Assembly (NCBI GenBank): GCA_964035575.1
Contig: OZ037838.1
Location: 1,612,001-1,676,000, forward strand
From: Rhynchopus sp. YZ270_cl-10
Lineage: Eukaryota; Euglenozoa; Diplonemea; Diplonemida; Diplonemidae
Direction of reading: 5' to 3'
Length of the DNA: 64,000 nucleotides
Below are positions 1 through 64,000 of this stretch, one piece after another (the first letter of the stretch is position 1; each line of letters begins with the position of its first letter). The translations under genes were made by a program, and so were the position numbers. Under the pieces are notes generated by a model. That model had not been told where the DNA came from. It did not search any database and saw nothing but the letters and a program-made list of their open reading frames with translations.

Positions 1-640
1 TCAAATCTGATTCTTGGATAAGACACTGTGGTGGGGAGAAAAATGTGACCACCCCGCACTGCGGGCCTACAACAACAAAAAAGTATTTCTCCTGTTGTGC
101 GCGAAAAATTTTCGCGCGCAGCGCGAAAATTTTTTTTTCTATAATGGTGTGACCTATACAAGGGTAGTGGTATACCTTAGAAGGACCTTAGAAGGACCTT
201 TTTTACACCTTTTTTTTTGGGGGGTGCTAAAATTATTTTGTGTACATCTTTTTGGTGGTTTTTTGTGGCCAGAAATTTTCCCCAGAAATTTTTACCCACA
301 AAAAATCAAAAAAAAAATTTTTTTGATTTCGGTGCACCGGAGCCTGTACGTGCTGTGATGGGGTCACTTTGCGCTCAGAAATGAGTATTTTTGACCTAAA
401 ATGCATGTGTCAGTTTTTACAGGCCATTTTCAGGTTCTGTGTGCAAAATATGGTCAGTACTTGACTTCTGAAGGAAAAGTACAAAAGGAACGTGGGGCAG
501 TTTGCGTAGATGCGAATTTTACACCCCACCATTTGACGGGCGGAGCTCGTAGAACCCAACGAAGAGTGAGAAAAAAGGATACGCCGAAACAATAAAAGTA
601 GCGTACCGTGCGCCTGCGGCGCAAGCTAGTATCCCACCTT
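1..640. repeat. AT-rich dispersed repeat block
   Basis: No gene is supported here. The block is rich in A and T runs. Positions about 290-425 resemble 29,010-29,145 closely (shared phrases include GTGCTGTGATGGGGTCACTT and GAGTATTTTTGACCTAAAA). Positions about 320-540 resemble 48,866-49,010 more loosely (shared CTTGACTTCTGAAGGAA). Positions 597-655 match the reverse complement of about 29,930-29,990. It is therefore a mosaic of dispersed repeat pieces also present inside element E4. Confidence 0.6.
173..218. repeat. 46-bp direct repeat, left copy
   Basis: A segment containing two copies of TTAGAAGGACC followed by TTTTTTACACC and a T run. A near-identical copy lies at 1,413-1,457. The two copies flank the minisatellite at 696-1,316. 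They could mark a duplication or an insertion boundary; no ends could be proven. Confidence 0.7.
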
Positions 641-695
641 CCCATGACATAGTGTCGCAGGCTATCGCCGTCTCGGAACCCTCACTCGGCCCTTT

Positions 696-1316
696 GGTAC
701 TGGGTACTGGGTACTGGGTACTGGGTACTGGGTACTGGGTACTGGGTACTGGGTACTGGGTACTGGGTACTGGGTACTGGGTACTGGGTACTGGGTACTG
801 GGTACTGGGTACTGGGTACTGGGTACTGGGTACTGGGTACTGGGTACTGGGTACTGGGTACTGGGTACTGGGTACTGGGTACTGGGTACTGGGTACTGGG
901 TACTGGGTACTGGGTACTGGGTACTGGGTACTGGGTACTGGGTACTGGGTACTGGGTACTGGGTACTGGGTACTGGGTACTGGGTACTGGGTACTGGGTA
1001 CTGGGTACTGGGTACTGGGTACTGGGTACTGGGTACTGGGTACTGGGTACTGGGTACTGGGTACTGGGTACTGGGTACTGGGTACTGGGTACTGGGTACT
1101 GGGTACTGGGTACTGGGTACTGGGTACTGGGTACTGGGTACTGGGTACTGGGTACTGGGTACTGGGTACTGGGTACTGGGTACTGGGTACTGGGTACTGG
1201 GTACTGGGTACTGGGTACTGGGTACTGGGTACTGGGTACTGGGTACTGGGTACTGGGTACTGGGTACTGGGTACTGGGTACTGGGTACTGGGTACTGGGT
1301 ACTGGGTACTGGGTAC
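696..1316. repeat. 7-bp minisatellite (TACTGGG)n, about 88 copies
   Basis: About 621 bp of nearly perfect head-to-tail TACTGGG. Because 7 is not a multiple of 3 and there are no stops, all three frames on each strand stay open, which produces long spurious reading frames of repeated VLGTGYW or PVPSTQY. No protein-coding function is implied. A shorter array of the same heptamer in the opposite orientation lies at 1,977-2,095. Confidence 0.98.
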
Positions 1317-1412
1317 ACAGTTTTTTGATCGAAAACAAGTCCACTCCACCACAGAGAAAGCTCGGGAAAAAGTCACGTTTTCCTTCAGGAAATGCCCTAA
1401 GGAAAACCACCA

Positions 1413-1457
1413 TACCTTAGAAGGACCTTAGAAGGACCTTTTTTACACCTTTTTTTT
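1413..1457. repeat. 46-bp direct repeat, right copy
   Basis: Near-identical copy of 173-218, ending in TTTTTTACACC and a T run. Confidence 0.7.
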
Positions 1458-1477
1458 AGAAAAATCACACCATATAA

Positions 1478-1908
1478 CATGGATGTCCAAAGTACTTGAA
1501 GTATATCAAGTACTTGATCCCCCAAAAAATCCAATACTTGATACTTCAAGTACTTGACACCCTATTTTTTTTTCTAGTACTTTTTTACTTGTTCTCCCTC
1601 TGTCAAGTACTTTTTTCACAAAAAAAAACGTCAAGTACTTGATCAAGTACAAAAAAAAAGTGGGTACTTGATCAAGTACTTGACGTTTTTTTTGCGAAAA
1701 CAAGTACTTGACAGACTCTGCCAGAGGGTAAAAAAGTAAAAAAGTACGAGAAAAAAAAAATAGGGTATCAAGTACTTGATTTATGTCAAGTACTTGATCA
1801 ATCTTCAAGTACTTGACTGTCATTTTGAGAGGAAAAAAAAGGGGGTCAAGTACTTCAAGTACCATAAAAAATCCAAAAAAAGTACTTCAAGTACTTTGGA
1901 CATCCATG
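1478..1908. mobile_element. 431-bp MITE-like element with 26-bp TIRs
   Basis: The ends are perfect 26-bp inverted repeats starting CATGGATGTCCAAAGTACTT. They are flanked by the direct repeat ATATAA (1,472-1,477 and 1,909-1,914), a likely 6-bp target duplication. The interior is packed with palindromic AAGTACTTGA and CAAGTACTTG units in both orientations and can fold on itself almost completely. No coding capacity; presumably moved by a transposase encoded elsewhere. Confidence 0.85.
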
Positions 1909-1976
1909 ATATAAGAAAATTTTGAGATTTAAAAATCAGAAAATCCTGATTTTTCCCGGATTTAAGGACATGCTTG

Positions 1977-2095
1977 CCCAGTACCCAGTACCCAGTACCC
2001 AGTACCCAGTACCCAGTACCCAGTACCCAGTACCCAGTACCCAGTACCCAGTACCCAGTACCCAGTACCCAGTACCCAGTACCCAGTACCCAGTA
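1977..2095. repeat. 7-bp minisatellite, opposite orientation, about 17 copies
   Basis: Head-to-tail CCCAGTA, the reverse complement of the heptamer at 696-1,316. It runs directly into a GGTTCCC-rich palindromic stretch. Confidence 0.97.
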
Positions 2096-2235
2096 ACGGG
2101 GAACCACAGGGGGAACCACACGGGAACCAGGGAACCGGTCCCCGGGAACCGGTTCCCTGGTTCCCCCCGTATGGTTCCCGGGAACCGGTTCCCGGTTCCC
2201 CGGTTCCCGGTTCCGAAATGACCGGTTCCCCAAAG
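2096..2235. repeat. GGTTCCC/GGGAACC palindromic cluster
   Basis: Dense alternation of GGGAACC and GGTTCCC, including CGGGAACCGGTTCCCGG palindromes. This could form cruciforms. No gene is supported. Confidence 0.8.
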
Positions 2236-3710
2236 TTTCGGTTCCAATATGAATATTTCCCTTTTTTTTATCTAGCTTTATTCCTAGCTTGTGTTTGAAG
2301 GAGAAATATCGGTACGGTCGCCACATCCTTCCAACAGGAGGATTGTATCAACGAAACAACTTTGCTTACCTACTGATCCTACTATGTTGCTTTTTTGCTT
2401 TCCGTGCTGATAGGGGCATCTATCAGTATTGTGTTTTTTTTAAGCCTTTAGACCCGAAGCCAGATTTTCGACCCACTTTTGTGTTTTGGTTTTTGGGGCT
2501 CTCCAACCGGTAAAGAAACCCCAGATGCAAATTTTTGATCGTACCTGGCCGCAATTGAAAGATTTTGAACACAGCTTTCAATGTCTAAAGGATTAACCTT
2601 TTTTTGAACCCACAATCGTGGGGTAAATTGACACTTTACCTTACCAGCAACTATAAACTTTTTTTTTGGGTGTGTTTTTGTCATATTTTTTTTTGCCGCC
2701 AGAACAATGAGTGGTTCATGGCGGTGCACGACACTACATGTCAGTGTGACATGTTACTTTTCTGACATGTCATTATTGGGGTGCGGGGGAGTACGCTTTG
2801 TGAGCGGACATCTGGGGGGATAGAGTGGTGGAAAAAGTAAATAAAAGAAATAATTTGTTTCCCATCACAGACATTTGTTTTGTGGTGATGTTTTTGTTTT
2901 ATTGTATGTGATTTTCATGCAATGCTCAAAGGAAATTGAACACCGTACCCCTACCCCTTCCATTTTTCTGGGGCGGGTTGGAGTAGAGCCACATTTCGCC
3001 GACAGGTCGAGGTGTGTGCGTTTCGCCACAACCTCTCCCTTTTGTCTTTATTGTTTTTATTGTTTCATTGTTTGCGGGGGTGGGGAAACAACAAGAGGGT
3101 AAGGTAGGAGTACGGTTTCTATTTTATTAAGGTGACTAAGCACGAGAGGCTTAGGCTCATCTTATAAACTTTTCTTTATTTTTCTTACCAGCACAAAAAA
3201 GAACATCATGCCATGATGGCCTCTTTGTTAGAAAGGGGACACAAAGCGAAGTGCCGCCGTACCTAGGAACGTCAAGATGGCATTGCGTTCTTGGGTAAGG
3301 GTGGGGGAAGCGAATCTTGGGCGCAGGTAAGGCGCACGAGTCTTACAATTGGTGTGGCTGAAAATCTAAAAACGTATCCTGACAAAGTGACCTTTTTTTT
3401 GGACTCAGCCACACCAATACTGGTTTTTCTTCTTTTTGTGTGCGTCTCGGGTTTGCTACTCGTGCTTTATTATCTTATGTCGTAGATATAAACAACAAAA
3501 AGGCATTTTTTTATTACCCACCTGATAGCCCTCACGTGAACTTGACTCCTGTTTGTCCGATGGTTTCCTTGGCAAAATCGACAAAACAAAGGTCCTTTAA
3601 GGATTGCAAGTTACATCCCTTACTCTCCTCGAGGTACGTCAAGAGTGTCTTCTACCCAAGATGCCACATCACAGCACATTAAACACAGAGGAATACGGAT
3701 AAATAAAACA
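2236..3710. other. Spacer before propeller gene 1
   Basis: No convincing gene. Positions 3,131-3,180 (GGTGACTAAGCACGAGAGGC and following) are nearly repeated at 7,917-7,966, upstream of copy 2, so this is a piece of intergenic DNA duplicated with the gene family. The rest is AT-rich with T runs. Confidence 0.6.
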
Positions 3711-4872
3711 ATGGATGTGACCTTTGTGCTGGAAGAGTCAGGCGTGACTGCGACAGTGGAGGTGCCGTGCGAGGCGGACGTTGCAGCGGCAAAGGAGGTT
3801 GCGTGCACGGCGCTTGCTGTCTCGCCTGCGTCTGTCGAGATGCGCATCGGCACGCAGGTGCTGGAGGGGACGTGCCGTCTGCAGGACACTGCGTTTGATG
3901 CAGGGGTGCAGGTTGTGCTTGCCCGCCGCTTTGCCGACATCAAGTGTCCTGCTGAGTACACTGTAGAGGATGGGATTGATATACATGACGGCGACGCACT
4001 GTTCACTGCGACGCATACGGGAGATGTGTCGCTGTCGCGTTGTGGAACGCTCTGCGTTTTTTGTCCGCACGGGAGTGGGCATGTTGGCGGCTTCGACACA
4101 GAAACCTTCGACACCGTCTTCTCATTTGAAGTGGACAATGAAGTACACAGTCGGCTTGCCATCTCGCAGTGCAAGACACGCTGCTACCTGGCGTGTGGGG
4201 ACTGCCTTCTCGAGGTTGCCCTTCCGGGTGGGGAGGTGGTCCGCAAAGTCGACAGCTCCTCGTACTCAGTGTTCGCGTGTGGCGGTGTTGTTGTCTCCCA
4301 AGGCACAGACGGCGTCTCTGTGTATGACAAATACCTGACGTTGCTCCGCTCTCTCTCGCACAAAGAGTGTGCGGGCTTTGCACTGTCTGACTGTGGTGGG
4401 TGGGTGGTCACCTGCTCCGACAAAGAGAAGAACGCACGTCTGTGGGATGTGAACACGGGTGAAGCTGTGGCATGTGCGGTGGCGGTACGAAGCAGTGGCG
4501 CTTTCACGATGTGCCTCTGTCTTTGCTGTGGCGGGCTCTGGCAACGTGCACCTCTTTGACTGGAGTGGTGCGGCTCTTCGCAGTGCTGATGTAGGTGCGG
4601 ATGTTGGGGACATGCAGTTCACACCATGTGGGAAGTACCTTGTGGTGAGGGTAGGGGTTGAGGAACCTCATGATAACGACAGTGATTGGGTCAGTTACAG
4701 TACATACCTGCACCAGTATGATGTGGCGACCATGTCTTGTGTGCGTGTGATGCCACAATGCACATTCTCCGACTCCGTTTCATTTGCGATATCGCCGTGT
4801 TCACGTGTTGTTGTGGTTACGCAACGACATGGCGTCATTGCGACAAGACATCTGTACCCACACAACAGGTAA
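3711..4872 (+). pseudogene. Ubl-propeller family copy 1, frameshifted
   Basis: The reading frame from the ATG at 3,711 encodes the ubiquitin-like domain and propeller blades 1 to 4, ending with the blade-4 motif ARLWDVNTGEAVAC. Compared with copy 2, bases are missing near 4,470-4,480. After that the original frame goes off register and stops at 4,559, while blades 5 to 7 continue in another frame to TAA at 4,870-4,872 (last residues HLYPHNR). The linker after KCPAEY carries an unusual acidic stretch (VEDGIDIHDGDA). The 3' end coincides with a 20-bp direct repeat that recurs at 7,596-7,615, so the normal HNSE tail was changed by the arrival or expansion of the satellite block downstream. A read error cannot be excluded for the frameshift. 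Confidence 0.85.
4849..4868. repeat. 20-bp direct repeat flanking satellite block, left
   Basis: CATCTGTACCCACACAACAG is identical to 7,596-7,615. In other family copies this sequence is the 3' end of the coding region and is followed by TGAGTGA. Here the second copy at 7,596 keeps that normal continuation, so the 2.7 kb between them looks inserted into, or duplicated at, the end of copy 1. Confidence 0.8.
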
Positions 4873-5226
4873 ACGTTTTTTAAAAATAGGATGGAGCACC
4901 CCGGTCCGAAAAGGAATGCAGCCACCCCTGGCTTCAGGCTCGCGAACCCAGTATTGCAGTAACACTGGGTCTCACGGGCCAAAAACCGAACAAAGAAAAG
5001 GAAAATGTTTGGGTTCAGCGACAGCGCCAATGGGCTGACGCGAGGCTGAACCAACTTAAAATAAAATAAAAAATCTTGTATCAACTTGAAAAGGAAAAGC
5101 AATGAACAGCAACAGAGCCATTTGGGCTTACGCGTCGCTATAGTAACTGAAAAACAATGTTTTAAAAACAAGAATGTCGTTGACCAAGATTGAAATACAC
5201 GAAAAAGGTAAAATACTAAGAATTGC
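4869..5226. other. Left arm of satellite block
   Basis: Unique-looking DNA between the end of copy 1 and the 133-bp satellite. It contains GGAGCACCCCGG and several A-rich runs. No reading frame of substance and no recognised RNA gene. Confidence 0.4.
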
Positions 5227-7512
5227 CTCATATTCCATGGGCATCGTTTCTGATGTTGTAGTTTGTCTGCTGAGTGATCACGCGCCCCCCCTACTAGGGA
5301 GGTCTTAGGTTCATGCTTCGGCTAGCATGTAAAAGCTACCATGTCGCCGAAGTTAGCGGTCCTCGTATTCCATGAGGTCTTTCAGATGTTGTTGTTTGAC
5401 TGCTGAGTGATCACGCGCCCCCCCTACTAGGGAGGTCTTAGGTTCAGGCTTCGGCTTGCACGTAAAGAACTACCATGTAGTCGAAGTTAGCGGTCCTCGT
5501 ATTCCATGAGGCATTTCTGATGATGTTGTTTGTCTGCTGAGTGATCACGCGCCCCCCCTACTAGGGAGGTCTTAGGTTCAGGCTTCGGCTAGCACGTAAA
5601 AGCTACCATGTCGTCGAAGTTAGCGGTCCTCGTATTCCATGAGGTCTTTCAGATGTTGTTGTTTGACTGCTGAGTGATCACGCGCCCCCCCTACTAGGGA
5701 GGTCTTAGGTTCAGGCTTCGGCTAGCACGTAAAAGCTACCATGTCGTCGAAGTTAGCGGTCCTCGTATTCCATGAGGTCTTTCAGATGTTGTTGTTTGAC
5801 TGCTGAGTGATCACGCGCCCCCCCTACTAGGGAGGTCTTAGGTTCATGCTTCGGCTTGCACGTAAAAGCTACCATGTCGTCGAAGTTAGCGGTCCTCGTA
5901 TTCCATGAGGTCTTTCAGATGTTGTTGTTTGACTGCTGAGTGATCACGCGCCCCCCCTACTAGGGAGGTCTTAGGTTCATGCTTCGGCTAGCACGTAAAA
6001 GCTACCATGTCGTCGAAGTTAGCGGTCCTCGTATTCCATGAGGTCTTTCAGATGTTGTTGTTTGACTGCTGAGTGATCACGCGCCCCCCCTACTAGGGAG
6101 GTCTTAGGTTCGGGCTTCGGCTTGCACGTAGAAGCTACCATGTCGCCGAAGTTAGCGGTCCTCGTATTCCATGAGGTCTTTCAAATGTTGTTGTTTGACT
6201 GCTGAGTGATCACGCGCCCCCCCTACTAGGGAGGTCTTAGGTTCATGCTTCGGCTTGCACGTAAAGAACTACCATGTCGCCGAAGTTAGCGGTCCTCGTA
6301 TTCCATGAGGCATTTCTGATGTAGTTTGACTGCTGAGTGATCACGCGCCCCCCCTACTAGGGAGGTCTTAGGTTCATGCTTCGGCTAGCACGTAAAAGCT
6401 ACCATGTCGTCGAAGTTAGCGGTCCTCGTATTCCATGAGGTCTTTCAGATGTTGTTGTTTGACTGCTGAGTGATCACGCGCCCCCCCTACTAGGGAGGTC
6501 TTAGGTTCATGCTTCGGCTAGCACGTAAAAGCTACCATGTCGTCGAAGTTAGCGGTCCTCGTATTCCATGAGGCATTTCTGATGTAGTTTGACTGCTGAG
6601 TGATCACGCGCCCCCCCTACTAGGGAGGTCTTAGGTTCATGCTTCGGCTAGCACGTAAAAGCTACCATGTCGTCGAAGTTAGCGGTCCTCGTATTCCATG
6701 AGGCATTTCTGATGTAGTTTGTCTGCTGAGTGATCACGCGCCCCCCCTACTAGGGAGGTCTTAGGTTCATGCTTCGGCTAGCACGTAAAAGCTACCATGT
6801 CGTCGAAGTTAGCGGTCCTCGTATTCCATGAGGTCTTTCAGATGTTGTTGTTTGACTGCTGAGTGATCACGCGCCCCCCCTACTAGGGAGGTCTTAGGTT
6901 CATGCTTCGGCTTGCACGTAAAGAACTACCATGTCGCCGAAGTTAGCGGTCCTCGTATTCCATGAGGTCTTTCAGATGTTGTTGTTTGACTGCTGAGTGA
7001 TCACGCGCCCCCCCTACTAGGGAGGTCTTAGGTTCATGCTTCGGCTTGCACGTAAAGAACTACCATGTCGCCGAAGTTAGCGGTCCTCGTATTCCATGAG
7101 GTCTTTCAGATGTTGTTGTTTGTCTGCTGAGTGATCACGCGCCCCCCCTACTAGGGAGGTCTTAGGTTCATGCTTCGGCTAGCACGTAAAAGCTACCATG
7201 TCGTCGAAGTTAGCGGTCCTCGTATTCCATGAGGCATTTCTGATGTAGTTTGTCTGCTGAGTGATCACGCGCCCCCCCTACTAGGGAGGTCTTAGGTTCA
7301 TGCTTCGGCTTGCACGTAAAAGCTACCATGTCGTCGAAGTTAGCGGTCCTCGTATTCCATGAGGCATTTCTGATGATGTTGTTTGACTGCTGAGTGATCA
7401 CGCGCCCCCCCTACTAGGGAGGTCTTAGGTTCATGCTTCGGCTAGCACGTAAAAGCTACCATGTCGCGAAGTTAGCGGTCCTCGTATTCCATGAGGCACT
7501 TCAGATGTTGTT
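5227..7512. repeat. 133-bp satellite array, 17 units
   Basis: Seventeen units carry the landmark CGCGCCCCCCCTACTAGGGA (at 5,281, 5,414, 5,548, 5,681, 5,814, 5,947 and so on to about 7,401). The usual spacing is 133 bp, with shorter variants of about 127-130 bp. Each unit contains a hairpin, CCCCCCTA then TAGGGAGG, and the phrase GGTCCTCGTATTCCATGAGG. The period is not a multiple of three and no frame is conserved, so it is not a protein repeat. I could not match it to 5S rRNA, a tRNA or a known spliced leader. Confidence 0.92.
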
Positions 7513-8122
7513 CTTCTTTTTCTTCTTGTTCCGAGTCTTTGCCGCAGTCCACTGCGTTGCCCGGGGTCACCTCGTGGAGGTGCTCGGTAAAACCCCATCT
7601 GTACCCACACAACAGTGAGTGATGTGTGACCAGGGGAGGGGAGGGAGGCTGGTGATGAATGGTCACGCACCAAAAGGTACACTGCCAGGACAAGGTATTG
7701 TATCTCGAGTCACTTCTTCTTGCACTTTCTTTTTACAAGACATGTGCACATTTCTAATGAACGTTCTCAGTATCCACGAGTCGTTTTTTCCTCCCGTGCT
7801 CCCCATCTCTCACGCACATTTCATACACATCAGGAAAATCGTGGTGTGACTGAGAATGTGTGATAATTTTGTGGAAACTAGCGCGTTTGATGACTGTGCG
7901 ATTCGAATGTGATCAAGGTGACTAAGCAGGAGAGGCTTAGGTTCATCTTATAAACTTTTCTTTCTTTTCGCCTGAGCTGGACGTTATGCACAGACACTGC
8001 TTCAAATTGCTTGCTTTGTCAGAGTTTGTTGAAACACGTATTTAACCCACCAACCTTCTTATTTGTCGTTGCGAAGTGACACCACCAACCATCACATCAA
8101 ACACAACAGACCCCTTAACAAT
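7513..8122. other. Spacer with copy-1 3' tail and copy-2 upstream DNA
   Basis: After the satellite, 7,596-7,650 repeats the normal 3' end and 3' flank of the HNSE class of propeller genes (GTGAGTGATGTGTGACCAGG). Then 7,917-7,966 repeats 3,131-3,180. The last 60 bp before the ATG are the class-b leader. Confidence 0.6.
8072..8122 (+). promoter_or_regulatory. Class-b leader of propeller genes
   Basis: GCGAAGTGACACCACCAACC, then an ATCACATCAA.CACAACAGA stretch, ends at the ATG. The same leader, with few changes, precedes copies 15 (54,173), 17 (61,498) and 18 (62,788). The CACAACAG could serve as a splice acceptor; this is inferred only from its conservation and position. Confidence 0.5.
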
Positions 8123-9244
8123 ATGATGGATGTGACCTTTGTGCTGGAAGAGTCAGGCGTGACTGCGACAGTGGAGGTGCCGTGCGAGGCGGACGTTGCA
8201 GCGGCAAAGGAGGTTGCGTGCACGGCGCTTGCTGTCTCGCCTGCGTCTGTCGAGATGCGCATCGGCACGCAGGTGCTGGAGGGGACGTGCCGTCTGCAGG
8301 ACACTGCGTTTGATGCAGGGGTGCAGGTTGTGCTTGCCCGCCCTCGCTTGGCCGACATCAAGTGTCCTGCTGAGTACACTGTACCACCGCGTACGGGAGA
8401 CTTTTCGCTGTCGCGTTGTGGAACGCAATGCGTCTATAGTTACGGGAGTGGGCATGTTGGCGGCTTCGACACAGAAACCTTCGACACTGTCTTCGAGTTT
8501 AAAATGGGCAATAATATAGTGCATGGTGCGCCTGCCATCTCGCAGTGCAAGACACGCTGCTACATGGCATGCAAGGAGGAAGGCCTTCTCGAAGTTGCGC
8601 TTCCGGGTGGGGAGGTGGTCCGCAAAGTCGACGGCACCTCGTGCTCAGTGTTTTCCTGTGGCGGTGTTGTTGTCTCGAAGGGAGAAAGTGGCGTCTCTGT
8701 GTATGACGAAGACCTGACGTTGCTCCGCTCTCTCTCGCATGAAATGTGCAATAGAGTGGCAGTGTCTGACTGTGGTGGGTGGGTGATCACCTCCTCCCAC
8801 AAGGAGAACAAGGCACGTCTGTGGGATGTGAACACAGGTGAAGCTGTTGCATGTGTGCCTCTGGGGTGGCGGTACGCAGTGGCGCTTTCACAGTCTGCCT
8901 CTGTCTTTGCTGTGGTGGTGAACGAAAGCGTGCACCTCTATGACTGGAGTGGTGCGGCTCTTCGCAGTATTGCTGTGCACGGGGATATCGAGTACATGCA
9001 GTTCACCCCGTGTGGGAAGTACCTTGTGGTGCGAGTAAAGTTTTCGGATTATGTTGACGATGAAGGTTGGCCTATTTACGATACATACCTGCACCAGTAT
9101 GATGTGGCAACCATGTCCCGTGTGCGTGTGATACCATGCAACAGTTCATGGTTTGCGATATCGCCGTGTTCGCGCGTTGTTGTGGTTATGCAATCAGGTG
9201 ACGTCATTGTGACGAGACATCTGTATCCACACAACAGTGAGTGA
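8123..9244 (+). CDS. Ubl-propeller family copy 2, intact (373 aa)
   Basis: The frame starts at ATGATG (8,123 or 8,126). It holds the complete layout: ubiquitin-like domain to about residue 73, a short linker (TVPPRTGD), seven blades and the tail HLYPHNSE. Blade 1 reads SLSRCGTQCVYSYGSGHVGG and blade 4 ARLWDVNTGEAVACVP. Relative to copy 4 it has the two-residue insertion RP after VVLA (ARPRLADIKC). Blade 6 has an acidic loop (DYVDDEGW). The 3' flank GATGTGTGACCAGGGGAGGG defines the HNSE class shared with copies 14 and 17. Confidence 0.9.
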   Translation: MMDVTFVLEESGVTATVEVPCEADVAAAKEVACTALAVSPASVEMRIGTQVLEGTCRLQDTAFDAGVQVVLARPRLADIKCPAEYTVPPRTGDFSLSRCGTQCVYSYGSGHVGGFDTETFDTVFEFKMGNNIVHGAPAISQCKTRCYMACKEEGLLEVALPGGEVVRKVDGTSCSVFSCGGVVVSKGESGVSVYDEDLTLLRSLSHEMCNRVAVSDCGGWVITSSHKENKARLWDVNTGEAVACVPLGWRYAVALSQSASVFAVVVNESVHLYDWSGAALRSIAVHGDIEYMQFTPCGKYLVVRVKFSDYVDDEGWPIYDTYLHQYDVATMSRVRVIPCNSSWFAISPCSRVVVVMQSGDVIVTRHLYPHNSE

Positions 9245-9579
9245 TGTGTGACCAGGGGAGGGAGCGTTTTGATGAATATAGTACCAAAAAAATCCAAGAC
9301 CCTCAAAACACCCCCAAGAAACTCCCCTTTCATCCCTGTTGCTGCTTTTCACTTGTTTTCCTGCCACAAGTCGCCCACCTCACACGCTGCCCATGCGGCA
9401 CTCTCGTGTGGGTGCCAGATCGCGATGCTGAGCTTTATTTTCCTTTCGTCACCTCTCACAACGAGAACCACCACAAACATGCAACACAGAACAACACCTC
9501 TCCTCCACCCACCTCATCACTCCCTCCGTTTGTGGTGGAGCAAACGTGCTTATTTTTACCTTCTCACGAACGCAAAACA

Positions 9580-10498
9580 ATGGATGTGACCTTTGTGCTG
9601 GAAGAGTCAGGCGTGACTGCGACAGTGGAGGTGCCGTGCGAGGCGGACGCTGCAGCGGCAAAGGAGGTTGCGTGCACGGCGCTTGCTGTCTCGCCTGCGT
9701 CTGTCGAGATGCGCATCGGCACGCAGGTGCTGGAGGGGACGTGCCGTCTGCAGGACACTGCGTTTGGTGCAGGGGTGCAGGTTGTGCTTGCCCGCCGCTT
9801 TGCCGACATCAAGTGTCCTGCTGAGTACAATTTCGAGAGGTCGTCTAATAACCCAATGATCTCGCTGTCGCGTTGTGGAACGCTCTGCATCTATGTTTGT
9901 GATACGAATGTTGTTGGCTTCGACACAGAAACCTTTGCCTCTGTCTTTGAGTTCAGCATACCCCATATTGTGAGTCGGTGGCCGGCTGCCATCTCGCAGT
10001 GCAAGACACGCTGCTACCTGGCATGCGAGGAAGGCCTTCTCGAGGTTGCACTTCCGGGTGGGGAGGTGCTCCGCGAAGTCGACGGCTCCCCTTACGCAGT
10101 GTTCGCGTGTGGTAGTGTTGTTGTCTCACGCAGCTTAGACGGCATCTCTGTGTATGACGAAGACCTGACGTTGCTCCGCTTTCTGTCGTACGAAGGGTGC
10201 TATGAGGTGGAACTGTCGGACTGTGGTGGGTGGGTGATCGCTCACTCGAACAAGGAGAAGAACGTACGTCTGTGGGATGTGAACACAGGTGAAGATGTGG
10301 CATGTGTACCGCTGGAGGAGGCGTGGGCGGTGACGATTTCCCGGTCTGCTTCTGTCTTTGCTGTAGAGGTGGAGGTGGGACAGTGCGTGTGCCTCTTTGA
10401 TTGGAGTGGTGCGGCTCTTGGCAGCATTGATGTGGAGGAGTATGTAGACGCAATGCTGCGTGTTGATGTGTCAGATCCGAGTGTACATGCAATACAAT
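9580..10498 (+). pseudogene. Ubl-propeller family copy 3, 3'-truncated, reads into copy 4
   Basis: From ATG 9,580 the ubiquitin-like domain and blades 1 to 5 are complete (last clear motif LFDWSGAALGSIDVEEYVD). Family similarity then stops near 10,450, and blades 6 and 7 are absent. From about 10,499 the DNA is the leader of copy 4. The open frame continues through that leader and through copy 4 out of register until 10,740, so the predicted protein would end in about 80 unrelated residues. This is what unequal recombination between neighbouring copies would leave. Its 5' flank (CAACGAGAACCACCACAAAC) is shared only with copy 11. Confidence 0.85.
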
Positions 10499-10552
10499 CA
10501 ACCCACACCTCATCTCCTCCCAACAGAGCTGGAACAAGAAGAAGACAAAACA

Positions 10553-11683
10553 ATGGATGTGACCTTTGTGCTGGAAGAGTCAGGCGTGACTGCGACAGTG
10601 GAGGTGCCGTGCGAGGCGGACGCTGCAGCGGCAAAGGAGGTTGCGTGCACGGCGCTTGCTGTCTCGCCTGCGTCTGTCGAGATGCGCATCGGCACGCAGG
10701 TGCTGGAGGGGACGTGCCGTCTGCAGGACACTGCGTTTGATGCAGGGGTGCAGGTTGTGCTTGCCCGCCGCTTTGCCGATATCAAGTGTCCTGCTGAGTA
10801 CAGTGCAGAGGCGCCACCTGGGAGTTGTCGGAAGCATATTAATCGTTTAACGCTGTCTCCTTGTGGAGCACTCTGCCTCTTTACACAGAATCCAGCTTAT
10901 ACCACCGGATTCGATACTGAAACCTTCAGCACTGCCTTCAGGTTCAAAGTAGACATTGAGATGTCTGGTGCGCCTGCCATCTCACGGTGCAAGACACGCT
11001 GCTACCTGGCGTGTTGGAAAGGTCTGCACGAGGTTGCGCTTCCGGGTGGGGAGGTGCTCCGCAAAGTCGACGGCCCCTCGTTCCAAGTGTTCGCGTGTGG
11101 CGGTGTTGTTGTATCCCAAGGCGAAGACGGGGTCTCTGTGTATGACGAAGACCTGACGTTGCTCCGCTCTCTCTCGCACGAAGGGTGCGGGAAGGTGGCA
11201 GTGTCGGACTGTGGTGGGTGGGTGATCACTTCCTCCTCCAGTGAGAAGAACGCACGTCTGTGGGATGTGAACACAGGTGAAGCTGTGGCATGTGTGCCTG
11301 CGGATGCGAGACACGTTGCGCTTTCACGGTCTGCCTCTGTCTTTGCTGTGGCGAGTTCTGGCAAAGTGCAGCTCTATGACTGGAGTGGTGCGGCTCTTGG
11401 CAGCTTTGCAAAGGAGCAGTATCACGTCTGTGCCGTGCAGTTCACTCCGTGTGGGAAGTACGTCGTTGTTGGGTTTGAGGATGGTGCACCATTTTTTGAT
11501 CCGTTTCGTGAGGAGTACACTCTGCACCAGTATGATGTGGCGACCATGTCTTGTGTGCGTGTGATACAGGACAGCAATGGTGTATTTGCGATATCGCCGT
11601 GTTCACGTGTGCTTGTGTTCAAGGCAGCAGGAGGTGCCGCAGGATGTGGCGCCCTTGTCACAAGGCATCTGTACCCCTACTGA
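10553..11683 (+). CDS. Ubl-propeller family copy 4, intact reference (376 aa)
   Basis: Used here as the reference. Residues 1-72 align end to end with ubiquitin in length and pattern (start MDVTFVLEESGVTATVEVP, then a helix-like DAAAAKEVACTALAV, then MRIGTQVLEG and a final strand VQVVLA). There is no terminal Gly-Gly, so it is a built-in ubiquitin-like domain, not a released modifier. A variable linker (84-98) leads to seven repeats of about 35-48 aa: blades near 99-138, 141-177, 178-212, 215-251, 253-285, 292-339 and 344-376. Blade 4 has a classic WD ending (ARLWDVNTGE) and blade 6 FTPCGKYVVV, close to the WD40 FSPDGKYL signature. No signal peptide or membrane segment. Function unknown; a scaffold or recognition role would fit the folds. 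Confidence 0.9.
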   Translation: MDVTFVLEESGVTATVEVPCEADAAAAKEVACTALAVSPASVEMRIGTQVLEGTCRLQDTAFDAGVQVVLARRFADIKCPAEYSAEAPPGSCRKHINRLTLSPCGALCLFTQNPAYTTGFDTETFSTAFRFKVDIEMSGAPAISRCKTRCYLACWKGLHEVALPGGEVLRKVDGPSFQVFACGGVVVSQGEDGVSVYDEDLTLLRSLSHEGCGKVAVSDCGGWVITSSSSEKNARLWDVNTGEAVACVPADARHVALSRSASVFAVASSGKVQLYDWSGAALGSFAKEQYHVCAVQFTPCGKYVVVGFEDGAPFFDPFREEYTLHQYDVATMSCVRVIQDSNGVFAISPCSRVLVFKAAGGAAGCGALVTRHLYPY

Positions 11684-11978
11684 GTGATGCAGTCCACCCT
11701 GTGTGGGAAGTACCTCCTCGCTGTCGCTGAGTACTGCGGTGTGTTGCGATCGTGCGTTGCATCAGTATTTGCGTTGCACCCTCGACCTACTAGCCTGTGA
11801 GGGAATTCACTTTGAGACATTTTGAGAATACGACACACCACCCTATTCCTTTCTCTTTCACTTTTGCCTTGTTTAAACCCTCGAAACTACAGACACAATG
11901 GAAATGTCTAAATACCCAAAACAAAGCAACCCACACACCTCCTCCCCAACAGAAGTGGAACAAGAAGAAGACAAAACA
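11684..11978. other. Spacer with propeller relic and class-a leader
   Basis: Positions 11,692-11,815 contain a decayed blade-6-like piece (GTGTGGGAAGTACCTCCTCG) found also at 42,912 and 55,273. It is followed by a T-rich tract and the class-a leader ending at the ATG of copy 5. Confidence 0.55.
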
Positions 11979-13109
11979 ATGGATGTGACCTTTGTGCTGG
12001 AAGAGTCAGGCGTGACTGCGACAGTGGAGGTGCCGTGCGAGGCGGACGTTGCAGCGGCAAAGGAGATTGCGTGCACGGCGCTTTCTGTCTCGCCTGCGTC
12101 TGTCGAGATGCGCATCGGCACGCAGGTGCTGGAGGGGACGTGCCGTCTGCAGGACACTGCGTTTGATGCAGGGGTGCAGGTTGTGCTTGCCCGCCGCTTT
12201 GCTGACATCAAGTGTCCTGCTGAGTACAATGTAGAGGTGCCCACTGGTGGACAGGGGCTGGATCTGATTCGTTTTTCGCTGCCTCCTTGTGGAGCACTCT
12301 GCCTCTTTACACATAAGGAAGGCTATTTCACCGTCCTCGATACAGAAACCTTCAGCCCTGCCTTCAAGTTCACAGTAGACGTTAGTGTGTGCGGTCCGCC
12401 TGCCATCTCACGGTGCAAGACACGCTGCTATCTGCCGTGTAGGGATGGTGTGCACGAGGTTGCGCTTCCGGGTGGGAATGTGCTCCGCAAACTCGACGGC
12501 CCCTCGTACTTAGTCTTCGCGTGTGGTGGTGTTGTTGTCTCCCAAGGCAAAGACGGCGTCTCTGTGTATGACGAAGACCTGACGTTGCTCCGCACTCTCT
12601 CGCACGAAGGGTGCAACCTGTGGGGCGGGAGCATGGCAGTGTCGGACTGTGGTGGGTGGGTGATCACTTCCTCCCTCAGTGAGATGAATGCACATCTGTG
12701 GGATGTGAACACAGGTGAAGATGTGGCATGTGTGCCTATGTCAAGGTGCATTGTAGCGCTGTCAAGGTCTGCCTCTGTCTTTGCTGTGGTGGACAATGTG
12801 GATGGGGCACGGAGTGTGCAGCTCTACGACTGGAGTGGTACGGCTCTTCAGAACGCCACTATGTCTGGACGTGCGGTTGGCCTGCAATTCACCCCGTGTG
12901 GGAAGTACCTTGTGGTCCGTGTACAAGAGTATGGAGCAGTATATGGAGAGCTGCACCAGTACGATGTGGCGACCATGTCCTGTGTACTTGTGATCCCTGA
13001 TGCTACCGGTGCGTCATTTACGATATCACCGTGTTCACGTGTGGTTGTGTTTGTATCATCCAACAACGCCACTATTGCGACAAGACATCTGCACCCCCAC
13101 AACGAGTGA
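11979..13109 (+). CDS. Ubl-propeller family copy 5, intact (376 aa)
   Basis: Complete copy with tail HLHPHNE, the tail class otherwise seen only in copy 11. Differences from the reference: KEIACTALSV in the ubiquitin-like helix, blade 1 starting SLPPCGALCLF, a longer blade 3-4 junction (EGCNLWGGSMAVSDCGG), and blade 5 with VDNVDGARSVQLYDWSGTAL. Blade 5 and the first 45 bp of 3' flank match copy 11, while the linker and blades 1-2 resemble copies 4 and 6. The gene is therefore a mosaic. Confidence 0.9.
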   Translation: MDVTFVLEESGVTATVEVPCEADVAAAKEIACTALSVSPASVEMRIGTQVLEGTCRLQDTAFDAGVQVVLARRFADIKCPAEYNVEVPTGGQGLDLIRFSLPPCGALCLFTHKEGYFTVLDTETFSPAFKFTVDVSVCGPPAISRCKTRCYLPCRDGVHEVALPGGNVLRKLDGPSYLVFACGGVVVSQGKDGVSVYDEDLTLLRTLSHEGCNLWGGSMAVSDCGGWVITSSLSEMNAHLWDVNTGEDVACVPMSRCIVALSRSASVFAVVDNVDGARSVQLYDWSGTALQNATMSGRAVGLQFTPCGKYLVVRVQEYGAVYGELHQYDVATMSCVLVIPDATGASFTISPCSRVVVFVSSNNATIATRHLHPHNE

Positions 13110-13543
13110 TGTTTATGCTTTGGCACCATGTGAAATGGGTGTGGTGACTTGCCCCCTTGTATACCGTGGAGGCGGAAGAACTGGTGTCGTCAACAGAAGC
13201 CTGCGTCTTGCCACCACACACCTATCCAGTGATGGCAGATCTGCATCCACGAGCAAGACACCGCAGACCACCTTGTCGCAGCCGAACACCACATTGCCTC
13301 CCGCCAGGCCGCCCTCGTCGCCCTCCACACAGAGATGTGCGCCATGGTGAGACCTATTCATGTGCTCACTGCCGTTCATTTTTGTCCTGTACCCCAGAAC
13401 TTCTACCCCAACCCAAAACAATATGTTCAAAAAACGACCCCCATCCCTCGTCCCTTCTTTCCACGTGTCCACCCTCTCAGCTCCTTCAACTGTCCACTAA
13501 ACAGAACATTCAATTGCATCACACCAACAGAACTCTTGAAACA
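13110..13543. other. Spacer between copies 5 and 6
   Basis: The first 45 bp repeat the 3' flank of copy 11. The rest (a pyrimidine-rich stretch with CTTTCCACGTGTCCACCCTC) is not repeated elsewhere in the window and holds no convincing gene. The open frame here is simply continuous with copy 6 upstream of its ATG. Confidence 0.5.
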
Positions 13544-14683
13544 ATGATGGATGTGACCTTTGTGCTGGAAGAGTCAGGCGTGACTGCGACAGTGGAGGTG
13601 CCGTGCGAAGCAAACGTTGCAGCGGCAAAGGAGGTTGCGTGCACGGCGCTTGCTGTCTCGCCTGCGTCTGTCGAGATGCGCATCGGCACGCAGGTGCTGG
13701 AGGGGACGTGCCGTCTGCAGGACACTGCGTTTGATGCAGGAGTGCAGGTTGTGCTTGCCCGCCCTCGCTTTGCCGACATCAAGTGTCCTGCTGAGTACAG
13801 TGTAGAGTCGCCACCTGGAAGGCCAACTGGTGGGCATCGGAAGAATCTGAATCGTTTAACGCTGTCTCCTTGTGGAGCACTCTGCCTCTTTACACAGAGG
13901 CCAGGTCATGTGACAGGCTTCGATACAGAAACCTTCAACCCTGCCTTCAAGTTCGAAGTAGACCTCGAGGTGCGCGGTGTGCCTGCCATCTCACGGTGCA
14001 AGACACGCTGCTACCTGCCGTGCTGGGAAGGTATGTACGAGGTTGCGCTTCCGGGTGGGAATGTGCTCCGCAAAGTCGATGGCCCCTCCTCCTCAGTGTT
14101 CGCGTGTGGCGGTGTTGTTGTATCCCTTGGCGAAAGGAGCGTCTCTGTGTATGACGAAGACCTGACGTTGCTCCACACTCTCTCGCACAAGGGGTGCGCC
14201 CAGTGGTGCGGGAACGTGGTAGTCTCTGACTGTGGTGGGTGGATAATCACCCCCTCCCTCAGTGAGATGAATGCACGTCTGTGGGATGTGAACACAGGTG
14301 AAGATGTGGCATGTGTGCCTGCGGATGGGAGTCATGTAGCGCTTTCACGGTGTGCCTCTGTCTTTGCTGTGGTGTGCTCTGACAAAGTGCAGCTCTACGA
14401 CTGGAGTGGTGCGGCTCTTGGCAGCTGTGAAAAGGAGCAGTCTCGCGTCTGTGCCGTGCAGTTCACTCCATGTGGGAAGTACGTCGTTGTTGACTTTGTA
14501 CGTGGTGAACTATTTTGTGAAGAGTACACTCTGCACCAGTATGATGTGGCGACCATGTCCTGTGTGCGTACGTTCCCGGACGTCGCTCCCTTGGCATTTG
14601 CGATATCGCCGTGTTCACGTGTGGTACTATTTACGAACTTGGGACGAGACACTATTGTGACGAGGCATCTGTACCCCTACTGA
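13544..14683 (+). CDS. Ubl-propeller family copy 6, intact (379 aa)
   Basis: The frame starts at ATGATG (13,544 or 13,547) after CTCTTGAAACA, a leader piece that reappears fused inside the first codons of copy 12. It has the ubiquitin-like domain with EANVAAAKEV, the RP insertion (ARPRFADIKC), a long linker (SVESPPGRPTGGHRKNLNR) and seven blades with tail HLYPY. Blades 5 and 6 (VQLYDWSGAALGSCEKEQ, VCAVQFTPCGKYVVV) match copies 4 and 7, but blade 3 (LGERSVSVYDEDLTLLHTL) is its own. Confidence 0.9.
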   Translation: MMDVTFVLEESGVTATVEVPCEANVAAAKEVACTALAVSPASVEMRIGTQVLEGTCRLQDTAFDAGVQVVLARPRFADIKCPAEYSVESPPGRPTGGHRKNLNRLTLSPCGALCLFTQRPGHVTGFDTETFNPAFKFEVDLEVRGVPAISRCKTRCYLPCWEGMYEVALPGGNVLRKVDGPSSSVFACGGVVVSLGERSVSVYDEDLTLLHTLSHKGCAQWCGNVVVSDCGGWIITPSLSEMNARLWDVNTGEDVACVPADGSHVALSRCASVFAVVCSDKVQLYDWSGAALGSCEKEQSRVCAVQFTPCGKYVVVDFVRGELFCEEYTLHQYDVATMSCVRTFPDVAPLAFAISPCSRVVLFTNLGRDTIVTRHLYPY

Positions 14684-15191
14684 GTGATGTTTTGCGAGAG
14701 GTTGTGTTTGTGCAGCTTCTCGCAGGCCGTCCACCCCAGAAGCACCTCCTCGCTGTCGCTGGGCAATTGCATCAGTGTTCGTTTCACTCCCCCCTGAATG
14801 CGTATCGCACTCTACCTCGCTACTACATTCATGTAAGGAGGATTGGCCTGGAAGGTGCTCCACATAGCTGCTCTTAAGGGTCGTGGTGGTCTATGTGAGG
14901 TGCGTTCATTGTTGCGAAGGTGTCTCGGGGGAGATGTGTTCCGTATTGTGAACACCTGAAGTGTCAAATGAAGAATAGCACCGCACCCACCTCGTACCTC
15001 CCTCTCGTAGCCTTCTAGCCTGTGAGGGAATTCAGTTTCAGATATCTTGAGGATAACTTTATCTTTTTTTACTCGTTAAAACCCTCTTCTGTTGGTGGAA
15101 ACTACAGACACAACGAAACCATCGCAATGACACAAAACAACCCACACCTCATCTCCTCCCAACAGAGGTGGAACAAGAAGAAGACAAAACA
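14684..15191. other. Spacer between copies 6 and 7
   Basis: The 3' flank of the YPY class (GTGATGTTTTGCGAGAGGTT) is followed by a relic CACCTCCTCGCTGTCGCTG, unmatched DNA, and a T-rich tract before the class-a leader. No gene seen. Confidence 0.5.
15147..15191 (+). promoter_or_regulatory. Class-a leader with splice-acceptor-like site
   Basis: ACCTCATCTCCTCCCAACAG followed by 26 nt (AGGTGGAACAAGAAGAAGAC plus AAAACA) precedes the ATG of copy 7. Near-identical leaders precede copies 4, 5, 8, 9, 10, 12 and 13. The pyrimidine-rich stretch ending in CAG looks like a 3' splice site. With no upstream exon visible, trans-splicing of a leader RNA is one explanation. Confidence 0.5.
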
Positions 15192-16349
15192 ATGGATGTG
15201 ACCTTTGTGCTGGAAGAGTCAGGAGTGACTGCGACAGTGGAGGTGCCGTGCGAGGCGGACGTTGCAGCGGCAAAGGAGGTTGCGTGCACGGCGCTTGCTG
15301 TCTCGCCTGCGTCTGTCGAGATGCGCATCGGCACGCAGGTGCTGGAGGGGACGTGCCGTCTGCAGGACACTGCGTTTGATGCAGGGGTGCAGGTTGTGCT
15401 TGCCCGCCGCTTTGCTGACATCAAGTGTCCTGCTGTGCACAGTCTGTCGGAAAACTTTCGTAACTTGCGTAACTCCTCGTTGTCTCCTTGTGGAACGCTC
15501 TGTCTCTATTTCCACTCGAAAGATTACAATATCTGTGCCGGCGTCGGCTTTGACACAGAAACCTTCGAGACTGCCTTCAAGTTTGAAATCGTACTTGGTG
15601 GGCTTGGTCCAGCTGCCATCTCACGGTGCAAGACACACTGCTACATGGCATTTAGGCATTATCTTGCTAAGGTTGCCCTTCCGGGTGGGGAGGTGGTCCG
15701 CAAAGTCGAAGGCCTCTCGACGTCGGTGTTCGCGTCTGGCGGTGTTGTTGTCTCGCAGGGCACAGCTGGCGTCTCTGTGTATGACGAAGACCTGACGTTG
15801 CTCCGCACTCTCTCGCACGAAGGGTGCAACGAGGGGACCGACGTGGCAGTCTCTGACTGTGGTGGGTGGGTGATCACCTCCTCCTTCACGGAGCAAAACG
15901 CACGTCTGTGGGATGTGAACACAGGTGAAGCTGTGGCATGTGTGCCTGCGGATGGGTGGGGTGCAGTGGCGCTTTCACGGTCTGCCTCTGTCTTTGCTGT
16001 GAAGTGGTCTGGCAAAGTGCAGCTCTATGACTGGAGTGGTGCGGCTCTTGGCAGCTTTGCAAAGGAGCAGTCTCGCGTCTTTGCCGTGCAGTTCACTCCG
16101 TGTGGGAAGTACGTCGTTGCTGGGTCTGTGAGTGGTGAGTATGACGGTTCTGAAGAGTGCACCCTGCACCAGTATGATGTGGCGACCATGTCCTGTGTCC
16201 ATGTGATACCAAATGCCAACCAAGCTATGTTTGCGATATCGCCGTGTTCACATGTGGTTTTGTTTGAGTCAGGAGAAAGTGACGACCTTGTGTCACAGCA
16301 TCTGTACCCCTACTTGAGTGATGTTTCGGAAGAAAACAGAGAAGAGTAG
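15192..16349 (+). CDS. Ubl-propeller family copy 7, intact with extended tail (385 aa)
   Basis: Complete copy whose linker and blade 1 (HSLSENFRNLRNSSLSPCGT) differ strongly from its neighbours and resemble only copy 18, as does blade 2 (CYMAFRHYLAKVALPGGEV). The C-terminus reads LYPYLSDVSEENREE. Compared with the YPY copies there is one extra T in the stop region (TACTTGAG instead of TACTGAG), which opens the frame for about 11 more residues to a TAG. Copy 18 has the same change, so the two share ancestry. A decayed blade piece follows the stop. Confidence 0.9.
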   Translation: MDVTFVLEESGVTATVEVPCEADVAAAKEVACTALAVSPASVEMRIGTQVLEGTCRLQDTAFDAGVQVVLARRFADIKCPAVHSLSENFRNLRNSSLSPCGTLCLYFHSKDYNICAGVGFDTETFETAFKFEIVLGGLGPAAISRCKTHCYMAFRHYLAKVALPGGEVVRKVEGLSTSVFASGGVVVSQGTAGVSVYDEDLTLLRTLSHEGCNEGTDVAVSDCGGWVITSSFTEQNARLWDVNTGEAVACVPADGWGAVALSRSASVFAVKWSGKVQLYDWSGAALGSFAKEQSRVFAVQFTPCGKYVVAGSVSGEYDGSEECTLHQYDVATMSCVHVIPNANQAMFAISPCSHVVLFESGESDDLVSQHLYPYLSDVSEENREE

Positions 16350-16352
16350 CCC

Positions 16353-16440
16353 TCATGAGCACAACAGCGTGCAGCTCTATGATTGTAGCAGTGCGGCTCT
16401 TTGCAGCTTTGATGAAGCATGGGCACGTCTGGACGCGTAT
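16353..16440 (+). pseudogene. Relic of propeller blade 5
   Basis: A fragment reading roughly HNSVQLYDCSSAALCSFDEA, recognisable as the VQLYDWSGAALGSF strand of blade 5. It has no start and no neighbouring blades. The same relic occurs at 42,833 and at the right edge of the window (63,953), each time after a family copy. Confidence 0.7.
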
Positions 16441-16766
16441 CCTCCTCTCACCCGTACTTCAGGACGCGCGTTTTGGGGGTTTTCGGGACTTTTGGGGTTT
16501 GAAAAAAAAGGATGAACGGAAGAAACTACTGATGGACTGAGCGATCAACAAACAATGAATAAATAAAGATGGGAGGTATTTCATTTTTATATTTTGCGGG
16601 TAACGACACACCACAGTATTCCTCACTTCACTTTTTTATTGTTCAAACCCTCGTTTGTTCTGTGCTGGTAGAATTGACAACAACGAAAACATCACAAACA
16701 CACAAAACAAAGCAACCCACACCTCATCTCCTCCCAACAGAGGTGGAACAAGAAGAAGACAACACA
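16441..16766. other. Spacer before copy 8
   Basis: A GC-rich run (CGCGCGTTTTGGGGGTTTTC) is followed by AT-rich DNA and the class-a leader of copy 8 (CAG near 16,738-16,740). No gene seen. Confidence 0.45.
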
Positions 16767-17326
16767 ATGGATGTGACCTTTGTGCTGGAAGAGTCAGGCG
16801 TGACTGCGACAGTGGAGGTGCCGTGCGAGGCGGACGTTGCAGCGGCAAAGGAGGTTGCGTGCACGGCGCTTGCTGTCTCGCCTGCGTCTGTCAAGATGCG
16901 CATCGGCACGCAGGTGCTGGAGGGGACGTGCCGTCTGCAGGACACTGCGTTTGATGCAGGGGTGCAGGTTGTGCTTGCCCGCCGCTTTGCCGACATCAAG
17001 TGTCCTGCTGAGTACACTGTACCACCGCATACGGAACACTTTTTTTTGTCGCTGTCTTCTTGTGGAACACTTTGCGTTTATTCCCATAATGGCGTGTCCA
17101 CGCGTGTTGGTGGCTTCAACACGGAAACCTTCGAGACTGCGTTTGAGTTGGAAATCGATTTATCTGGTCGAGGTCCGCCTGTCATCTCTCGATGCAAGAC
17201 ACGCTGCTACATGGCGTGCAAGGAAGGTCTGCACGAGGTTGCGCTTCCGGGTGGGGAGGTGCTCCGCAAAGTCGACGGCAACTCAATAGCAGTGTTCGCG
17301 TGTGGTGGTGTTGTTGTCTCCCAAGG
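16767..17326 (+). pseudogene. Ubl-propeller family copy 8, 5' part, cut by element E1
   Basis: From ATG 16,767 the ubiquitin-like domain, linker, blades 1 and 2 and the start of blade 3 are intact (last family residues ACGGVVVSQG). At 17,327 the sequence changes abruptly to the left end of element E1. The last seven bases before it, CCCAAGG (17,320-17,326), recur at 42,114-42,120. After that point blade 3 resumes with GEDGVSVYDEDLTLL. The near-perfect match of both halves to copies 9 and 12 shows that the insertion is recent relative to the divergence of the family. Confidence 0.95.
17320..17326. repeat. 7-bp target duplication of E1, left
   Basis: CCCAAGG, repeated at 42,114-42,120. Copy 12 shows the uninterrupted site (GTCTCCCAAGGTGAAGACGG), containing CCCAAGG once. 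Confidence 0.95.
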
Positions 17327-17885
17327 TAGGGGGTCTCCTGGTCAGTACATTAGCTGTCCGAAAAATTAGTAAATAAATAAAAAATGCTCTATGTGCTCAG
17401 AAACGGCACAGGGGTCCCCCAGAAAACATTTTCTGCACAATTCGTCACAACCCGCACTGGATTAGTGCCTTTTTTTGGGCCTAAAATTCAAAAATTCAAA
17501 AATGGCTTTGTACAAGGGCGTTTTTTGCGTGTTTTTTCATGATTTTTCAAAGTCGCCAAAAATCATGTAAAATACGGCTTCCCACCCAACATTCTCCCCA
17601 CAGCGTCGTTCTGACACCCATATGCCCCAAAAAAACAGGTTTTTTTATATTTTTTTCCACACCCAATGCATCATAAAAAATACACATTTCCACCAAACTC
17701 TACTAACCCACCGCACCCACAGAAAAATTTCTTAACTATGTGTACCTAAGTGTTCAAAGCGACGCGTTTTTAAAAAAAAGTAAAACAAAATCATAAAAAA
17801 TGGGGTAAAACGCCACCTGGGGTCACAAGGCCCAGGCTCCTACCTTTACAGGTAGGGGAGCTGTTGAGTGACCCATCGGAAAATG
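17327..17885 (+). repeat. E1 left-terminal conserved region
   Basis: This region is highly similar to 26,425-26,965 (E4). It is more diverged from 24,392-24,940 (E3), yet shared phrases such as TTTTTCATGATTTTTCAAAG and CCCACCCAACATTCTC stay in the same order. E2 keeps only the first 80 bp or so. No reading frame is conserved, so the constraint is probably on DNA or RNA sequence. Confidence 0.85.
17837..17860. repeat. Hairpin block next to the 122-bp array (E1)
   Basis: CTCCTACCT, loop TTAC, AGGTAGGGG forms a 9-bp stem with one mismatch pairing. It is embedded in a conserved block from GGGGTAAAACGCCACCTGGG to TGAGTGACCCATCGGA. The same block is at 24,897-24,920 (E3) and 26,921-26,943 (E4), each time just before the array begins. 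Confidence 0.8.
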
Positions 17886-17908
17886 GGTCAATGTCTATTC
17901 ATGAAATC

Positions 17909-20900
17909 TTTTGAGCCGTACTGTATTGTGCCAATTGGTCGCCAGCTAAAATGTCACTAATCAAACCAGTCTTTACATCTGTAACCTGTCTTATGGGTGC
18001 ATGCTGCGTGCGCTGGCTGCAATTGCGATATTTTGAGTCGAATTATATTGTACTAATTGGTCGCCAGCTAAAATGTCACTATTCGAACCAGTTCTGTCTT
18101 CTGTAACGTGTGTTATGGGTGTATGCTGCGTGCGCTGGCTGCAATTGCGATATTTTGATTCAAATTGTATTGTACTAATTGGTCGCCAGCTAAAATGTCA
18201 CTATTCGAACCAGTTCTCACATCTGTAACCTGTCTTATGGGTGTATGCTGCGTGCGCTGGCTGCAATTGCGATATTTTGAGTCGAATTATATTGTACTAA
18301 TTGGTCGCCAGCTAAAATGTCACTATTCGAACCAGTTCTCACATCTGTAACCTGTCTTATGGGTGCATGCTGCGTGCGCTGGCTGCAATTGCGATATTTT
18401 GAGTCGAATTATATTGTACTAATTGGTCGCCAGCTAAAATGTCACTATTCGAACCAGTTCTCACATCTGTAACCTGTCTTATGGGTGTATGCTGCGTGCG
18501 CTGGCTGCAATTGCGATATTTTGAGTCGAATTATATTGTACTAATTGGTCGCCAGCTAAAATGTCACTATTCGAACCAGTTCTCACATCTGTAACCTGTC
18601 TTATGGGTGCATGCTGCGTGCGCTGGCTGCAATTGCGATATTTTGAGTCGAATTATATTGTACTAATTGGTCGCCAGCTAAAATGTCACTATTCGAACCA
18701 GTTCTGTCTTCTGTAACGTGTGTTATGGGTGTATGCTGCGTGCGCTGGCTGCAATTGCGATATTTTGATTCAAATTGTATTGTACTAATTGGTCGCCAGC
18801 TAAAATGTCACTATTCGAACCAGTTCTCACATCTGTAACCTGTCTTATGGGTGCATGCTGCGTGCGCTGGCTGCAATTGCGATATTTTGATTCAAATTGT
18901 ATTGTACTAATTGGTCGCCAGCTAAAATGTCACTATTCGAACCAGTTCTCACATCTGTAACCTGTCTTATGGGTGCATGCTGCGTGCGCTGGCTGCAATT
19001 GCGATATTTTGAGTCGAATTATATTGTACTAATTGGTCGCCAGCTAAAATGTCACTATTCGAACCAGTTCTGTCTTCTGTAACGTGTGTTATGGGTGTAT
19101 GCTGCGTGCGCTGGCTGCAATTGCGATATTTTGATTCAAATTGTATTGTACTAATTGGTCGCCAGCTAAAATGTCACTATTCGAACCAGTTCTCACATCT
19201 GTAACCTGTCTTATGGGTGCATGCTGCGTGCGCTGGCTGCAATAGTGATATATAGATTCAAATTGTAATGTACTAATTGGTCGCCAGCTAAAATGTCACT
19301 ATTCGAACCAGTTCTGTCTTCTGTAACCTGTCTTACGGGTGCATGCTGCGTGCGCTGGCTGTAATTGCGATACTTTGAGTCAGATTGTATTGTACTAATT
19401 GGTCGCCAGCTAAAATGTCACTATTCGACCTAGTTCTCACATCTGTAACGTGTCTTATGGGTGTATGCTGCGTGCGCTGGCTGCAATAGTGATATATAGA
19501 TTCAAATTGTAATGTACTAATTGGTCGCCAGCTAAAATGTCACTATTCGAACCAGTTCTCACATCTGTAACCTGTCTTATGGGTGCATGCTGCGTGCGCT
19601 GGCTGTAATTGCGATATTTTGAGTCGAATTGTATTGTACTAATTGGTCGCCAGCTAAAATGTCACTATTCGAACCAGTTCTCACATCTGTAACGTGTCTT
19701 ATGGGTGTATGCTGCGTGCGCTGGCTGCAATAGTGATATATAGATTCAAATTGTAATGTACTAATTGGTCGCCAGCTAAAATGTCACTATTCGAACCAGT
19801 TCTCACATCTGTAACCTGTCTTATGGGTGCATGCTGCGTGCGCTGGCTGCAATTGCGATATTTTGAGTCGAATTGTATTGTACTAATTGGTCGCCAGCTA
19901 AAATGTCACTATTCGAACCAGTTCTGTCTTCTGTAACGTGTGTTATGGGTGTATGCTGCGTGCGCTGGCTGCAATTGCGATATTTTGAGCCGAATTGTAT
20001 TGTACTAATTGGTCGCCAGCTAAAATGTCACTATTCGAACCAGTTCTCACATCTGTAACGTGTCTTATGGGTGCATGCTGCGTGCGCTGGCTGCAATTGC
20101 GATATTTTGAGTCAAATTGTAATGTACTAATTGGTCGCCAGCTAAAATGTCACTATTCGAACCAGTTCTGTCTTCTGTAACGTGTGTTATGGGTGTATGC
20201 TGCGTGCGCTGGCTGCAATTGCGATATTTTGAGCCGAATTGTATTGTACTAATTGGTCGCCAGCTAAAATGTCACTATTCGAACCAGTTCTGTCTTCTGT
20301 AACGTGTGTTATGGGTGTATGCTGCGTGCGCTGGCTGCAATTGCGATATTTTGAGTCGAATTGTATTGTACTAATTGGTCGCCAGCTAAAATGTCACTAT
20401 TCGAACCAGTTCTGTCTTCTGTAACGTGTCTTATGGGTGTATGCTGCGTGCGCTGGCTGCAATTGCGATATTTTGATTCAAATTGTATTGTGCTAATTGG
20501 TCGCCAGCCAAAATGTCACTTTTCGAACCAGTTCTTAGATCTGTATCCTGTCTTATGGGTGCATGCTGCGTGCGCTGGCTGCAATAGTGATATATAGATT
20601 CAAATTGTAATGTACTAATTGGTCGCCAGCTAAAATGTCACTATTCGAACCAGTTCTGTCTTCTGTAACCTGTCTTATGGGTGCATGCTGCGTGCGCTGG
20701 CTGTAATTGCGATACTTTGAGTCAGATTGTATTGTACTAATTGGTCGCCAGCTAAAATGTCACTATTCGACCTAGTTCTCACATCTGTAACGTGTCTTAT
20801 GGGTGTATGCTGCGTGCGCTGGCTGCACTTGCAATATTTTGAGTCAGATTGTATTGTACTAATTGCTCGCCAGCTAAAATGTGACTATTCGAACTAGTTC

Positions 20901-23064
20901 TGTCTTCTGTAACGTGTCTTATGGGTGTATGCTGCGTGCGCTGGCTGCACTTGCAATATTTTGAGTCAGATTGTATTGTACTAATTGGTCGCCAGCTAAA
21001 ATGTGACTATTCGAACTAGTTCTGTCTTCTGTAACGTGTCTTATGGGTGTATGCTGCGTGCGCTGGCTGCACTTGCAATATTTTGAGTCAGATTCTATTG
21101 TACTAATTGGTCGCCAGCTAAAATGTCACTATTCGAACCAGTTCTGTCTTCTGTTACCTGTCTTATGGGTGTATGCTGCGTGCGCTGGCTGCACTTGCAA
21201 TATTTTGAGTCAGATTGTATTGTACTAATTGGTCGCCAGCTAAAATGTCACTATTCGAACTAGTTCTGTCTTCTGTAACGTGTCTTATGGGTGTATGCTG
21301 CGTGCGCTGTCTGCACTTGCAATATTTTGAGTCAGATTGTATTGTACTAATTGGTCGCCAGCTAAAATGTCACTATTCGAACTAGTTCTGTCTTCTGTTA
21401 CCTGTCTTATGGGTGTATGCTGCGTGCGCTGGCTGCAATTGCGATATTTTGATTCAAATTGTATTGTACTAATTGGTCGCCAGCTAAAATGTCACTATTC
21501 GAACCAGTTCTGTCTTCTGTAACGTGTGTTATGGGTGTATGCTGCGTGCGCTGGCTGCAATTGCGATATTTTGAGCCGAATTGTATTGTACTAATTGGTC
21601 GCCAGCTAAAATGTCACTCTTCGAACCAGTTCTCACATCTGTAACCTGTCTTATGGATGCATGCTGGGTGCGCTGGCTGCAATTGCGATATTTTGATTCA
21701 AATTGTATTGTACTAATTGGTCGCCAGCTAAAATGTCACTATTCGAACTAGTTCTGTCTTCTGTAACGTGTCTTATGGGTGTATGCTGCGTGCGCTGGCT
21801 GCACTTGCAATATTTTGAGTCAGATTGTATTGTACTAATTGGTCGCCAGCTAAAATGTCACTATTCGAACTAGTTCTGTCTTCTGTAACGTGTCTTATGG
21901 GTGTATGCTGCGTGCGCTGGCTGCACTTGCAATATTTTGAGTCAGATTGTATTGTACTAATTGGTCGCCAGCTAAAATGTCACTATTCGAACTAGTTCTG
22001 TCTTCTGTAACGTGTCTTATGGGTGTATGCTGCGTGCGCTGGCTGCAATTGCGATATTTTGAGTCGAATTGTATTGTACTAATTGGTCGCCAGCTAAAAT
22101 GTCACTAATCGAACTAGTTCTCACATCTGTAACCTGTCTTATGGATGCATGCTGCGTGCGCTGGCTCCAATTGAGATATTTCGAGAAGAATTGTATTGTA
22201 CTAATTGGTCGCCAGCTAAAATGTCACTATTTGAACCAGTTCTGTCTTCTGTAACCTGTCTTATGGGTGCATGCTGCGTGCGCTGGCTGCAATTGCGATA
22301 TTTTGAGTCAGATTGTATTGTACTAATTGGTCGCCAGCTAAAATGTCACTAATCGAACTAGTTCTCACATCTGTAACCTGTCTTATGGATGCATGCTGCG
22401 TGCACTGGCTCCAATTGAGATATTTCGAGAAGAATTGTATTGTACTAATTGGTCGCCAGCTAAAATGTCACTATTTGAACCAGTTCTGTCTTCTGTAACG
22501 TGTGTTATGGGTGTATGCTGCGTGCGCTGGCTGCACTTGCGATATTTTGAGTCAGATTGTATTGTACTAATTGGTCGCCAGCTAAAATGTCACTATTTGA
22601 ACCAGTTCTGTCTTCTGTTACCTGTCTTATGGGTGTATATGCTGCGTGCGCTGGCTCCAATTGAGATATTTTGAGAAGAATTGTATTGTACTAATTGGTC
22701 GCCAGCTAAAATGTCACTATTCGAACCAGTTCTCACATCTGTAACCTGTCTTATGGGTGCATGCTGCGTGCGCTGGCTCCAATTGAGATATCTTGAGAAG
22801 AATTGTATTGTACTAATTGGTCGCCAGCTAAAATGTCACTATTCGAACCAGTTCTGTCTTCTGTAACCTGTCTTATGGGTGCATGCTGCGTGCGCTGGCT
22901 ACAATTGAGATATTTTGAGCCGAATTGTATGGTACTAATTGGTCGCCAGCTAAAATGTCACTATTCGAACCAGTTCTCACATCTGTAACCTGTCTTATGG
23001 GTGCATGCTGCGTGCGCTGGCTGCAATTGCGATATTTTGATCCGAATTGTATTGTGCTAATTGG
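17909..23064 (+). repeat. 122-bp tandem array A in E1, about 42 units
   Basis: Units start CTAATTGGTCGCCAGCTAAA and contain ATGGGTGCATGCTGCGTGCG about 60 bp later. The period is 122 bp throughout. Variants alternate between CACATCTGTAACC and GTCTTCTGTAACG types and between GAGTCGAA, GATTCAAA and GAGAAGAA types, so higher-order blocks exist. Short open frames beginning MYCTNWSPAKMSLFE recur but are an effect of the repeat: 122 is not a multiple of three. Confidence 0.97.
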
Positions 23065-23617
23065 TTATGAAGGGACGTGTCTTATTCTTGCGGTATATTT
23101 TGGATGATATCGGCTACGCTGCGGTGCTCGCAACAGCTGGGGGTGGTGGTGGAGATGTGATGCAGGTGCTGACATTGAGGTAAAGAACAAGGACGCTGCG
23201 TGTTGAGAAGGTGTCGGTCAGAGCAGATGCGGAAGTGTGTGTCACAGACAACAATCGAAACACATGTCTTACCCTTGCGGCACATCACACCGAGACTGTA
23301 CGCACTCTTCTGTGCCTGCCTGAGGTGGATTGTGTGAATCAGTCAAATACGAGCGGCTTCACTCCACTGCATGGCGCAGTGTCACAGAAACACCCAGATG
23401 TGTCGAAGTTGCTCATTGATGCAGGGGCAGACATCGAAGCCGTTAATTACATAGGCACCTCTTCACTGTGCTTGTGAGGTTGGGGCACTCGAAATTGTGG
23501 AGATGTTGGTGAAAGCAGGTGCGGACGAGAGTGTGGTGGACAACAAGAGTCACACATCTCTCAACATTGCGGCATATCGTGGGCATACCGAGACTGTGCG
23601 CTATCTTGTGGGCTTGC
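23065..23617 (+). pseudogene. Ankyrin-repeat coding region (E1 cargo), broken and cut by E2
   Basis: Ankyrin signatures are clear: GFTPLHGAVSQKHPDVSKLL with IDAGADIEAVN, and later VEMLVKAGADESVVD and GHTETVRYLVGL. The region spans at least four repeats but is spread over more than one frame, so it is not a working gene as it stands (about two breaks besides the insertion). It begins directly after the last unit of array A and ends where E2 starts at 23,618. Ankyrin repeats mediate protein binding. Here the region occupies the cargo position that OTU and USP genes hold in the other elements. Confidence 0.8.
23611..23617. repeat. Presumed target site of E2 (one side only)
   Basis: GGCTTGC precedes the E2 left end. 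No second copy adjoining a CCCCCTA end was found in the window. Confidence 0.5.
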
Positions 23618-23698
23618 TAGGGGGTCTCCTGGTCAGTATATTAGCTGTCCGAAAAATTAGTAAATAAATATAAAATGCTCTATGTGCTCAGAAACGGC

Positions 23699-23866
23699 AT
23701 AACTTGACATGTGTTTATGGAATTGGTCCCGTACCAAGGTGTCTTGTTCGGTGTGATTTGTGCTGAAATGGATAGATTCTGAGGGTAAATGCTGCAAGCG
23801 CTAGGTATTCCGTGACGCAAATAAATTGACATGTGTTTGTGGAATTGGTCCCGTACCACAACCGCA
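23699..23866 (+). repeat. C-type 122-bp repeat remnant in E2
   Basis: About 1.4 units with TGGAATTGGTCCCGTACCA and GGTAAATGCTGCAAGCGCTA, the same type as the array at 27,030-27,775 in E4. Confidence 0.85.
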
Positions 23867-23875
23867 ACCGCAATA

Positions 23876-24384
23876 ATTAGGGAAGACGGCTGGCAAGCGG
23901 AAGAGAGATGAGAGTGATGCAGAGAGTGATGCAAAGAAGCAGAAGAAGTCCACTGCAAAGAATGCTGCTGCGAACAGCCAGGGGAAAGAGGAGTCTGCGA
24001 GTGGGGTGAAGCGCAGCAGTGATGACGGCGCCGATGCCGAGTGGCCCGGACTCGATATCGCTATGGCTGTGAGCAAGCAGGAGTCCGCAGGCCCGGCGGC
24101 AGGGACGACACGTGCCAGTGGGTTGCCACATGGAATACAGGATACGGGGTTTCTGCACCAGGAAGAACTTCTGGTGCACAACATGTAGAGGGTTCTCCCC
24201 ATTGCGCTGGACGATGTGGAAGATTCGACCTATGGATTCTCCTCTTTGCACATGGTGGGATACGAAACCTCCTTAGCAGTGTCGCCGCCAGGATTCCAGG
24301 CCAATGATGTGACGTCGCTCACCTCGCGCCCTATCGCAACTCGGGGAGACGGAGCATGTGCGTTGCATGCGTTGCTGGGGAGGC
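23876..24384 (+). pseudogene. OTU-like protease region, N-terminal half (E2 cargo), broken
   Basis: A lysine- and acid-rich stretch with nuclear-signal-like GKRKRDESDAESDAKKQKKS leads to the OTU catalytic signature ATRGDGACALHALLG, where Asp and Cys fit the GDG.C motif of the OTU cysteine protease family. No ATG is seen at the 5' side, where the coding stretch abuts the repeat remnant. The region is broken in more than one place and is interrupted by E3 directly after the catalytic helix. OTU enzymes remove ubiquitin or related modifiers; activity of this copy is unlikely. Confidence 0.8.
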
Positions 24385-24391
24385 ATTTGTT
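24385..24391. repeat. 7-bp target duplication of E3, left
   Basis: ATTTGTT, repeated at 41,025-41,031 after the right end of E3. Confidence 0.93.
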
Positions 24392-24896
24392 TAGGGGATG
24401 GCTAGCTACCATGAACCCCTGTCCAAAGTATTAATATTTCTCGAAAATTCTCTAAGTACACAGAAAACACACGGGTGTGCCCCAAAACACATTTTTTCCA
24501 GTGTCCCGCAGTGTCCCACCACTTTTTTTCGCTTTTTGTGGGAAAAAAAATACAAAAAAAAATACATGGTTCTGTAGGGGCCGAGTACAATGGCGTTTTT
24601 CACGTGATTTTCATGATTTTTCAAAGTGGCCAAATATCATGTAAAATACTGCCTCCCACCCAACATTCTCTCCACAACGTCGTTCTGACACCCATATGTC
24701 CAAACAAAAGATGTTTTTATATATTTTTTTCCACACCCAGCGTATCATAAAAATGCACATATCCACCAAAATCCACTAACCCACCGCAGGCAAATTTCTT
24801 AACGATGTGTACTTCTGAATTGATGCTGAGGGATTATGCGGCAACCGCTGCGTAGTTCTGTGGGGTAAAACGCCACCTGGGGTCACAAGGCCCAGG

Positions 24897-24920
24897 CTCC
24901 TACCTTTACAGGTAGGAGAG
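24897..24920. repeat. Hairpin block next to the 122-bp array (E3)
   Basis: CTCCTACCT TTAC AGGTAGGAG, here a perfect 9-bp stem, within the same conserved block as in E1 and E4. The G-to-A change relative to E1 restores pairing. Confidence 0.8.
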
Positions 24921-24959
24921 CTGTTGAGTGACCCATCGGACAATCGTTTGAGGGGTCTT

Positions 24960-26312
24960 GGTGAAGAATTTCGAAAATTGATAAAAACGAAAAAGCGTCT
25001 CACAAATTAACCCAGATTCTGCTCCAGATGTGATGTCTTGGTCTGTTTCTGCCTGAATTGTGTAAGGGGGCCCGATTTTGTTGCGGAAAATTACGAAAAT
25101 TATTGAAAACCAATAAGCGCCTCACAATTGAACCCAGATTCTGCTCCAGATGCGATGTTTTGGTCTGTTTCTGCCTGAATTGTGTAAGGGGGCCCGATTT
25201 TGTTGCGATAAATTACGAAAATTGATGAAAACAAATATGCGTCTCACAATTGAACCCAGATTCTGCTCCATATGCGATGTTTTGATGTGTTTCGACCTGA
25301 ATTGTGTGAGGGGGCCCGATTTTGTTGCGGAAAATTACGAAAATTGATGAAAACTAATATGCGTCTCACAATTGAACCCAGATTCTGCTCCAGATACGAT
25401 GTTTTGATGTGTTTCTGCCTGAATTGTGTAAGGGGGCCCGATTTTGTTGCGGAAAATTACGAAAATTGATGAAAACAAATATGCGTCTCACAATTGAACC
25501 CATATTCTACTCCAGATGCGATGTTTTGATGTGTTTCTGCCTGAATTGTGTAAGGGGCCCCGATTTTGTTGCGGAAAATTACGAAAATTATTGAAAACCA
25601 ATAAGCGCCTCACAATTGAACCCAGATTCTGCTCCAGATACGATGTTTTGATGTGTTTCTGCCTGAATTGTGTAAGGGGGCCCGATTTTGTTGCGGAAAA
25701 TTACGAAAATTGATGAAAACAAATATGCGTCTCACAATTGAACCCAGATTCTGCTCCAGATTCGATGTTTTGATGTGTTTCTGCCTGAATTGTGTAAGGG
25801 GGCCCGATTTTGTTGCGGAAAATTACGAAAATTATTGAAAACCAATAAGCGCCTCACAATTGAACCCAGATTCTGCTCCAGATTCGATGTTTTGATGTGT
25901 TTCTGCCTGAATTGTGTAAGGGGGCCCGATTTTGTTGCGGAAAATTACGAAAATTGATGAAAACAAATATGCGTCTCACAATTGAACCCAGATTCTGCTC
26001 CAGATTCGATGTTTTGATGTGTTTCTGCCTGAATTGTGTAAGGGGCCCCGATTATGTTGCGGAAAATTACGAAAATTATTGAAAACCAATAAGCGCCTCA
26101 CAATTGAACCCAGATTCTGCTCCAGATACGATGTTTTGATGTGTTTCTGCCTGAATTGTGTAAGGGGGCCCGATTTTGTTGCGGAAAATTACGAAAATTG
26201 ATGAAAACAAATATGCGTCTCACAATTGAACCCAGATTCTGCTCCAGATGCGATGTTTTGATGTGTTTCTGCCTGAATTGTGTAAGGGGGCCCGATTTTG
26301 TTGCGATAAATT
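24960..26312 (+). repeat. 122-bp tandem array B in E3, about 11 units
   Basis: Units contain CACAATTGAACCCAGATTCT, GCGATGTTTTGATGTGTTTC and AAGGGGGCCCGATTTTGTTG. Two alternating variants are visible (GATGAAAACAAATATGCGTC and TTGAAAACCAATAAGCGCCT), giving partial 244-bp higher-order blocks. The period is 122 bp, as in arrays A and C. Confidence 0.96.
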
Positions 26313-26424
26313 AGTAGGCAGATTGAGAATGCGCTAAGAACGTATGTGGAGGAGAGTGTGGATACACTGATGGACGCTGGCGTATCCGCTGTGAAGAAGT
26401 TTGTTAGCTGTGGTGTGTTCCCTA
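26313..26424 (+). CDS. 5' part of the USP gene, separated by E4
   Basis: An open stretch directly after array B reads SRQIENALRTYVEESVDTLM then DAGVSAVKKFVSCGVFP, up to the E4 insertion. The frame matches the frame that resumes at 36,090 (CVEKCVGAEVAGDTAAENAM). The only ATG here is at 26,370. The in-frame TAA at 26,307 lies in the last array unit, so the gene starts within or at the edge of the array. With E4 in place, the large downstream frame would have to use the ATG at 36,149. Confidence 0.7.
26418..26424. repeat. 7-bp target duplication of E4, left
   Basis: TTCCCTA, repeated at 36,083-36,089. Confidence 0.93.
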
Positions 26425-26920
26425 TAGGGGGTACCGTGGTCAGTATATTAGCTGTCCGAAAAATTAATAAATAAATAAAAAATGCTCTATGTGCTCAGAA
26501 ACGGCACAGGGGTCCCCCAGAAAACATTTTCTGTACAACTCGTCACGCCCCGCACTGGATTAGTGCCTTTTTTTGGGCCTAAAATTCAAAAATGCAAAAA
26601 TGACTTTGTACAAGGGCGTTTTTTACGTGTTTTTTCATGATTTTTCAAAGTCGCCAAAAATCATGTAAAATACTGCTTCCCACCCAACATTCTCTCCACA
26701 ACATCGTTCTGACACCCATAGGTCCAAAAAAAACAGGTTTTTATATATTTTTTTCAACAACTGGTGTATAATAAAATTCCACCAAAATCCACTATCCCAC
26801 CTCACCCACAGGCAAATATCTTAACTATGTGTACCTGTGTGAATTGATTCTGAGTGATAATGCAGCAACCGCTGGGTAGTTCTATGGGGTAAAACGCCAC
26901 CTGGGGTCACAAGGCCCAGG

Positions 26921-26943
26921 CTCCTACCTTTCCAGGTAGGGGA
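26921..26943. repeat. Hairpin block next to the 122-bp array (E4)
   Basis: CTCCTACCT TTCC AGGTAGGGGAG, with the same surroundings as in E1 and E3; the loop base A is replaced by C. Confidence 0.8.
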
Positions 26944-27029
26944 GCTGTTGAGTGACCCATCGGACAATCGTTTGAAGGGTCTTGGAGGTTATGGTGTCGG
27001 GGGTGTCACTGTTCGTTTGTGTGGAGATT

Positions 27030-27775
27030 TGAGAAGTGTTTGTGCAATTGGTCCCGTACCAAGGTTTCTTGTTGGATGTGATTTGTGCTGAAATGGATGG
27101 ATTCTGAGGGTAAATGCTGCAAGCGCTAGGTATTCCGTGGCACAAATAAATTGACATGTGTTTGTGGAATTGGTCCCGTACCAAGGTTTCTTGTTGGATG
27201 TGATTTGTGCTGAAATGGATGGATTCTGAGGGTAAATGCTGCAAGCGCTAGGTATTCCGTGGCACAAATAAATTGACATGTGTTTGCGGAATTGGTCCCG
27301 TACCAAAGTGTCTTCTTGGATGTGATTTGTGCTGAAATGGATGGATTCTGAGGGTAAATGCTGCAAGCGCTAGGTATTCCGTGGCACAAATAAATTGACA
27401 TGTGTTTGCGGAATTGGTCCCGTACCAAAGTGTCTTCTTGGATGTGATTTGTGCTGAAATGGATGGATTCTGAGGGTAAATGCTGCAAGCGCTAGGTATT
27501 CCGTGGCACAAATAAATTGACATGTGTTTGTGGAATTGGTCCCGTACCAAAGTTTCTTGTTTGGTGTGATTTGTGCTGAAATGGATGCATTCTGAGGGTA
27601 AATGCTGCAAGCGCTAGGTATTCCGTGGCACAAATAAATTGACATGTGTTTGCGGAATTGGTCCCGTACCAAAGTTTCTTGTTTGGTGTGATTTGTGCTG
27701 AAATGGATGGATTCTGAGGGTAAATGCTGCAAGCGCTAGGTATTCCGTGGTGCAAATAAATTGAAATGTGTGGAT
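27030..27775 (+). repeat. 122-bp tandem array C in E4, about 6 units
   Basis: Units contain TGGAATTGGTCCCGTACCAA, GATTTGTGCTGAAATGGATG and GGTAAATGCTGCAAGCGCTA. The period is 122 bp. The spacing between AATTGGTC and GGGT is 62 bp, as in array A. Confidence 0.96.
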
Positions 27776-27897
27776 TATTAACTTGACTTTGTTTTGCTTT
27801 TCCTCCTTGTTTTTTTTTTTTTTGTAATATCTTGTATTTGAATTTCATTAACTCTTCAGAGTGTACACAGTGGATTCATTGTATTTTCTTCAAAAAA

Positions 27898-28095
27898 ATG
27901 AGCAAGGAAGGAACCTGTGAACACTGTTGTCGCAGTTTTGGTAACCTCTATAAGCATAGAAGCAGTGAGACTTGCCAAGGGATGACGTGGGTGTCCTCCG
28001 ATGTCATAGCAGCGAGACTTGTGCGAAAAAGACATGTGTTTTGTAGGGATGGTTTGTGGCTGATCCCCAGCGAACATGGTTTCGATCATGTATGA
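27898..28095 (+). CDS. Small C2HC zinc-finger-like protein (65 aa)
   Basis: Starts at ATG 27,898 after an A run, ends TGA. The sequence begins MSKEGTCEHCCRSFGNLYKH followed by RSSETC. The spacing C-x2-C-x9-H-x5-C resembles a single C2HC zinc knuckle or a variant C2H2 finger such as occurs at the N-terminus of some DNA-binding proteins. It lies directly after array C, the cargo position in this element family, and may be the first part of a longer gene that was later disrupted. Function unknown. Confidence 0.4.
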   Translation: MSKEGTCEHCCRSFGNLYKHRSSETCQGMTWVSSDVIAARLVRKRHVFCRDGLWLIPSEHGFDHV

Positions 28096-28165
28096 TTTCC
28101 AGTGACGTGTTACCTCCTTCCGACACGACCCTCCTCTAGAAATTTGGTCGGCTAGGACCCCCCTA

Positions 28166-28345
28166 GACTAATTGGTCGCCGCCTGAAGTATCCGTAATTG
28201 AATTAGTTCTGTGTTCTGTGATCAGTCTTATGAGTGTGTGCTGCATGCGACAATTGAAAGATCTGAAACAAAATTGTATTGTGCTAATTGGTGGCCACCC
28301 GAAGTTTCCGTGATTGAACTAGTGGCTTCGCTTTGGGTGCCGTGA
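28166..28345 (+). repeat. Diverged A-type 122-bp repeat units inside E4
   Basis: CTAATTGGTCGCCGCCTGAA and, about 120 bp on, CTAATTGGTGGCCACCCGAA resemble the array A unit start. They follow a CCCCCCTA sequence at 28,158-28,165 that looks like an element right end. A similar diverged pair is at 40,668-40,870. Confidence 0.65.
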
Positions 28346-28878
28346 CCGCCCTTTCTTTGTTGTAAATGTACTGAGGCTACTGACAATTCGTGTACCACGT
28401 GTGCCTGGTGCACGAATTGCTATCAATGAAGTGCCGAACTCCGCAGTTGGATAACCGAGGAATTCTCACATTCCGCCGGAGTCCCCCAACTTGAGCTGGG
28501 TTGGGGACCCGGGCTCGACCGAGTTTCAGCGAAACCCCCCAAAACCTATATAATCCCCTGTGGAGGGGGAAATTTTTTTTTGGGCTGACCGAGCCAGACC
28601 GATCCTGACCGAGCCAGCCCCTCGTGTTTTAATTCTATATAGAACCCGGTAAGAGGAGGGTGTTCAAATTTCCCGTTTTTCCCTTTTCTCCCGTTTTTCC
28701 CTTTGTCTTTGCCATTTTTTTTTCCAAAAAAAAAAATTTTTTTTTTTTGACAAGGCAATTTCAGGGTTTTATATAGGAATTTTTTCCTGAACAAACAGGG
28801 GCAAAAACTGAGGATTCATTTTTTCTCACCCACCCACCCAAAATCAAAGTTGTTTCGATCGTTTCAGTCAGGGTTCTA
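28346..28878. other. Gene-poor stretch in E4
   Basis: Contains GACCGAGCCAG repeated around 28,585-28,618, long A and T runs near 28,720-28,750 and C-rich hexamers CCCACC. No gene supported. Confidence 0.4.
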
Positions 28879-29395
28879 CTGGGGGGGGGCTAATAAAGTA
28901 TACGGTGCTAATAAAGTATACGGTGCGGAAACCCATTTTGAGCGTGTAAATCTGTGAAATAAAGTATACGGTTTTTGTGTACATTTTTCTTACTAAAAAA
29001 ATTTTTCAGCAAGTTTTGCACAAAAAATCGAAAAAAAAATTTTTTGATTTCGGTGGTCCGGATTCTGTGCGTGCTGTGATGGGGTCACTTTGAGCTGAGA
29101 AACGAGTATTTTTGACCTAAAACGCGTGTATCAGTTTTTACACGATTGGTGCTGATGGGGTTCAGATTTGTGAAAATTTAAGTCACCAAAAAATTGTTCA
29201 TTTTTCCACATTGACCCCACCACTGGCTGGGATTGGCCCAAAAATGCCAATGGTGGTGTTTTCGCGAGGTTTCGGCCACTAGAAACCCCAAAATAACAGT
29301 GTTTTTTTTTTTTTTTCCCTTTTTCGTTTTTTGGCCATTTAAGCAGTAATTCCCGCCGAATAAAGTATACGTATACTTTAATAGCTCCCCCCCAG
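28879..29395. mobile_element. 517-bp MITE-like element with TA target duplication
   Basis: The ends are inverted repeats, CTGGGGGGGGGCTAATAAAG then TATACG on the left and the complementary CGTATACTTTAATAGCTCCC then CCCCAG on the right, flanked by TA on both sides (28,877-28,878 and 29,396-29,397). TAAAGTATACGG is repeated three times near the left end. The interior carries the dispersed repeat also found at about 290-425. The TA duplication suggests Tc1/mariner-type mobilisation; no transposase inside. Confidence 0.8.
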
Positions 29396-29490
29396 TAGGT
29401 CCAAAAAAAAATAAGGGAAACGGAAAATGTGCTTTGAAAAAAATTTTCCGCGCTGCGCGCGGAAAATTACTACCCTAACAGCCCTAAAAA

Positions 29491-29733
29491 ATGGATGCTA
29501 CCCACACGTAACGTCAAGTCGAAGACATCCTTCGCATAATGGAAAGGGATTATCCGATTCCCAACGAACTGCCGGACAATCTCCTAGGGGAGATCATCCA
29601 AGAATGTGTGTCACGAAAGAATCGTGCACTCGAACCTCACCTATGGTGATGATGATCTGTGACAGTCGCCTATCTAGATCGACTAGAAAAGCTCCATGAA
29701 GATTTTTTTATTCAGGAGCAGGGGCTTATATAG
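29491..29733 (+). pseudogene. Degraded small coding region, family unknown
   Basis: One frame from ATG 29,491 to TAG 29,731 keeps protein-like composition (DILRIMERDYPIPNELPDNL then LGEIIQECVSRKNRALEPHL, and later AYLDRLEKLHEDFFIQEQGL) although stops interrupt it. The conserved-looking, charged, helix-prone text argues for a decayed gene. I do not recognise the family. Confidence 0.45.
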
Positions 29734-29739
29734 CGTCAC

Positions 29740-30000
29740 CCAAAGGTTCCTGGCGAAGCCACGGTACGCAACATTTTTAAAAAATGTTGACATAAAATGG
29801 CACTGACGTTAGTAATTATCGTCAGTTTCCGTAAATTTTACTTAGGTATTTTGCTAAAACGAAAGTTTCTGGCGAAGCCACGGTACGCAACATTTCAAAA
29901 AAATTCCCTTAAAATTGCACATATTTACAACCAAACTATGTCATGGGAGGGTGGTTGCAATCTTGCGCCGCAGGCGCACGGTACGCTACTTTTTCTTTCG
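29740..30000. repeat. Short dispersed repeats
   Basis: TGGCGAAGCCACGGTACGCA occurs twice (about 29,753 and 29,875), followed by ACATTT. The stretch about 29,930-29,990 is an inverted copy of 597-655 (CGCCGCAGGCGCACGGTACG here). Confidence 0.65.
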
Positions 30001-31939
30001 CCATGCTGTATGTTTCCTTTTGCCACCGGGCCGTCCTTCCATTTGCCCGGGCTGTGGTTTCTTCGGTACGTATTTCTTTGGCATTTTGTGTTTTTTTCCT
30101 GTTGTGGCGGGTTCCTACGTCACGAGTCGTGTTCTAAGCCAGTAAAACGCCAAAAAAAAAAAAATTTTTTTTTAGGTCCGAAAAGGGGAATTTTTTTTTT
30201 TTTTTTCAATAACTGAGGATTGCCCTCAGTTCTGACCCCCTATATAAAAGTCTGGGCAATTTTCAGGTGAAAAAAAAATTTTTTTTTCGAAAATTTTTTG
30301 GCCCCCTGGGTTGGGTCTTGGGGCACCGAAAAATGCCAAAAAGCGCAAAAATCGGCTGTTTTGACCATCTGTGGTTACACCATCGTCACGTCTCTGTACA
30401 AGCCTATTCTATACCCAAAAGTGGATAGGCAAGGCCGTGTTTGACCAAAAAAAAAATTTTTTTTTTTCAAAAAAATCGAGTTTTCGTCACCTGTGGGTGG
30501 TCGTAGGATCGAAATTTGTGAAAAATTTTCACTTTTTTTTTTTGACCCAAAAAATTTTTTTTCGACAAGGCAACGGGAAAAATGCCTAAGGGGAAAGGGG
30601 AAAAAAGGGAAAAACGGGAATTTGGAGGATCCTCTATTTTGAGGATCGTTTTCACAGTCACATTTTACCTTAGCAAAATCTGAAAAAAAAAATTTTTTTT
30701 CGAAAAATTTTTGGACCCCTGGGGTGGGTCTTGGGGCACCGAAAAACAGGGCGTTCGCTATCGCCATCGTTTTTTCCTGATCGTGGCGAAATGCCAAAAA
30801 CCCCGAAATTTTCGTTTTTTTACTAGTGCTTAAAATAGGTCAAAAAAAATTTTCCCGCCGGAGAGAAGTTAGTTCGTGGGGTGAATCCCTGGTACTGAAT
30901 GGTCAAAAAAAATTTGCTATTTGCGCGTGATCCCTTCCCCAGCACAAGTGATATTACAGCTGAACTTTCCTGATACTAAAACCAGCAAAACGATGGAGAA
31001 TTTCATCAATCCCCCCTCACTGAGGGTCTCTTTGTGTTGTTTAATCAAACAGATGTACAAGAGAGGCATCTGTCATATGAGACTTCATCCTTATTTTGAT
31101 TATTTTCAACTCTCTGCCGTTGAAAGTAGAGTTGACACGAGCAGTGACACCTTCTATAACAGGGGGTACGGTACACCTTCAGCAGACTGCAGGATTGAGG
31201 AGCGAGCGGGAGTGCTGGGGAAACTTCCTCTCACGGCAGGCGGGTTTGCGGATGATTTTGAGTACAGTGGACATGCACCCCTCTGCGACCCCCCCTCCGG
31301 GGGGGTCTACAGGGTGGTGGGGAGAAATCTCTCTCTCTCTTTTTTTTTTTTTTTCCCCCTTTTTTTATTTATTTATTTATTTATTTATACAGGGTTTCGC
31401 CCCGGTGGGGCGAAGCCCTGGGGCGAAATAAAATGTCATTTTTTCAGGAAAAGATTTTTTTAACGAAAAAAAATATTTTTCGCCCCGGGGCGAACGCCCT
31501 GCCGAAAAATGCAAAAAAAACGTAAAAATCGGGTGTTTTGAGCATCTGTGGTTACACCATATACACGTCTGTAACCCCACATAGGCCCATTACCATGGTT
31601 TCGTTAGCTCTTGTGGCATGCCCTCCTGCAGTTTCCTGCTCATCGGCGGCCTCTAGTCCGTGTGGACTTGGGCCACTACCAGCTTCCGGAGGAGCGACGC
31701 TCACGTGCGAGCGTCGGACCGGTCACTGCTCTGGGTGCCATGTGCTTTAGCCAATTCTTGACGAGGATGGGGGTGCAGACCGCCAAGTCCGGACGGTCGG
31801 AGGGAACCTTCCCCACCGCACGTCAGTTCTCCTAAGCTCCTTGTGACTTGACTCGTGCCGGTGCTGGTGTCTCTTCTTGTGACCCACCGAGCACGCAGCC
31901 AACAGTGCGTCAAACCCTCAAGATCCTGTAGCACCGAGG
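30001..31939. other. A/T-tract region with a recurring phrase
   Basis: Runs of A then T of 8-20 bp alternate with a degenerate unit: CTGGGTTGGGTCTTGGGGCA, then CGAAAAATGCCAAAAA, then ATCGG.TGTTTTGA.CATCTG. It recurs near 30,300, 30,715, 31,500, 33,480 and 33,650. A hairpin, CAGGGTTTCGCCCC and GGGGCGAAGCCCTG, lies at 31,390-31,420 next to a TTTA repeat. The open stretch 30,921-31,463 is not supported as a gene. Confidence 0.5.
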
Positions 31940-32392
31940 GTGTGTGAACCCCAATCGTCTGCGTCAGGACATACGCCGTCTGCCATCAAGCGGAGGGTGC
32001 TCCAATACTCCTCAGACACGAAGGAGCAATCACAGCGATCACGAACCACGCGATTGAGGCGGTTTCACAGGTGGTCAGCGGGGGAAGCATACGAGGCTTC
32101 ACAAAGCAACACCGCTTCCGGAGATGACCGGCTCCCCTCTTCCTCAACATGCACCAGAGCCCTATTTTTCACAAGCGGTCCCGAAACCTTAAAGTTTGCG
32201 CAAGCCCTGGAGTCATCCGATGACGCAAGGCAAGTCACTCTCCCAAAGCGATGGCATTGGATGGCAGTATCCGAAGTCAGACCTCCGGGAAATATTGAAT
32301 CCTTAATGGACGACTTCAATGTGATCGCTGCCTTCTCCCTCTACGTCCCACCCTTCAAGAACACGGAGACTCGCAAGCTGCAAGTAATTTGA
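31940..32392 (+). CDS. Hypothetical reading frame (150 aa), weak
   Basis: An open frame with mixed composition whose second half (TLPKRWHWMAVSEVRPPGN then IESLMDDFNVIAAFSLYVPP) looks more protein-like than the surrounding A/T-tract DNA, and the region is GC-richer. No domain recognised. It may be a remnant of an E4 cargo gene. Low confidence. Confidence 0.2.
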   Translation: MCEPQSSASGHTPSAIKRRVLQYSSDTKEQSQRSRTTRLRRFHRWSAGEAYEASQSNTASGDDRLPSSSTCTRALFFTSGPETLKFAQALESSDDARQVTLPKRWHWMAVSEVRPPGNIESLMDDFNVIAAFSLYVPPFKNTETRKLQVI

Positions 32393-32728
32393 GGTTGTTT
32401 CTGCGAGCCCCGACCTAAACCGTTCATCTTCAGAGATATGTACAGTGTGCGCACTACTTTCCGCAGGAAGAACGGGCCCATTTTGGGCTCCGACCTCAGA
32501 GGCCGTTTTCGAAGACAGCTACAGTGGGATATTTTGGTTCCTCAATTTTTTATAACAAAAGCGAAAATCTGCCTATGTGCTTGAAAAATGCTGTGCATTT
32601 TTGGTAGAATTTTTTAAAAATTGCTATACTCCCCTATGACTGGACCCAACTCCCCTCACTCTTTTTTTGGTCAAAAACACCCCAAATTTTTCTACCGTTT
32701 TTTCCGTTTTTTCCGTTTTTGACCTTTT

Positions 32729-32880
32729 TAGACACCCTCCTTTAAAAAAAAAAATCTAAGATCTTAAGAAAAAAACTAAGATCTTAACAAAAAACACTAA
32801 GATCTTACTTAATTAAAAAAAAACACTAAGATCGGTCATATCTTAATTAAGATCTTTTGTAATCCATGTAGACACCCTCC
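32729..32880. repeat. AAGATCTTA palindrome cluster between 12-bp direct repeats
   Basis: TAGACACCCTCC at 32,729-32,740 and again at 32,869-32,880 bracket about 128 bp containing four or more CTAAGATCTTA-like palindromes. It could be a small foldback insertion with a long target duplication, or a local duplication. Confidence 0.6.
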
Positions 32881-34069
32881 AGAGTCGAGTTTTTTTTTTT
32901 TTTTTTTGACATGTGGTGTTCGCGAAGTCGATATTGACAGGGCGCTGACAAGTCGGGGACCGATTTCCGAAAGCACCAACATAGCGAAAAAAATAAAAAT
33001 CAAAAAACACGGGTTGCCTACGATCGTAGTACGATCTCTTACGATCGCAGCTCTTTTTTGATCGCACTACGATCGTACTACGATCAAAGTACGGTCGTAG
33101 TACGATCGTACTTACGATCGTATTATGATCGTACGATCGTACTACGATCGTAACGATCGTAGTACGATCGTAATGATCGTAGTACGATCGTAGTACGATC
33201 GTACGATCTTCCTTCTAAGGTGCTCGCTCTCCATACCTAGACCCTCGAATTTTTTTTTTTGCCCCTATATTGGGCTAATTTCGACGATTTGAGGCCATTA
33301 AAAGCAAAATTTGGCACTTTTGAGCATCTAGGGGGGTCTAAAACGCGGTTCCGCGAACCCAAAATTTCGTGATTTTTACCAAAAACAAGTCGATTTTTGA
33401 AAAAATCTCAAAAAAAAAAATCCCAATTTTTTTTTTCACAAGTGTTTTTGAGGCCTGCTCACTACACCCTAGGTACCCTTCTGGGACCAAAAAGTCAAAA
33501 AAAGCAAGAATTGGGCTGTTTTGAGCATCTAGAGTTAATTCCCCAGTCATTTTCTGTACCACCAGTGCATTTTGTATGGGCCAGCGCCTTGTCAAAAAAT
33601 CAAAAAATCTCAAAAAAAAAAATTTTTTTTCGGGAAAATTTCGACCCCTGAGTTGGGTTTTTGGGCACCAAAAAGTGCAAAAAAACGCAAAAATCGGGTG
33701 TTTTGACGATCTGGGGGTAACTATATGCACTACTACAGGGGCCCACAATATCGACTTTTCCTTAGCAAATTCCTTGGAGTATTGCATGCCTTGAAGTGTT
33801 GCATTTTGTCCCCACTGAGTGTGCACTCAGAAAACACTCATCAATAAAACGACCTTTCTGTTCGGTAAAAAATAGTTATTTTCTATTGTAGTAGTGGGTT
33901 TGTCGTGCAGTGATGTTCTTTGTACCTGGAGAGTGGGCCGAGTGCAAGGTATGTTTTTAACCCCCCGGTTTTCTCCCTTTTCGACATGTCCGCTATTTTT
34001 TTTTTTTTTTGAAAACTTGGTTGTATTAGTGTAGCCACCCTAGAGTGTGCTCCACTATACTAAACATTT

Positions 34070-34627
34070 TTATGTCACCGCAGACGAGCGCGATGATCTC
34101 TCTTGTGTGGCAGATGTCACACTGATGTCGCTGATACTACTACCCACCGGGCCATCATCAGATGGGGGTGGCGGGGCGGAGGGGGGGGCATTGATGACGG
34201 ATTTCTTCCGTTTTTTGGCAGTTTTGTCGCATGCTCTGGGGGAAGACGAGCGTTTTCTTTTTGAAGAACGTGTTGATGGATTCTGTTTACGGGAGGGGGG
34301 AGAAACAGAACGCTTTAGTTTTAAAATACGGTTGGGCTCAGGGTCACCCTCAGCAGGCGGCACGTCATTCGCGGCAGGCCGATCTCCCGCTGCGAGGACG
34401 TCGTCGATCATGTCACCCTCCGATGTGCCAGCAGAGGAGGTTGGAGGTGAAGACCACCTAGATGCTCTAGCTGATATGCTAGGGCCGTAGGCATCGAGTG
34501 GTGCAGTTCCCCATGCCGCGTCAGCGAGCCATCGGACGGACCTTGACAGCTGTGACCTGATAACAGCGATGCTATCGACACCTAGACGGGCACGTTTTTT
34601 TTTTTTTTTTGTCAACAAAAATGTCAC
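34070..34627 (-). CDS. Ser/Pro/Lys-rich hypothetical frame (185 aa), weak
   Basis: Minus-strand frame starting at 34,627. A poly-Lys start arises from a T run. It then has a possibly structured piece (ARLGVDSIAVIRSQLSRSVR then WLADAAWGTAPL) followed by disordered, basic sequence with nuclear-signal-like SSKRKRSSSP and KKRKKS. The composition could be coding for a disordered protein, but there is no domain and no second line of support. It is the only sizeable frame in the GATCGTA element. Confidence 0.3.
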   Translation of the reverse strand: MTFLLTKKKKKRARLGVDSIAVIRSQLSRSVRWLADAAWGTAPLDAYGPSISARASRWSSPPTSSAGTSEGDMIDDVLAAGDRPAANDVPPAEGDPEPNRILKLKRSVSPPSRKQNPSTRSSKRKRSSSPRACDKTAKKRKKSVINAPPSAPPPPSDDGPVGSSISDISVTSATQERSSRSSAVT

Positions 34628-34639
34628 TTTTACGTGGGG

Positions 34640-35812
34640 TACGGGGCGGCTTCTTGTTTGTTTGTTTTTTTGTTGTAGTCTCTACTTTTACATTCAATTT
34701 CTCTTATCAGGTACCCGAACCGACGACCCTTCATCGTGACAGCGAAGCAGTGCCCACGGAAGAGCTGGTGCAATTATTTCAAAACCAGGTGGCGATCGTA
34801 AAAGTCGGGTTTATATACCAACTTTTCCATTAACCCACCCCAGACCACCCTAATTATTATGAAACTCTTAGTCAGTCACTGCTATAGCCATTTAACCCAG
34901 GGAGCATAGCTAGTGCAAGAAATTCGACTTCGGGATCCGGAAAGTCTGTCCTCTGCTTGCGGAGGACTAGACACAAGAAAATATTGCGTTCCCCCAGAAT
35001 ACTAATTTTTGTCACAGTAATTTTTGCCCAGGGCATGCTCTTGAAGCATGGCGGCTTGGTGTGAGAAGGGGCAGTGTGTTGTTTTGTTCTAGATTTCAAC
35101 GGTTGTTAGAACGAGTCAAGTGGATGCTTATCTAAACACTGACTTTAGTACAGACCCGAGAGATCACACATGACTTTGAGGAAAGAACAAAGCAATGCAT
35201 CTGTACCCGCACGCCAGGTTGTAGTTACTTCAGAATTTTCTTGAGTTTGCATGAACGAGGAGGGGGTGATTCATTCTTCGGGAACGCTTAGTATACCATG
35301 GAATGATCATCTCAAAAAAACAGTGGGGGCTGAATTCATATCCCTTAGAATTGCGAATTCAGCCTTTGCAGAAGGTACGTCTTACTTGTACTTGTACTTG
35401 TATGCCGTGTCACCCTTCTCAACCTTACCGGTTCACAGCTCGCAAGAGCAATGTAACCCTTCTCGCTATTGCAAACTTAAGAATTTTCTGCTGTAACTTA
35501 CCAAAATCGATTTTCTTTCACCCCAAACACCCGCAACACCCCACCTGCTACTTCGGTAGCCTGTGTTGTTGGGAGTTGGTTCTCATGTTGATCCCCAGTG
35601 ACTGTCTAGCACTGCTTCTTCTGAGCCCAACGTTGTTTGGCCTGTCGACGTAATAAATACGAAGACAGGGCGGCGGTGCCAACAATTTTCCAATGATGTA
35701 ACGTTTTATCTGATTGATTATCGTTTGATATACCTTGTGTGTGCTTCATGCACACCATGCAAGGAATATCGAACGGTATTTCAAGCGATATTCGTTATTT
35801 CGTTTGGCAAAC
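34640..35812. other. Gene-poor interior of the GATCGTA element
   Basis: No convincing gene, satellite or RNA. TACTTGTACTTG is repeated near 35,380. Confidence 0.4.
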
Positions 35813-35997
35813 GTACTACGATCGTACTACGATCGTAATGATCGTACTACGATCGTACTACGATCGTTTACGATCGTAGTACGATCGTAGTTGATCGTAG
35901 TACGATATTTTACGATCGTTACGATCGTTTTTTGGTACGATCGTAAACGATCGTACTACGATCGTAGGCAACCCGTGAAAAAAAAAAAATTTTTTTT

Positions 35998-36082
35998 TTT
36001 TTTGGAAAAAAACGGCCCAAAACGACAAATTAGTTTTTAGGACAAAAATTTCCTCACAAATCGTTAAGCATGGAACCCCCTA
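35998..36082. repeat. E4 right-terminal conserved stretch
   Basis: AACGGCCCAAAACGACAAAT, TAGTTTTTAGGACAAAAAT and CCTCACAAAT occur in the same order and spacing as at 42,029-42,113 (E1). This is the family's right-end signature. Confidence 0.85.
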
Positions 36083-36089
36083 TTCCCTA
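36083..36089. repeat. 7-bp target duplication of E4, right
   Basis: TTCCCTA, identical to 26,418-26,424. Confidence 0.93.
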
Positions 36090-36148
36090 GGTGCGTAGAG
36101 AAGTGTGTTGGCGCCGAGGTAGCTGGGGATACGGCTGCGGAAAACGCG

Positions 36149-39100
36149 ATGAGTGCTGTGGTAGAGTTGTGTGGAGCTGTGACTTGTGGTGACGGCGACT
36201 ACTTCGCGTTGACTGCAACAGACATGCAGTCGTTGCACAAGCGGCACGCGGCGGCGAAATGGGACGCTTCCATTGTGGAGAATTTGCGCAGGAACTGTGA
36301 TGGGGACGTAGCGACGGAAGACCGTGGTCCGCTCGCACAGTACGCGATGGAGACGTACACGGCGCAACAGGCCCGGAATGTGCTGCACGACATCGCAGAC
36401 GCATCGGACCAGGAGGAGCAGGAGCGGATCAAGGCGTCGTTAAACAGTACAGTGGACAAGTTACCTGCTGTGAACGAGGTGTTGAGCTGCATAAAAGCGT
36501 CGGAGGTCGCATATTCCGCATTCACCTCTGCTTACAAGCGTATGAGCAAAGGAGCGAGGTTTGACTGGAACATTGTCAAGATTCCTGACGCACTGCCCAA
36601 GGTTGTGCGCACACGCCTCAAGCTGTTCCTCACGCCTCTGGAGGACGCCGTCGCGGACAAGTTTTCCCAAGATGGCTGCAGGCTACTCTCTGATTGCAAG
36701 AACCTGACTGTTCCTTCGTCAGGAGTCAGCATGCGGTCAGGCCGTCAGGGCGTTCCTCCTTCACCTGTCACGGTGGAGCAGTATTTAGTGCAGTCTGGGT
36801 GGGGCCACGATGACCTGAAGCGCTTCGCTGCGATGACCGAGAAGTGGCAACATGACAATAAGGTCATGAAGACGTACGCGAGAGCGGTGGGCGGGTACAT
36901 TGCGGTGCAGCATCTTCTCGGTCTTCTGGGAACACAGGACCAGCGTGATCGCCGATACGTCAAGAACTTGTCTTGGAAGAAGGCAATAACTGAGCAGTGG
37001 GAGTTGGGGAGAAGCAGTGGCGAACAAGTGGTGAGGAAGAGTGGGTTCCTGAGCATGGCAGTGTTGCAGACCCTTGTGTACGACTGCACTGGCAAAAGGT
37101 GGGAGCTCAGCCGCACACAGGAGGCTTTGGTGAGGGATAAGTACATCCTCATCTGTTCGTACGCAAATCCGACCAGCATGGCGGGAGACCCGAAGAGGAG
37201 AGAAGGGGACTACTTCGCAGGCGTTCGCGAAGAGGACCGGTCAACAAGGGATGGGTGTCTGCGATACCGTCTGCACTCCTCGCAACACGGCACCGTCGGG
37301 TATCGCGACGTCGAGGGGAGGTTCCCCCATTCGGTGATGTACGTTGCGAGGGAGAAAAAGACGCCAGAAGAACCTGTGCGGCAACAGCCGGTCAAGAATT
37401 TGAAGAAACCCGGATTTATTCAGCAGTTCAACACCTCGCAGGCTAAGCAGCAGCAGAAGGACAAGGTCGAGAACAGGAAGCGCGAAGAAGAGGTGGCCGA
37501 AACGGCACGCAAGTACTCTTCGCAAGTTGCGCAGCTCCCGTACCGGTTTCTCTTCCCCTCAACTTTGCACGAAGAGTGCGGCGAAGGACGCAACAAGCAG
37601 TTGCTGGAAGAGCACCGACTGGCGGATCCTGTGACACAGGAAGGTGCGTGGGCGTGCCTCAACTGGGTGCGCCAGTCGGTGACCTCGTGCGGAGAGCCGA
37701 ACAGGAAGATGACGAGGTTTTCCTGGGAGCAAATGCTGCACTTTCAGCAAATTGCGACCTTGCGGAGCAAAGCGGTGTGGAACGAAGACCCGAAGGAACT
37801 GAGCCTGCACTGGAGAGGTCTGTTTGACGTGGCTTGCGTGAGGCACGCAGTGGCATCCTTGTTTCCTGACTGGATATGCTCCTCCATACCGCTTCATCGG
37901 GAGGAGGGGAACCAGCAGGCGACATTGTGCAAAGATGCGCACCTGCACGACACGGTCCGCGCCCTCATGTTTGAGAGAGACGGGCATTGGGTGGTGGTTT
38001 TGGTTGTGTCGTATTCCCCAGAGATCGACCTCGGGGACCCAAACACTGAGACGACCGGATTTGTGGTGAAGGACACGGACAGGGCTGAGAAGCGTTTCGG
38101 CCTGTTGGACGACGCCATCGACCACGCCACCAGAGGGCAACCATTTTCCTGGGAAGCTCCGCTGGTACTTGCCGTGAAGCGGGGAAACTTCAAGGGAAGG
38201 TTCCACACTGCTGCCACCCTGCAGGTGTACGCCATCCGGAAGGTGAACCGCAGAGTGACGGACGCTGTGCTGGCGGATGAGGCACGTGCTTGGGCAGCCC
38301 GTTGCTTGGAGACGTTGACGGAGACGCTGAATGCAGAGATTCAGCACGTGATGAATGCGGCACGTGAGGCTGTGAGTATCCGTGTTGATGAACTTCGGGA
38401 CTACCTGTGGCAGCGGAGGCGAACGCCGCACGTTGTGTCTTCCTTGTGTGACTTGGTGCGCAGGGGCATGGGTAGTGCTGTGCAGTGTGCGAAGCTGCGC
38501 GGTGGCAGCGACACAGTCCTGAGGAATTTGCTGGAGGACACAGTGGGTGCTACGAACGAACGCACGAACGACATGTCTGAGTCTGAAGATGACCGATCAG
38601 GAGCGGTGAGCTGCGAATTGTTCCCTGTGTCGGAGCCACCACCAGCAGCACCAGCAGCACCAGCAGCACCAGCAGCACCAGCAGCACCAGCAGCACCAGC
38701 AGCACCAGCAGCACCAGCAGCACCAGCAGCACCAGCAGCACCAGCAGCACCACCACCAGTACCAGCAGAAAGTCCGAGGAAGCGGAGGAGAGCTGGGACT
38801 GATGCATCCCAGAATGTTGCAAAGAAGCGTAAGTCTGCACCGAAGAAGCACGGTCAGCAGCAACAGAAGCAGCAGCCACCACAGAAGCCACAGCAACCAC
38901 AGCAGCCACAACAGCCACAGCAGAAGCCACAGCAACCACAGCAACCACAACAGCCACAGCAGAAGCCACAGCAACCACAGCAGCAGCAGAACCCACACCA
39001 GCCAGGCGTTGGGGAGGCGGAGGAGATGGAGCAATTGCAGGCTGCCCTTGATGCAACGCTCCACCAGCCTCCACCAGTGCCGAGGGGGTTCCATAACTTC

Positions 39101-40036
39101 GGCGTGACGTGTTTCATCAACTCTGTTTTACAGTGTTTAGTGTACACGGACTCGTTTGTGAAGTCCCTCTCGGATGCTGGCCCTTTTTCGAGGGCAATAC
39201 GCGAAGTGGTGGCTCAGTCAGTGACTGCGGATGCACAAGATGTGATCCGCCCTACGAGCATACGCGACGCATTAAATGCGAAGGAGCCTCGGTTCACGGC
39301 TACGCAGCAAGACTGCCACGAGTTTTTTCTTGTGCTGACGGACGCCCTCGAGGTGGAGGCAAGACGTGGGAAAGTTAAACATCCCACCAACGAAGTGCTG
39401 GATCATGAGACTTTGTCTGTGGCCTCGGCACGAGTAGTGAACTCTTACCTCGAGAGTTCTAATTGTCCAGCAATGGGTTTTCTTTATCTACAGTATGTCC
39501 AGACAGCCACTTGTTTTGGCTGTGACACTAAGTGCCTCACCGTCACCCCCTCACACAATATGATATTGCACTTCCCCACGCGGGACACCGGTTCATTGCC
39601 AGTGGCATTGGGTGCGTTACTTCAGCACCTCTCTAGGGTGGAAGAAATGCACGCAGAGCAGGAGTACAAGTGCCTGACCTGCCACCCGCAGACCTTCGCA
39701 GCCAGAATGGTGACACGTGTGATGCGGCTGCCAAATGTTTTGGCAATGCAATTGGCGAGGTTTCACGACCCGCTCAATAAGATCGAGACGATCGTTGAAC
39801 TTCCGCATGAGTTGGACATGGCACCATACGTGCACTCTGACTCTCTAGAGGTGCAACTTCGGTATGACCTGTATGGTGTTGTCTGTCACCACGGACACAG
39901 GATGGGGCACGGCCACTACAGTGCATACGTGAAGTCAGAGGGTACGTGGTATCATTGCAATGATTCAAGTGTGACAAAGAACCCGAGGCTTCTCTTTTCA
40001 GAGGCATACCTTCTTTTTTATCATCGTCGGGGGTGA
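36149..40036 (+). CDS. USP-type deubiquitinase, large (1,295 codons from this ATG)
   Basis: The C-terminal third is a ubiquitin-specific protease domain. The Cys box is RGFHNFGVTCFINSVLQCL with catalytic Cys988. Two CxxC pairs (CFGC and CLTC) match the zinc-ribbon fingers of the family. The His box GHGHYSAYVKSEGTWYHCND supplies His1256 and Asn1271/Asp1272. USP enzymes are thiol proteases that cut ubiquitin from proteins. The first 830 residues are not recognised; they include a basic coiled stretch near 430-460 and a hydrophobic DGHWVVVLVV segment that only weakly recalls other thiol-protease folds. Between them lie a PAA repeat (about residues 831-872) and a Gln/Pro repeat (about 900-950) with KKRK motifs. 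The frame is open upstream to the E4 edge at 36,090 and continues the frame of 26,313-26,424. All catalytic residues are present. Confidence 0.93.
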   Translation: MSAVVELCGAVTCGDGDYFALTATDMQSLHKRHAAAKWDASIVENLRRNCDGDVATEDRGPLAQYAMETYTAQQARNVLHDIADASDQEEQERIKASLNSTVDKLPAVNEVLSCIKASEVAYSAFTSAYKRMSKGARFDWNIVKIPDALPKVVRTRLKLFLTPLEDAVADKFSQDGCRLLSDCKNLTVPSSGVSMRSGRQGVPPSPVTVEQYLVQSGWGHDDLKRFAAMTEKWQHDNKVMKTYARAVGGYIAVQHLLGLLGTQDQRDRRYVKNLSWKKAITEQWELGRSSGEQVVRKSGFLSMAVLQTLVYDCTGKRWELSRTQEALVRDKYILICSYANPTSMAGDPKRREGDYFAGVREEDRSTRDGCLRYRLHSSQHGTVGYRDVEGRFPHSVMYVAREKKTPEEPVRQQPVKNLKKPGFIQQFNTSQAKQQQKDKVENRKREEEVAETARKYSSQVAQLPYRFLFPSTLHEECGEGRNKQLLEEHRLADPVTQEGAWACLNWVRQSVTSCGEPNRKMTRFSWEQMLHFQQIATLRSKAVWNEDPKELSLHWRGLFDVACVRHAVASLFPDWICSSIPLHREEGNQQATLCKDAHLHDTVRALMFERDGHWVVVLVVSYSPEIDLGDPNTETTGFVVKDTDRAEKRFGLLDDAIDHATRGQPFSWEAPLVLAVKRGNFKGRFHTAATLQVYAIRKVNRRVTDAVLADEARAWAARCLETLTETLNAEIQHVMNAAREAVSIRVDELRDYLWQRRRTPHVVSSLCDLVRRGMGSAVQCAKLRGGSDTVLRNLLEDTVGATNERTNDMSESEDDRSGAVSCELFPVSEPPPAAPAAPAAPAAPAAPAAPAAPAAPAAPAAPAAPAAPPPVPAESPRKRRRAGTDASQNVAKKRKSAPKKHGQQQQKQQPPQKPQQPQQPQQPQQKPQQPQQPQQPQQKPQQPQQQQNPHQPGVGEAEEMEQLQAALDATLHQPPPVPRGFHNFGVTCFINSVLQCLVYTDSFVKSLSDAGPFSRAIREVVAQSVTADAQDVIRPTSIRDALNAKEPRFTATQQDCHEFFLVLTDALEVEARRGKVKHPTNEVLDHETLSVASARVVNSYLESSNCPAMGFLYLQYVQTATCFGCDTKCLTVTPSHNMILHFPTRDTGSLPVALGALLQHLSRVEEMHAEQEYKCLTCHPQTFAARMVTRVMRLPNVLAMQLARFHDPLNKIETIVELPHELDMAPYVHSDSLEVQLRYDLYGVVCHHGHRMGHGHYSAYVKSEGTWYHCNDSSVTKNPRLLFSEAYLLFYHRRG
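38640..38765 (+). repeat. PAA codon repeat in the USP gene
   Basis: CCAGCAGCA repeated about 13 times in frame, coding Pro-Ala-Ala. It is likely a flexible spacer between the unknown N-terminal part and the protease domain. Confidence 0.9.
38855..38995 (+). repeat. Gln/Pro codon repeat in the USP gene
   Basis: CAACCACAGCAGCCACAA-type units code QQPQQPQQKPQQ. Like the PAA stretch, this is a low-complexity linker. Confidence 0.9.
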
Positions 40037-40667
40037 TTCTTTTTGGTGCATCGAGACGTTACGTGTTCTTTATAAGATTGTCTGATGGAGGCAGTATCGG
40101 CGACAGTGGGGGAAATAGAGGGGGGTATGAGTTCAGAGAGACTGGGGTTATTGTCTCAGGACCGAGTCAGGTAGTTGAACTTCATCCTTTTTTAAATAGT
40201 GTGGATCTTTGCAGTCGTCGGTTATGTCTGAAAATTCTTAAGTCCACTTTGTGAGGGCCTTTCATTAACATTAAAGGCCACTTTTGTTTTTTTTTTTCAC
40301 GAATTGTTTCTCTCTCGCCTTGTCTTCATTTCAAGTTATGCCACACCCCTCTCAGCAGCCTGCTGATCAGAGTAAATGTTAAAGTATCAGCCTTTCTAGG
40401 TGTTCTTGAGTGAACAATGCAAGCATCCTCTCCAAAGCTTTTCTGTTGCGATTCTTTCTATTTGTTCCGATTTAGCCTTTTCACAAGTTGTGTAATAGTT
40501 GCAAGCACTCTGTTTTGTCAGTTTCTCTTCCTTCTTCGACCAACAAAGATACCACACCACCCCAGACCCTTTCCAATTTTTCATTTCCTCTATTCTTCCC
40601 ATCCAAGCCCTCCCCACACAATTCTGTTCCAGATGTAAATCTTGCCATAATTAAACCATTTCTGTAA
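40037..40667. other. 3' flank of the USP gene
   Basis: No further gene. Pyrimidine-rich DNA (TTTTTTTTTTTCACG, CTTCCTTCTTCGACC) which could carry processing signals. Confidence 0.4.
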
Positions 40668-40870
40668 TCTGTGATCGTGCCGCAGGCGCAAGCGGCACTT
40701 GAAACATTTGAAACAACATTGTATTGTGCTAATTGGTCGCCACCTGAAGTATCCGTAATTGAACTAGTTATCAAATCTGTGGTCAGTCTCATGGACGAAT
40801 CATTGAATGCTGCATGCGCTGCCGACAATTGAAACGTTTGAAACAATATTGTATTGTACCAATTCACGCG
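40668..40870 (+). repeat. Diverged A-type 122-bp repeat units near the right end of E3
   Basis: CTAATTGGTCGCCACCTGAA and AATGCTGCATGCGCTGCCGA, with ATTGTATTGTGCTAATTGG, correspond to the array A unit. E3's main array is type B, so this shows A-type sequence outside its own array. Confidence 0.7.
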
Positions 40871-40971
40871 AGAGCCCCCAACCCCAAAATTCTGGGAGGA
40901 AAAAAAGGGGGAAACAAAAAAAAAATAAAAATAAAAATAAAAAAAATGCCGGAAAACGCCTAAGTACAAAA

Positions 40972-41024
40972 TAATACTTTGGACAGCTTTTTGTGAAGGA
41001 ATTACCCTAGCTATCCACCCCCTA
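40972..41024. repeat. E3 right-terminal region
   Basis: TAATACTTTGGACAG (inverse of 24,419-24,433) and the terminal TAGCTATCCACCCCCTA. Confidence 0.85.
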
Positions 41025-41031
41025 ATTTGTT
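41025..41031. repeat. 7-bp target duplication of E3, right
   Basis: ATTTGTT, identical to 24,385-24,391. Confidence 0.93.
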
Positions 41032-41850
41032 GCATGGCGAGATTGTGTGCCGAGGTCTGCCAGATGTGACGGAGTCACAGCTCAGGGACAGGCCTTGGCA
41101 TCATGCCAGGGTATATGCGTTGAGAGAGCTCGTCAAGCATAGTGGCTTGTTCTTGAGGTGTGCCCGACAGTTTTGCGGCTTGACTCCAAGCTCGATAAGC
41201 ACTGTGCGGACGCGAAGGCCGAGTTGACCAGACTCGAGTCGCTACGAGGTGCTCTCATTTTCGAGCACGTCAAGGCTAGGGATTTGTGTGCTGAAGATTC
41301 GCAGTTCTTACTGGAAATGAGGACGCTGCATGAACTTCATCGCGAGATGAGTCACGCGGACTTCATGCCACACGTGAATCCGGATTTGTGCAATGAGGGT
41401 TACAAGACGTGTGACCACATTCGTGAACGTGTGCGCGACGTTGCTGTTGCTGATCTCTTCCCGCAGGATGAGGCTGTTCAGCGTCAGACAGATGTGATCA
41501 CGCGCAAGCAGGAGGAGTTCTATTCCTCAAGAGGCGTACAGGAAGAAGTTCGTCAGTCGGGACTATTACCTGTCTGTGAAGAAATCGAGGCAGTGGCAGT
41601 GGCGTTCGACAAAAGGGTGCTATTGGTCCACGAGGACACCAATACTTGTGTTGTGATGAATCCGGAAGCGACCCATGTTCGCGTCATCCTGCAACAAGGG
41701 GATACAGCAGCACCTGAGAAGTGCCATTTCTCCCTGCTGAAACAAAACTCGCGCACGCCACCAAATTTCCAGTGTCCGCAGTGTCGCACCACTTATTTTT
41801 TTCGCATTTTGAGGGGGGGGAAATGCAAAATGAAAACAAAATTTTGGTAG
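41032..41850 (+). pseudogene. OTU-like protease region, C-terminal half (E2 cargo), broken
   Basis: Coding text resumes directly after the E3 duplication with HGEIVCRGLPDVTES. Further on, EEIEAVAVAFDKRVLLVHED followed by VVMNPEATHVRVIL and the segment KCHFSLL match the end of the OTU fold, where His in the (C)HF/HY position is catalytic. The stretch changes frame at least once, so with E3 inserted this copy is not functional. It reads into Cys-pair text (CPQCRTTYF) that is actually DNA related to the element's left-terminal region. Confidence 0.75.
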
Positions 41851-42113
41851 ATTCACAGAATTCAGATTTTTGCTAAGGTGCTGGCAGCTGGCCCCAAAAA
41901 AAAAAAAAAAATATTTCCCCCCCACATTTTTTGGTCCAGGGTCACAAAAAAAAATCTCCGATTCCTGAAACCCCAAATCCTGGCGGAAACCCTGCCGGGG
42001 GGGGAAAAACAAAAAAAAAAAATTTTGTTTTTTTTGACAAAAACGGCCAAAAACGACAAAATAGTTTTTACGACAAAAATTCCTTCACAAATTGTACAGG
42101 ATGAGACCCCCTA
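41851..42113. other. Right-terminal region of E1 (possibly merged with E2)
   Basis: A/T tracts are followed from 42,029 by the right-end signature shared with E4, ending GAGACCCCCTA. Only one right end is found where two nested elements (E1, E2) should each have one. Confidence 0.75.
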
Positions 42114-42120
42114 CCCAAGG
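42114..42120. repeat. 7-bp target duplication of E1, right
   Basis: CCCAAGG, identical to 17,320-17,326. Confidence 0.95.
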
Positions 42121-42667
42121 TGAAGACGGCGTTTCTGTGTATGACGAAGACCTGACGTTGCTCCGCACTCTCTCGCATGAAGGGTGTGTGCGTTTGGCAG
42201 TATCTGACTGTGGTGGGTGGGTGATCACCTCCTCCACAACAGAGCAGAACGCACGTCTGTGGGATGTGAACACAGGTGAAGCTGTGGTGTGTGTGCCTGC
42301 AAAGGGGTGCGATGGGGTGGCGCTTTCACGGTCTGCTTCAGTCTTTGCTTTGGGATACGCTCACGTAGTGGAGATCTATGACTGGAGTGGTAAGGCTCTT
42401 GGCAGCTTTAAAAAAGCTGGGTCTTCTGTTATCTCTTCCATACAGTTCACTCCGTGTGGGAAGTATCTCGTAGTTAGGTGTACGAAGGCTTTTCATGACG
42501 GATATTCCCTGCACCAGTATGATGTGGAGACCATGTCCTGTGTGCGTGTGTTCTCCAAACCCGACTTCTCTCCCGCATCATTTGCAATATCGCCGTGTTC
42601 ACGTGTGGTAGTGTTTACGAACGCGGGACGAGACACTATTGTGACGAAACATCTGTACCCCTACTGA
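42121..42667 (+). pseudogene. Ubl-propeller family copy 8, 3' part after element E1
   Basis: Begins inside blade 3 (EDGVSVYDEDLTLLRTLSHE) and runs without interruption through blades 4 to 7 to the tail HLYPY and TGA. Blade 5 reads ALGYAHVVEIYDWSGKALGS, the variant also seen in copies 9 and 12, which supports common origin with the 5' part at 16,767-17,326. It has no promoter or start of its own. Confidence 0.93.
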
Positions 42668-42832
42668 GTGATGTTTTGCGAGAGGTTGTGGCATACTTCA
42701 ACTCTCCCCCTTTTTATGCTTCCCGTTTTTCTGTATGGGTGAAGATAGCTATTGAGACCATAGTGTTTTCGACCAGATTTTATTCTCTGCCCCGTATCCA
42801 AAACGTAAACGCCACTTTCAATCGGAACCTCA

Positions 42833-43030
42833 TGAGCACAACAGCGTGCAGCTCTATGATTGTAGCAGTGCGGCTCTTTGCAGCTTTGATGAAGCATGGG
42901 CATGTCAGGGCGTGCAGTCCACCCTGTGTGGGAAGTACCTCCTCGCTGTCGCTGAGTACTGCGGTGTGTTGCTATCGTGCGTTGCATCAGTATTTGCGTT
43001 GCACCCTCGACCTACTAGCCTGTGAGGGAA
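42833..43030 (+). pseudogene. Relic of propeller blades 5-6
   Basis: STTACSSMIVAVRLFAALMK in one frame, or the blade-5 text VQLYDCSSAALCSFDEA in another, is followed by a decayed blade-6 piece (TGTGGGAAGTACCTCCTCGC). Closely similar to relics at 11,692-11,815, 16,353 and 55,268. Confidence 0.65.
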
Positions 43031-43209
43031 TTCATTTTGAGGATAACGACCACACCACCCTTTACCTCTCTTTTTCACTTTTGCCTGTACAAACCGCATT
43101 CCTATTGGTGGAAAGTATAAACACAACGAAGCCATCACAAACACACAAAACAAAACAACCCACACCTCATCTCCTCCCAACAGAGGTGGAACAAGAAGAA
43201 GACAAAACA

Positions 43210-44313
43210 ATGGATGTGACCTTTGTGCTGGAAGAGTCAGGTGTGACTGCGACAGTGGAGGTGCCGTGCGAGGCGGACGTTGCAGCGGCAAAGGAGGTTG
43301 CGTGCACGGCGCTTGCTGTCTCGCCTGCGTCTGTCGAGATGCGCATCGGCACGCAGGTGCTGGAAGGGACGTGCCGTCTGCAGGACACTGCGTTTGGTGC
43401 AGGGGTGCAGGTTGTGCTTGCCCGCCGCTTTGCCGACATCAAGTGTCCTGCTCAGTACACTGTACCACCGGATACGGAACCCTTGTCGCTGTCTTCCTGT
43501 GGAGCACTTTGTGTTTATTCCCATAATGGCGTGTCCACACGTGTTGGTGGCTTCGACACAGAAACATTCGAGACTGCTTTTGAGTTTGAAATCGATTTAT
43601 CTGGTCAAGGTCCACCTGTCATCTCACAGTGCAAGGCACGCTGCTACATGGCGTGCAAGGAAGGTCTGCACGAGGTTGCGCTTCCGGGTGGGGAGGTGCT
43701 CCGCAAAGTCGACGGCCCCTCCTCCTCACTGTTCGCGTGTGGCACTGTTGTTGCCTCGAAGGGCATCCACCACGTCTCTGTGTATGACGAAGACCTGACG
43801 TTGCTCCGCTCTCTCTCGCACGAAGGGTGTGTGCACTTTGCACTGTCTGACTGTGGTGGGTGGGTGATCACCTCCTCCAGGAAGGAGGAGAACGTACGTC
43901 TGTGGGATGTGAGCACAGGTGAAGCTGTTGCATGTGTACCTGCGGAGGGGTGGTGCGAAGGAGTGGCGCTTTCACGGTATGCCTCTGTCTTTGCTTTGGG
44001 ATGCGCTCACGTAGTGGAGATCTATGACTGGAGTGGTGCGGCTCTTGGCAGCATTGAAAGAGATGGGCCTTCTATTATGTCTTCCATGAAGTTCACTCCG
44101 TGTGGGAAGTATCTCGTAGTTAGGTGTGCGCAGGGATATTATCACGGATATTCAGTGCAACAGTATGACGTGGCGACCATGTCCTGTGTGCGTGTGTTCT
44201 CCCATCCCGACGTCTCTCCCGCATCATTTGCGTTATCGCCGTGTTCACGTGTGGTAGTGTTTACGAACGCGGGACGAGACACCATTGTGACGAGGCATCT
44301 GTACCCCTACTGA
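43210..44313 (+). CDS. Ubl-propeller family copy 9, intact (367 aa)
   Basis: Complete, with a short linker (QYTVPPDTEPLS). Blade 1 CVYSHNGVSTRVGGFDTETF and blade 5 ALGCAHVVEIYDWSGAAL are shared with copies 8 and 12. Blade 3 is distinctive: KGIHHVSVYDEDLTLLRSLS, with CGTVVAS in place of CGGVVVS. Blade 4 has WDVSTGEAVAC. Class-a leader (CAG at 43,181-43,183), YPY tail. Confidence 0.9.
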   Translation: MDVTFVLEESGVTATVEVPCEADVAAAKEVACTALAVSPASVEMRIGTQVLEGTCRLQDTAFGAGVQVVLARRFADIKCPAQYTVPPDTEPLSLSSCGALCVYSHNGVSTRVGGFDTETFETAFEFEIDLSGQGPPVISQCKARCYMACKEGLHEVALPGGEVLRKVDGPSSSLFACGTVVASKGIHHVSVYDEDLTLLRSLSHEGCVHFALSDCGGWVITSSRKEENVRLWDVSTGEAVACVPAEGWCEGVALSRYASVFALGCAHVVEIYDWSGAALGSIERDGPSIMSSMKFTPCGKYLVVRCAQGYYHGYSVQQYDVATMSCVRVFSHPDVSPASFALSPCSRVVVFTNAGRDTIVTRHLYPY

Positions 44314-45234
44314 GTGATGTTTTGCGAGAGGTTTTGTTTGTGCAGCTTCTCGCAGGCAGTCCAGCTGCGATACTTCAGGTGTACGTCAAGCATCTTTTGT
44401 TTTTTCTTCATTAAAACGTTGCATCGTGAGCAGTGAACCACTGGTATGCTACATCGTGTGCAGGTGACAGCATCTCATATGGTTATTATTCTCTTGCTCT
44501 GACTCATGTCTATGTCACCAGTCTCTTCAGGTGTAAGCGTACAACTAACAAACTCTCCCCCTTTTTTGCTTCCCGTTTTCCTGTGGGTGAAGATAGCTGT
44601 ACTGTGTGTTGCTATCGTGCGTTGCACCCTCGACCTACTAGCCTGTGTGAGGGATTCATTTTCATATATTGTGAGGATAACGACCACACCACCCTTTACC
44701 TCTTTTTTTTCACTTTTGCCTTTGTCAAACGAACTCCCATTGGTGGAAAGTCTAGTCACAACGAAACCATCACAAATAAGTAAGAGAAAACCGAATGGAG
44801 TGGGAACGCTAGTGAGAGCGCAGCGGAAACGATAGTGGGAACGCAACGAGCTTTTTTCATAATGTTTTATTCTTCCCCACAAAATATCACGCGCAGAGAA
44901 ACACTCGTTTTTCACACAGCGCGTCCGTTTGTTTGTTTTTCTCAAACGACACCTTTTTTCAAAAAATTTTCCCCGGTATCACAGATGATACTAATTTCCA
45001 TGGATACACATGAAAAGGAGTTCCGTGCTATTCACAGAACTCGATAGGCGATTGAGCTTATCTAACAACAACCAAAACAAAAGAAAGTACAAAGAAGAGA
45101 ATAAAAAATGCAGGAAAAATAGACAAAGAGAAAAACAAGGAGATTTTGACAAAGTGAACAATAAAACACACAAAACAAAACAACCCACACCTCATCTCCT
45201 CCCAACAGAGGTGGAACAAGAAGAAGACAAAACA
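44314..45234. other. Spacer with a conserved intergenic block
   Basis: No gene. Positions about 44,998-45,090 carry CCATGGATACACATG, GTTCCGTGCTATTCACAGAA and CTCGATAGGCGATTGAGC, followed by TCTAACAACAACCAAAACAA. The same block is at about 52,616-52,705. It ends in the class-a leader of copy 10. Confidence 0.6.
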
Positions 45235-46317
45235 ATGGATGTGACCTTTGTGCTGGAAGAGTCAGGCGTGACTGCGACAGTGGAGGTGCCGTGCGAGGCG
45301 AAGGTTGCAGCGGCAAAGGAGGTTGCGTGCACGGCGCTTTCTGTCTCGCCTGCGTCTGTCGAGATGCGCATCGGCACGCAGGTGCTGGAGGGGACGTGCC
45401 GTCTGCAGGACACTGCGTTTGGTGCAGGGGTGCAAGTTGTGCTTGCCCGCCGCACTGCCAACATCAAGTGTCCTGCTGAGTACACTGCAACGCATACAGG
45501 AAGCATAACACTGTCGCGTTGTGGAACGCTCTGCATCTATGGTAACGGGAGTGGGGATGTCGTTGGTGTCGACACAGAAACCTTCGACACTGTCTTCTCG
45601 TTCGAAGTAGACTCATCAGAAATGTGGGGTCCGCCTGCCATCTCGCCCTGCAAGACACGTTGCTACGTTGCGTGTGGAGATTGGCTTCTCGGGGTTGCGC
45701 TTCCGGGTGGGGAGGTGCTCCGCGAAGTAGACGGCGACTCGTACGCAGTGTTCGCGTGTGGCAGTGTTGTTGTGTCGAAGGGCAAAGACGGCGTCTCTGT
45801 GTATGACGAAGACCTGACGTTGCTCCGCACTCTCTCGCACGAGGCGTGTGTGGGCTTGGCAGTGTCTGACTGTGGTGGGTGGGTGATCACCTCCTCCGAG
45901 AACGTACGTCTGTGGGATGTGAACACAGGTGAAGTTGTGGCATGTGTGCCTACGCATGCGAGACACGTGGCGATTTCAAGGTCTGCCTCTGTCTTTGCTT
46001 TGGAGGTGGGGGACAACACCGTGCACCTCTATGACTGGAGTGGTGCGGCTCTTCGCAGTGTTGATATGGGTGCGGGTGTCAGGGGCATGCAGTTCACACC
46101 GTGCGGGAAGTACGTTGTGGTGCAGGTGGTTAAGAGTACGGATGCACAGTTACGTGCCTGGTACCTGCACCAGTATGAGCTGTCGAGCATGTCCTGCGTA
46201 CATGAGATTACGAACATCAAAGGTGCATGTGCGATATCGCCGTGTTCACGCGTTCTTCTTGTGGCGAAGCATCGAGTTATCGTTACAAGGCATCTGTACG
46301 CACAGAACAGTGAGTGA
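45235..46317 (+). CDS. Ubl-propeller family copy 10, intact (360 aa)
   Basis: The shortest complete copy. The linker is minimal (TATHTGSI), and blade 4 lacks the usual KEKN insert (ITSSENVRLWDVNTGEVVAC). It carries EAKVAAAKEV in the ubiquitin-like helix and RTANIKC where others have RFADIKC. The tail is LYAQNSE, a variant of YPHNSE, but the leader is class a, so the 5' and 3' ends come from different classes. The blade 6 motif reads LHQYELSSMSCVHEI, replacing the otherwise fixed YDVATMSC. Confidence 0.9.
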   Translation: MDVTFVLEESGVTATVEVPCEAKVAAAKEVACTALSVSPASVEMRIGTQVLEGTCRLQDTAFGAGVQVVLARRTANIKCPAEYTATHTGSITLSRCGTLCIYGNGSGDVVGVDTETFDTVFSFEVDSSEMWGPPAISPCKTRCYVACGDWLLGVALPGGEVLREVDGDSYAVFACGSVVVSKGKDGVSVYDEDLTLLRTLSHEACVGLAVSDCGGWVITSSENVRLWDVNTGEVVACVPTHARHVAISRSASVFALEVGDNTVHLYDWSGAALRSVDMGAGVRGMQFTPCGKYVVVQVVKSTDAQLRAWYLHQYELSSMSCVHEITNIKGACAISPCSRVLLVAKHRVIVTRHLYAQNSE

Positions 46318-47704
46318 TGAATATAACCCAGGGTATCAACAAAACAGCCCAAGACCCTCAAAACACCCCCAAAAATGGAAAAAAATATATTCACAACAAG
46401 GTGTGAAGACTCGGGTCGACTACGGGAGTTGGGCAGTGTGCAGGAGCGATCCGACACGCAACTCTTGATGTGCCTCATCGGTAGTAGTGCGACTGTGTTC
46501 GACTACGCGATGTCATGATGGCAGTGGGCTTCGTGCTTGACACTCCATTCTCGCCTATGTGTACCAACCCCCTGAAAAGCCTAAGTGTAGTGCGTCGCGT
46601 GTACGACTACGTTAGGTAAGTAGGCAGGTCGATCCTGACTCTGGTGGCATACTTTAGCTGTATGTCAAGCATTTTTTGTTAACCAAAAGAAAACCGACGC
46701 AGGAGCTTTCTTGGAACTGTTTTATTCTCCTCACCCCAACACCAACATCACATTCAGAAAAACACTGTTTTTTCGTTTTTATTCGCTTTCTTTTCTTCTT
46801 CCTCACACTTTGTTACTGTGAAGAAACATTTTTTCGTTTGCGCAGGAAAAATGACTGGGGATTGTTGGTGGCTCCGTGACGCTACAGAGCCGGCACACTC
46901 GTTGAGTGCCTCACAAAACCTAAAATTACTTCTTTGCTTTTATCTATTGTCTTCACGCTTTATCGTTGTTGGGTTGGGAAAAAAAATTCTTCTTCTCTTT
47001 GTTGCATGGGTCTGTTTTTTCACTAAAAAAGTTGCAACGGGAGCAGTGCGGTTCGGGTTGACTCATCTTATCATCCAATTTTCTACGTGTGTAACCCCTG
47101 TGTGTTTTCTTTTAATTCGTGTGTTATGTCGCCAAATGTTTAAGCAGGTGCAGTGCGACTCGGGTCGACTGCGGGAGGTTGTTGGCAGTGGTAGCGTGTG
47201 CAGGTACAACCCGACACGCAACCTCTGATGTGCTTCAACATGCAGCTACCACCTTCTCCTTTTCTTGTCCTCCGTGGGGATGTTTCTCTCCCCCGGAGTA
47301 ACTTTGAGCTATTATTGACTTAGCGTTATAGTGTCTTTATTGTTGTCCCATTTCCTGGTCGCGATAGCTCGCGAACTTTCCTGCAGTCAACGCAGGGGGT
47401 CAACGACGTGATACAGGATATGGGTGGTTCAGTGATTCCACAGAACCGACACCATTGATGTGTCTCAACCAAAACCAAAATCATTTTAACAAAGAGAGAG
47501 TTTTTGAAGTAAGGAAAGAAAATGCCCATGCGGTCTCGTGTGGGTGACAGATCTCGATGCTGATTATCATTTTTCATTTGTCACCTCTCACAACGAGAAC
47601 CACCACAAACATGCAACACAGAACAACACCTCTCCCCACCTCACTCCCTCTGTTTGTGAAGGAAACGTGCTGATTTGCACCTTCTCACGAAGCAACGCAA
47701 AACA
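46318..47704. other. Spacer between copies 10 and 11
   Basis: No gene. The HNSE-class 3' flank (AGACCCTCAAAACACCCCCA) is followed by two related stretches, 46,407-46,480 and 47,150-47,235 (GACTCGGGTCGACT, then CCGACACGCAAC), and a CAACGAGAACCACCACAAAC leader region shared with copy 3. Confidence 0.55.
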
Positions 47705-48808
47705 ATGGATGTGACCCTTGTGCTGGAAGAGTCAGGCGTGACTGCGACAGTGGAGGTGCCGTGCGAGGCGAACGTTGCAGCGGCAAAGGAGGTTGCGTGC
47801 ACGGCGCTTGCTGTCTCGCCTGCGTCTGTCGAGATGCGCATCGGCACGCAGGTGCTGGAGGGGACGTGCCGTCTGCAGGACACTGCGTTTGGTGCAGGGA
47901 TGCAGGTTGTGCTTGCCCGCCGCTTTGCCGACATCAAGTGTCCTGCTGAGTACAACGCCTGTGTGGGAGGAGGATTGTCACTGTCGCGTTGTGGAACACT
48001 CTGCCTCTATAGTTATGGGCAGCATGTTGATGGCTTCGACACAGAAACCTTCAGCACTGCCTTCGCTTTTACTCTAGTTCGCAGTTTGAAGTGCGGTCCG
48101 CCTGCCATCTCACGGTGCAAGACACGCTGCTACCTGGCGTGTATGTGGCACCTTCTCGAGGTTGCGATTCCTGGTGGGGAGGTGGTCCGCAAAGTCGATG
48201 GAACTTCATACGCAGTGTTCGCGTGTGGCGGTGTTGTTGTCTCCCAAGGTGAAGACGGCGTCTCTGTGTATGACGAAGACTTGACGTTGCTCCGCTCTCT
48301 CTCGCATAAACGGTGCAGGGACGTGGCAGTATCGGACTGTGGTGGGTGGGTGATCACCTCCTCCTCCGAAGAGAACAGCGCACGTCTGTGGGATGTGAAC
48401 ACAGGTGAAGCTGTGGCGTGTGTGCCGACAGATGGGCTCATGGCACTTTCGCGGGCTGCCTCTGTCTTTGCCGTAGTGGACAATGTGGACGAGGCACGGA
48501 GAGTGCAGCTCTACGACTGGAGTGGTGCGGCTCTTCAGAACGCCACTATCTCTGGAGATGTCTTTGGCGTGCAATTCACCCCGTGCGGGAAGTACCTTGT
48601 GGTCCATGTACAAGAGCTTAGTTACAATAATCACCTACGGAAGATCATAGACCTGCAACAGTATGATGTTGCGACCATGTCCTGTGTACTTGTGATCCCT
48701 GATGCCGGTGTGTCGTTTGCGATATCACCGTGTTCACGTGTGGTTGTGTTTGCATCATCCGACAGCAACAACATTGTAACAAAACATCTGTACCCCCACA
48801 ACGAGTGA
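47705..48808 (+). CDS. Ubl-propeller family copy 11, intact (367 aa)
   Basis: Starts MDVTLVLEES (Leu for Phe at residue 5, shared with copy 14). The linker is among the shortest (NACVGGG). Blade 2 has CYLACMWHLLEVAIPGGEV. Blade 5, VDNVDEARRVQLYDWSGAAL, and the tail YPHNE match copy 5. Its leader instead matches copy 3 (TTCTCACGAAGCAACGCAAA). The 3' flank matches copy 5 for 45 bp and then switches to dispersed repeat DNA at about 48,854. Confidence 0.9.
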   Translation: MDVTLVLEESGVTATVEVPCEANVAAAKEVACTALAVSPASVEMRIGTQVLEGTCRLQDTAFGAGMQVVLARRFADIKCPAEYNACVGGGLSLSRCGTLCLYSYGQHVDGFDTETFSTAFAFTLVRSLKCGPPAISRCKTRCYLACMWHLLEVAIPGGEVVRKVDGTSYAVFACGGVVVSQGEDGVSVYDEDLTLLRSLSHKRCRDVAVSDCGGWVITSSSEENSARLWDVNTGEAVACVPTDGLMALSRAASVFAVVDNVDEARRVQLYDWSGAALQNATISGDVFGVQFTPCGKYLVVHVQELSYNNHLRKIIDLQQYDVATMSCVLVIPDAGVSFAISPCSRVVVFASSDSNNIVTKHLYPHNE

Positions 48809-48853
48809 TGTTTATGCTTTGGCACCATGTGAAATGGGTGTGGTGACTTGCAC

Positions 48854-49490
48854 GAATTGAATTTTTTTTGTTAATTTTGGTGCTCCGGATTCTTTATATT
48901 CTGGAAGACTACTAAGTGCTTGACTTCTGAAGGAATGGAAACGTGCAAAGTGAACGTGGCAATTCGCGTCGCTGCGTACTTGTGCTGCGACCCCACTATT
49001 TGACGCCCCAAAGACATATCCCGAGGGGTACCCAGGTTTCGGGGTGTTTAGAGGGACTTGCGGAACTTAGAGCCATGTTTCAAAAAGGGTATCAGGACCT
49101 TACCAGCCCAAGGTGCCAAGTCCTTTGACACTTTTTCAGTGTGCCCGTTTTGGGGCCAAAAAAGGTAGGTTGGTGTCAAAACAGGGCGAGGGCTAAGGGG
49201 GTACTTTTTTGGGTGGTGTGTTTTTTGGGGGGAATATGTGGTCAAAAAAACGCTTTGAAATGCATTTTTGTGAATAAGAAAAAAAACGTGTTGGCAGCTT
49301 TTGATACCCCCTCCCCCCCACAACAAACGGACTAGCAAAAATAAAGACAAAAACAAACAAACTTAATCCACTCCACCCTCCCCCCCCTTACCCCCCTCCC
49401 CCCCACACACACACCCATGCACAAAACCAGAAGCGGTTCGAACCCATATCCGCTCTCGCCCCTTCCCCTCTCCCCCTCCTAATGGAAACA
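48854..49490. repeat. Dispersed repeat block replacing the 3' flank of copy 11
   Basis: Related to 320-540 (CTTGACTTCTGAAGGAA, GTGAACGTGGCAATTCGCGT here), then A/T and G/C runs such as CCCCCTCCCCCCCACACACA near 49,395. It starts where similarity to the copy 5 flank ends, so it is probably an insertion; no target duplication was identified. Confidence 0.55.
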
Positions 49491-49570
49491 TCACGGACAC
49501 ACAAAACAAAACAAAACAACCCACACCTCATCTCCTCCCAACAGAGGTGGAACAAGAAGAAGACAAAACA

Positions 49571-50695
49571 ATGGACAACACAGCTCTTGAAACAATGATG
49601 GATGTGACCTTTGTGCTGGAAGAGTCAGGCGTGACTGCGACAGTGGAGGTGCCGTGCGAGGCGGACGTTGCAGCGGCAAAGGAGGTTGCGTGCACGGCGC
49701 TTGCTGTCTCGCCTGCGTCTGTCGAGATGCGCATCGGCACGCAGGTGCTGGAGGGGACGTGCCGTCTGCAGGACACTGCGTTTGATGCAGGGGTGCAGGT
49801 TGTGCTTGCCCGCCGCTTTGCCGACATCAAGTGTCCTGCTGAGTACACTGTACCACCACGCACGGAACCCTTGTCGCTGTCTTCCTGTGGAGCACTCTGT
49901 GTTTATTCCCATAATGGCGAGTCCACGCGTGTTGGTGGATTCGACACAGAAACCTTCGAGACTGCTTTTGAGTTTGAAATCGATTTATCTGGTCGAGGTC
50001 CGCCTGTCATCTCACGGTGCAAGACACGCTGCTACATGGCGTGCAAGGAAGGTCTGCACGAGGTTGCGCTTCCGGGTGGGGAAGTGCTCCGCAAAGTCAA
50101 CGGCGACTCAATAGCAGTGTCCGCGTGTGGTGGTGTTGTTGTCTCCCAAGGTGAAGACGGCGTCTCTGTGTATGATGAAGACCTGACGTTTCTCCGCTCT
50201 CTCTCGCATGAAGGGTGTGTGCGCTTTGCACTGTCTGACTGTGGTGGGTGGGTGATCACCTCCTCCACAACAGAGCAGAACGCACGTCTGTGGGATGTGA
50301 ACACAGGTGAAGCTGTGGTGTGTGTGCCTGCAAAGGGGTGCAAGGTGGCGCTTTCACGGTCTGCTTCAGTCTTTGCTTTGGGATACGCTCACGTAGTGGA
50401 GATCTATGACTGGAGTGGTGCGGCTCTTGGCAGCTTTAAAAAAGCTAAGTCTTCTGTTCTCTTCTCCATGCAGTTCACACCGTGTGGGAAGTATCTCGTA
50501 GTTAAGTATGCCAAGGGATATTATCACGGATATTCCCTGCACCAGTATGACGTGGCGACCATGTCCTGTGTGCGTGTGTTCTCCAACCCCGGCTTCGCTC
50601 CCGCATCATTTGCGATATCGCCGTGTTCACGTGTGGTAGTGTTTACGAACGCGGGACGAGACACCATTGTGACGAGGTATCTGTACCCCTACTGA
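49571..50695 (+). CDS. Ubl-propeller family copy 12, intact, chimeric start (374 aa)
   Basis: The class-a leader ends at ATGGA (49,571), where it is joined to CAACACAGCTCTTGAAACAA and ATGATGG, the leader end of copy 6. As a result the first ATG adds MDNTALET before the normal MMDVTF. Starting at 49,595 or 49,598 would restore the family start. The rest is complete, with copies 8/9-type blades 1, 2 and 5 and HLYPY-type tail (here YLYPY). It also shows the uninterrupted version of the site hit by E1 (VVVSQGEDGVSVYDEDLTFL). Confidence 0.88.
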   Translation: MDNTALETMMDVTFVLEESGVTATVEVPCEADVAAAKEVACTALAVSPASVEMRIGTQVLEGTCRLQDTAFDAGVQVVLARRFADIKCPAEYTVPPRTEPLSLSSCGALCVYSHNGESTRVGGFDTETFETAFEFEIDLSGRGPPVISRCKTRCYMACKEGLHEVALPGGEVLRKVNGDSIAVSACGGVVVSQGEDGVSVYDEDLTFLRSLSHEGCVRFALSDCGGWVITSSTTEQNARLWDVNTGEAVVCVPAKGCKVALSRSASVFALGYAHVVEIYDWSGAALGSFKKAKSSVLFSMQFTPCGKYLVVKYAKGYYHGYSLHQYDVATMSCVRVFSNPGFAPASFAISPCSRVVVFTNAGRDTIVTRYLYPY

Positions 50696-51203
50696 GTGAT
50701 GTTTTGCGAGAGGTTGTGTTTGTGCAGCTTCTCGTAGGCAGTCCAGCTGCGATACTTCATTGTATGTCACTATTGTGTCAAGCATCTCTTGTTTTTTCTT
50801 CACTAAAAAGTTGCATCGTGATCAGTGCGACTCGAGTCGCCTCTGGTATGCTACATCGTGTGCCTGTACAGCATATCATTATGTTCTTATCCTCTTGCTC
50901 TTTCACTCATGTGTTATGCCACCAAATGCTTCAGGTGGAAGCGTACAACTAACAAACTCTCCCCCTTTTTTTTGCCTCTCGTTTTCCTGTGTCGGTTCTA
51001 GATGGCTATTGTGAGATCTGGGTGAGGAAGCGTTCCAACTTTTCAATATCTCCCCCATTTTTCTATTCACGATTTTTCGCCCACCCCCGTTTTGGAATCA
51101 ACATGTGGTGGAAGCTATAGACCAAGAAACCATTGCACAAACGTACAAACAACCCACACCTCATCTCCTCCCAACAGAGGTGGAATAAGAAGAAGACAAA
51201 ACA
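50696..51203. other. Spacer between copies 12 and 13
   Basis: YPY-class 3' flank, GACTCGAGTC near 50,829, T-rich tract and class-a leader (CAG 51,175-51,177). No gene seen. Confidence 0.45.
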
Positions 51204-52334
51204 ATGGATGTGACCTTTGTGCTGGAAGAGTCAGGCGTGACTGCGACAGTGGAGGTGCCGTGCGAGGCGGACGCTGCAGCGGCAAAGGAGGTTGCGTGCA
51301 CGGCGCTTGCTGTCTCGCCTGCGTCTGTCGAGATGCGCATCGGCACGCAGGTGCTGGAAGGGACGTGCCGTCTGCAGGACACTGCGTTTGATGCAGGGGT
51401 GCAGGTTGTGCTTGCCCGCCCTTGCTTGGCCGACATCAAGTGTCCTGCTGAGTACAGTGTAGAGGCGCCACCTGGTGGACAGCGGATGGATATACATAAC
51501 TTTTCGCTGTCTCCTTGTGGAGCACTCTGCCTCTTCATAGAACGTACAGCCAATATGAACCTGCCAACTCTTTGCTATGTCACCGGCCTCGATACAGAAA
51601 CCCTCAGCTCTGCCTTCAGGTTCAAAGTAGACATTGAGGTATACTGTGCGCCTGCCATCTCACGGTGCAAGACACGCTGCTACCTGATGACGGATTGTCT
51701 TGCCAAGATTGCGCTTCCGGGTGGGGAGGTGCTCCGCAAAGTCGATAGCAGCTCGCACACAGTGTTCGCGCGTGGCAATGTTGTTATATCCCAAGGGAAA
51801 AGCGGCGTCTCTGTGTATGACGAAGACCTGACGTTGCTCCGCTCTCTCTCGCATGAAGGGTGTCTCAACGTGGCACTGTCTGACTGTGGTGGGTGGGTGA
51901 TCACCTCCTCCTACAGTGAGCACAACGTACGTCTGTGGGATGTGAACACAGGTGAAGCTGTGGCATGTGTGCCTGTTGGGAATCACGTGGCGCTTTCAGC
52001 AACTGCCTCTGTCTTTGCTGTGGAGTGCTCTGACAAAGTGCAGCTCTATGACTGGAGTGGTGCGGCTCTTCGCAGCTTTAAAAAGTGTCATGGTCATATG
52101 CTTGTTGGCCTGCAGTTCACTCCGTGTGGGAAGTATCTCGTAGTATGGGTGATGGATATGGATGCTGAAAAATATTTACTGCACCAGTATGATGTGGCGA
52201 CCATGTCCTGTGTGCGTGTGATACCGGACTGCGACAGCTGCCGTGAGTTTACGCTATCGCCGTGTTCACGTGTGGTACTCTTTACGAACAGGAGACGAGA
52301 CAGTATTGTGACGAGACATCTGCACCCCTACTGA
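51204..52334 (+). CDS. Ubl-propeller family copy 13, intact (376 aa)
   Basis: Complete. The linker SVEAPPGGQRMDIHNFS resembles copies 4 to 6. Blade 1 has an extra loop (IERTANMNLPTLCYVTGLDT). Blade 2 reads CYLMTDCLAKIALPGGEV, with the KIALP/KVALP form found in copies 7 and 18. Blade 3 has ARGNVVISQGKSGVSVYDED. It lacks the Arg-Ser of blade 5 (ALSATASVFAV). Tail HLHPY. The first codon is preceded by a class-a leader with one change (GGAATAAG for GGAACAAG). Confidence 0.9.
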   Translation: MDVTFVLEESGVTATVEVPCEADAAAAKEVACTALAVSPASVEMRIGTQVLEGTCRLQDTAFDAGVQVVLARPCLADIKCPAEYSVEAPPGGQRMDIHNFSLSPCGALCLFIERTANMNLPTLCYVTGLDTETLSSAFRFKVDIEVYCAPAISRCKTRCYLMTDCLAKIALPGGEVLRKVDSSSHTVFARGNVVISQGKSGVSVYDEDLTLLRSLSHEGCLNVALSDCGGWVITSSYSEHNVRLWDVNTGEAVACVPVGNHVALSATASVFAVECSDKVQLYDWSGAALRSFKKCHGHMLVGLQFTPCGKYLVVWVMDMDAEKYLLHQYDVATMSCVRVIPDCDSCREFTLSPCSRVVLFTNRRRDSIVTRHLHPY

Positions 52335-53027
52335 GTGACGTTTTGCGAGAGGTTGTGTTTGTGCAGCTTCTCGCAGGCAGTCCACCCCAGAAGCACCTCC
52401 TCGCTGTCGCTGAGCAGCAGCGTCTATCAGACTGAGTGATGACAGGGTCCCTATCTGCAATGCAACCCCTGTGAAAGAGAACACCGACGCAGGAGCTTTT
52501 TATTGGAAACTGTTTTCTTCTCCGCCAACACACAGAAGAAGATTTTCCACACAACGTTTTTTTCCAACTGTAAATCTACAACAACGGAAAACAGCATCAC
52601 ATATGATAGTGTTTTCCATGGATACACATGGAAAGGGGTTCCGTGCTATTCACAGAACTCGATAGGCGATTGAGCGTATCTAACAACAACCAAAACAAAG
52701 AAAGTACGAGACTAAAAACAAGAAATGCAGTAAAAACAGACAAAGAGAAATGAAACAGTTTGTGACAAAGGTACAATAAAATGCTTCTCCTTTTTTAAGT
52801 TTCTGGCAGCTTTCTGATTTTTTTTCCTCATAATCCTGGTCGCGATGTACGCAACTTTCCTGCAGTCAACGCAGGGAAAGAAGAATCAACGATGTGACAC
52901 AGCATACGGGCAGAACCGGCACCTTTGTGTGTCTCAACCAAACTAATTCTATTCCCACATCCTTCCACGTCTACCAACGTACCACATCACAGTGCGTTGA
53001 ACACAAAGGATCCTGATACAGAAAACA
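52335..53027. other. Spacer between copies 13 and 14
   Basis: Contains a relic (CACCTCCTCGCTGTCGCTG near 52,395) and the second copy of the conserved intergenic block (about 52,616-52,705). It ends in a class-c leader (CACATCACAG, then GATACAGAAAACA). No gene seen. Confidence 0.55.
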
Positions 53028-53977
53028 ATGGATGTGACCCTTGTGCTGGAAGAGTCAGGCGTGACTGCGACAGTGGAGGTGCCGTGCGACGCAAACGTTG
53101 CAGCGGCAAAGGAGGTTGCGTGCACGGCGCTTGCTGTCTCGCCTGCGTCTGTCGAGATGCGCATCGGCACGCAGGTGCTGGAGGGGACGTGCCGTCTGCA
53201 GGACACTGCGTTTGATGCAGGGGTGCAGGTTGTGCTTGCCCGCCGCTTTGCTGACATCAAGTGTCCTGCTGAGTACGAGTACAGTCTGCAGAGGGCAAGC
53301 GACAACTTGTCACTGTCACGTTGTGGAACGCTCTGCGTCCATACGGGGTGTAGGCATGTTGAAGGCTTCGACACAGAATCCTTCGACGCTGTATTCACGT
53401 TTGGATTGGGCAATGGAGTGTTCGGTCCGCCTGCCATCTCGCAGTGCAAGACACGCTGCTACCTGGCGTGTTGGGAAGAAGGTCTGCACGAGGTTGCGCT
53501 TCCGGGTGGCGAAGTACTCCGCAAAATCGACGGCTGCTCAATAGCAGTGTTCGCGTGTGGCAATGTTGTTGTGTCGAAGGGCAAAGACGTCGTCTCTGTG
53601 TATGACGAAGACCTGACGTTGCTCCGCACTCTCTCGCACGAAGGGTGTATGGGTGTGGCAGTGTCTGACTGTGGTGGGTGGGTGATCACCTCTTCCGACA
53701 AGGAGAAGAACGCACTTCTGTGGGATGTGAACACAGGTGAAGCTGTTGCATGTGTGCCGGCGGGCTGGCGCAAAGGAGCGGCGCTTTCACGATGTGCCTC
53801 TGTCTTTTCTGTGGGGGTGGACAACACCGTGAGGATCTATGACTGGAGTGGTGCGGCCCTTCGCATCGCTCAGTTGCGTCCTTTGCGATATCACCGTGTT
53901 CACGTGTTGTTGTGGCATTGGAAGAGGATAGCGACGAGATTGTGACAAGGCATCTGTACCCGCACAACAGTAAGTGA
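53028..53977 (+). pseudogene. Ubl-propeller family copy 14, internal deletion
   Basis: Ubiquitin-like domain (MDVTLVLEES) and blades 1 to 5 are present, up to RIYDWSGAALRIAQL. There the text jumps into blade 7, so blade 6 (FTPCGKYL to YDVATMSC) is missing. After the junction the frame is wrong: the open frame stops at 53,945 while the real blade-7 text (FAISPCSRVVV, then RHLYPHNSK) continues in another frame to TGA at 53,975-53,977. The protein would lack two blades. The deletion joins blade 5 and blade 7 near 53,868-53,885. Confidence 0.88.
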
Positions 53978-54172
53978 TGTGTGACCAGGGGAGGGGAGAG
54001 AGGGTGGTGATGAATACAACCCAGGGTATCAACAAAACAACCCAAGACCCTCAAAACACCCCCAATAAACTCAGCCCTGTTGCAACACGTATTCCCCCTT
54101 TTTATTTGTCATCCCTCCTTGCGAAGTGACACCACCAACCATCACATCAAGCACAACAGAGCCCTTAACAAT

Positions 54173-55264
54173 ATGATGGATGTGACCTTTGTGCTGGAAG
54201 AGTCAGGCATGACTGTGACAGTGGAGGTGCCGTGCGAGGCGAACGTTGCAGCGGCAAAGGAGATTGCGTGCACGGCGCTTGCTGTTTCGCCTGCGTCTGT
54301 CGAGATGCGCATCGGCACGCAGGTGCTGGAGGGGACGTGCCGTCTGCAGGACACTGCGTTTGGTGCAGGGGTGCAGGTTGTGCTTGCCCGCCGCTTTGCC
54401 GACATCAAGTGTCCTGCTGAGTACAGTACACGGATGGGGGTGCAATACTTGTCGCTGTCTCGTTGTGGAACGCTCTGCATTTACCGTGACCTGCTTGACC
54501 GCGTTTGTGGCTTCGACACAGAAACCTTCAGCACTGCCTTCGAGTTCACACTGGGTTCGTATGGTCCTCCTGCCATCTCACGGTGCAAGACACGCTGCTA
54601 CCTGGCGTGTGAGGATTGGCTTCTCGAGGTTGCGCTTCCGGGTGGGGAGGTGCTCCGCAAAGTCGACGGCTCCTGTACGTCGGTGTATGCGTGTGGCGGT
54701 GTTGTTGTCTCCCAAGGTGAAGACGGCGTCTCTGTGTATGACGAAGACCTGACGTTGCTCCGCTTTCTCTCACACAAATATCAGCGGCCCCGTTTCATTG
54801 CAGTGTCTGACTGTGGTGGGTGGGTGATCACCTCCTCTGATGTGGACAGAATTGCATCTCTGTGGGATGTGAACACAGGTGAAGCTGTTGCACGGGTACG
54901 TGCGGATCGGAGGCGTGTGGCTCTTTCACGGTCTGCCTCTGTCTTTGCTGTGGATTGCTCTAAAAAAGTGCAGCTCTATGACTGGAGTGGTGCGGCTCTT
55001 GGCAGCTTTGACAAGGAGCAGTGCCAGGTCTACTGCATACACTTCACTCCGTGTGGGAAGTACCTCGTTGCTGGGTTTGAGAGAGGTGAATCATTTTGTG
55101 AACAGAAAACTCTTCACCAGTATGATGTGGCGACCATGTCCTGTGTGCGTGTGATACAGGACAGTTTCAGTGAGTCGTTTGCGATATCGCCGTGTTCACG
55201 TGTGGTTATGTTTGGTTCATCAAAAAGTGACGAACTTGTCACAAGACATCTGTACCCCTACTGA
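54173..55264 (+). CDS. Ubl-propeller family copy 15, intact (363 aa)
   Basis: Starts at ATGATG after a class-b leader, with tail HLYPY although the other class-b genes mostly end HNSE: a mixed 5'/3' class. The ubiquitin-like domain has two uncommon changes (SGMTVTVEVP, KEIACTALAV). Blade 1 has RDLLDRVCGFDTETF, and blade 4 SSDVDRIASLWDVNTGEAVA, where the WD strand lacks the usual Arg. Blade 5 (VDCSKKVQLYDWSGAALGSF) belongs to the copy 4/6/7 type. Confidence 0.9.
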   Translation: MMDVTFVLEESGMTVTVEVPCEANVAAAKEIACTALAVSPASVEMRIGTQVLEGTCRLQDTAFGAGVQVVLARRFADIKCPAEYSTRMGVQYLSLSRCGTLCIYRDLLDRVCGFDTETFSTAFEFTLGSYGPPAISRCKTRCYLACEDWLLEVALPGGEVLRKVDGSCTSVYACGGVVVSQGEDGVSVYDEDLTLLRFLSHKYQRPRFIAVSDCGGWVITSSDVDRIASLWDVNTGEAVARVRADRRRVALSRSASVFAVDCSKKVQLYDWSGAALGSFDKEQCQVYCIHFTPCGKYLVAGFERGESFCEQKTLHQYDVATMSCVRVIQDSFSESFAISPCSRVVMFGSSKSDELVTRHLYPY

Positions 55265-55267
55265 GCG

Positions 55268-55632
55268 ATGCAGTGCACCCTGTGTGGGAAGTACCTCCTC
55301 GCTGTCGCTGAGTACTGCGGTGTGTTGCTATCGTGCGTTGCATCAGTATTTGCGTTGCACCCTCGACCTACTAGCCTGTGAGGGAATTTATTCACTTTGA
55401 GACATTTTGAGGATAACGACCACACCACCCTTTACTTCTCTTTTTCACTTTTGCTTTGTTAAAACCCTCTTCTGTTGGTGGAAACGACTACCCCCTTTTC
55501 TGTGACTACACCCTTTAGTTAACGATTTGTGCTATCGACTCTACGGACGACTGTTTGCGATATCGCGCTCACTCAGTGTTCACGTGTGTTGCGTTTGTAT
55601 CGTCAGTACCGGGCAGCATCACGACGAGATGA
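55268..55632 (+). pseudogene. Propeller relics after copy 15
   Basis: Two decayed pieces: a blade-6-like stretch at 55,268-55,385 (identical over long runs to 11,692-11,815 and 42,912-43,025), and a blade-7-like stretch at about 55,548-55,632 (TTGCGATATCGC, TGTTCACGTGTG, ACGACGAGATGAT). They mark the former presence of another copy at the array edge. Confidence 0.6.
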
Positions 55633-55994
55633 TATGCACTTCACGATAGCGGCTTTGCTTTGGAAAGACCCCCACTTTGCTAAAATTTTCATATTCGCTA
55701 TTATTTTTGTCAAAAAAAAAAAGTGTCACTTGTTGTTCCTCCTCACCCACACCCTCTTTTCGTAGTTGTTTGACGCTTCCACACACACTATCTCTCACTT
55801 GTTGGGTGGTGTCGCGGGGCACGGTTGGGCGAGTAAACGACGTGACACTCTCCGTTGCCACAAAAGTAGTGCACAAAAAGCAACCCTTGCGAGATGTGTA
55901 CTTTTTGTCTGTCCTCCATTGCGACCATCTGTTCCACCATCTCCATCACCCCAGACCACACACGCTCCCTCCCTCCCCCACACACACATTAACA

Positions 55995-56924
55995 ATGGCA
56001 ACCGCAGACCTCAACCAACGCGGCCTGCAGGAGGTATCCGATGCGATCGACAACGTTGTTGACTACACTTCGGCTTCATTAGATTCGAACTCCGAAAACG
56101 TGTCACGTGTTGTGTCCTACGCTGAAGCTGCCTTTGCGGCCGTGTCGCGTGTGTACACGGAGCATCGCGAGACAGTGCGGTTCTTTGCACATCTGTCTGT
56201 TGTGTTTTATGGCCCGCTGTTTGAGAAGTGCATTCTTGCGGGCAAGACGTACACCAACGTGACGCATCCGTTGATCAAAGAGAACCTTGCTGGGATAAGC
56301 GAGGAGTATTGGAAGGTGCGTGCGGAGAAGCGGCGGAATGGTGGAGACATCACACCGTTTGTGCTGCTGGAGGCGGTCGATCCGCGCAAAATCGAGCAAT
56401 GTGCGAAGGGCGTGCTTGCGGGCGTGGCGGCGTGCCTGATCGGCCTCCAGGCGCCGCATCTGCAGATCTTTGCGTCGGGCTTCAGCATCGGTGAGTACGT
56501 CAGCAGTGCACTGCAGAAGACTGCGGCACCGTGCATTCAGAGGCGTGCCGAGGAGGCGGAGGAGGCAGGGACCATACCAGTAGGCAGCACAAAGTGGTTC
56601 GAAATGGCGATGAAAGTGTTCTGCATGATTGCCGGTGTGTACGCAGCGTCGATCGTGCGCCGCCCGCTTGCAGCAGCAGCAGCCATCGCAGAGTCCAGCG
56701 GCGTGGTGACCAGCGTAGTAGCGACGAAGCTCGGCATGGACCAGGCGACGAGGCCGCTTTTTGTGTTTCAGCACAGCCTCACGCTGCTTGGGATCTACCA
56801 CGTCCTTGTGCTCGGTGGGCATGAACGGCTTCCAACCGCAGTCAAGTGGATTCTAGCAGTACCACTCTCCTGCGAGTCCTTCCTGGGCTTGGCGTCGTCT
56901 GTAGCATCCTTTGGTGCACAGTGA
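55995..56924 (+). CDS. Conserved-looking hypothetical protein, possibly membrane-associated (309 aa)
   Basis: Starts at ATG 55,995 in the context attaacaATGG and ends TGA at 56,924. The N-terminal part (LNQRGLQEVSDAIDNVVDYT) looks helical and amphipathic. Several apolar stretches follow: VRFFAHLSVVFYGPLF, VLAGVAACLIGLQAPHL, MKVFCMIAGVYAASIV and LTLLGIYHVLVLGG, which could be membrane-embedded or re-entrant helices. No signal peptide and no catalytic motif seen. Composition and codon use are gene-like throughout. The open frame upstream of this ATG runs from T-rich leader DNA and is not counted. I do not recognise the family. It interrupts the propeller array and is followed by a G-rich spacer. 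Confidence 0.85.
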   Translation: MATADLNQRGLQEVSDAIDNVVDYTSASLDSNSENVSRVVSYAEAAFAAVSRVYTEHRETVRFFAHLSVVFYGPLFEKCILAGKTYTNVTHPLIKENLAGISEEYWKVRAEKRRNGGDITPFVLLEAVDPRKIEQCAKGVLAGVAACLIGLQAPHLQIFASGFSIGEYVSSALQKTAAPCIQRRAEEAEEAGTIPVGSTKWFEMAMKVFCMIAGVYAASIVRRPLAAAAAIAESSGVVTSVVATKLGMDQATRPLFVFQHSLTLLGIYHVLVLGGHERLPTAVKWILAVPLSCESFLGLASSVASFGAQ

Positions 56925-57297
56925 GAAGGGGGGAGGGGGGAGGAGGCCCGGGAGGGGAGGGAGCATTGTGGGGCGGAGGTGGGGAGAACAGAGGGAGGGG
57001 TGCATACACAACAATTTTGACAGCAAAACTCCATTAAAGCCTATTTCTCTTGATCCCCTCTAATTTACAACATTTCCCCCCCGACGTACAGCTGCTTCAG
57101 CAGCTTTTCTCCGGCTAGGCGAAGCTGCACCATGACGCATCAACAGCCATCCCTACGCAACCCCGTTGTGCGATGCATCACCCCGCTGTAGTAATCGTTC
57201 CAGACGTTTTTGCATACTTTCTGCACCACATTCACCCCCAAAAGCCCTTCCCTAATCCTCTCTCCACACAGACCACACCACCTCTGCCTTATGCACG
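56925..57297. other. G-rich then pyrimidine-rich spacer
   Basis: GGGGGGAGGGGGGAGGAGGC at 56,928 onward, then T/C-rich DNA (CCACACAGACCACACCACCT) before the next gene. An out-of-frame ATG at 57,291 lies 7 bp before the assumed start. Confidence 0.5.
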
Positions 57298-59499
57298 ATG
57301 AGGCGCTCTCGGCATGGCAGCACGGCGACGTCCTTTGTGACACAACAGCATACTCACGGGACGGAGCCAGGGGAGATGGGGACTGTAGCGACGTTGCCGT
57401 GTTTGTTGGACCGGCACAGCGTGGCGTCGCATGACTGTCGTGTGAGTGGGGACCATGGGCTGCTGTGTGCGCATCTGCAGCGTGAGGAGATCACCTTGTC
57501 GAGGGCAACGCAGAGGGCGAATAAGACTGCGGCGGCGCTCACTGAGCGTAGTGTCACGAATGCCGTCAATACCAACACAAACAACGCACGGCAACGCCTT
57601 CGTGAACAGGTCCTCCGTCGCCATGAGCGCAGGATGAACGTAGCAGATGCATCTGCAGCGCTGACCCGTCCTCCCCTCCACCCCCGCCCGCCCCGTGGAC
57701 GTCGAGAGGACCCCGTGGCTAGAACAGAGGTCTCAAGCGAGTCTGCGTCGGACGGAGGTAGTGTGGCGCAGCGTGCGGAGGAGGTGGTGACGCTGTCGCA
57801 GAATGTGCAAGGGGATGCGCTGAGCCAGCAGATCGGGCTGCTCAGGGATGTGTGTGGGGGGATCAAGAAGGCGGACCACCTTGGTGCAGATGTGACGGTG
57901 TTTGAAAGCCTCGCGACGCAGCTGGAGGTGCAAAAATGCGAGCAAAAAGGTGCCACAGAAACGCAGAAGGTGCGTGCAAACCCAAGACGACACCGTGTTG
58001 AAGTTTCGAAGAGAATGATGCACAACTTTGTAAAAAAGCGGATCCAGCATGTCCGTGGGCTGGATCGCGACCAATTGGAGGCACATCAACAGAACCTTGA
58101 AGTCACATCACCTCGACGTGACTTTGTCACACAGAATATGGCAGGATGCACCCTTCCGAGACAGTGCGAGACACATGAGGAACATGCCATGCGGGCTTGC
58201 AATGTACGCGAGACACATCGACGCTTTTTGCACACTCGGCAACAGGACGTACGCACCCGCCTTGTCGCCTGCCTCTGCAAACGTGAAGGCAACGACGCGC
58301 CGCTTCTCTTCCGCGACGACGGAGACGGTGCACGCATACAGCACCCTACCTCCTTCGAAGAAAACAGCATCATGTTTGCCCCTGAGAGCAAACGCATCGC
58401 TGCCACCATCCGCAGAGACGCCCGCGCACGATGCCTCGCAAAGTTGATAAAGGTTGTGTCCGTGACAGAGCGTGTCCGGCGCATCTTTGTAAAGAGTTTA
58501 GCAGAGTTCGCAGCGACCGCAGATCGAGACAACACGACAGCAGCGGCAGCAGGGGTGGAGGAGGAGTCACCTGGGTTCGTTCATTTGGTGCGCGCTACAG
58601 TGAATTTTCATAAAACGCTTTCGGATCGGGCGAGAGAACGCATGCAGCTTGCTGTGCGGGCGAGGCATCAGAGGTACTTACATACGCAGGCAGATCGGGT
58701 GAAGCATTTCTTGTCGCAGTGTCGTCTGCGCGATTTTGTGCGGTATATGATAAGAACGTATCGCAAGCGTGCGATGCGCTGCCAGCACGAAATGAAAGGC
58801 TTCATCCTTGCGTACAAACGCCGCACCACCCTCTGGATGGCGCAGCTCTGCCAGCTCGAACGCTGGGTCCTCTTTGTCGAACGAACCTACTTCCGCGTAC
58901 GAAATGCGTCCGACTTTAAACGCTCCCTACAACTCGTCAGCACCGTCAAACGCAAAAAGAAACGTGTCCCTGCAGCACGCTGGATCCTCCCAGACGTGAA
59001 GGAGGCATTCGAAGGCCGGCAGATCGAACTCCGCATTCCTCTAGAAAACAAATGGCGTGCGGTACGTGCAGTGCATGCAAAGCAAAGGGACCTGCTGTAC
59101 GCACGCCTCCATGTATGGCTTGAGACGTCGCAAAGAGAGCGTGGAGAGCGTCCGTTGCTGCCGTTGTTGATCGATCGTGGTGCGATGTTTGACATACTGC
59201 TGCAGCTGCGGCAGGAGCTCGAGGTGTCGACCAAGCTGAAAGTGCAGACTGCGTTCAAACTTCGCTTGCAGATCGCTCTGTCAGCGTCAGTCGCCGCGCT
59301 GGTCATCATCCACTCCAGCACCGTCAACGTTCCCGGACGACGCTTCAAGCTGATCCGCAAATCTCTCTCCTGTGCCTTCGCCATGCGACCGATGCATCCC
59401 CTCGCACCTCCCCAGCCAACAAAATCGCTCTTCCCCGTCATCCAGTCCGTGCAAGAAAGGGAAAAGGAAAGGTTGAAAATGCTGGCACCGGAAAATTGA
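57298..59499 (+). CDS. Large basic hypothetical protein (733 aa)
   Basis: One uninterrupted frame of 733 codons ending TGA. It is rich in Arg and mostly helical by composition, with probable coiled coil around residues 95-110 (RQRLREQVLRRHERRMNVAD) and again 430-520 (HKTLSDRARERMQLAVRARH, then RTYRKRAMRCQHEMKGFILA). A proline-rich stretch (PPLHPRPPRGRREDP) lies near 120-135. No signal peptide, no enzyme motif. Its style recalls cytoskeleton- or flagellum-associated proteins of protists, but this is only an impression. The true start may be a later ATG, as the first 25 residues are low in helix propensity and another ATG overlaps upstream out of frame. The G-rich 3' flank (59,503-59,545) resembles that of the preceding gene. 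Confidence 0.85.
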   Translation: MRRSRHGSTATSFVTQQHTHGTEPGEMGTVATLPCLLDRHSVASHDCRVSGDHGLLCAHLQREEITLSRATQRANKTAAALTERSVTNAVNTNTNNARQRLREQVLRRHERRMNVADASAALTRPPLHPRPPRGRREDPVARTEVSSESASDGGSVAQRAEEVVTLSQNVQGDALSQQIGLLRDVCGGIKKADHLGADVTVFESLATQLEVQKCEQKGATETQKVRANPRRHRVEVSKRMMHNFVKKRIQHVRGLDRDQLEAHQQNLEVTSPRRDFVTQNMAGCTLPRQCETHEEHAMRACNVRETHRRFLHTRQQDVRTRLVACLCKREGNDAPLLFRDDGDGARIQHPTSFEENSIMFAPESKRIAATIRRDARARCLAKLIKVVSVTERVRRIFVKSLAEFAATADRDNTTAAAAGVEEESPGFVHLVRATVNFHKTLSDRARERMQLAVRARHQRYLHTQADRVKHFLSQCRLRDFVRYMIRTYRKRAMRCQHEMKGFILAYKRRTTLWMAQLCQLERWVLFVERTYFRVRNASDFKRSLQLVSTVKRKKKRVPAARWILPDVKEAFEGRQIELRIPLENKWRAVRAVHAKQRDLLYARLHVWLETSQRERGERPLLPLLIDRGAMFDILLQLRQELEVSTKLKVQTAFKLRLQIALSASVAALVIIHSSTVNVPGRRFKLIRKSLSCAFAMRPMHPLAPPQPTKSLFPVIQSVQEREKERLKMLAPEN

Positions 59500-60116
59500 A
59501 GAGAGAGGCGGAGGGAGGGGGGGAGGGAGGGAGGGAGGGGGGGATGGGGTTTTCGAAAAAGCAAATAGAATGTGTGAATACGCTGTTGTTGGGCCGAATT
59601 TACATTCGCGAATATCCCGCAGATTTTGTGTGTGTAATTGTTTTCTTGTTTTTAGGGTGGGTTTTGACAAACACCAAACCTAGGATTTCGAAGTATTTTT
59701 TTTTCTTTGCACGGAGGCGCAGGTCCAGCTCATGGAAATGAAAATAATTGTCTCGTGTGTTCTCATTTGTATTCACTGTCATTAATGAATGGTACAACCT
59801 CACAGCTCTGTGTACATTCTTTCTTTGATGGGCAGACTCGGTGCTTTACATTTCACGTCAAATTACTTTTTTAGGGACAAATACTTTGTGGTGGGAAATG
59901 AGTCAAACGTCTGACTTTTCTTTTATTCCCCTCCCCTTCTATTGCACACACCTCATTTCTGTACTTCGGGCAAAGGGTTTTTTGTGATGACGTGGATAGC
60001 GTACCGACCAAAAGACGAATGGGATTTTTATTATTTCTCATCTCACATCCTTCCAAGTACCCCAACATACCACGTCACAGTGTATAAAACGTTAAGGAAT
60101 CCTGATACAGAAAACA
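59500..60116. other. Spacer before copy 16
   Basis: GGGAGG-rich start, then AT-rich DNA, ending in the class-c leader shared with copies 1 and 14 (CACGTCACAG, GATACAGAAAACA). No gene seen. Confidence 0.5.
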
Positions 60117-61331
60117 ATGGATGTGACTTTTGTGCTGGAAGAGTCAGGCGTGACTGCAACAGTGGAGGTGCCGTGCGAGGCGGACGTTGCAGCGGCAAAG
60201 GAGGTTGCGTGCACGGCGCTTGCTGTTTCGCCTGCGTCTGTCGAGATGCGCATCGGCACGCAGGTGCTGGAGGGGACGTGCCGTCTGCAGGACACTGCGT
60301 TTGATGCAGGGGTGCAGGTTGTGCTTGCCTGTCCTCGTTTGGCCGACATCAAGTGTCCTGCTGAGTACACTGTACCACAGGATACGGGAGACTTGTCGCT
60401 GTCTCCTCGTGGAACACTTTGCGTTTATTCCCATAATGGCGTGTCCACGCGTGTTGGTGGCTTCGACACAGAAACTTTTGACACTGCGTTTGAGTTTAAC
60501 ATCGATTTATCTGGTCGAGGTCCGCCAGCCGTCTCACAGTGCAAGACACGCTGCTACATGGCGTGTGAGGATTGCCTTCTCGAGGTTGCGCTTCCGGGTG
60601 GGGAGGTGCTCCGCAAAGTTGAGTGCACCTCGATGGCAGTGTTCGCGTGTGGCAGTGTTGTTGTCTCCCAAGGCATAGACGGCGTCTCTGTGTATGACGA
60701 AGACCTGAAGTTGCTCCGCTCTCTCTCACACGAAGAGTGCTGGCACGCGGCAGTGTCGCCCTGTGGTGGTTGGGTGATCACCTACTCCGTAAAAGAAGAG
60801 AACGTACGTCTGTGGGATGTGAACACAGGCGAAACTGTGTCATGTAGAGAACAGGCGGAGTGGTGGCGTGGCTGCTGGTGCATTGGTGTGGCGCTTTCGC
60901 GGTCTGCTTCTCTCTTTGCTACGGGGGAGTCTTACGGAGTACAGCTCTATGACTGGAGTGGTGCGTCTCTTCGCAGTGTTGCTGTGGATGGGAGCATCGG
61001 GGGCATGCAGTTCACACCGTGCGGGAAGTACCTTGTGGTCAGGGTGGTTGTTTTTCTGGAACATTCAGGATATAGTACGGATCATGAGTTTGATCCGGAT
61101 TACGATGATGATTGTTGCGCTATTGACTATATGGAACTCCGCCAGTACGATGTTGCGACCATGTCGTGTGTGCATGTCATACAAGAAGCCTGTGAGTCGT
61201 TTGAGATATCTCCGTGTTCACGTGTGGTTGTGTTTGCGGAGGTGCCAAGGTGTGAGTCAGACGAGGGCGGTGAAAATGCAACAACGAGTTTCATTGTAAC
61301 AAGGCTTCTGTACCCACACAACAGTGAGTGA
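60117..61331 (+). CDS. Ubl-propeller family copy 16, intact, longest (404 aa)
   Basis: Complete with tail LLYPHNSE. Length comes from two loop expansions: blade 6 has an acidic insert (LEHSGYSTDHEFDPDYDDDC) before ELRQYDVATMSC, and blade 7 has EVPRCESDEGGENATTSFIV. Blade 4 is the most diverged (VSPCGGWVITYSVKEENVRL, SPCG where others have SDCG), and the following strand carries REQAEWWRGCWCIGVALSRS. The ubiquitin-like domain is unchanged except ACPRLADIKC at its end. Expansion is confined to loops, so the propeller frame is kept. Confidence 0.9.
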   Translation: MDVTFVLEESGVTATVEVPCEADVAAAKEVACTALAVSPASVEMRIGTQVLEGTCRLQDTAFDAGVQVVLACPRLADIKCPAEYTVPQDTGDLSLSPRGTLCVYSHNGVSTRVGGFDTETFDTAFEFNIDLSGRGPPAVSQCKTRCYMACEDCLLEVALPGGEVLRKVECTSMAVFACGSVVVSQGIDGVSVYDEDLKLLRSLSHEECWHAAVSPCGGWVITYSVKEENVRLWDVNTGETVSCREQAEWWRGCWCIGVALSRSASLFATGESYGVQLYDWSGASLRSVAVDGSIGGMQFTPCGKYLVVRVVVFLEHSGYSTDHEFDPDYDDDCCAIDYMELRQYDVATMSCVHVIQEACESFEISPCSRVVVFAEVPRCESDEGGENATTSFIVTRLLYPHNSE

Positions 61332-61497
61332 TGTTTCTCGTGAGGGGGGAGGGGTAGTATATTGTTTGGGACAGTGTCTTCAAATTGCTTTCTTTATCAG
61401 AGTTTGTTCAAAGTAATTAACCCACCAACCTTCTTATTTGTCGTTGCGAAGTGACACCACCAACCATCACATCAACCACAACAGACCCCTTAACAAT

Positions 61498-62607
61498 ATG
61501 ATGGATGTGACCTTTGTGCTGGAAGAGTCAGGCGTGACTGCGACAGTGGAGGTGCCGTGCGAGGCGGACGTTGCAGCGGCAAAGGAGGTTGCGTGCACGG
61601 CGCTTGCTGTCTCGCCTGCGTCTGTCGAGATGCGCATCGGCACGCAGGTGCTGGAGGGGACGTGCCGTCTGCAGGACACTGCGTTTGATGCAGGGGTGCA
61701 GGTTGTGCTTGCCTGTCCTCTCTTTGCCGACATCAAGTGTCCTGCTGAGTACATTTTAGAAATACGAACGACGTCGTTGACGCTGTCGCGTTGTGGAACG
61801 CTCTGCGTCTATAGTCAAGGGGGTGGGCATATTGGCGGCTTCGACACAGAAACCTTCGAAACTTCCTTCGCGTTCACAATTGGTCGTTCTGTGTACCGTG
61901 CGCCTGCCATCTCGCAGTGCAAGACACGCTGCTACATGGCGTGTGAGGATTGCCTTCTCGAGGTTGCGCTTCCGGGTGGGGAGGTGATCCGCAAGGTCGA
62001 CGGCTCCTTGCAGTCTGTGTTCGCGTGTGGTGATGTTGTTGTCTCCCGTGGCGAACACGGCGTCTCCGTGTATGACGAAGACCTGACGTTGCTCCGCACT
62101 CTCTCGCATCACAAAGGGTGCTGGCTCGTAGCAGTGTCTGACTGTGGTGGGTGGGTGATCACCTCCTCCACGAGGGAGGAGAAGGTAAGTCTGTGGGATG
62201 TGAACACAGGTGAAGCTGTGGCATGTGTGCCTGTGGATGCGTGGTGTGTGGCACTTTCACGATCTGCCTCTGTCTTTGCTGTGGAGTGCTCTGGCAACGT
62301 GCAGCTCTATGACTGGAGTGGTGCAGCTCTTCGCACTATTGATGTGGGTGGGGATGTCGAGGGCATGCAGTTCACCCCGTGTGGGAAGTACCTTGTGGTG
62401 AGGGTAGAGGGTACGGATTCTGATGATGACACAGATGACGATCACAATACACCCCTGCACCAGTATGATGTGGCGACCATGTCCTGTGTGCGTGTGATAC
62501 CAAATGTCCAACGGTTTGCGATATCGCCGTGTTCACGTGTGGTTGTGGTATTGGAAGAAGATGGCAACATTGCGACGAGACATCTATACCCACACAACAG
62601 TGAGTGA
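61498..62607 (+). CDS. Ubl-propeller family copy 17, intact (369 aa)
   Basis: Class-b leader, ATGATG start, HNSE tail and class-typical 3' flank (GATGTGTGACCAGGGGAGGG). The linker is ILEIRTTSLT. Blade 2 uses VIRKVDG for VLRKVDG. Blade 3 has SRGEHGVSVYDEDLTLLRTL. Blade 6 holds an acidic loop (EGTDSDDDTDDDHNT), similar in character but not in sequence to copies 2 and 16, all of the HNSE class. ACPLFADIKC ends the ubiquitin-like domain. Confidence 0.9.
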   Translation: MMDVTFVLEESGVTATVEVPCEADVAAAKEVACTALAVSPASVEMRIGTQVLEGTCRLQDTAFDAGVQVVLACPLFADIKCPAEYILEIRTTSLTLSRCGTLCVYSQGGGHIGGFDTETFETSFAFTIGRSVYRAPAISQCKTRCYMACEDCLLEVALPGGEVIRKVDGSLQSVFACGDVVVSRGEHGVSVYDEDLTLLRTLSHHKGCWLVAVSDCGGWVITSSTREEKVSLWDVNTGEAVACVPVDAWCVALSRSASVFAVECSGNVQLYDWSGAALRTIDVGGDVEGMQFTPCGKYLVVRVEGTDSDDDTDDDHNTPLHQYDVATMSCVRVIPNVQRFAISPCSRVVVVLEEDGNIATRHLYPHNSE

Positions 62608-62787
62608 TGTGTGACCAGGGGAGGGTGGTGATGAATATAACCCAGGGTACCAACAAAAACACCCAAGACCCTCAAAACACTCCCAAAAGCTCTCTTTTTA
62701 GCCTTGTTGCACATATTCTCTCTTCTTGTCATTGCGAAGTGACACCACACTAACCATCACATCAAACAAAACAGACCCCTTAACAAC

Positions 62788-63947
62788 ATGATGGATGTGA
62801 CCTTTGTGCTGGAAGAGTCAGGTGTGACTGCGACAGTGGAGGTGCCGTGCGAGGCGGACGCTGCAGCGGCAAAGGAGGTTGCGTGCACGGCGCTTGCTGT
62901 CTCGCCTGCGTCTGTCGAGATGCGCATCGGCACGCAGGTGCTGGAGGGGACGTGCCGTCTGCAGGACACTGCGTTTGATTCAGGGATGCAGGTTGTGCTT
63001 GCCTGTCCTCGCTTTGCCGACATCAAGTGTCCTGCTGAGTACCGTACATGGCAGAGCTTATCCCACTTCTCGTTGTCTCCTTGTGGAACGCTCTGCCTCT
63101 ATTTGCACTTTAAAGGTTTCAATCTCAGTGTCGGTTCCAGTTTTGGTGCCATCGGCTTTGACACAGAAACCTTCGAGACTACCTTCAAGTTTGAAACCGA
63201 ACTTGGTGGGCTAGGTCCAGCTGCCATCTCACGGTGCAAGACACACTGCTACATGGCGTTTAAGCATTATCTTGCCAAGGTTGCGCTTCCGGGTGGGGAG
63301 GTGGTCCGCAAAGTCGACGGCCTCTCGACGTCGGTGTTTGCGTGTGGCGATGTTGTTGTCTCGCAAGGCACAGACTGCGTCTCTGTGTATGACGAAGACC
63401 TGACGTTGCTCCGCTCTCTCTCACACGAAGGATACAGGAAGGTGGCAGTGTCGGGCTGTGGTGGTGGGTGATCACCTCCTCCTTCACGGAGCAAAACGCA
63501 CGTCTGTGGGATGTGAACACAGGTGAAGCTGTGGCATGTGTGCCTGCGGATGGGAGTCATGTGGCGCTTTCACGGTGTGCCTCTGTCTTTGCTGTGGAGT
63601 GCTCTGGCAACGTGCAACTCTACGACTGGAGTGGTGCGGCTCTTGGCAGCTTCGATAAAGGGCAGTTTCGCGTCTCTTGCATGCGCTTCACTCCGTGTGG
63701 GAAGTACGTCGTTGTTGCGTTTGTGAGCGGTAGGTATGACGGTTCTGAAGAGCACACCCGTATGACACACCAGTATGATGTGGCGACCATGTCCTGTGTG
63801 CATGTGATACCAAATGCCTACGAAGCATTTGTGATATCGACGTGTTCACATGTGGTTTTATTAGAGTCAGGAGAAAGTGACGACCTTGTGTCACAGCATC
63901 TGTACCCCTACTTGAGTGATGTTTCGGATGAAAACAGAGAAGAGTAG
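62788..63947 (+). pseudogene. Ubl-propeller family copy 18, single-base frameshift
   Basis: Class-b leader and ATGATG start at 62,788. The first frame covers the ubiquitin-like domain and blades 1 to 3 and stops at 63,471 in VAVSGCGGG. Compared with other copies, TGTGGTGGGTGGGTG has become TGTGGTGGTGGGTG near 63,457-63,470, one base short. Blades 4 to 7 continue in the next frame to TAG at 63,947 with the extended tail LYPYLSDVSDENREE shared with copy 7. Blade 1 carries a long loop (HFKGFNLSVGSSFGAIGFDT). Either a young pseudogene or a sequencing error in a short G/T repeat. Confidence 0.88.
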
Positions 63948-63952
63948 CCCTG

Positions 63953-64000
63953 ATGAGCACAACAGCGTGCAGCTCTATGATTGTAGCAGTGCGGCTCTTT
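63953..64000 (+). pseudogene. Relic of propeller blade 5 at the window edge
   Basis: GAGCACAACAGCGTGCAGCT then CTATGATTGTAGCAGTGCGG repeats 16,353 onward, as expected downstream of a copy-7-like gene. It runs off the window. Confidence 0.7.

Follow-up and report, generated by a model that had tools for sequence, protein, structure and literature searches.

How did a single host gene of Rhynchopus sp. YZ270_cl-10 come to hold several related DNA transposons, one inside another, and what kind of protein has moved them? The window in which this question arises is the whole stretch of 64,000 nucleotides analysed here (C6:1612001-1676000), taken from an assembly of 152 Mb in 126 contigs. The nest within it is probably a stack of young cut-and-paste transposons of one group, whose members would have moved mostly in trans, served by a large transposase-like protein with an exchangeable ubiquitin or ubiquitin-like (Ub/Ubl) protease tail. 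On the best reading, most copies of the group are deletion derivatives; the superfamily to which it belongs is unsettled.

Architecture of the nest and order of insertion

Three insertions, all on the plus strand and recognised from both their junctions and their sibling copies, lie exactly where the original prediction placed them. The outermost, E1 (family F1), occupies 17327-42113 between two copies of CCCAAGG (17320-17326 and 42114-42120); the middle element, E3 (family F3), occupies 24392-41024 between copies of ATTTGTT (24385-24391 and 41025-41031); and the inner element, E4 (family F4), occupies 26425-36082 between copies of TTCCCTA (26418-26424 and 36083-36089). All three 7-bp duplications are exact, and the TAGGGG start and CCCCTA end attributed to these elements are seen in each of them. 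The left end of E1, TAGGGGGTCTC, is identical to its right end when the latter is inverted, and direct reading gives terminal inverted matches at 14 of 16 positions for E3 and 12 of 15 for E4.

The interrupted host gene is a member of a tandem WD40-like family, as judged from its joined flanks and from blastp of its paralogs. Its 5′ part runs from 16563 to 17326 on the plus strand, and beyond E1 the frame continues from 42121 to its end at 42664. With E1 taken out and its flanks joined, a host frame of 436 aa spans the site; most neighbouring single-frame open reading frames (ORFs) in the family measure 376-435 aa, and the paralogs give weak beta-propeller matches, under the curated cut-offs.

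Empty sites exist for the two inner elements. The un-nested F1 sibling L039 (C6:1337869-1341869) reads without interruption through GGCATTTGTTGCATGG, with a single ATTTGTT at the position of E3; this sibling is 4001 bp long, is flanked by CTCCACT, and lies within another WD40-like gene on both sides. The site of E4 is empty in sibling L091 on C50, where a single TTCCCTA stands in open frame. Because of these two empty sites and the host frame rejoined across E1, the proposed order in time—E1, then E3, then E4—is borne out.

Each insertion had also been said to cut a coding region carried by the sequence outside it. E1 does cut the host gene, E3 cuts an OTU-like frame of E1, and E4 cuts a frame of E3 that ends in a USP tail; in the F1 siblings, however, a TAG and a frame change already interrupt the OTU-like gene, which was thus probably broken before E3 arrived. 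The description of the locus as four related transposons deep needs similar trimming: a nest of related elements in a host gene is present, but it is only three deep for the TAGGGG...CCCCTA group, the supposed fourth member being inherited within F1 (see below). The nest is best described as three layers of this group plus one probable fourth element, with other ends, inside E4.

The insertions are recent, since divergence from siblings, over the parts compared, is only 0.2-0.5%: identity is 99.5% for the right part of E1, 99.8% for 2686 bp of the E3 ORF, and 99.8% for the left 600 bp of E4. Long 122-bp tandem arrays of the kind present in these elements are hard to assemble, which might lead one to regard the nest as an assembly artefact; against this stand the exactness of all three duplications and the empty sites in two siblings, and an artefact is extremely improbable. 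A second nested pair lies outside the window, with an F1 copy inside an F3 copy on C61 recognised from both flanks, and nesting therefore recurs; the window was picked for its nest, so that no rate of nesting can be drawn from it.

The inner left end of E1

A further left end at 23618-23699 on the plus strand had been taken as a separate insertion, E2. It is a good left end, with 82 bp in common with that of E1 at 97.6% identity. Five F1 siblings (L039-L043) were read at this point, and in three of them (L039, L040, and L041) this inner left end recurs at the same place, with 40/40 identical positions in the 40 bp upstream; the feature hence predates the present locus. In L042, the inner left end is present but has a different flank, and in L043 no second left end was found. 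A right end followed by GGCTTGC, which would be the missing partner, was found in none of the five. E2 as an insertion at its present locus is accordingly rejected, and the variant in which a real fourth insertion occurred here and then lost its right end is very unlikely. Comparison with siblings instead shows that these 82 bp duplicate the left end internally and have been passed down within F1. They may mark where an element entered the founder of F1 long ago, and the most economical history would be either such an old insertion or a duplication of the left end in that founder. The same event would also have brought in 122-bp units typical of F4 and left between the two left ends a frame with ankyrin repeats, which F1 carries today.

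Target duplications across the genome

Both ends could be read in 19 copies, comprising E1, E3, and E4 together with five more F1, six F3, and five F4 copies. The 7-bp duplication expected from the nest holds exactly in 13 of these 19, each such 7-mer match having a chance probability of 6e-5 per copy, and fails in the others: one copy matches at 6/7 positions (F3 on C7, plus strand), three have 8-bp duplications (F1 on C61, F1 on C96, and F3 on C7, minus strand), and two have none (F1 on C14, where 4 bp agree only, and F1 on C22). The count leaves out copies for which one end only was found (F1 on C32, C8, and C6:729 kb; two F3 copies on C50; F4 on C45), as well as one on C61, of family F3, with a 7-mer shifted by 4 bp. 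As to the sites entered, E1 and the copy C6a lie in WD40-like genes, and E3, E4, and the F1 copy on C61 lie in other elements; 15 of 26 flanks have no match in a 13-entry library.

Tandem arrays and further blocks inside E4

Each of the three elements carries a plus-strand array with a 122-bp unit: 42 copies in subterminal position in E1 (17922-23065), a stretch at 24967-26313 in E3, and six copies in E4 (27029-27771). On its right, the E3 array runs up to the frame of the ORF, and sibling L091 is 1018 bp longer at this junction. In a survey restricted to periods of 100-260, period 122 appears in 25 of the 27 rows printed for 19 loci; L066 gave no row, and some arrays are cut by locus ends. 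The left units of the three elements score no better than shuffled sequences, or only marginally so, with scores against the shuffle maximum of 22 versus 20 for E1-E3, 20 versus 24 for E1-E4 (53 identities against a maximum of 51), and 21 versus 24 for E3-E4. They do not, then, appear to be alike, and the unit of E1 is clearly related to a right-subterminal unit of E3 and E4. At a guess, the arrays are putative transposase binding sites.

Two further blocks lie within E4. The first, X (28324-32905), is extra sequence, in place of which sibling L092 has about 170 bp; part of it matches the sequence on either side of the F1 copy on C14. The second, E5/Q (33008-35977), is probably an insertion into E4 and the innermost of the nest, lying in an A-rich tract and having inverted ends of its own, CACGGGTTGCC...GGCAACCCGTG. 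In L092, E5/Q is absent, yet about 415 bp of other sequence take its place, so that this is no clean empty site, and any duplication is unreadable in the A-rich flanks. L066 shows the Q family unbroken; in L044, an F-type element sits within it. For the window's copy of E4, neither the body of the large ORF described below nor any of its three tails gave a match, and a Pfam search with ten frames of E4 and E1 returned nothing informative and no OTU.

A transposase-like region

The coding capacity of the group is best understood from a large ORF, the predicted plan of which, pieced together from a few related copies, is a DDE transposase-like region, a shared body, a low-complexity linker, and a C-terminal protease tail. 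The start of the transposase has six matches, five of them partial or distant; the sole good copy is L044, an element on C32 with an F1-type right end. Here a frame termed o1 is followed by a frame change and a second frame, o2, of 1770 aa. L044 is apparently left-truncated at AACCAT, and the N terminus of the transposase is missing. The first 60 residues of o1, considered as a transposase exon, were rejected because the uninterrupted L066 identifies that stretch as part of the Q element which hosts the C32 copy.

Reading through the frame change, L044 shows the motifs GHD and ADH (66 residues apart), CCHH (18 further on), and TNDRAE (271 further on). A 646-aa frame on C35, a distant relative at 20% identity (E 7.6e-4), keeps GQD, GDH, GCSSH, and SNDFVE. 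With D, D, CxxH, and E in this order, the region is putatively of the DDE transposase type, in which these motifs sit on an RNase-H fold, and may have been catalytic; activity of the well-preserved C32 copy is predicted only, this copy being left-truncated and having a frame change between o1 and o2.

Profile searches give the region no closer placement. In Pfam, it has no significant match, the best being a weak and unrelated one to Tcp11 (E 0.047, for a 917-aa piece). No hAT profile was found in Pfam at E values up to 10 (C32 frames, two L091 pieces, and the C35 relative) or in NCBIfam for the C32 frames; there was no P or THAP transposase match in Pfam (C32 frames and C35 relative) and no match to a KDZ profile. 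NCBIfam gave matches at E 0.0061 and 0.53 for o2 and at 0.00066 for E3, plus two weaker ones, and for either query the strongest match falls on the repetitive linker. In PDB, no match was found for o1, the C35 frame, or a three-row profile. In the protein database, the 853-aa read-through matched none of the 7994 candidates scored (those sharing most words), and an alignment query matched one of 7993 chosen likewise, P0007, a public ENA entry of this very frame; its single-sequence structure model has a mean pLDDT of 36.7 and is unusable. Among viral contigs, 0 of 77 pattern matches were confirmed.

A USP tail, two candidate protease tails, and their exchange

In E3, the 5′ part of the frame (26310-26424) is cut by E4, and the rest, comprising the body, a Pro/Ala- and Gln-rich linker, and the USP tail, follows at 36083-40036; both lie on the plus strand, and joined they form a frame of 1353 aa. 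The USP domain (UCH, PF00443; 39086-40021, plus strand) is recognised by Pfam at E 4.3e-44 over profile positions 2-254 of 254, has its Cys and His boxes, with motifs at 985, 1253, and 1270, and finds its best solved relative in USP2 (1.6e-27). The E3 ORF aligns with o2 over 524 columns (27%, E 7e-40), after which come its repetitive linker and the USP domain.

The tail of o2 is of another kind, an Ulp1-like stretch with H, D, and C motifs in order; against the Ulp1 (C48) family of Pfam it reaches E 0.058 and 13.7 bits, under the cut-off of 20.7. Families F1 and F4 have a third tail, which is OTU-like; the window's own E4 gives no match to it. In E1, the coding region of this tail lies on the plus strand and is split by E3 into a 5′ part with one TAG (24093-24391) and a 3′ part (41025-41850); in the F4 copy on C7, 358 aa of OTU-like tail share one open frame with a body 45% like that of C32. 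This F1/F4 tail has no match to OTU in Pfam. In PDB, one 132-aa piece finds OTUD7B weakly (E 0.77), the other half has an unrelated weak best match, and the whole 358-aa tail has an unrelated one at E 0.97; the motif GDGACALHA was read by eye. The Ulp1-like and OTU-like identities are thus weakly supported names for candidate proteases.

Relationships of bodies and tails conflict. The ORF bodies of the copies on C50 and C14 are 44% and 49% like that of E3 and 29% like that of C32, the C32 body itself being 30% like E3; their last 509 residues are 100% identical to the C32 tail. Tails have therefore been exchanged. The fully identical stretch starts at o2 residue 1262, just past a Gln/His-rich stretch at 1089-1245, and this suggests that the repetitive linker is the point of exchange. 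Within F3, matches to the E3 ORF start at residue 1 (E3 and C50), 320 (C5), 582 (C61), or 629 (C65, C95, and C7 plus and minus), and despite these differing starts upstream, the USP tail is open in 7/7 full-length copies at an identity of at least 94%. Elsewhere in the genome, other USP-like matches are mostly 25%-48% identical.

Relationship to known superfamilies

Members of the hAT superfamily typically have short inverted ends of the type YARNG, a transposase with an N-terminal BED zinc finger, and duplications of 8 bp (5-8 bp in subgroups). The TAGGGG...CCCCTA ends of E1, E3, and E4 are of the YARNG type, and the duplications of 7 bp in 13/19 copies and 8 bp in 3/19 fall within the hAT range. 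It had been held that a 7-bp duplication does not fit hAT; hAT7 families of rust fungi, however, duplicate 7 bp, with hAT5, hAT6, and hAT7 all serving as precedents (PMC12730594), and one example query in PMC4455052 is for 7-bp hAT entries. In view of such precedents, the 7-bp length cannot be taken to prove a new superfamily. The order D, D, C/DxxH, E also occurs in hAT, as it does in Kolobok, P, and MuDR (PMC3706591). All of this would agree with a divergent, hAT7-like lineage in which nothing is new beyond an unusual cargo, and the chances of this explanation fall a little below even: no hAT profile is detected in Pfam or NCBIfam with the frames searched, and PDB is silent on o1, the C35 frame, and the profile built from three rows. 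Many hAT7 elements resemble the present group further in carrying an extra enzyme, TET/JBP there and a Ub/Ubl protease here (PMC12730594), and differ from it in that no hAT similarity is detectable here with Pfam profiles, the cargo is another, and 122-bp arrays are present. An undescribed group may still hold, not because of the 7 bp but because the transposase region has no significant match in Pfam or NCBIfam and none in PDB for o1 or the three-row profile, and because the sole protein recovered among the candidates scored is its own frame.

Other superfamilies share single traits. The transposase of Ginger1 bears at its C terminus either an OTU or an Ulp1 protease, which varies between families, but Ginger1 uses a Gypsy-type integrase, 4-bp CCGG or CCGT duplications (7-8 bp here), and TGTNR ends, and its family table includes no USP tail (PMC2836005). 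A USP-type (C19) domain is fused to a transposase in Trichomonas XP_001314237.1, which according to the description in PMC2836005 is a transposase_11 (pfam01609). Dada elements have 6-7 bp duplications and a DDE region with C/DxxH; they target tRNA or snRNA genes, and their U6 and U1 families are without terminal inverted repeats (PMC3706591), whereas the present group has short inverted ends, and those of its sites that could be identified are WD40-like genes and other elements. Kyakuja of KDZ likewise makes 7-bp duplications, but has CA...TG ends without inverted repeats (PMC12730594), and no KDZ profile matches here.

A proposed mechanism and a possible role of the tail

On the preferred reading, of young transposons of one group served by a large protein, E1 would have entered the WD40-like host gene, E3 would have entered E1, E4 would have entered E3, and probably E5/Q entered E4. 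The group would be driven, now or formerly, by a protein that combines the transposase-like region, the body, the linker, and a Ub/Ubl protease. Staggered cutting at 7 bp, sometimes 8, would lead to excision, and subsequent gap repair would lose the inner part of elements and expand the arrays. E1, E3, E4, and every searched copy but one are without an intact catalytic half and would have moved in trans. USP, Ulp1-like, and OTU-like tails would be swapped, probably through recombination at the repetitive linker, and the tail might act on the transposase, or on host factors of silencing or repair at the site, by removing ubiquitin or SUMO from them. The idea that the ubiquitin pathway plays a part in transposition has been put forward and left open (PMC2836005).

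The tails could also be host genes captured by chance and carried as passengers with no part in transposition, in keeping with the other USP-like matches in the genome, with the ankyrin repeats of F1, which resemble cargo, and with the movement of copies that are without the catalytic half. This is unlikely, however: in several copies one frame encodes the transposase body and, at its C-terminal end, the tail, the USP tail has stayed open in every full-length copy, and three protease types are found at the same place. Alternative OTU or Ulp1 tails in Ginger1 and a C19 tail in one Trichomonas transposase were already known (PMC2836005); what is found here is three tail types, including USP, within one group of one genome, with a conflict of body and tail that shows exchange. 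Such a set amounts to a natural experiment, for if the tails are interchangeable, it is their common activity that matters for mobility, and an exchangeable protease tail may help the elements to deal with the host.

Replacement changes in the USP tail

Between E3 and the C61 copy, 204 codons of the USP tail were compared letter by letter, the remaining 120 codons of the domain lying outside this comparison. The 18 nucleotide changes, in 14 codons, comprise 18 replacement and 0 silent ones; the neutral chance of a replacement-only outcome is 0.002-0.008, depending on transition bias, a figure that treats changes as independent and is violated in this by four double-hit codons. Over 143 codons, E3 and the C5 copy differ by five changes, all replacement and all common to C61, and this comparison is hence not a separate test. 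The signal is not general, since the OTU-like tail, compared between F4 and F1, shows nine replacement and two silent changes in one piece and a dN of 0.11, lower than the dS of 0.20, in the other. These counts hint that the USP tail may be under diversifying selection; if the replacement-only pattern holds in more copies, the target of the tail's activity would become testable. The fullest version of the argument—an undescribed cut-and-paste superfamily with a swappable USP, Ulp1-like, or OTU-like tail, the tail being under diversifying selection against ubiquitin-based silencing or repair in the host—is doubtful. In the body of the E3 ORF, comparison with L091 gives five replacement changes and no silent ones.

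Differences within the USP tail of E3

Between copies, the C-terminal ubiquitin protease (USP) tail of the transposon E3 differs by replacement changes only (18 of 18 against C61; window 39422–40033, compared with loci L042, an F1 sibling, and L096). The changes against C61 fall in 14 codons, 11 of which lie at residues 1120–1149 and 1251–1254, a clustering judged by eye; the second of these groups adjoins the His box.

Structure of the nested elements

Subterminal tandem arrays with a common period of 122 bp are found in three families (window 17922–23065, 24967–26313, and 27029–27771), with copy numbers ranging from about 2 to 42 and left units that are barely similar. Within E4, the innermost of the three transposons, extra sequence termed X occupies window 28324–32905, and parts of X match both flanks of an F1 copy on C14. 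E4 also contains E5/Q (window 33008–35977), a probable insertion with the ends CACGGGTTGCC and, internal to these, GATCGTAGTAC-type repeats.

Relatives elsewhere in the genome

Contigs C76 and C91 carry relatives of the OTU-like tail that share 38%–44% identity with it; the open frames in which they lie reach 3192–3670 aa and are possibly larger relatives of the transposon group to which E1, E3, and E4 belong. Locus L095 (C35:1223500–1225700) holds a 646-aa frame distantly related to the transposase, in which all four motifs (D, D, CxxH, and E) are present.

Host genes and other repeats

A tandem WD40-like host gene family is present in window 8063–63471 and on contig C6; 534 first-look candidates were found genome-wide, and 39 of the 40 scored are on C6. 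Several F-type insertions lie within or next to family members. Two other repeats lie in the window: GGTACTG, a 7-bp unit repeated perfectly about 89 times (696–1316), and a tandem array of 133-bp units (5226–7512; about 17 copies).
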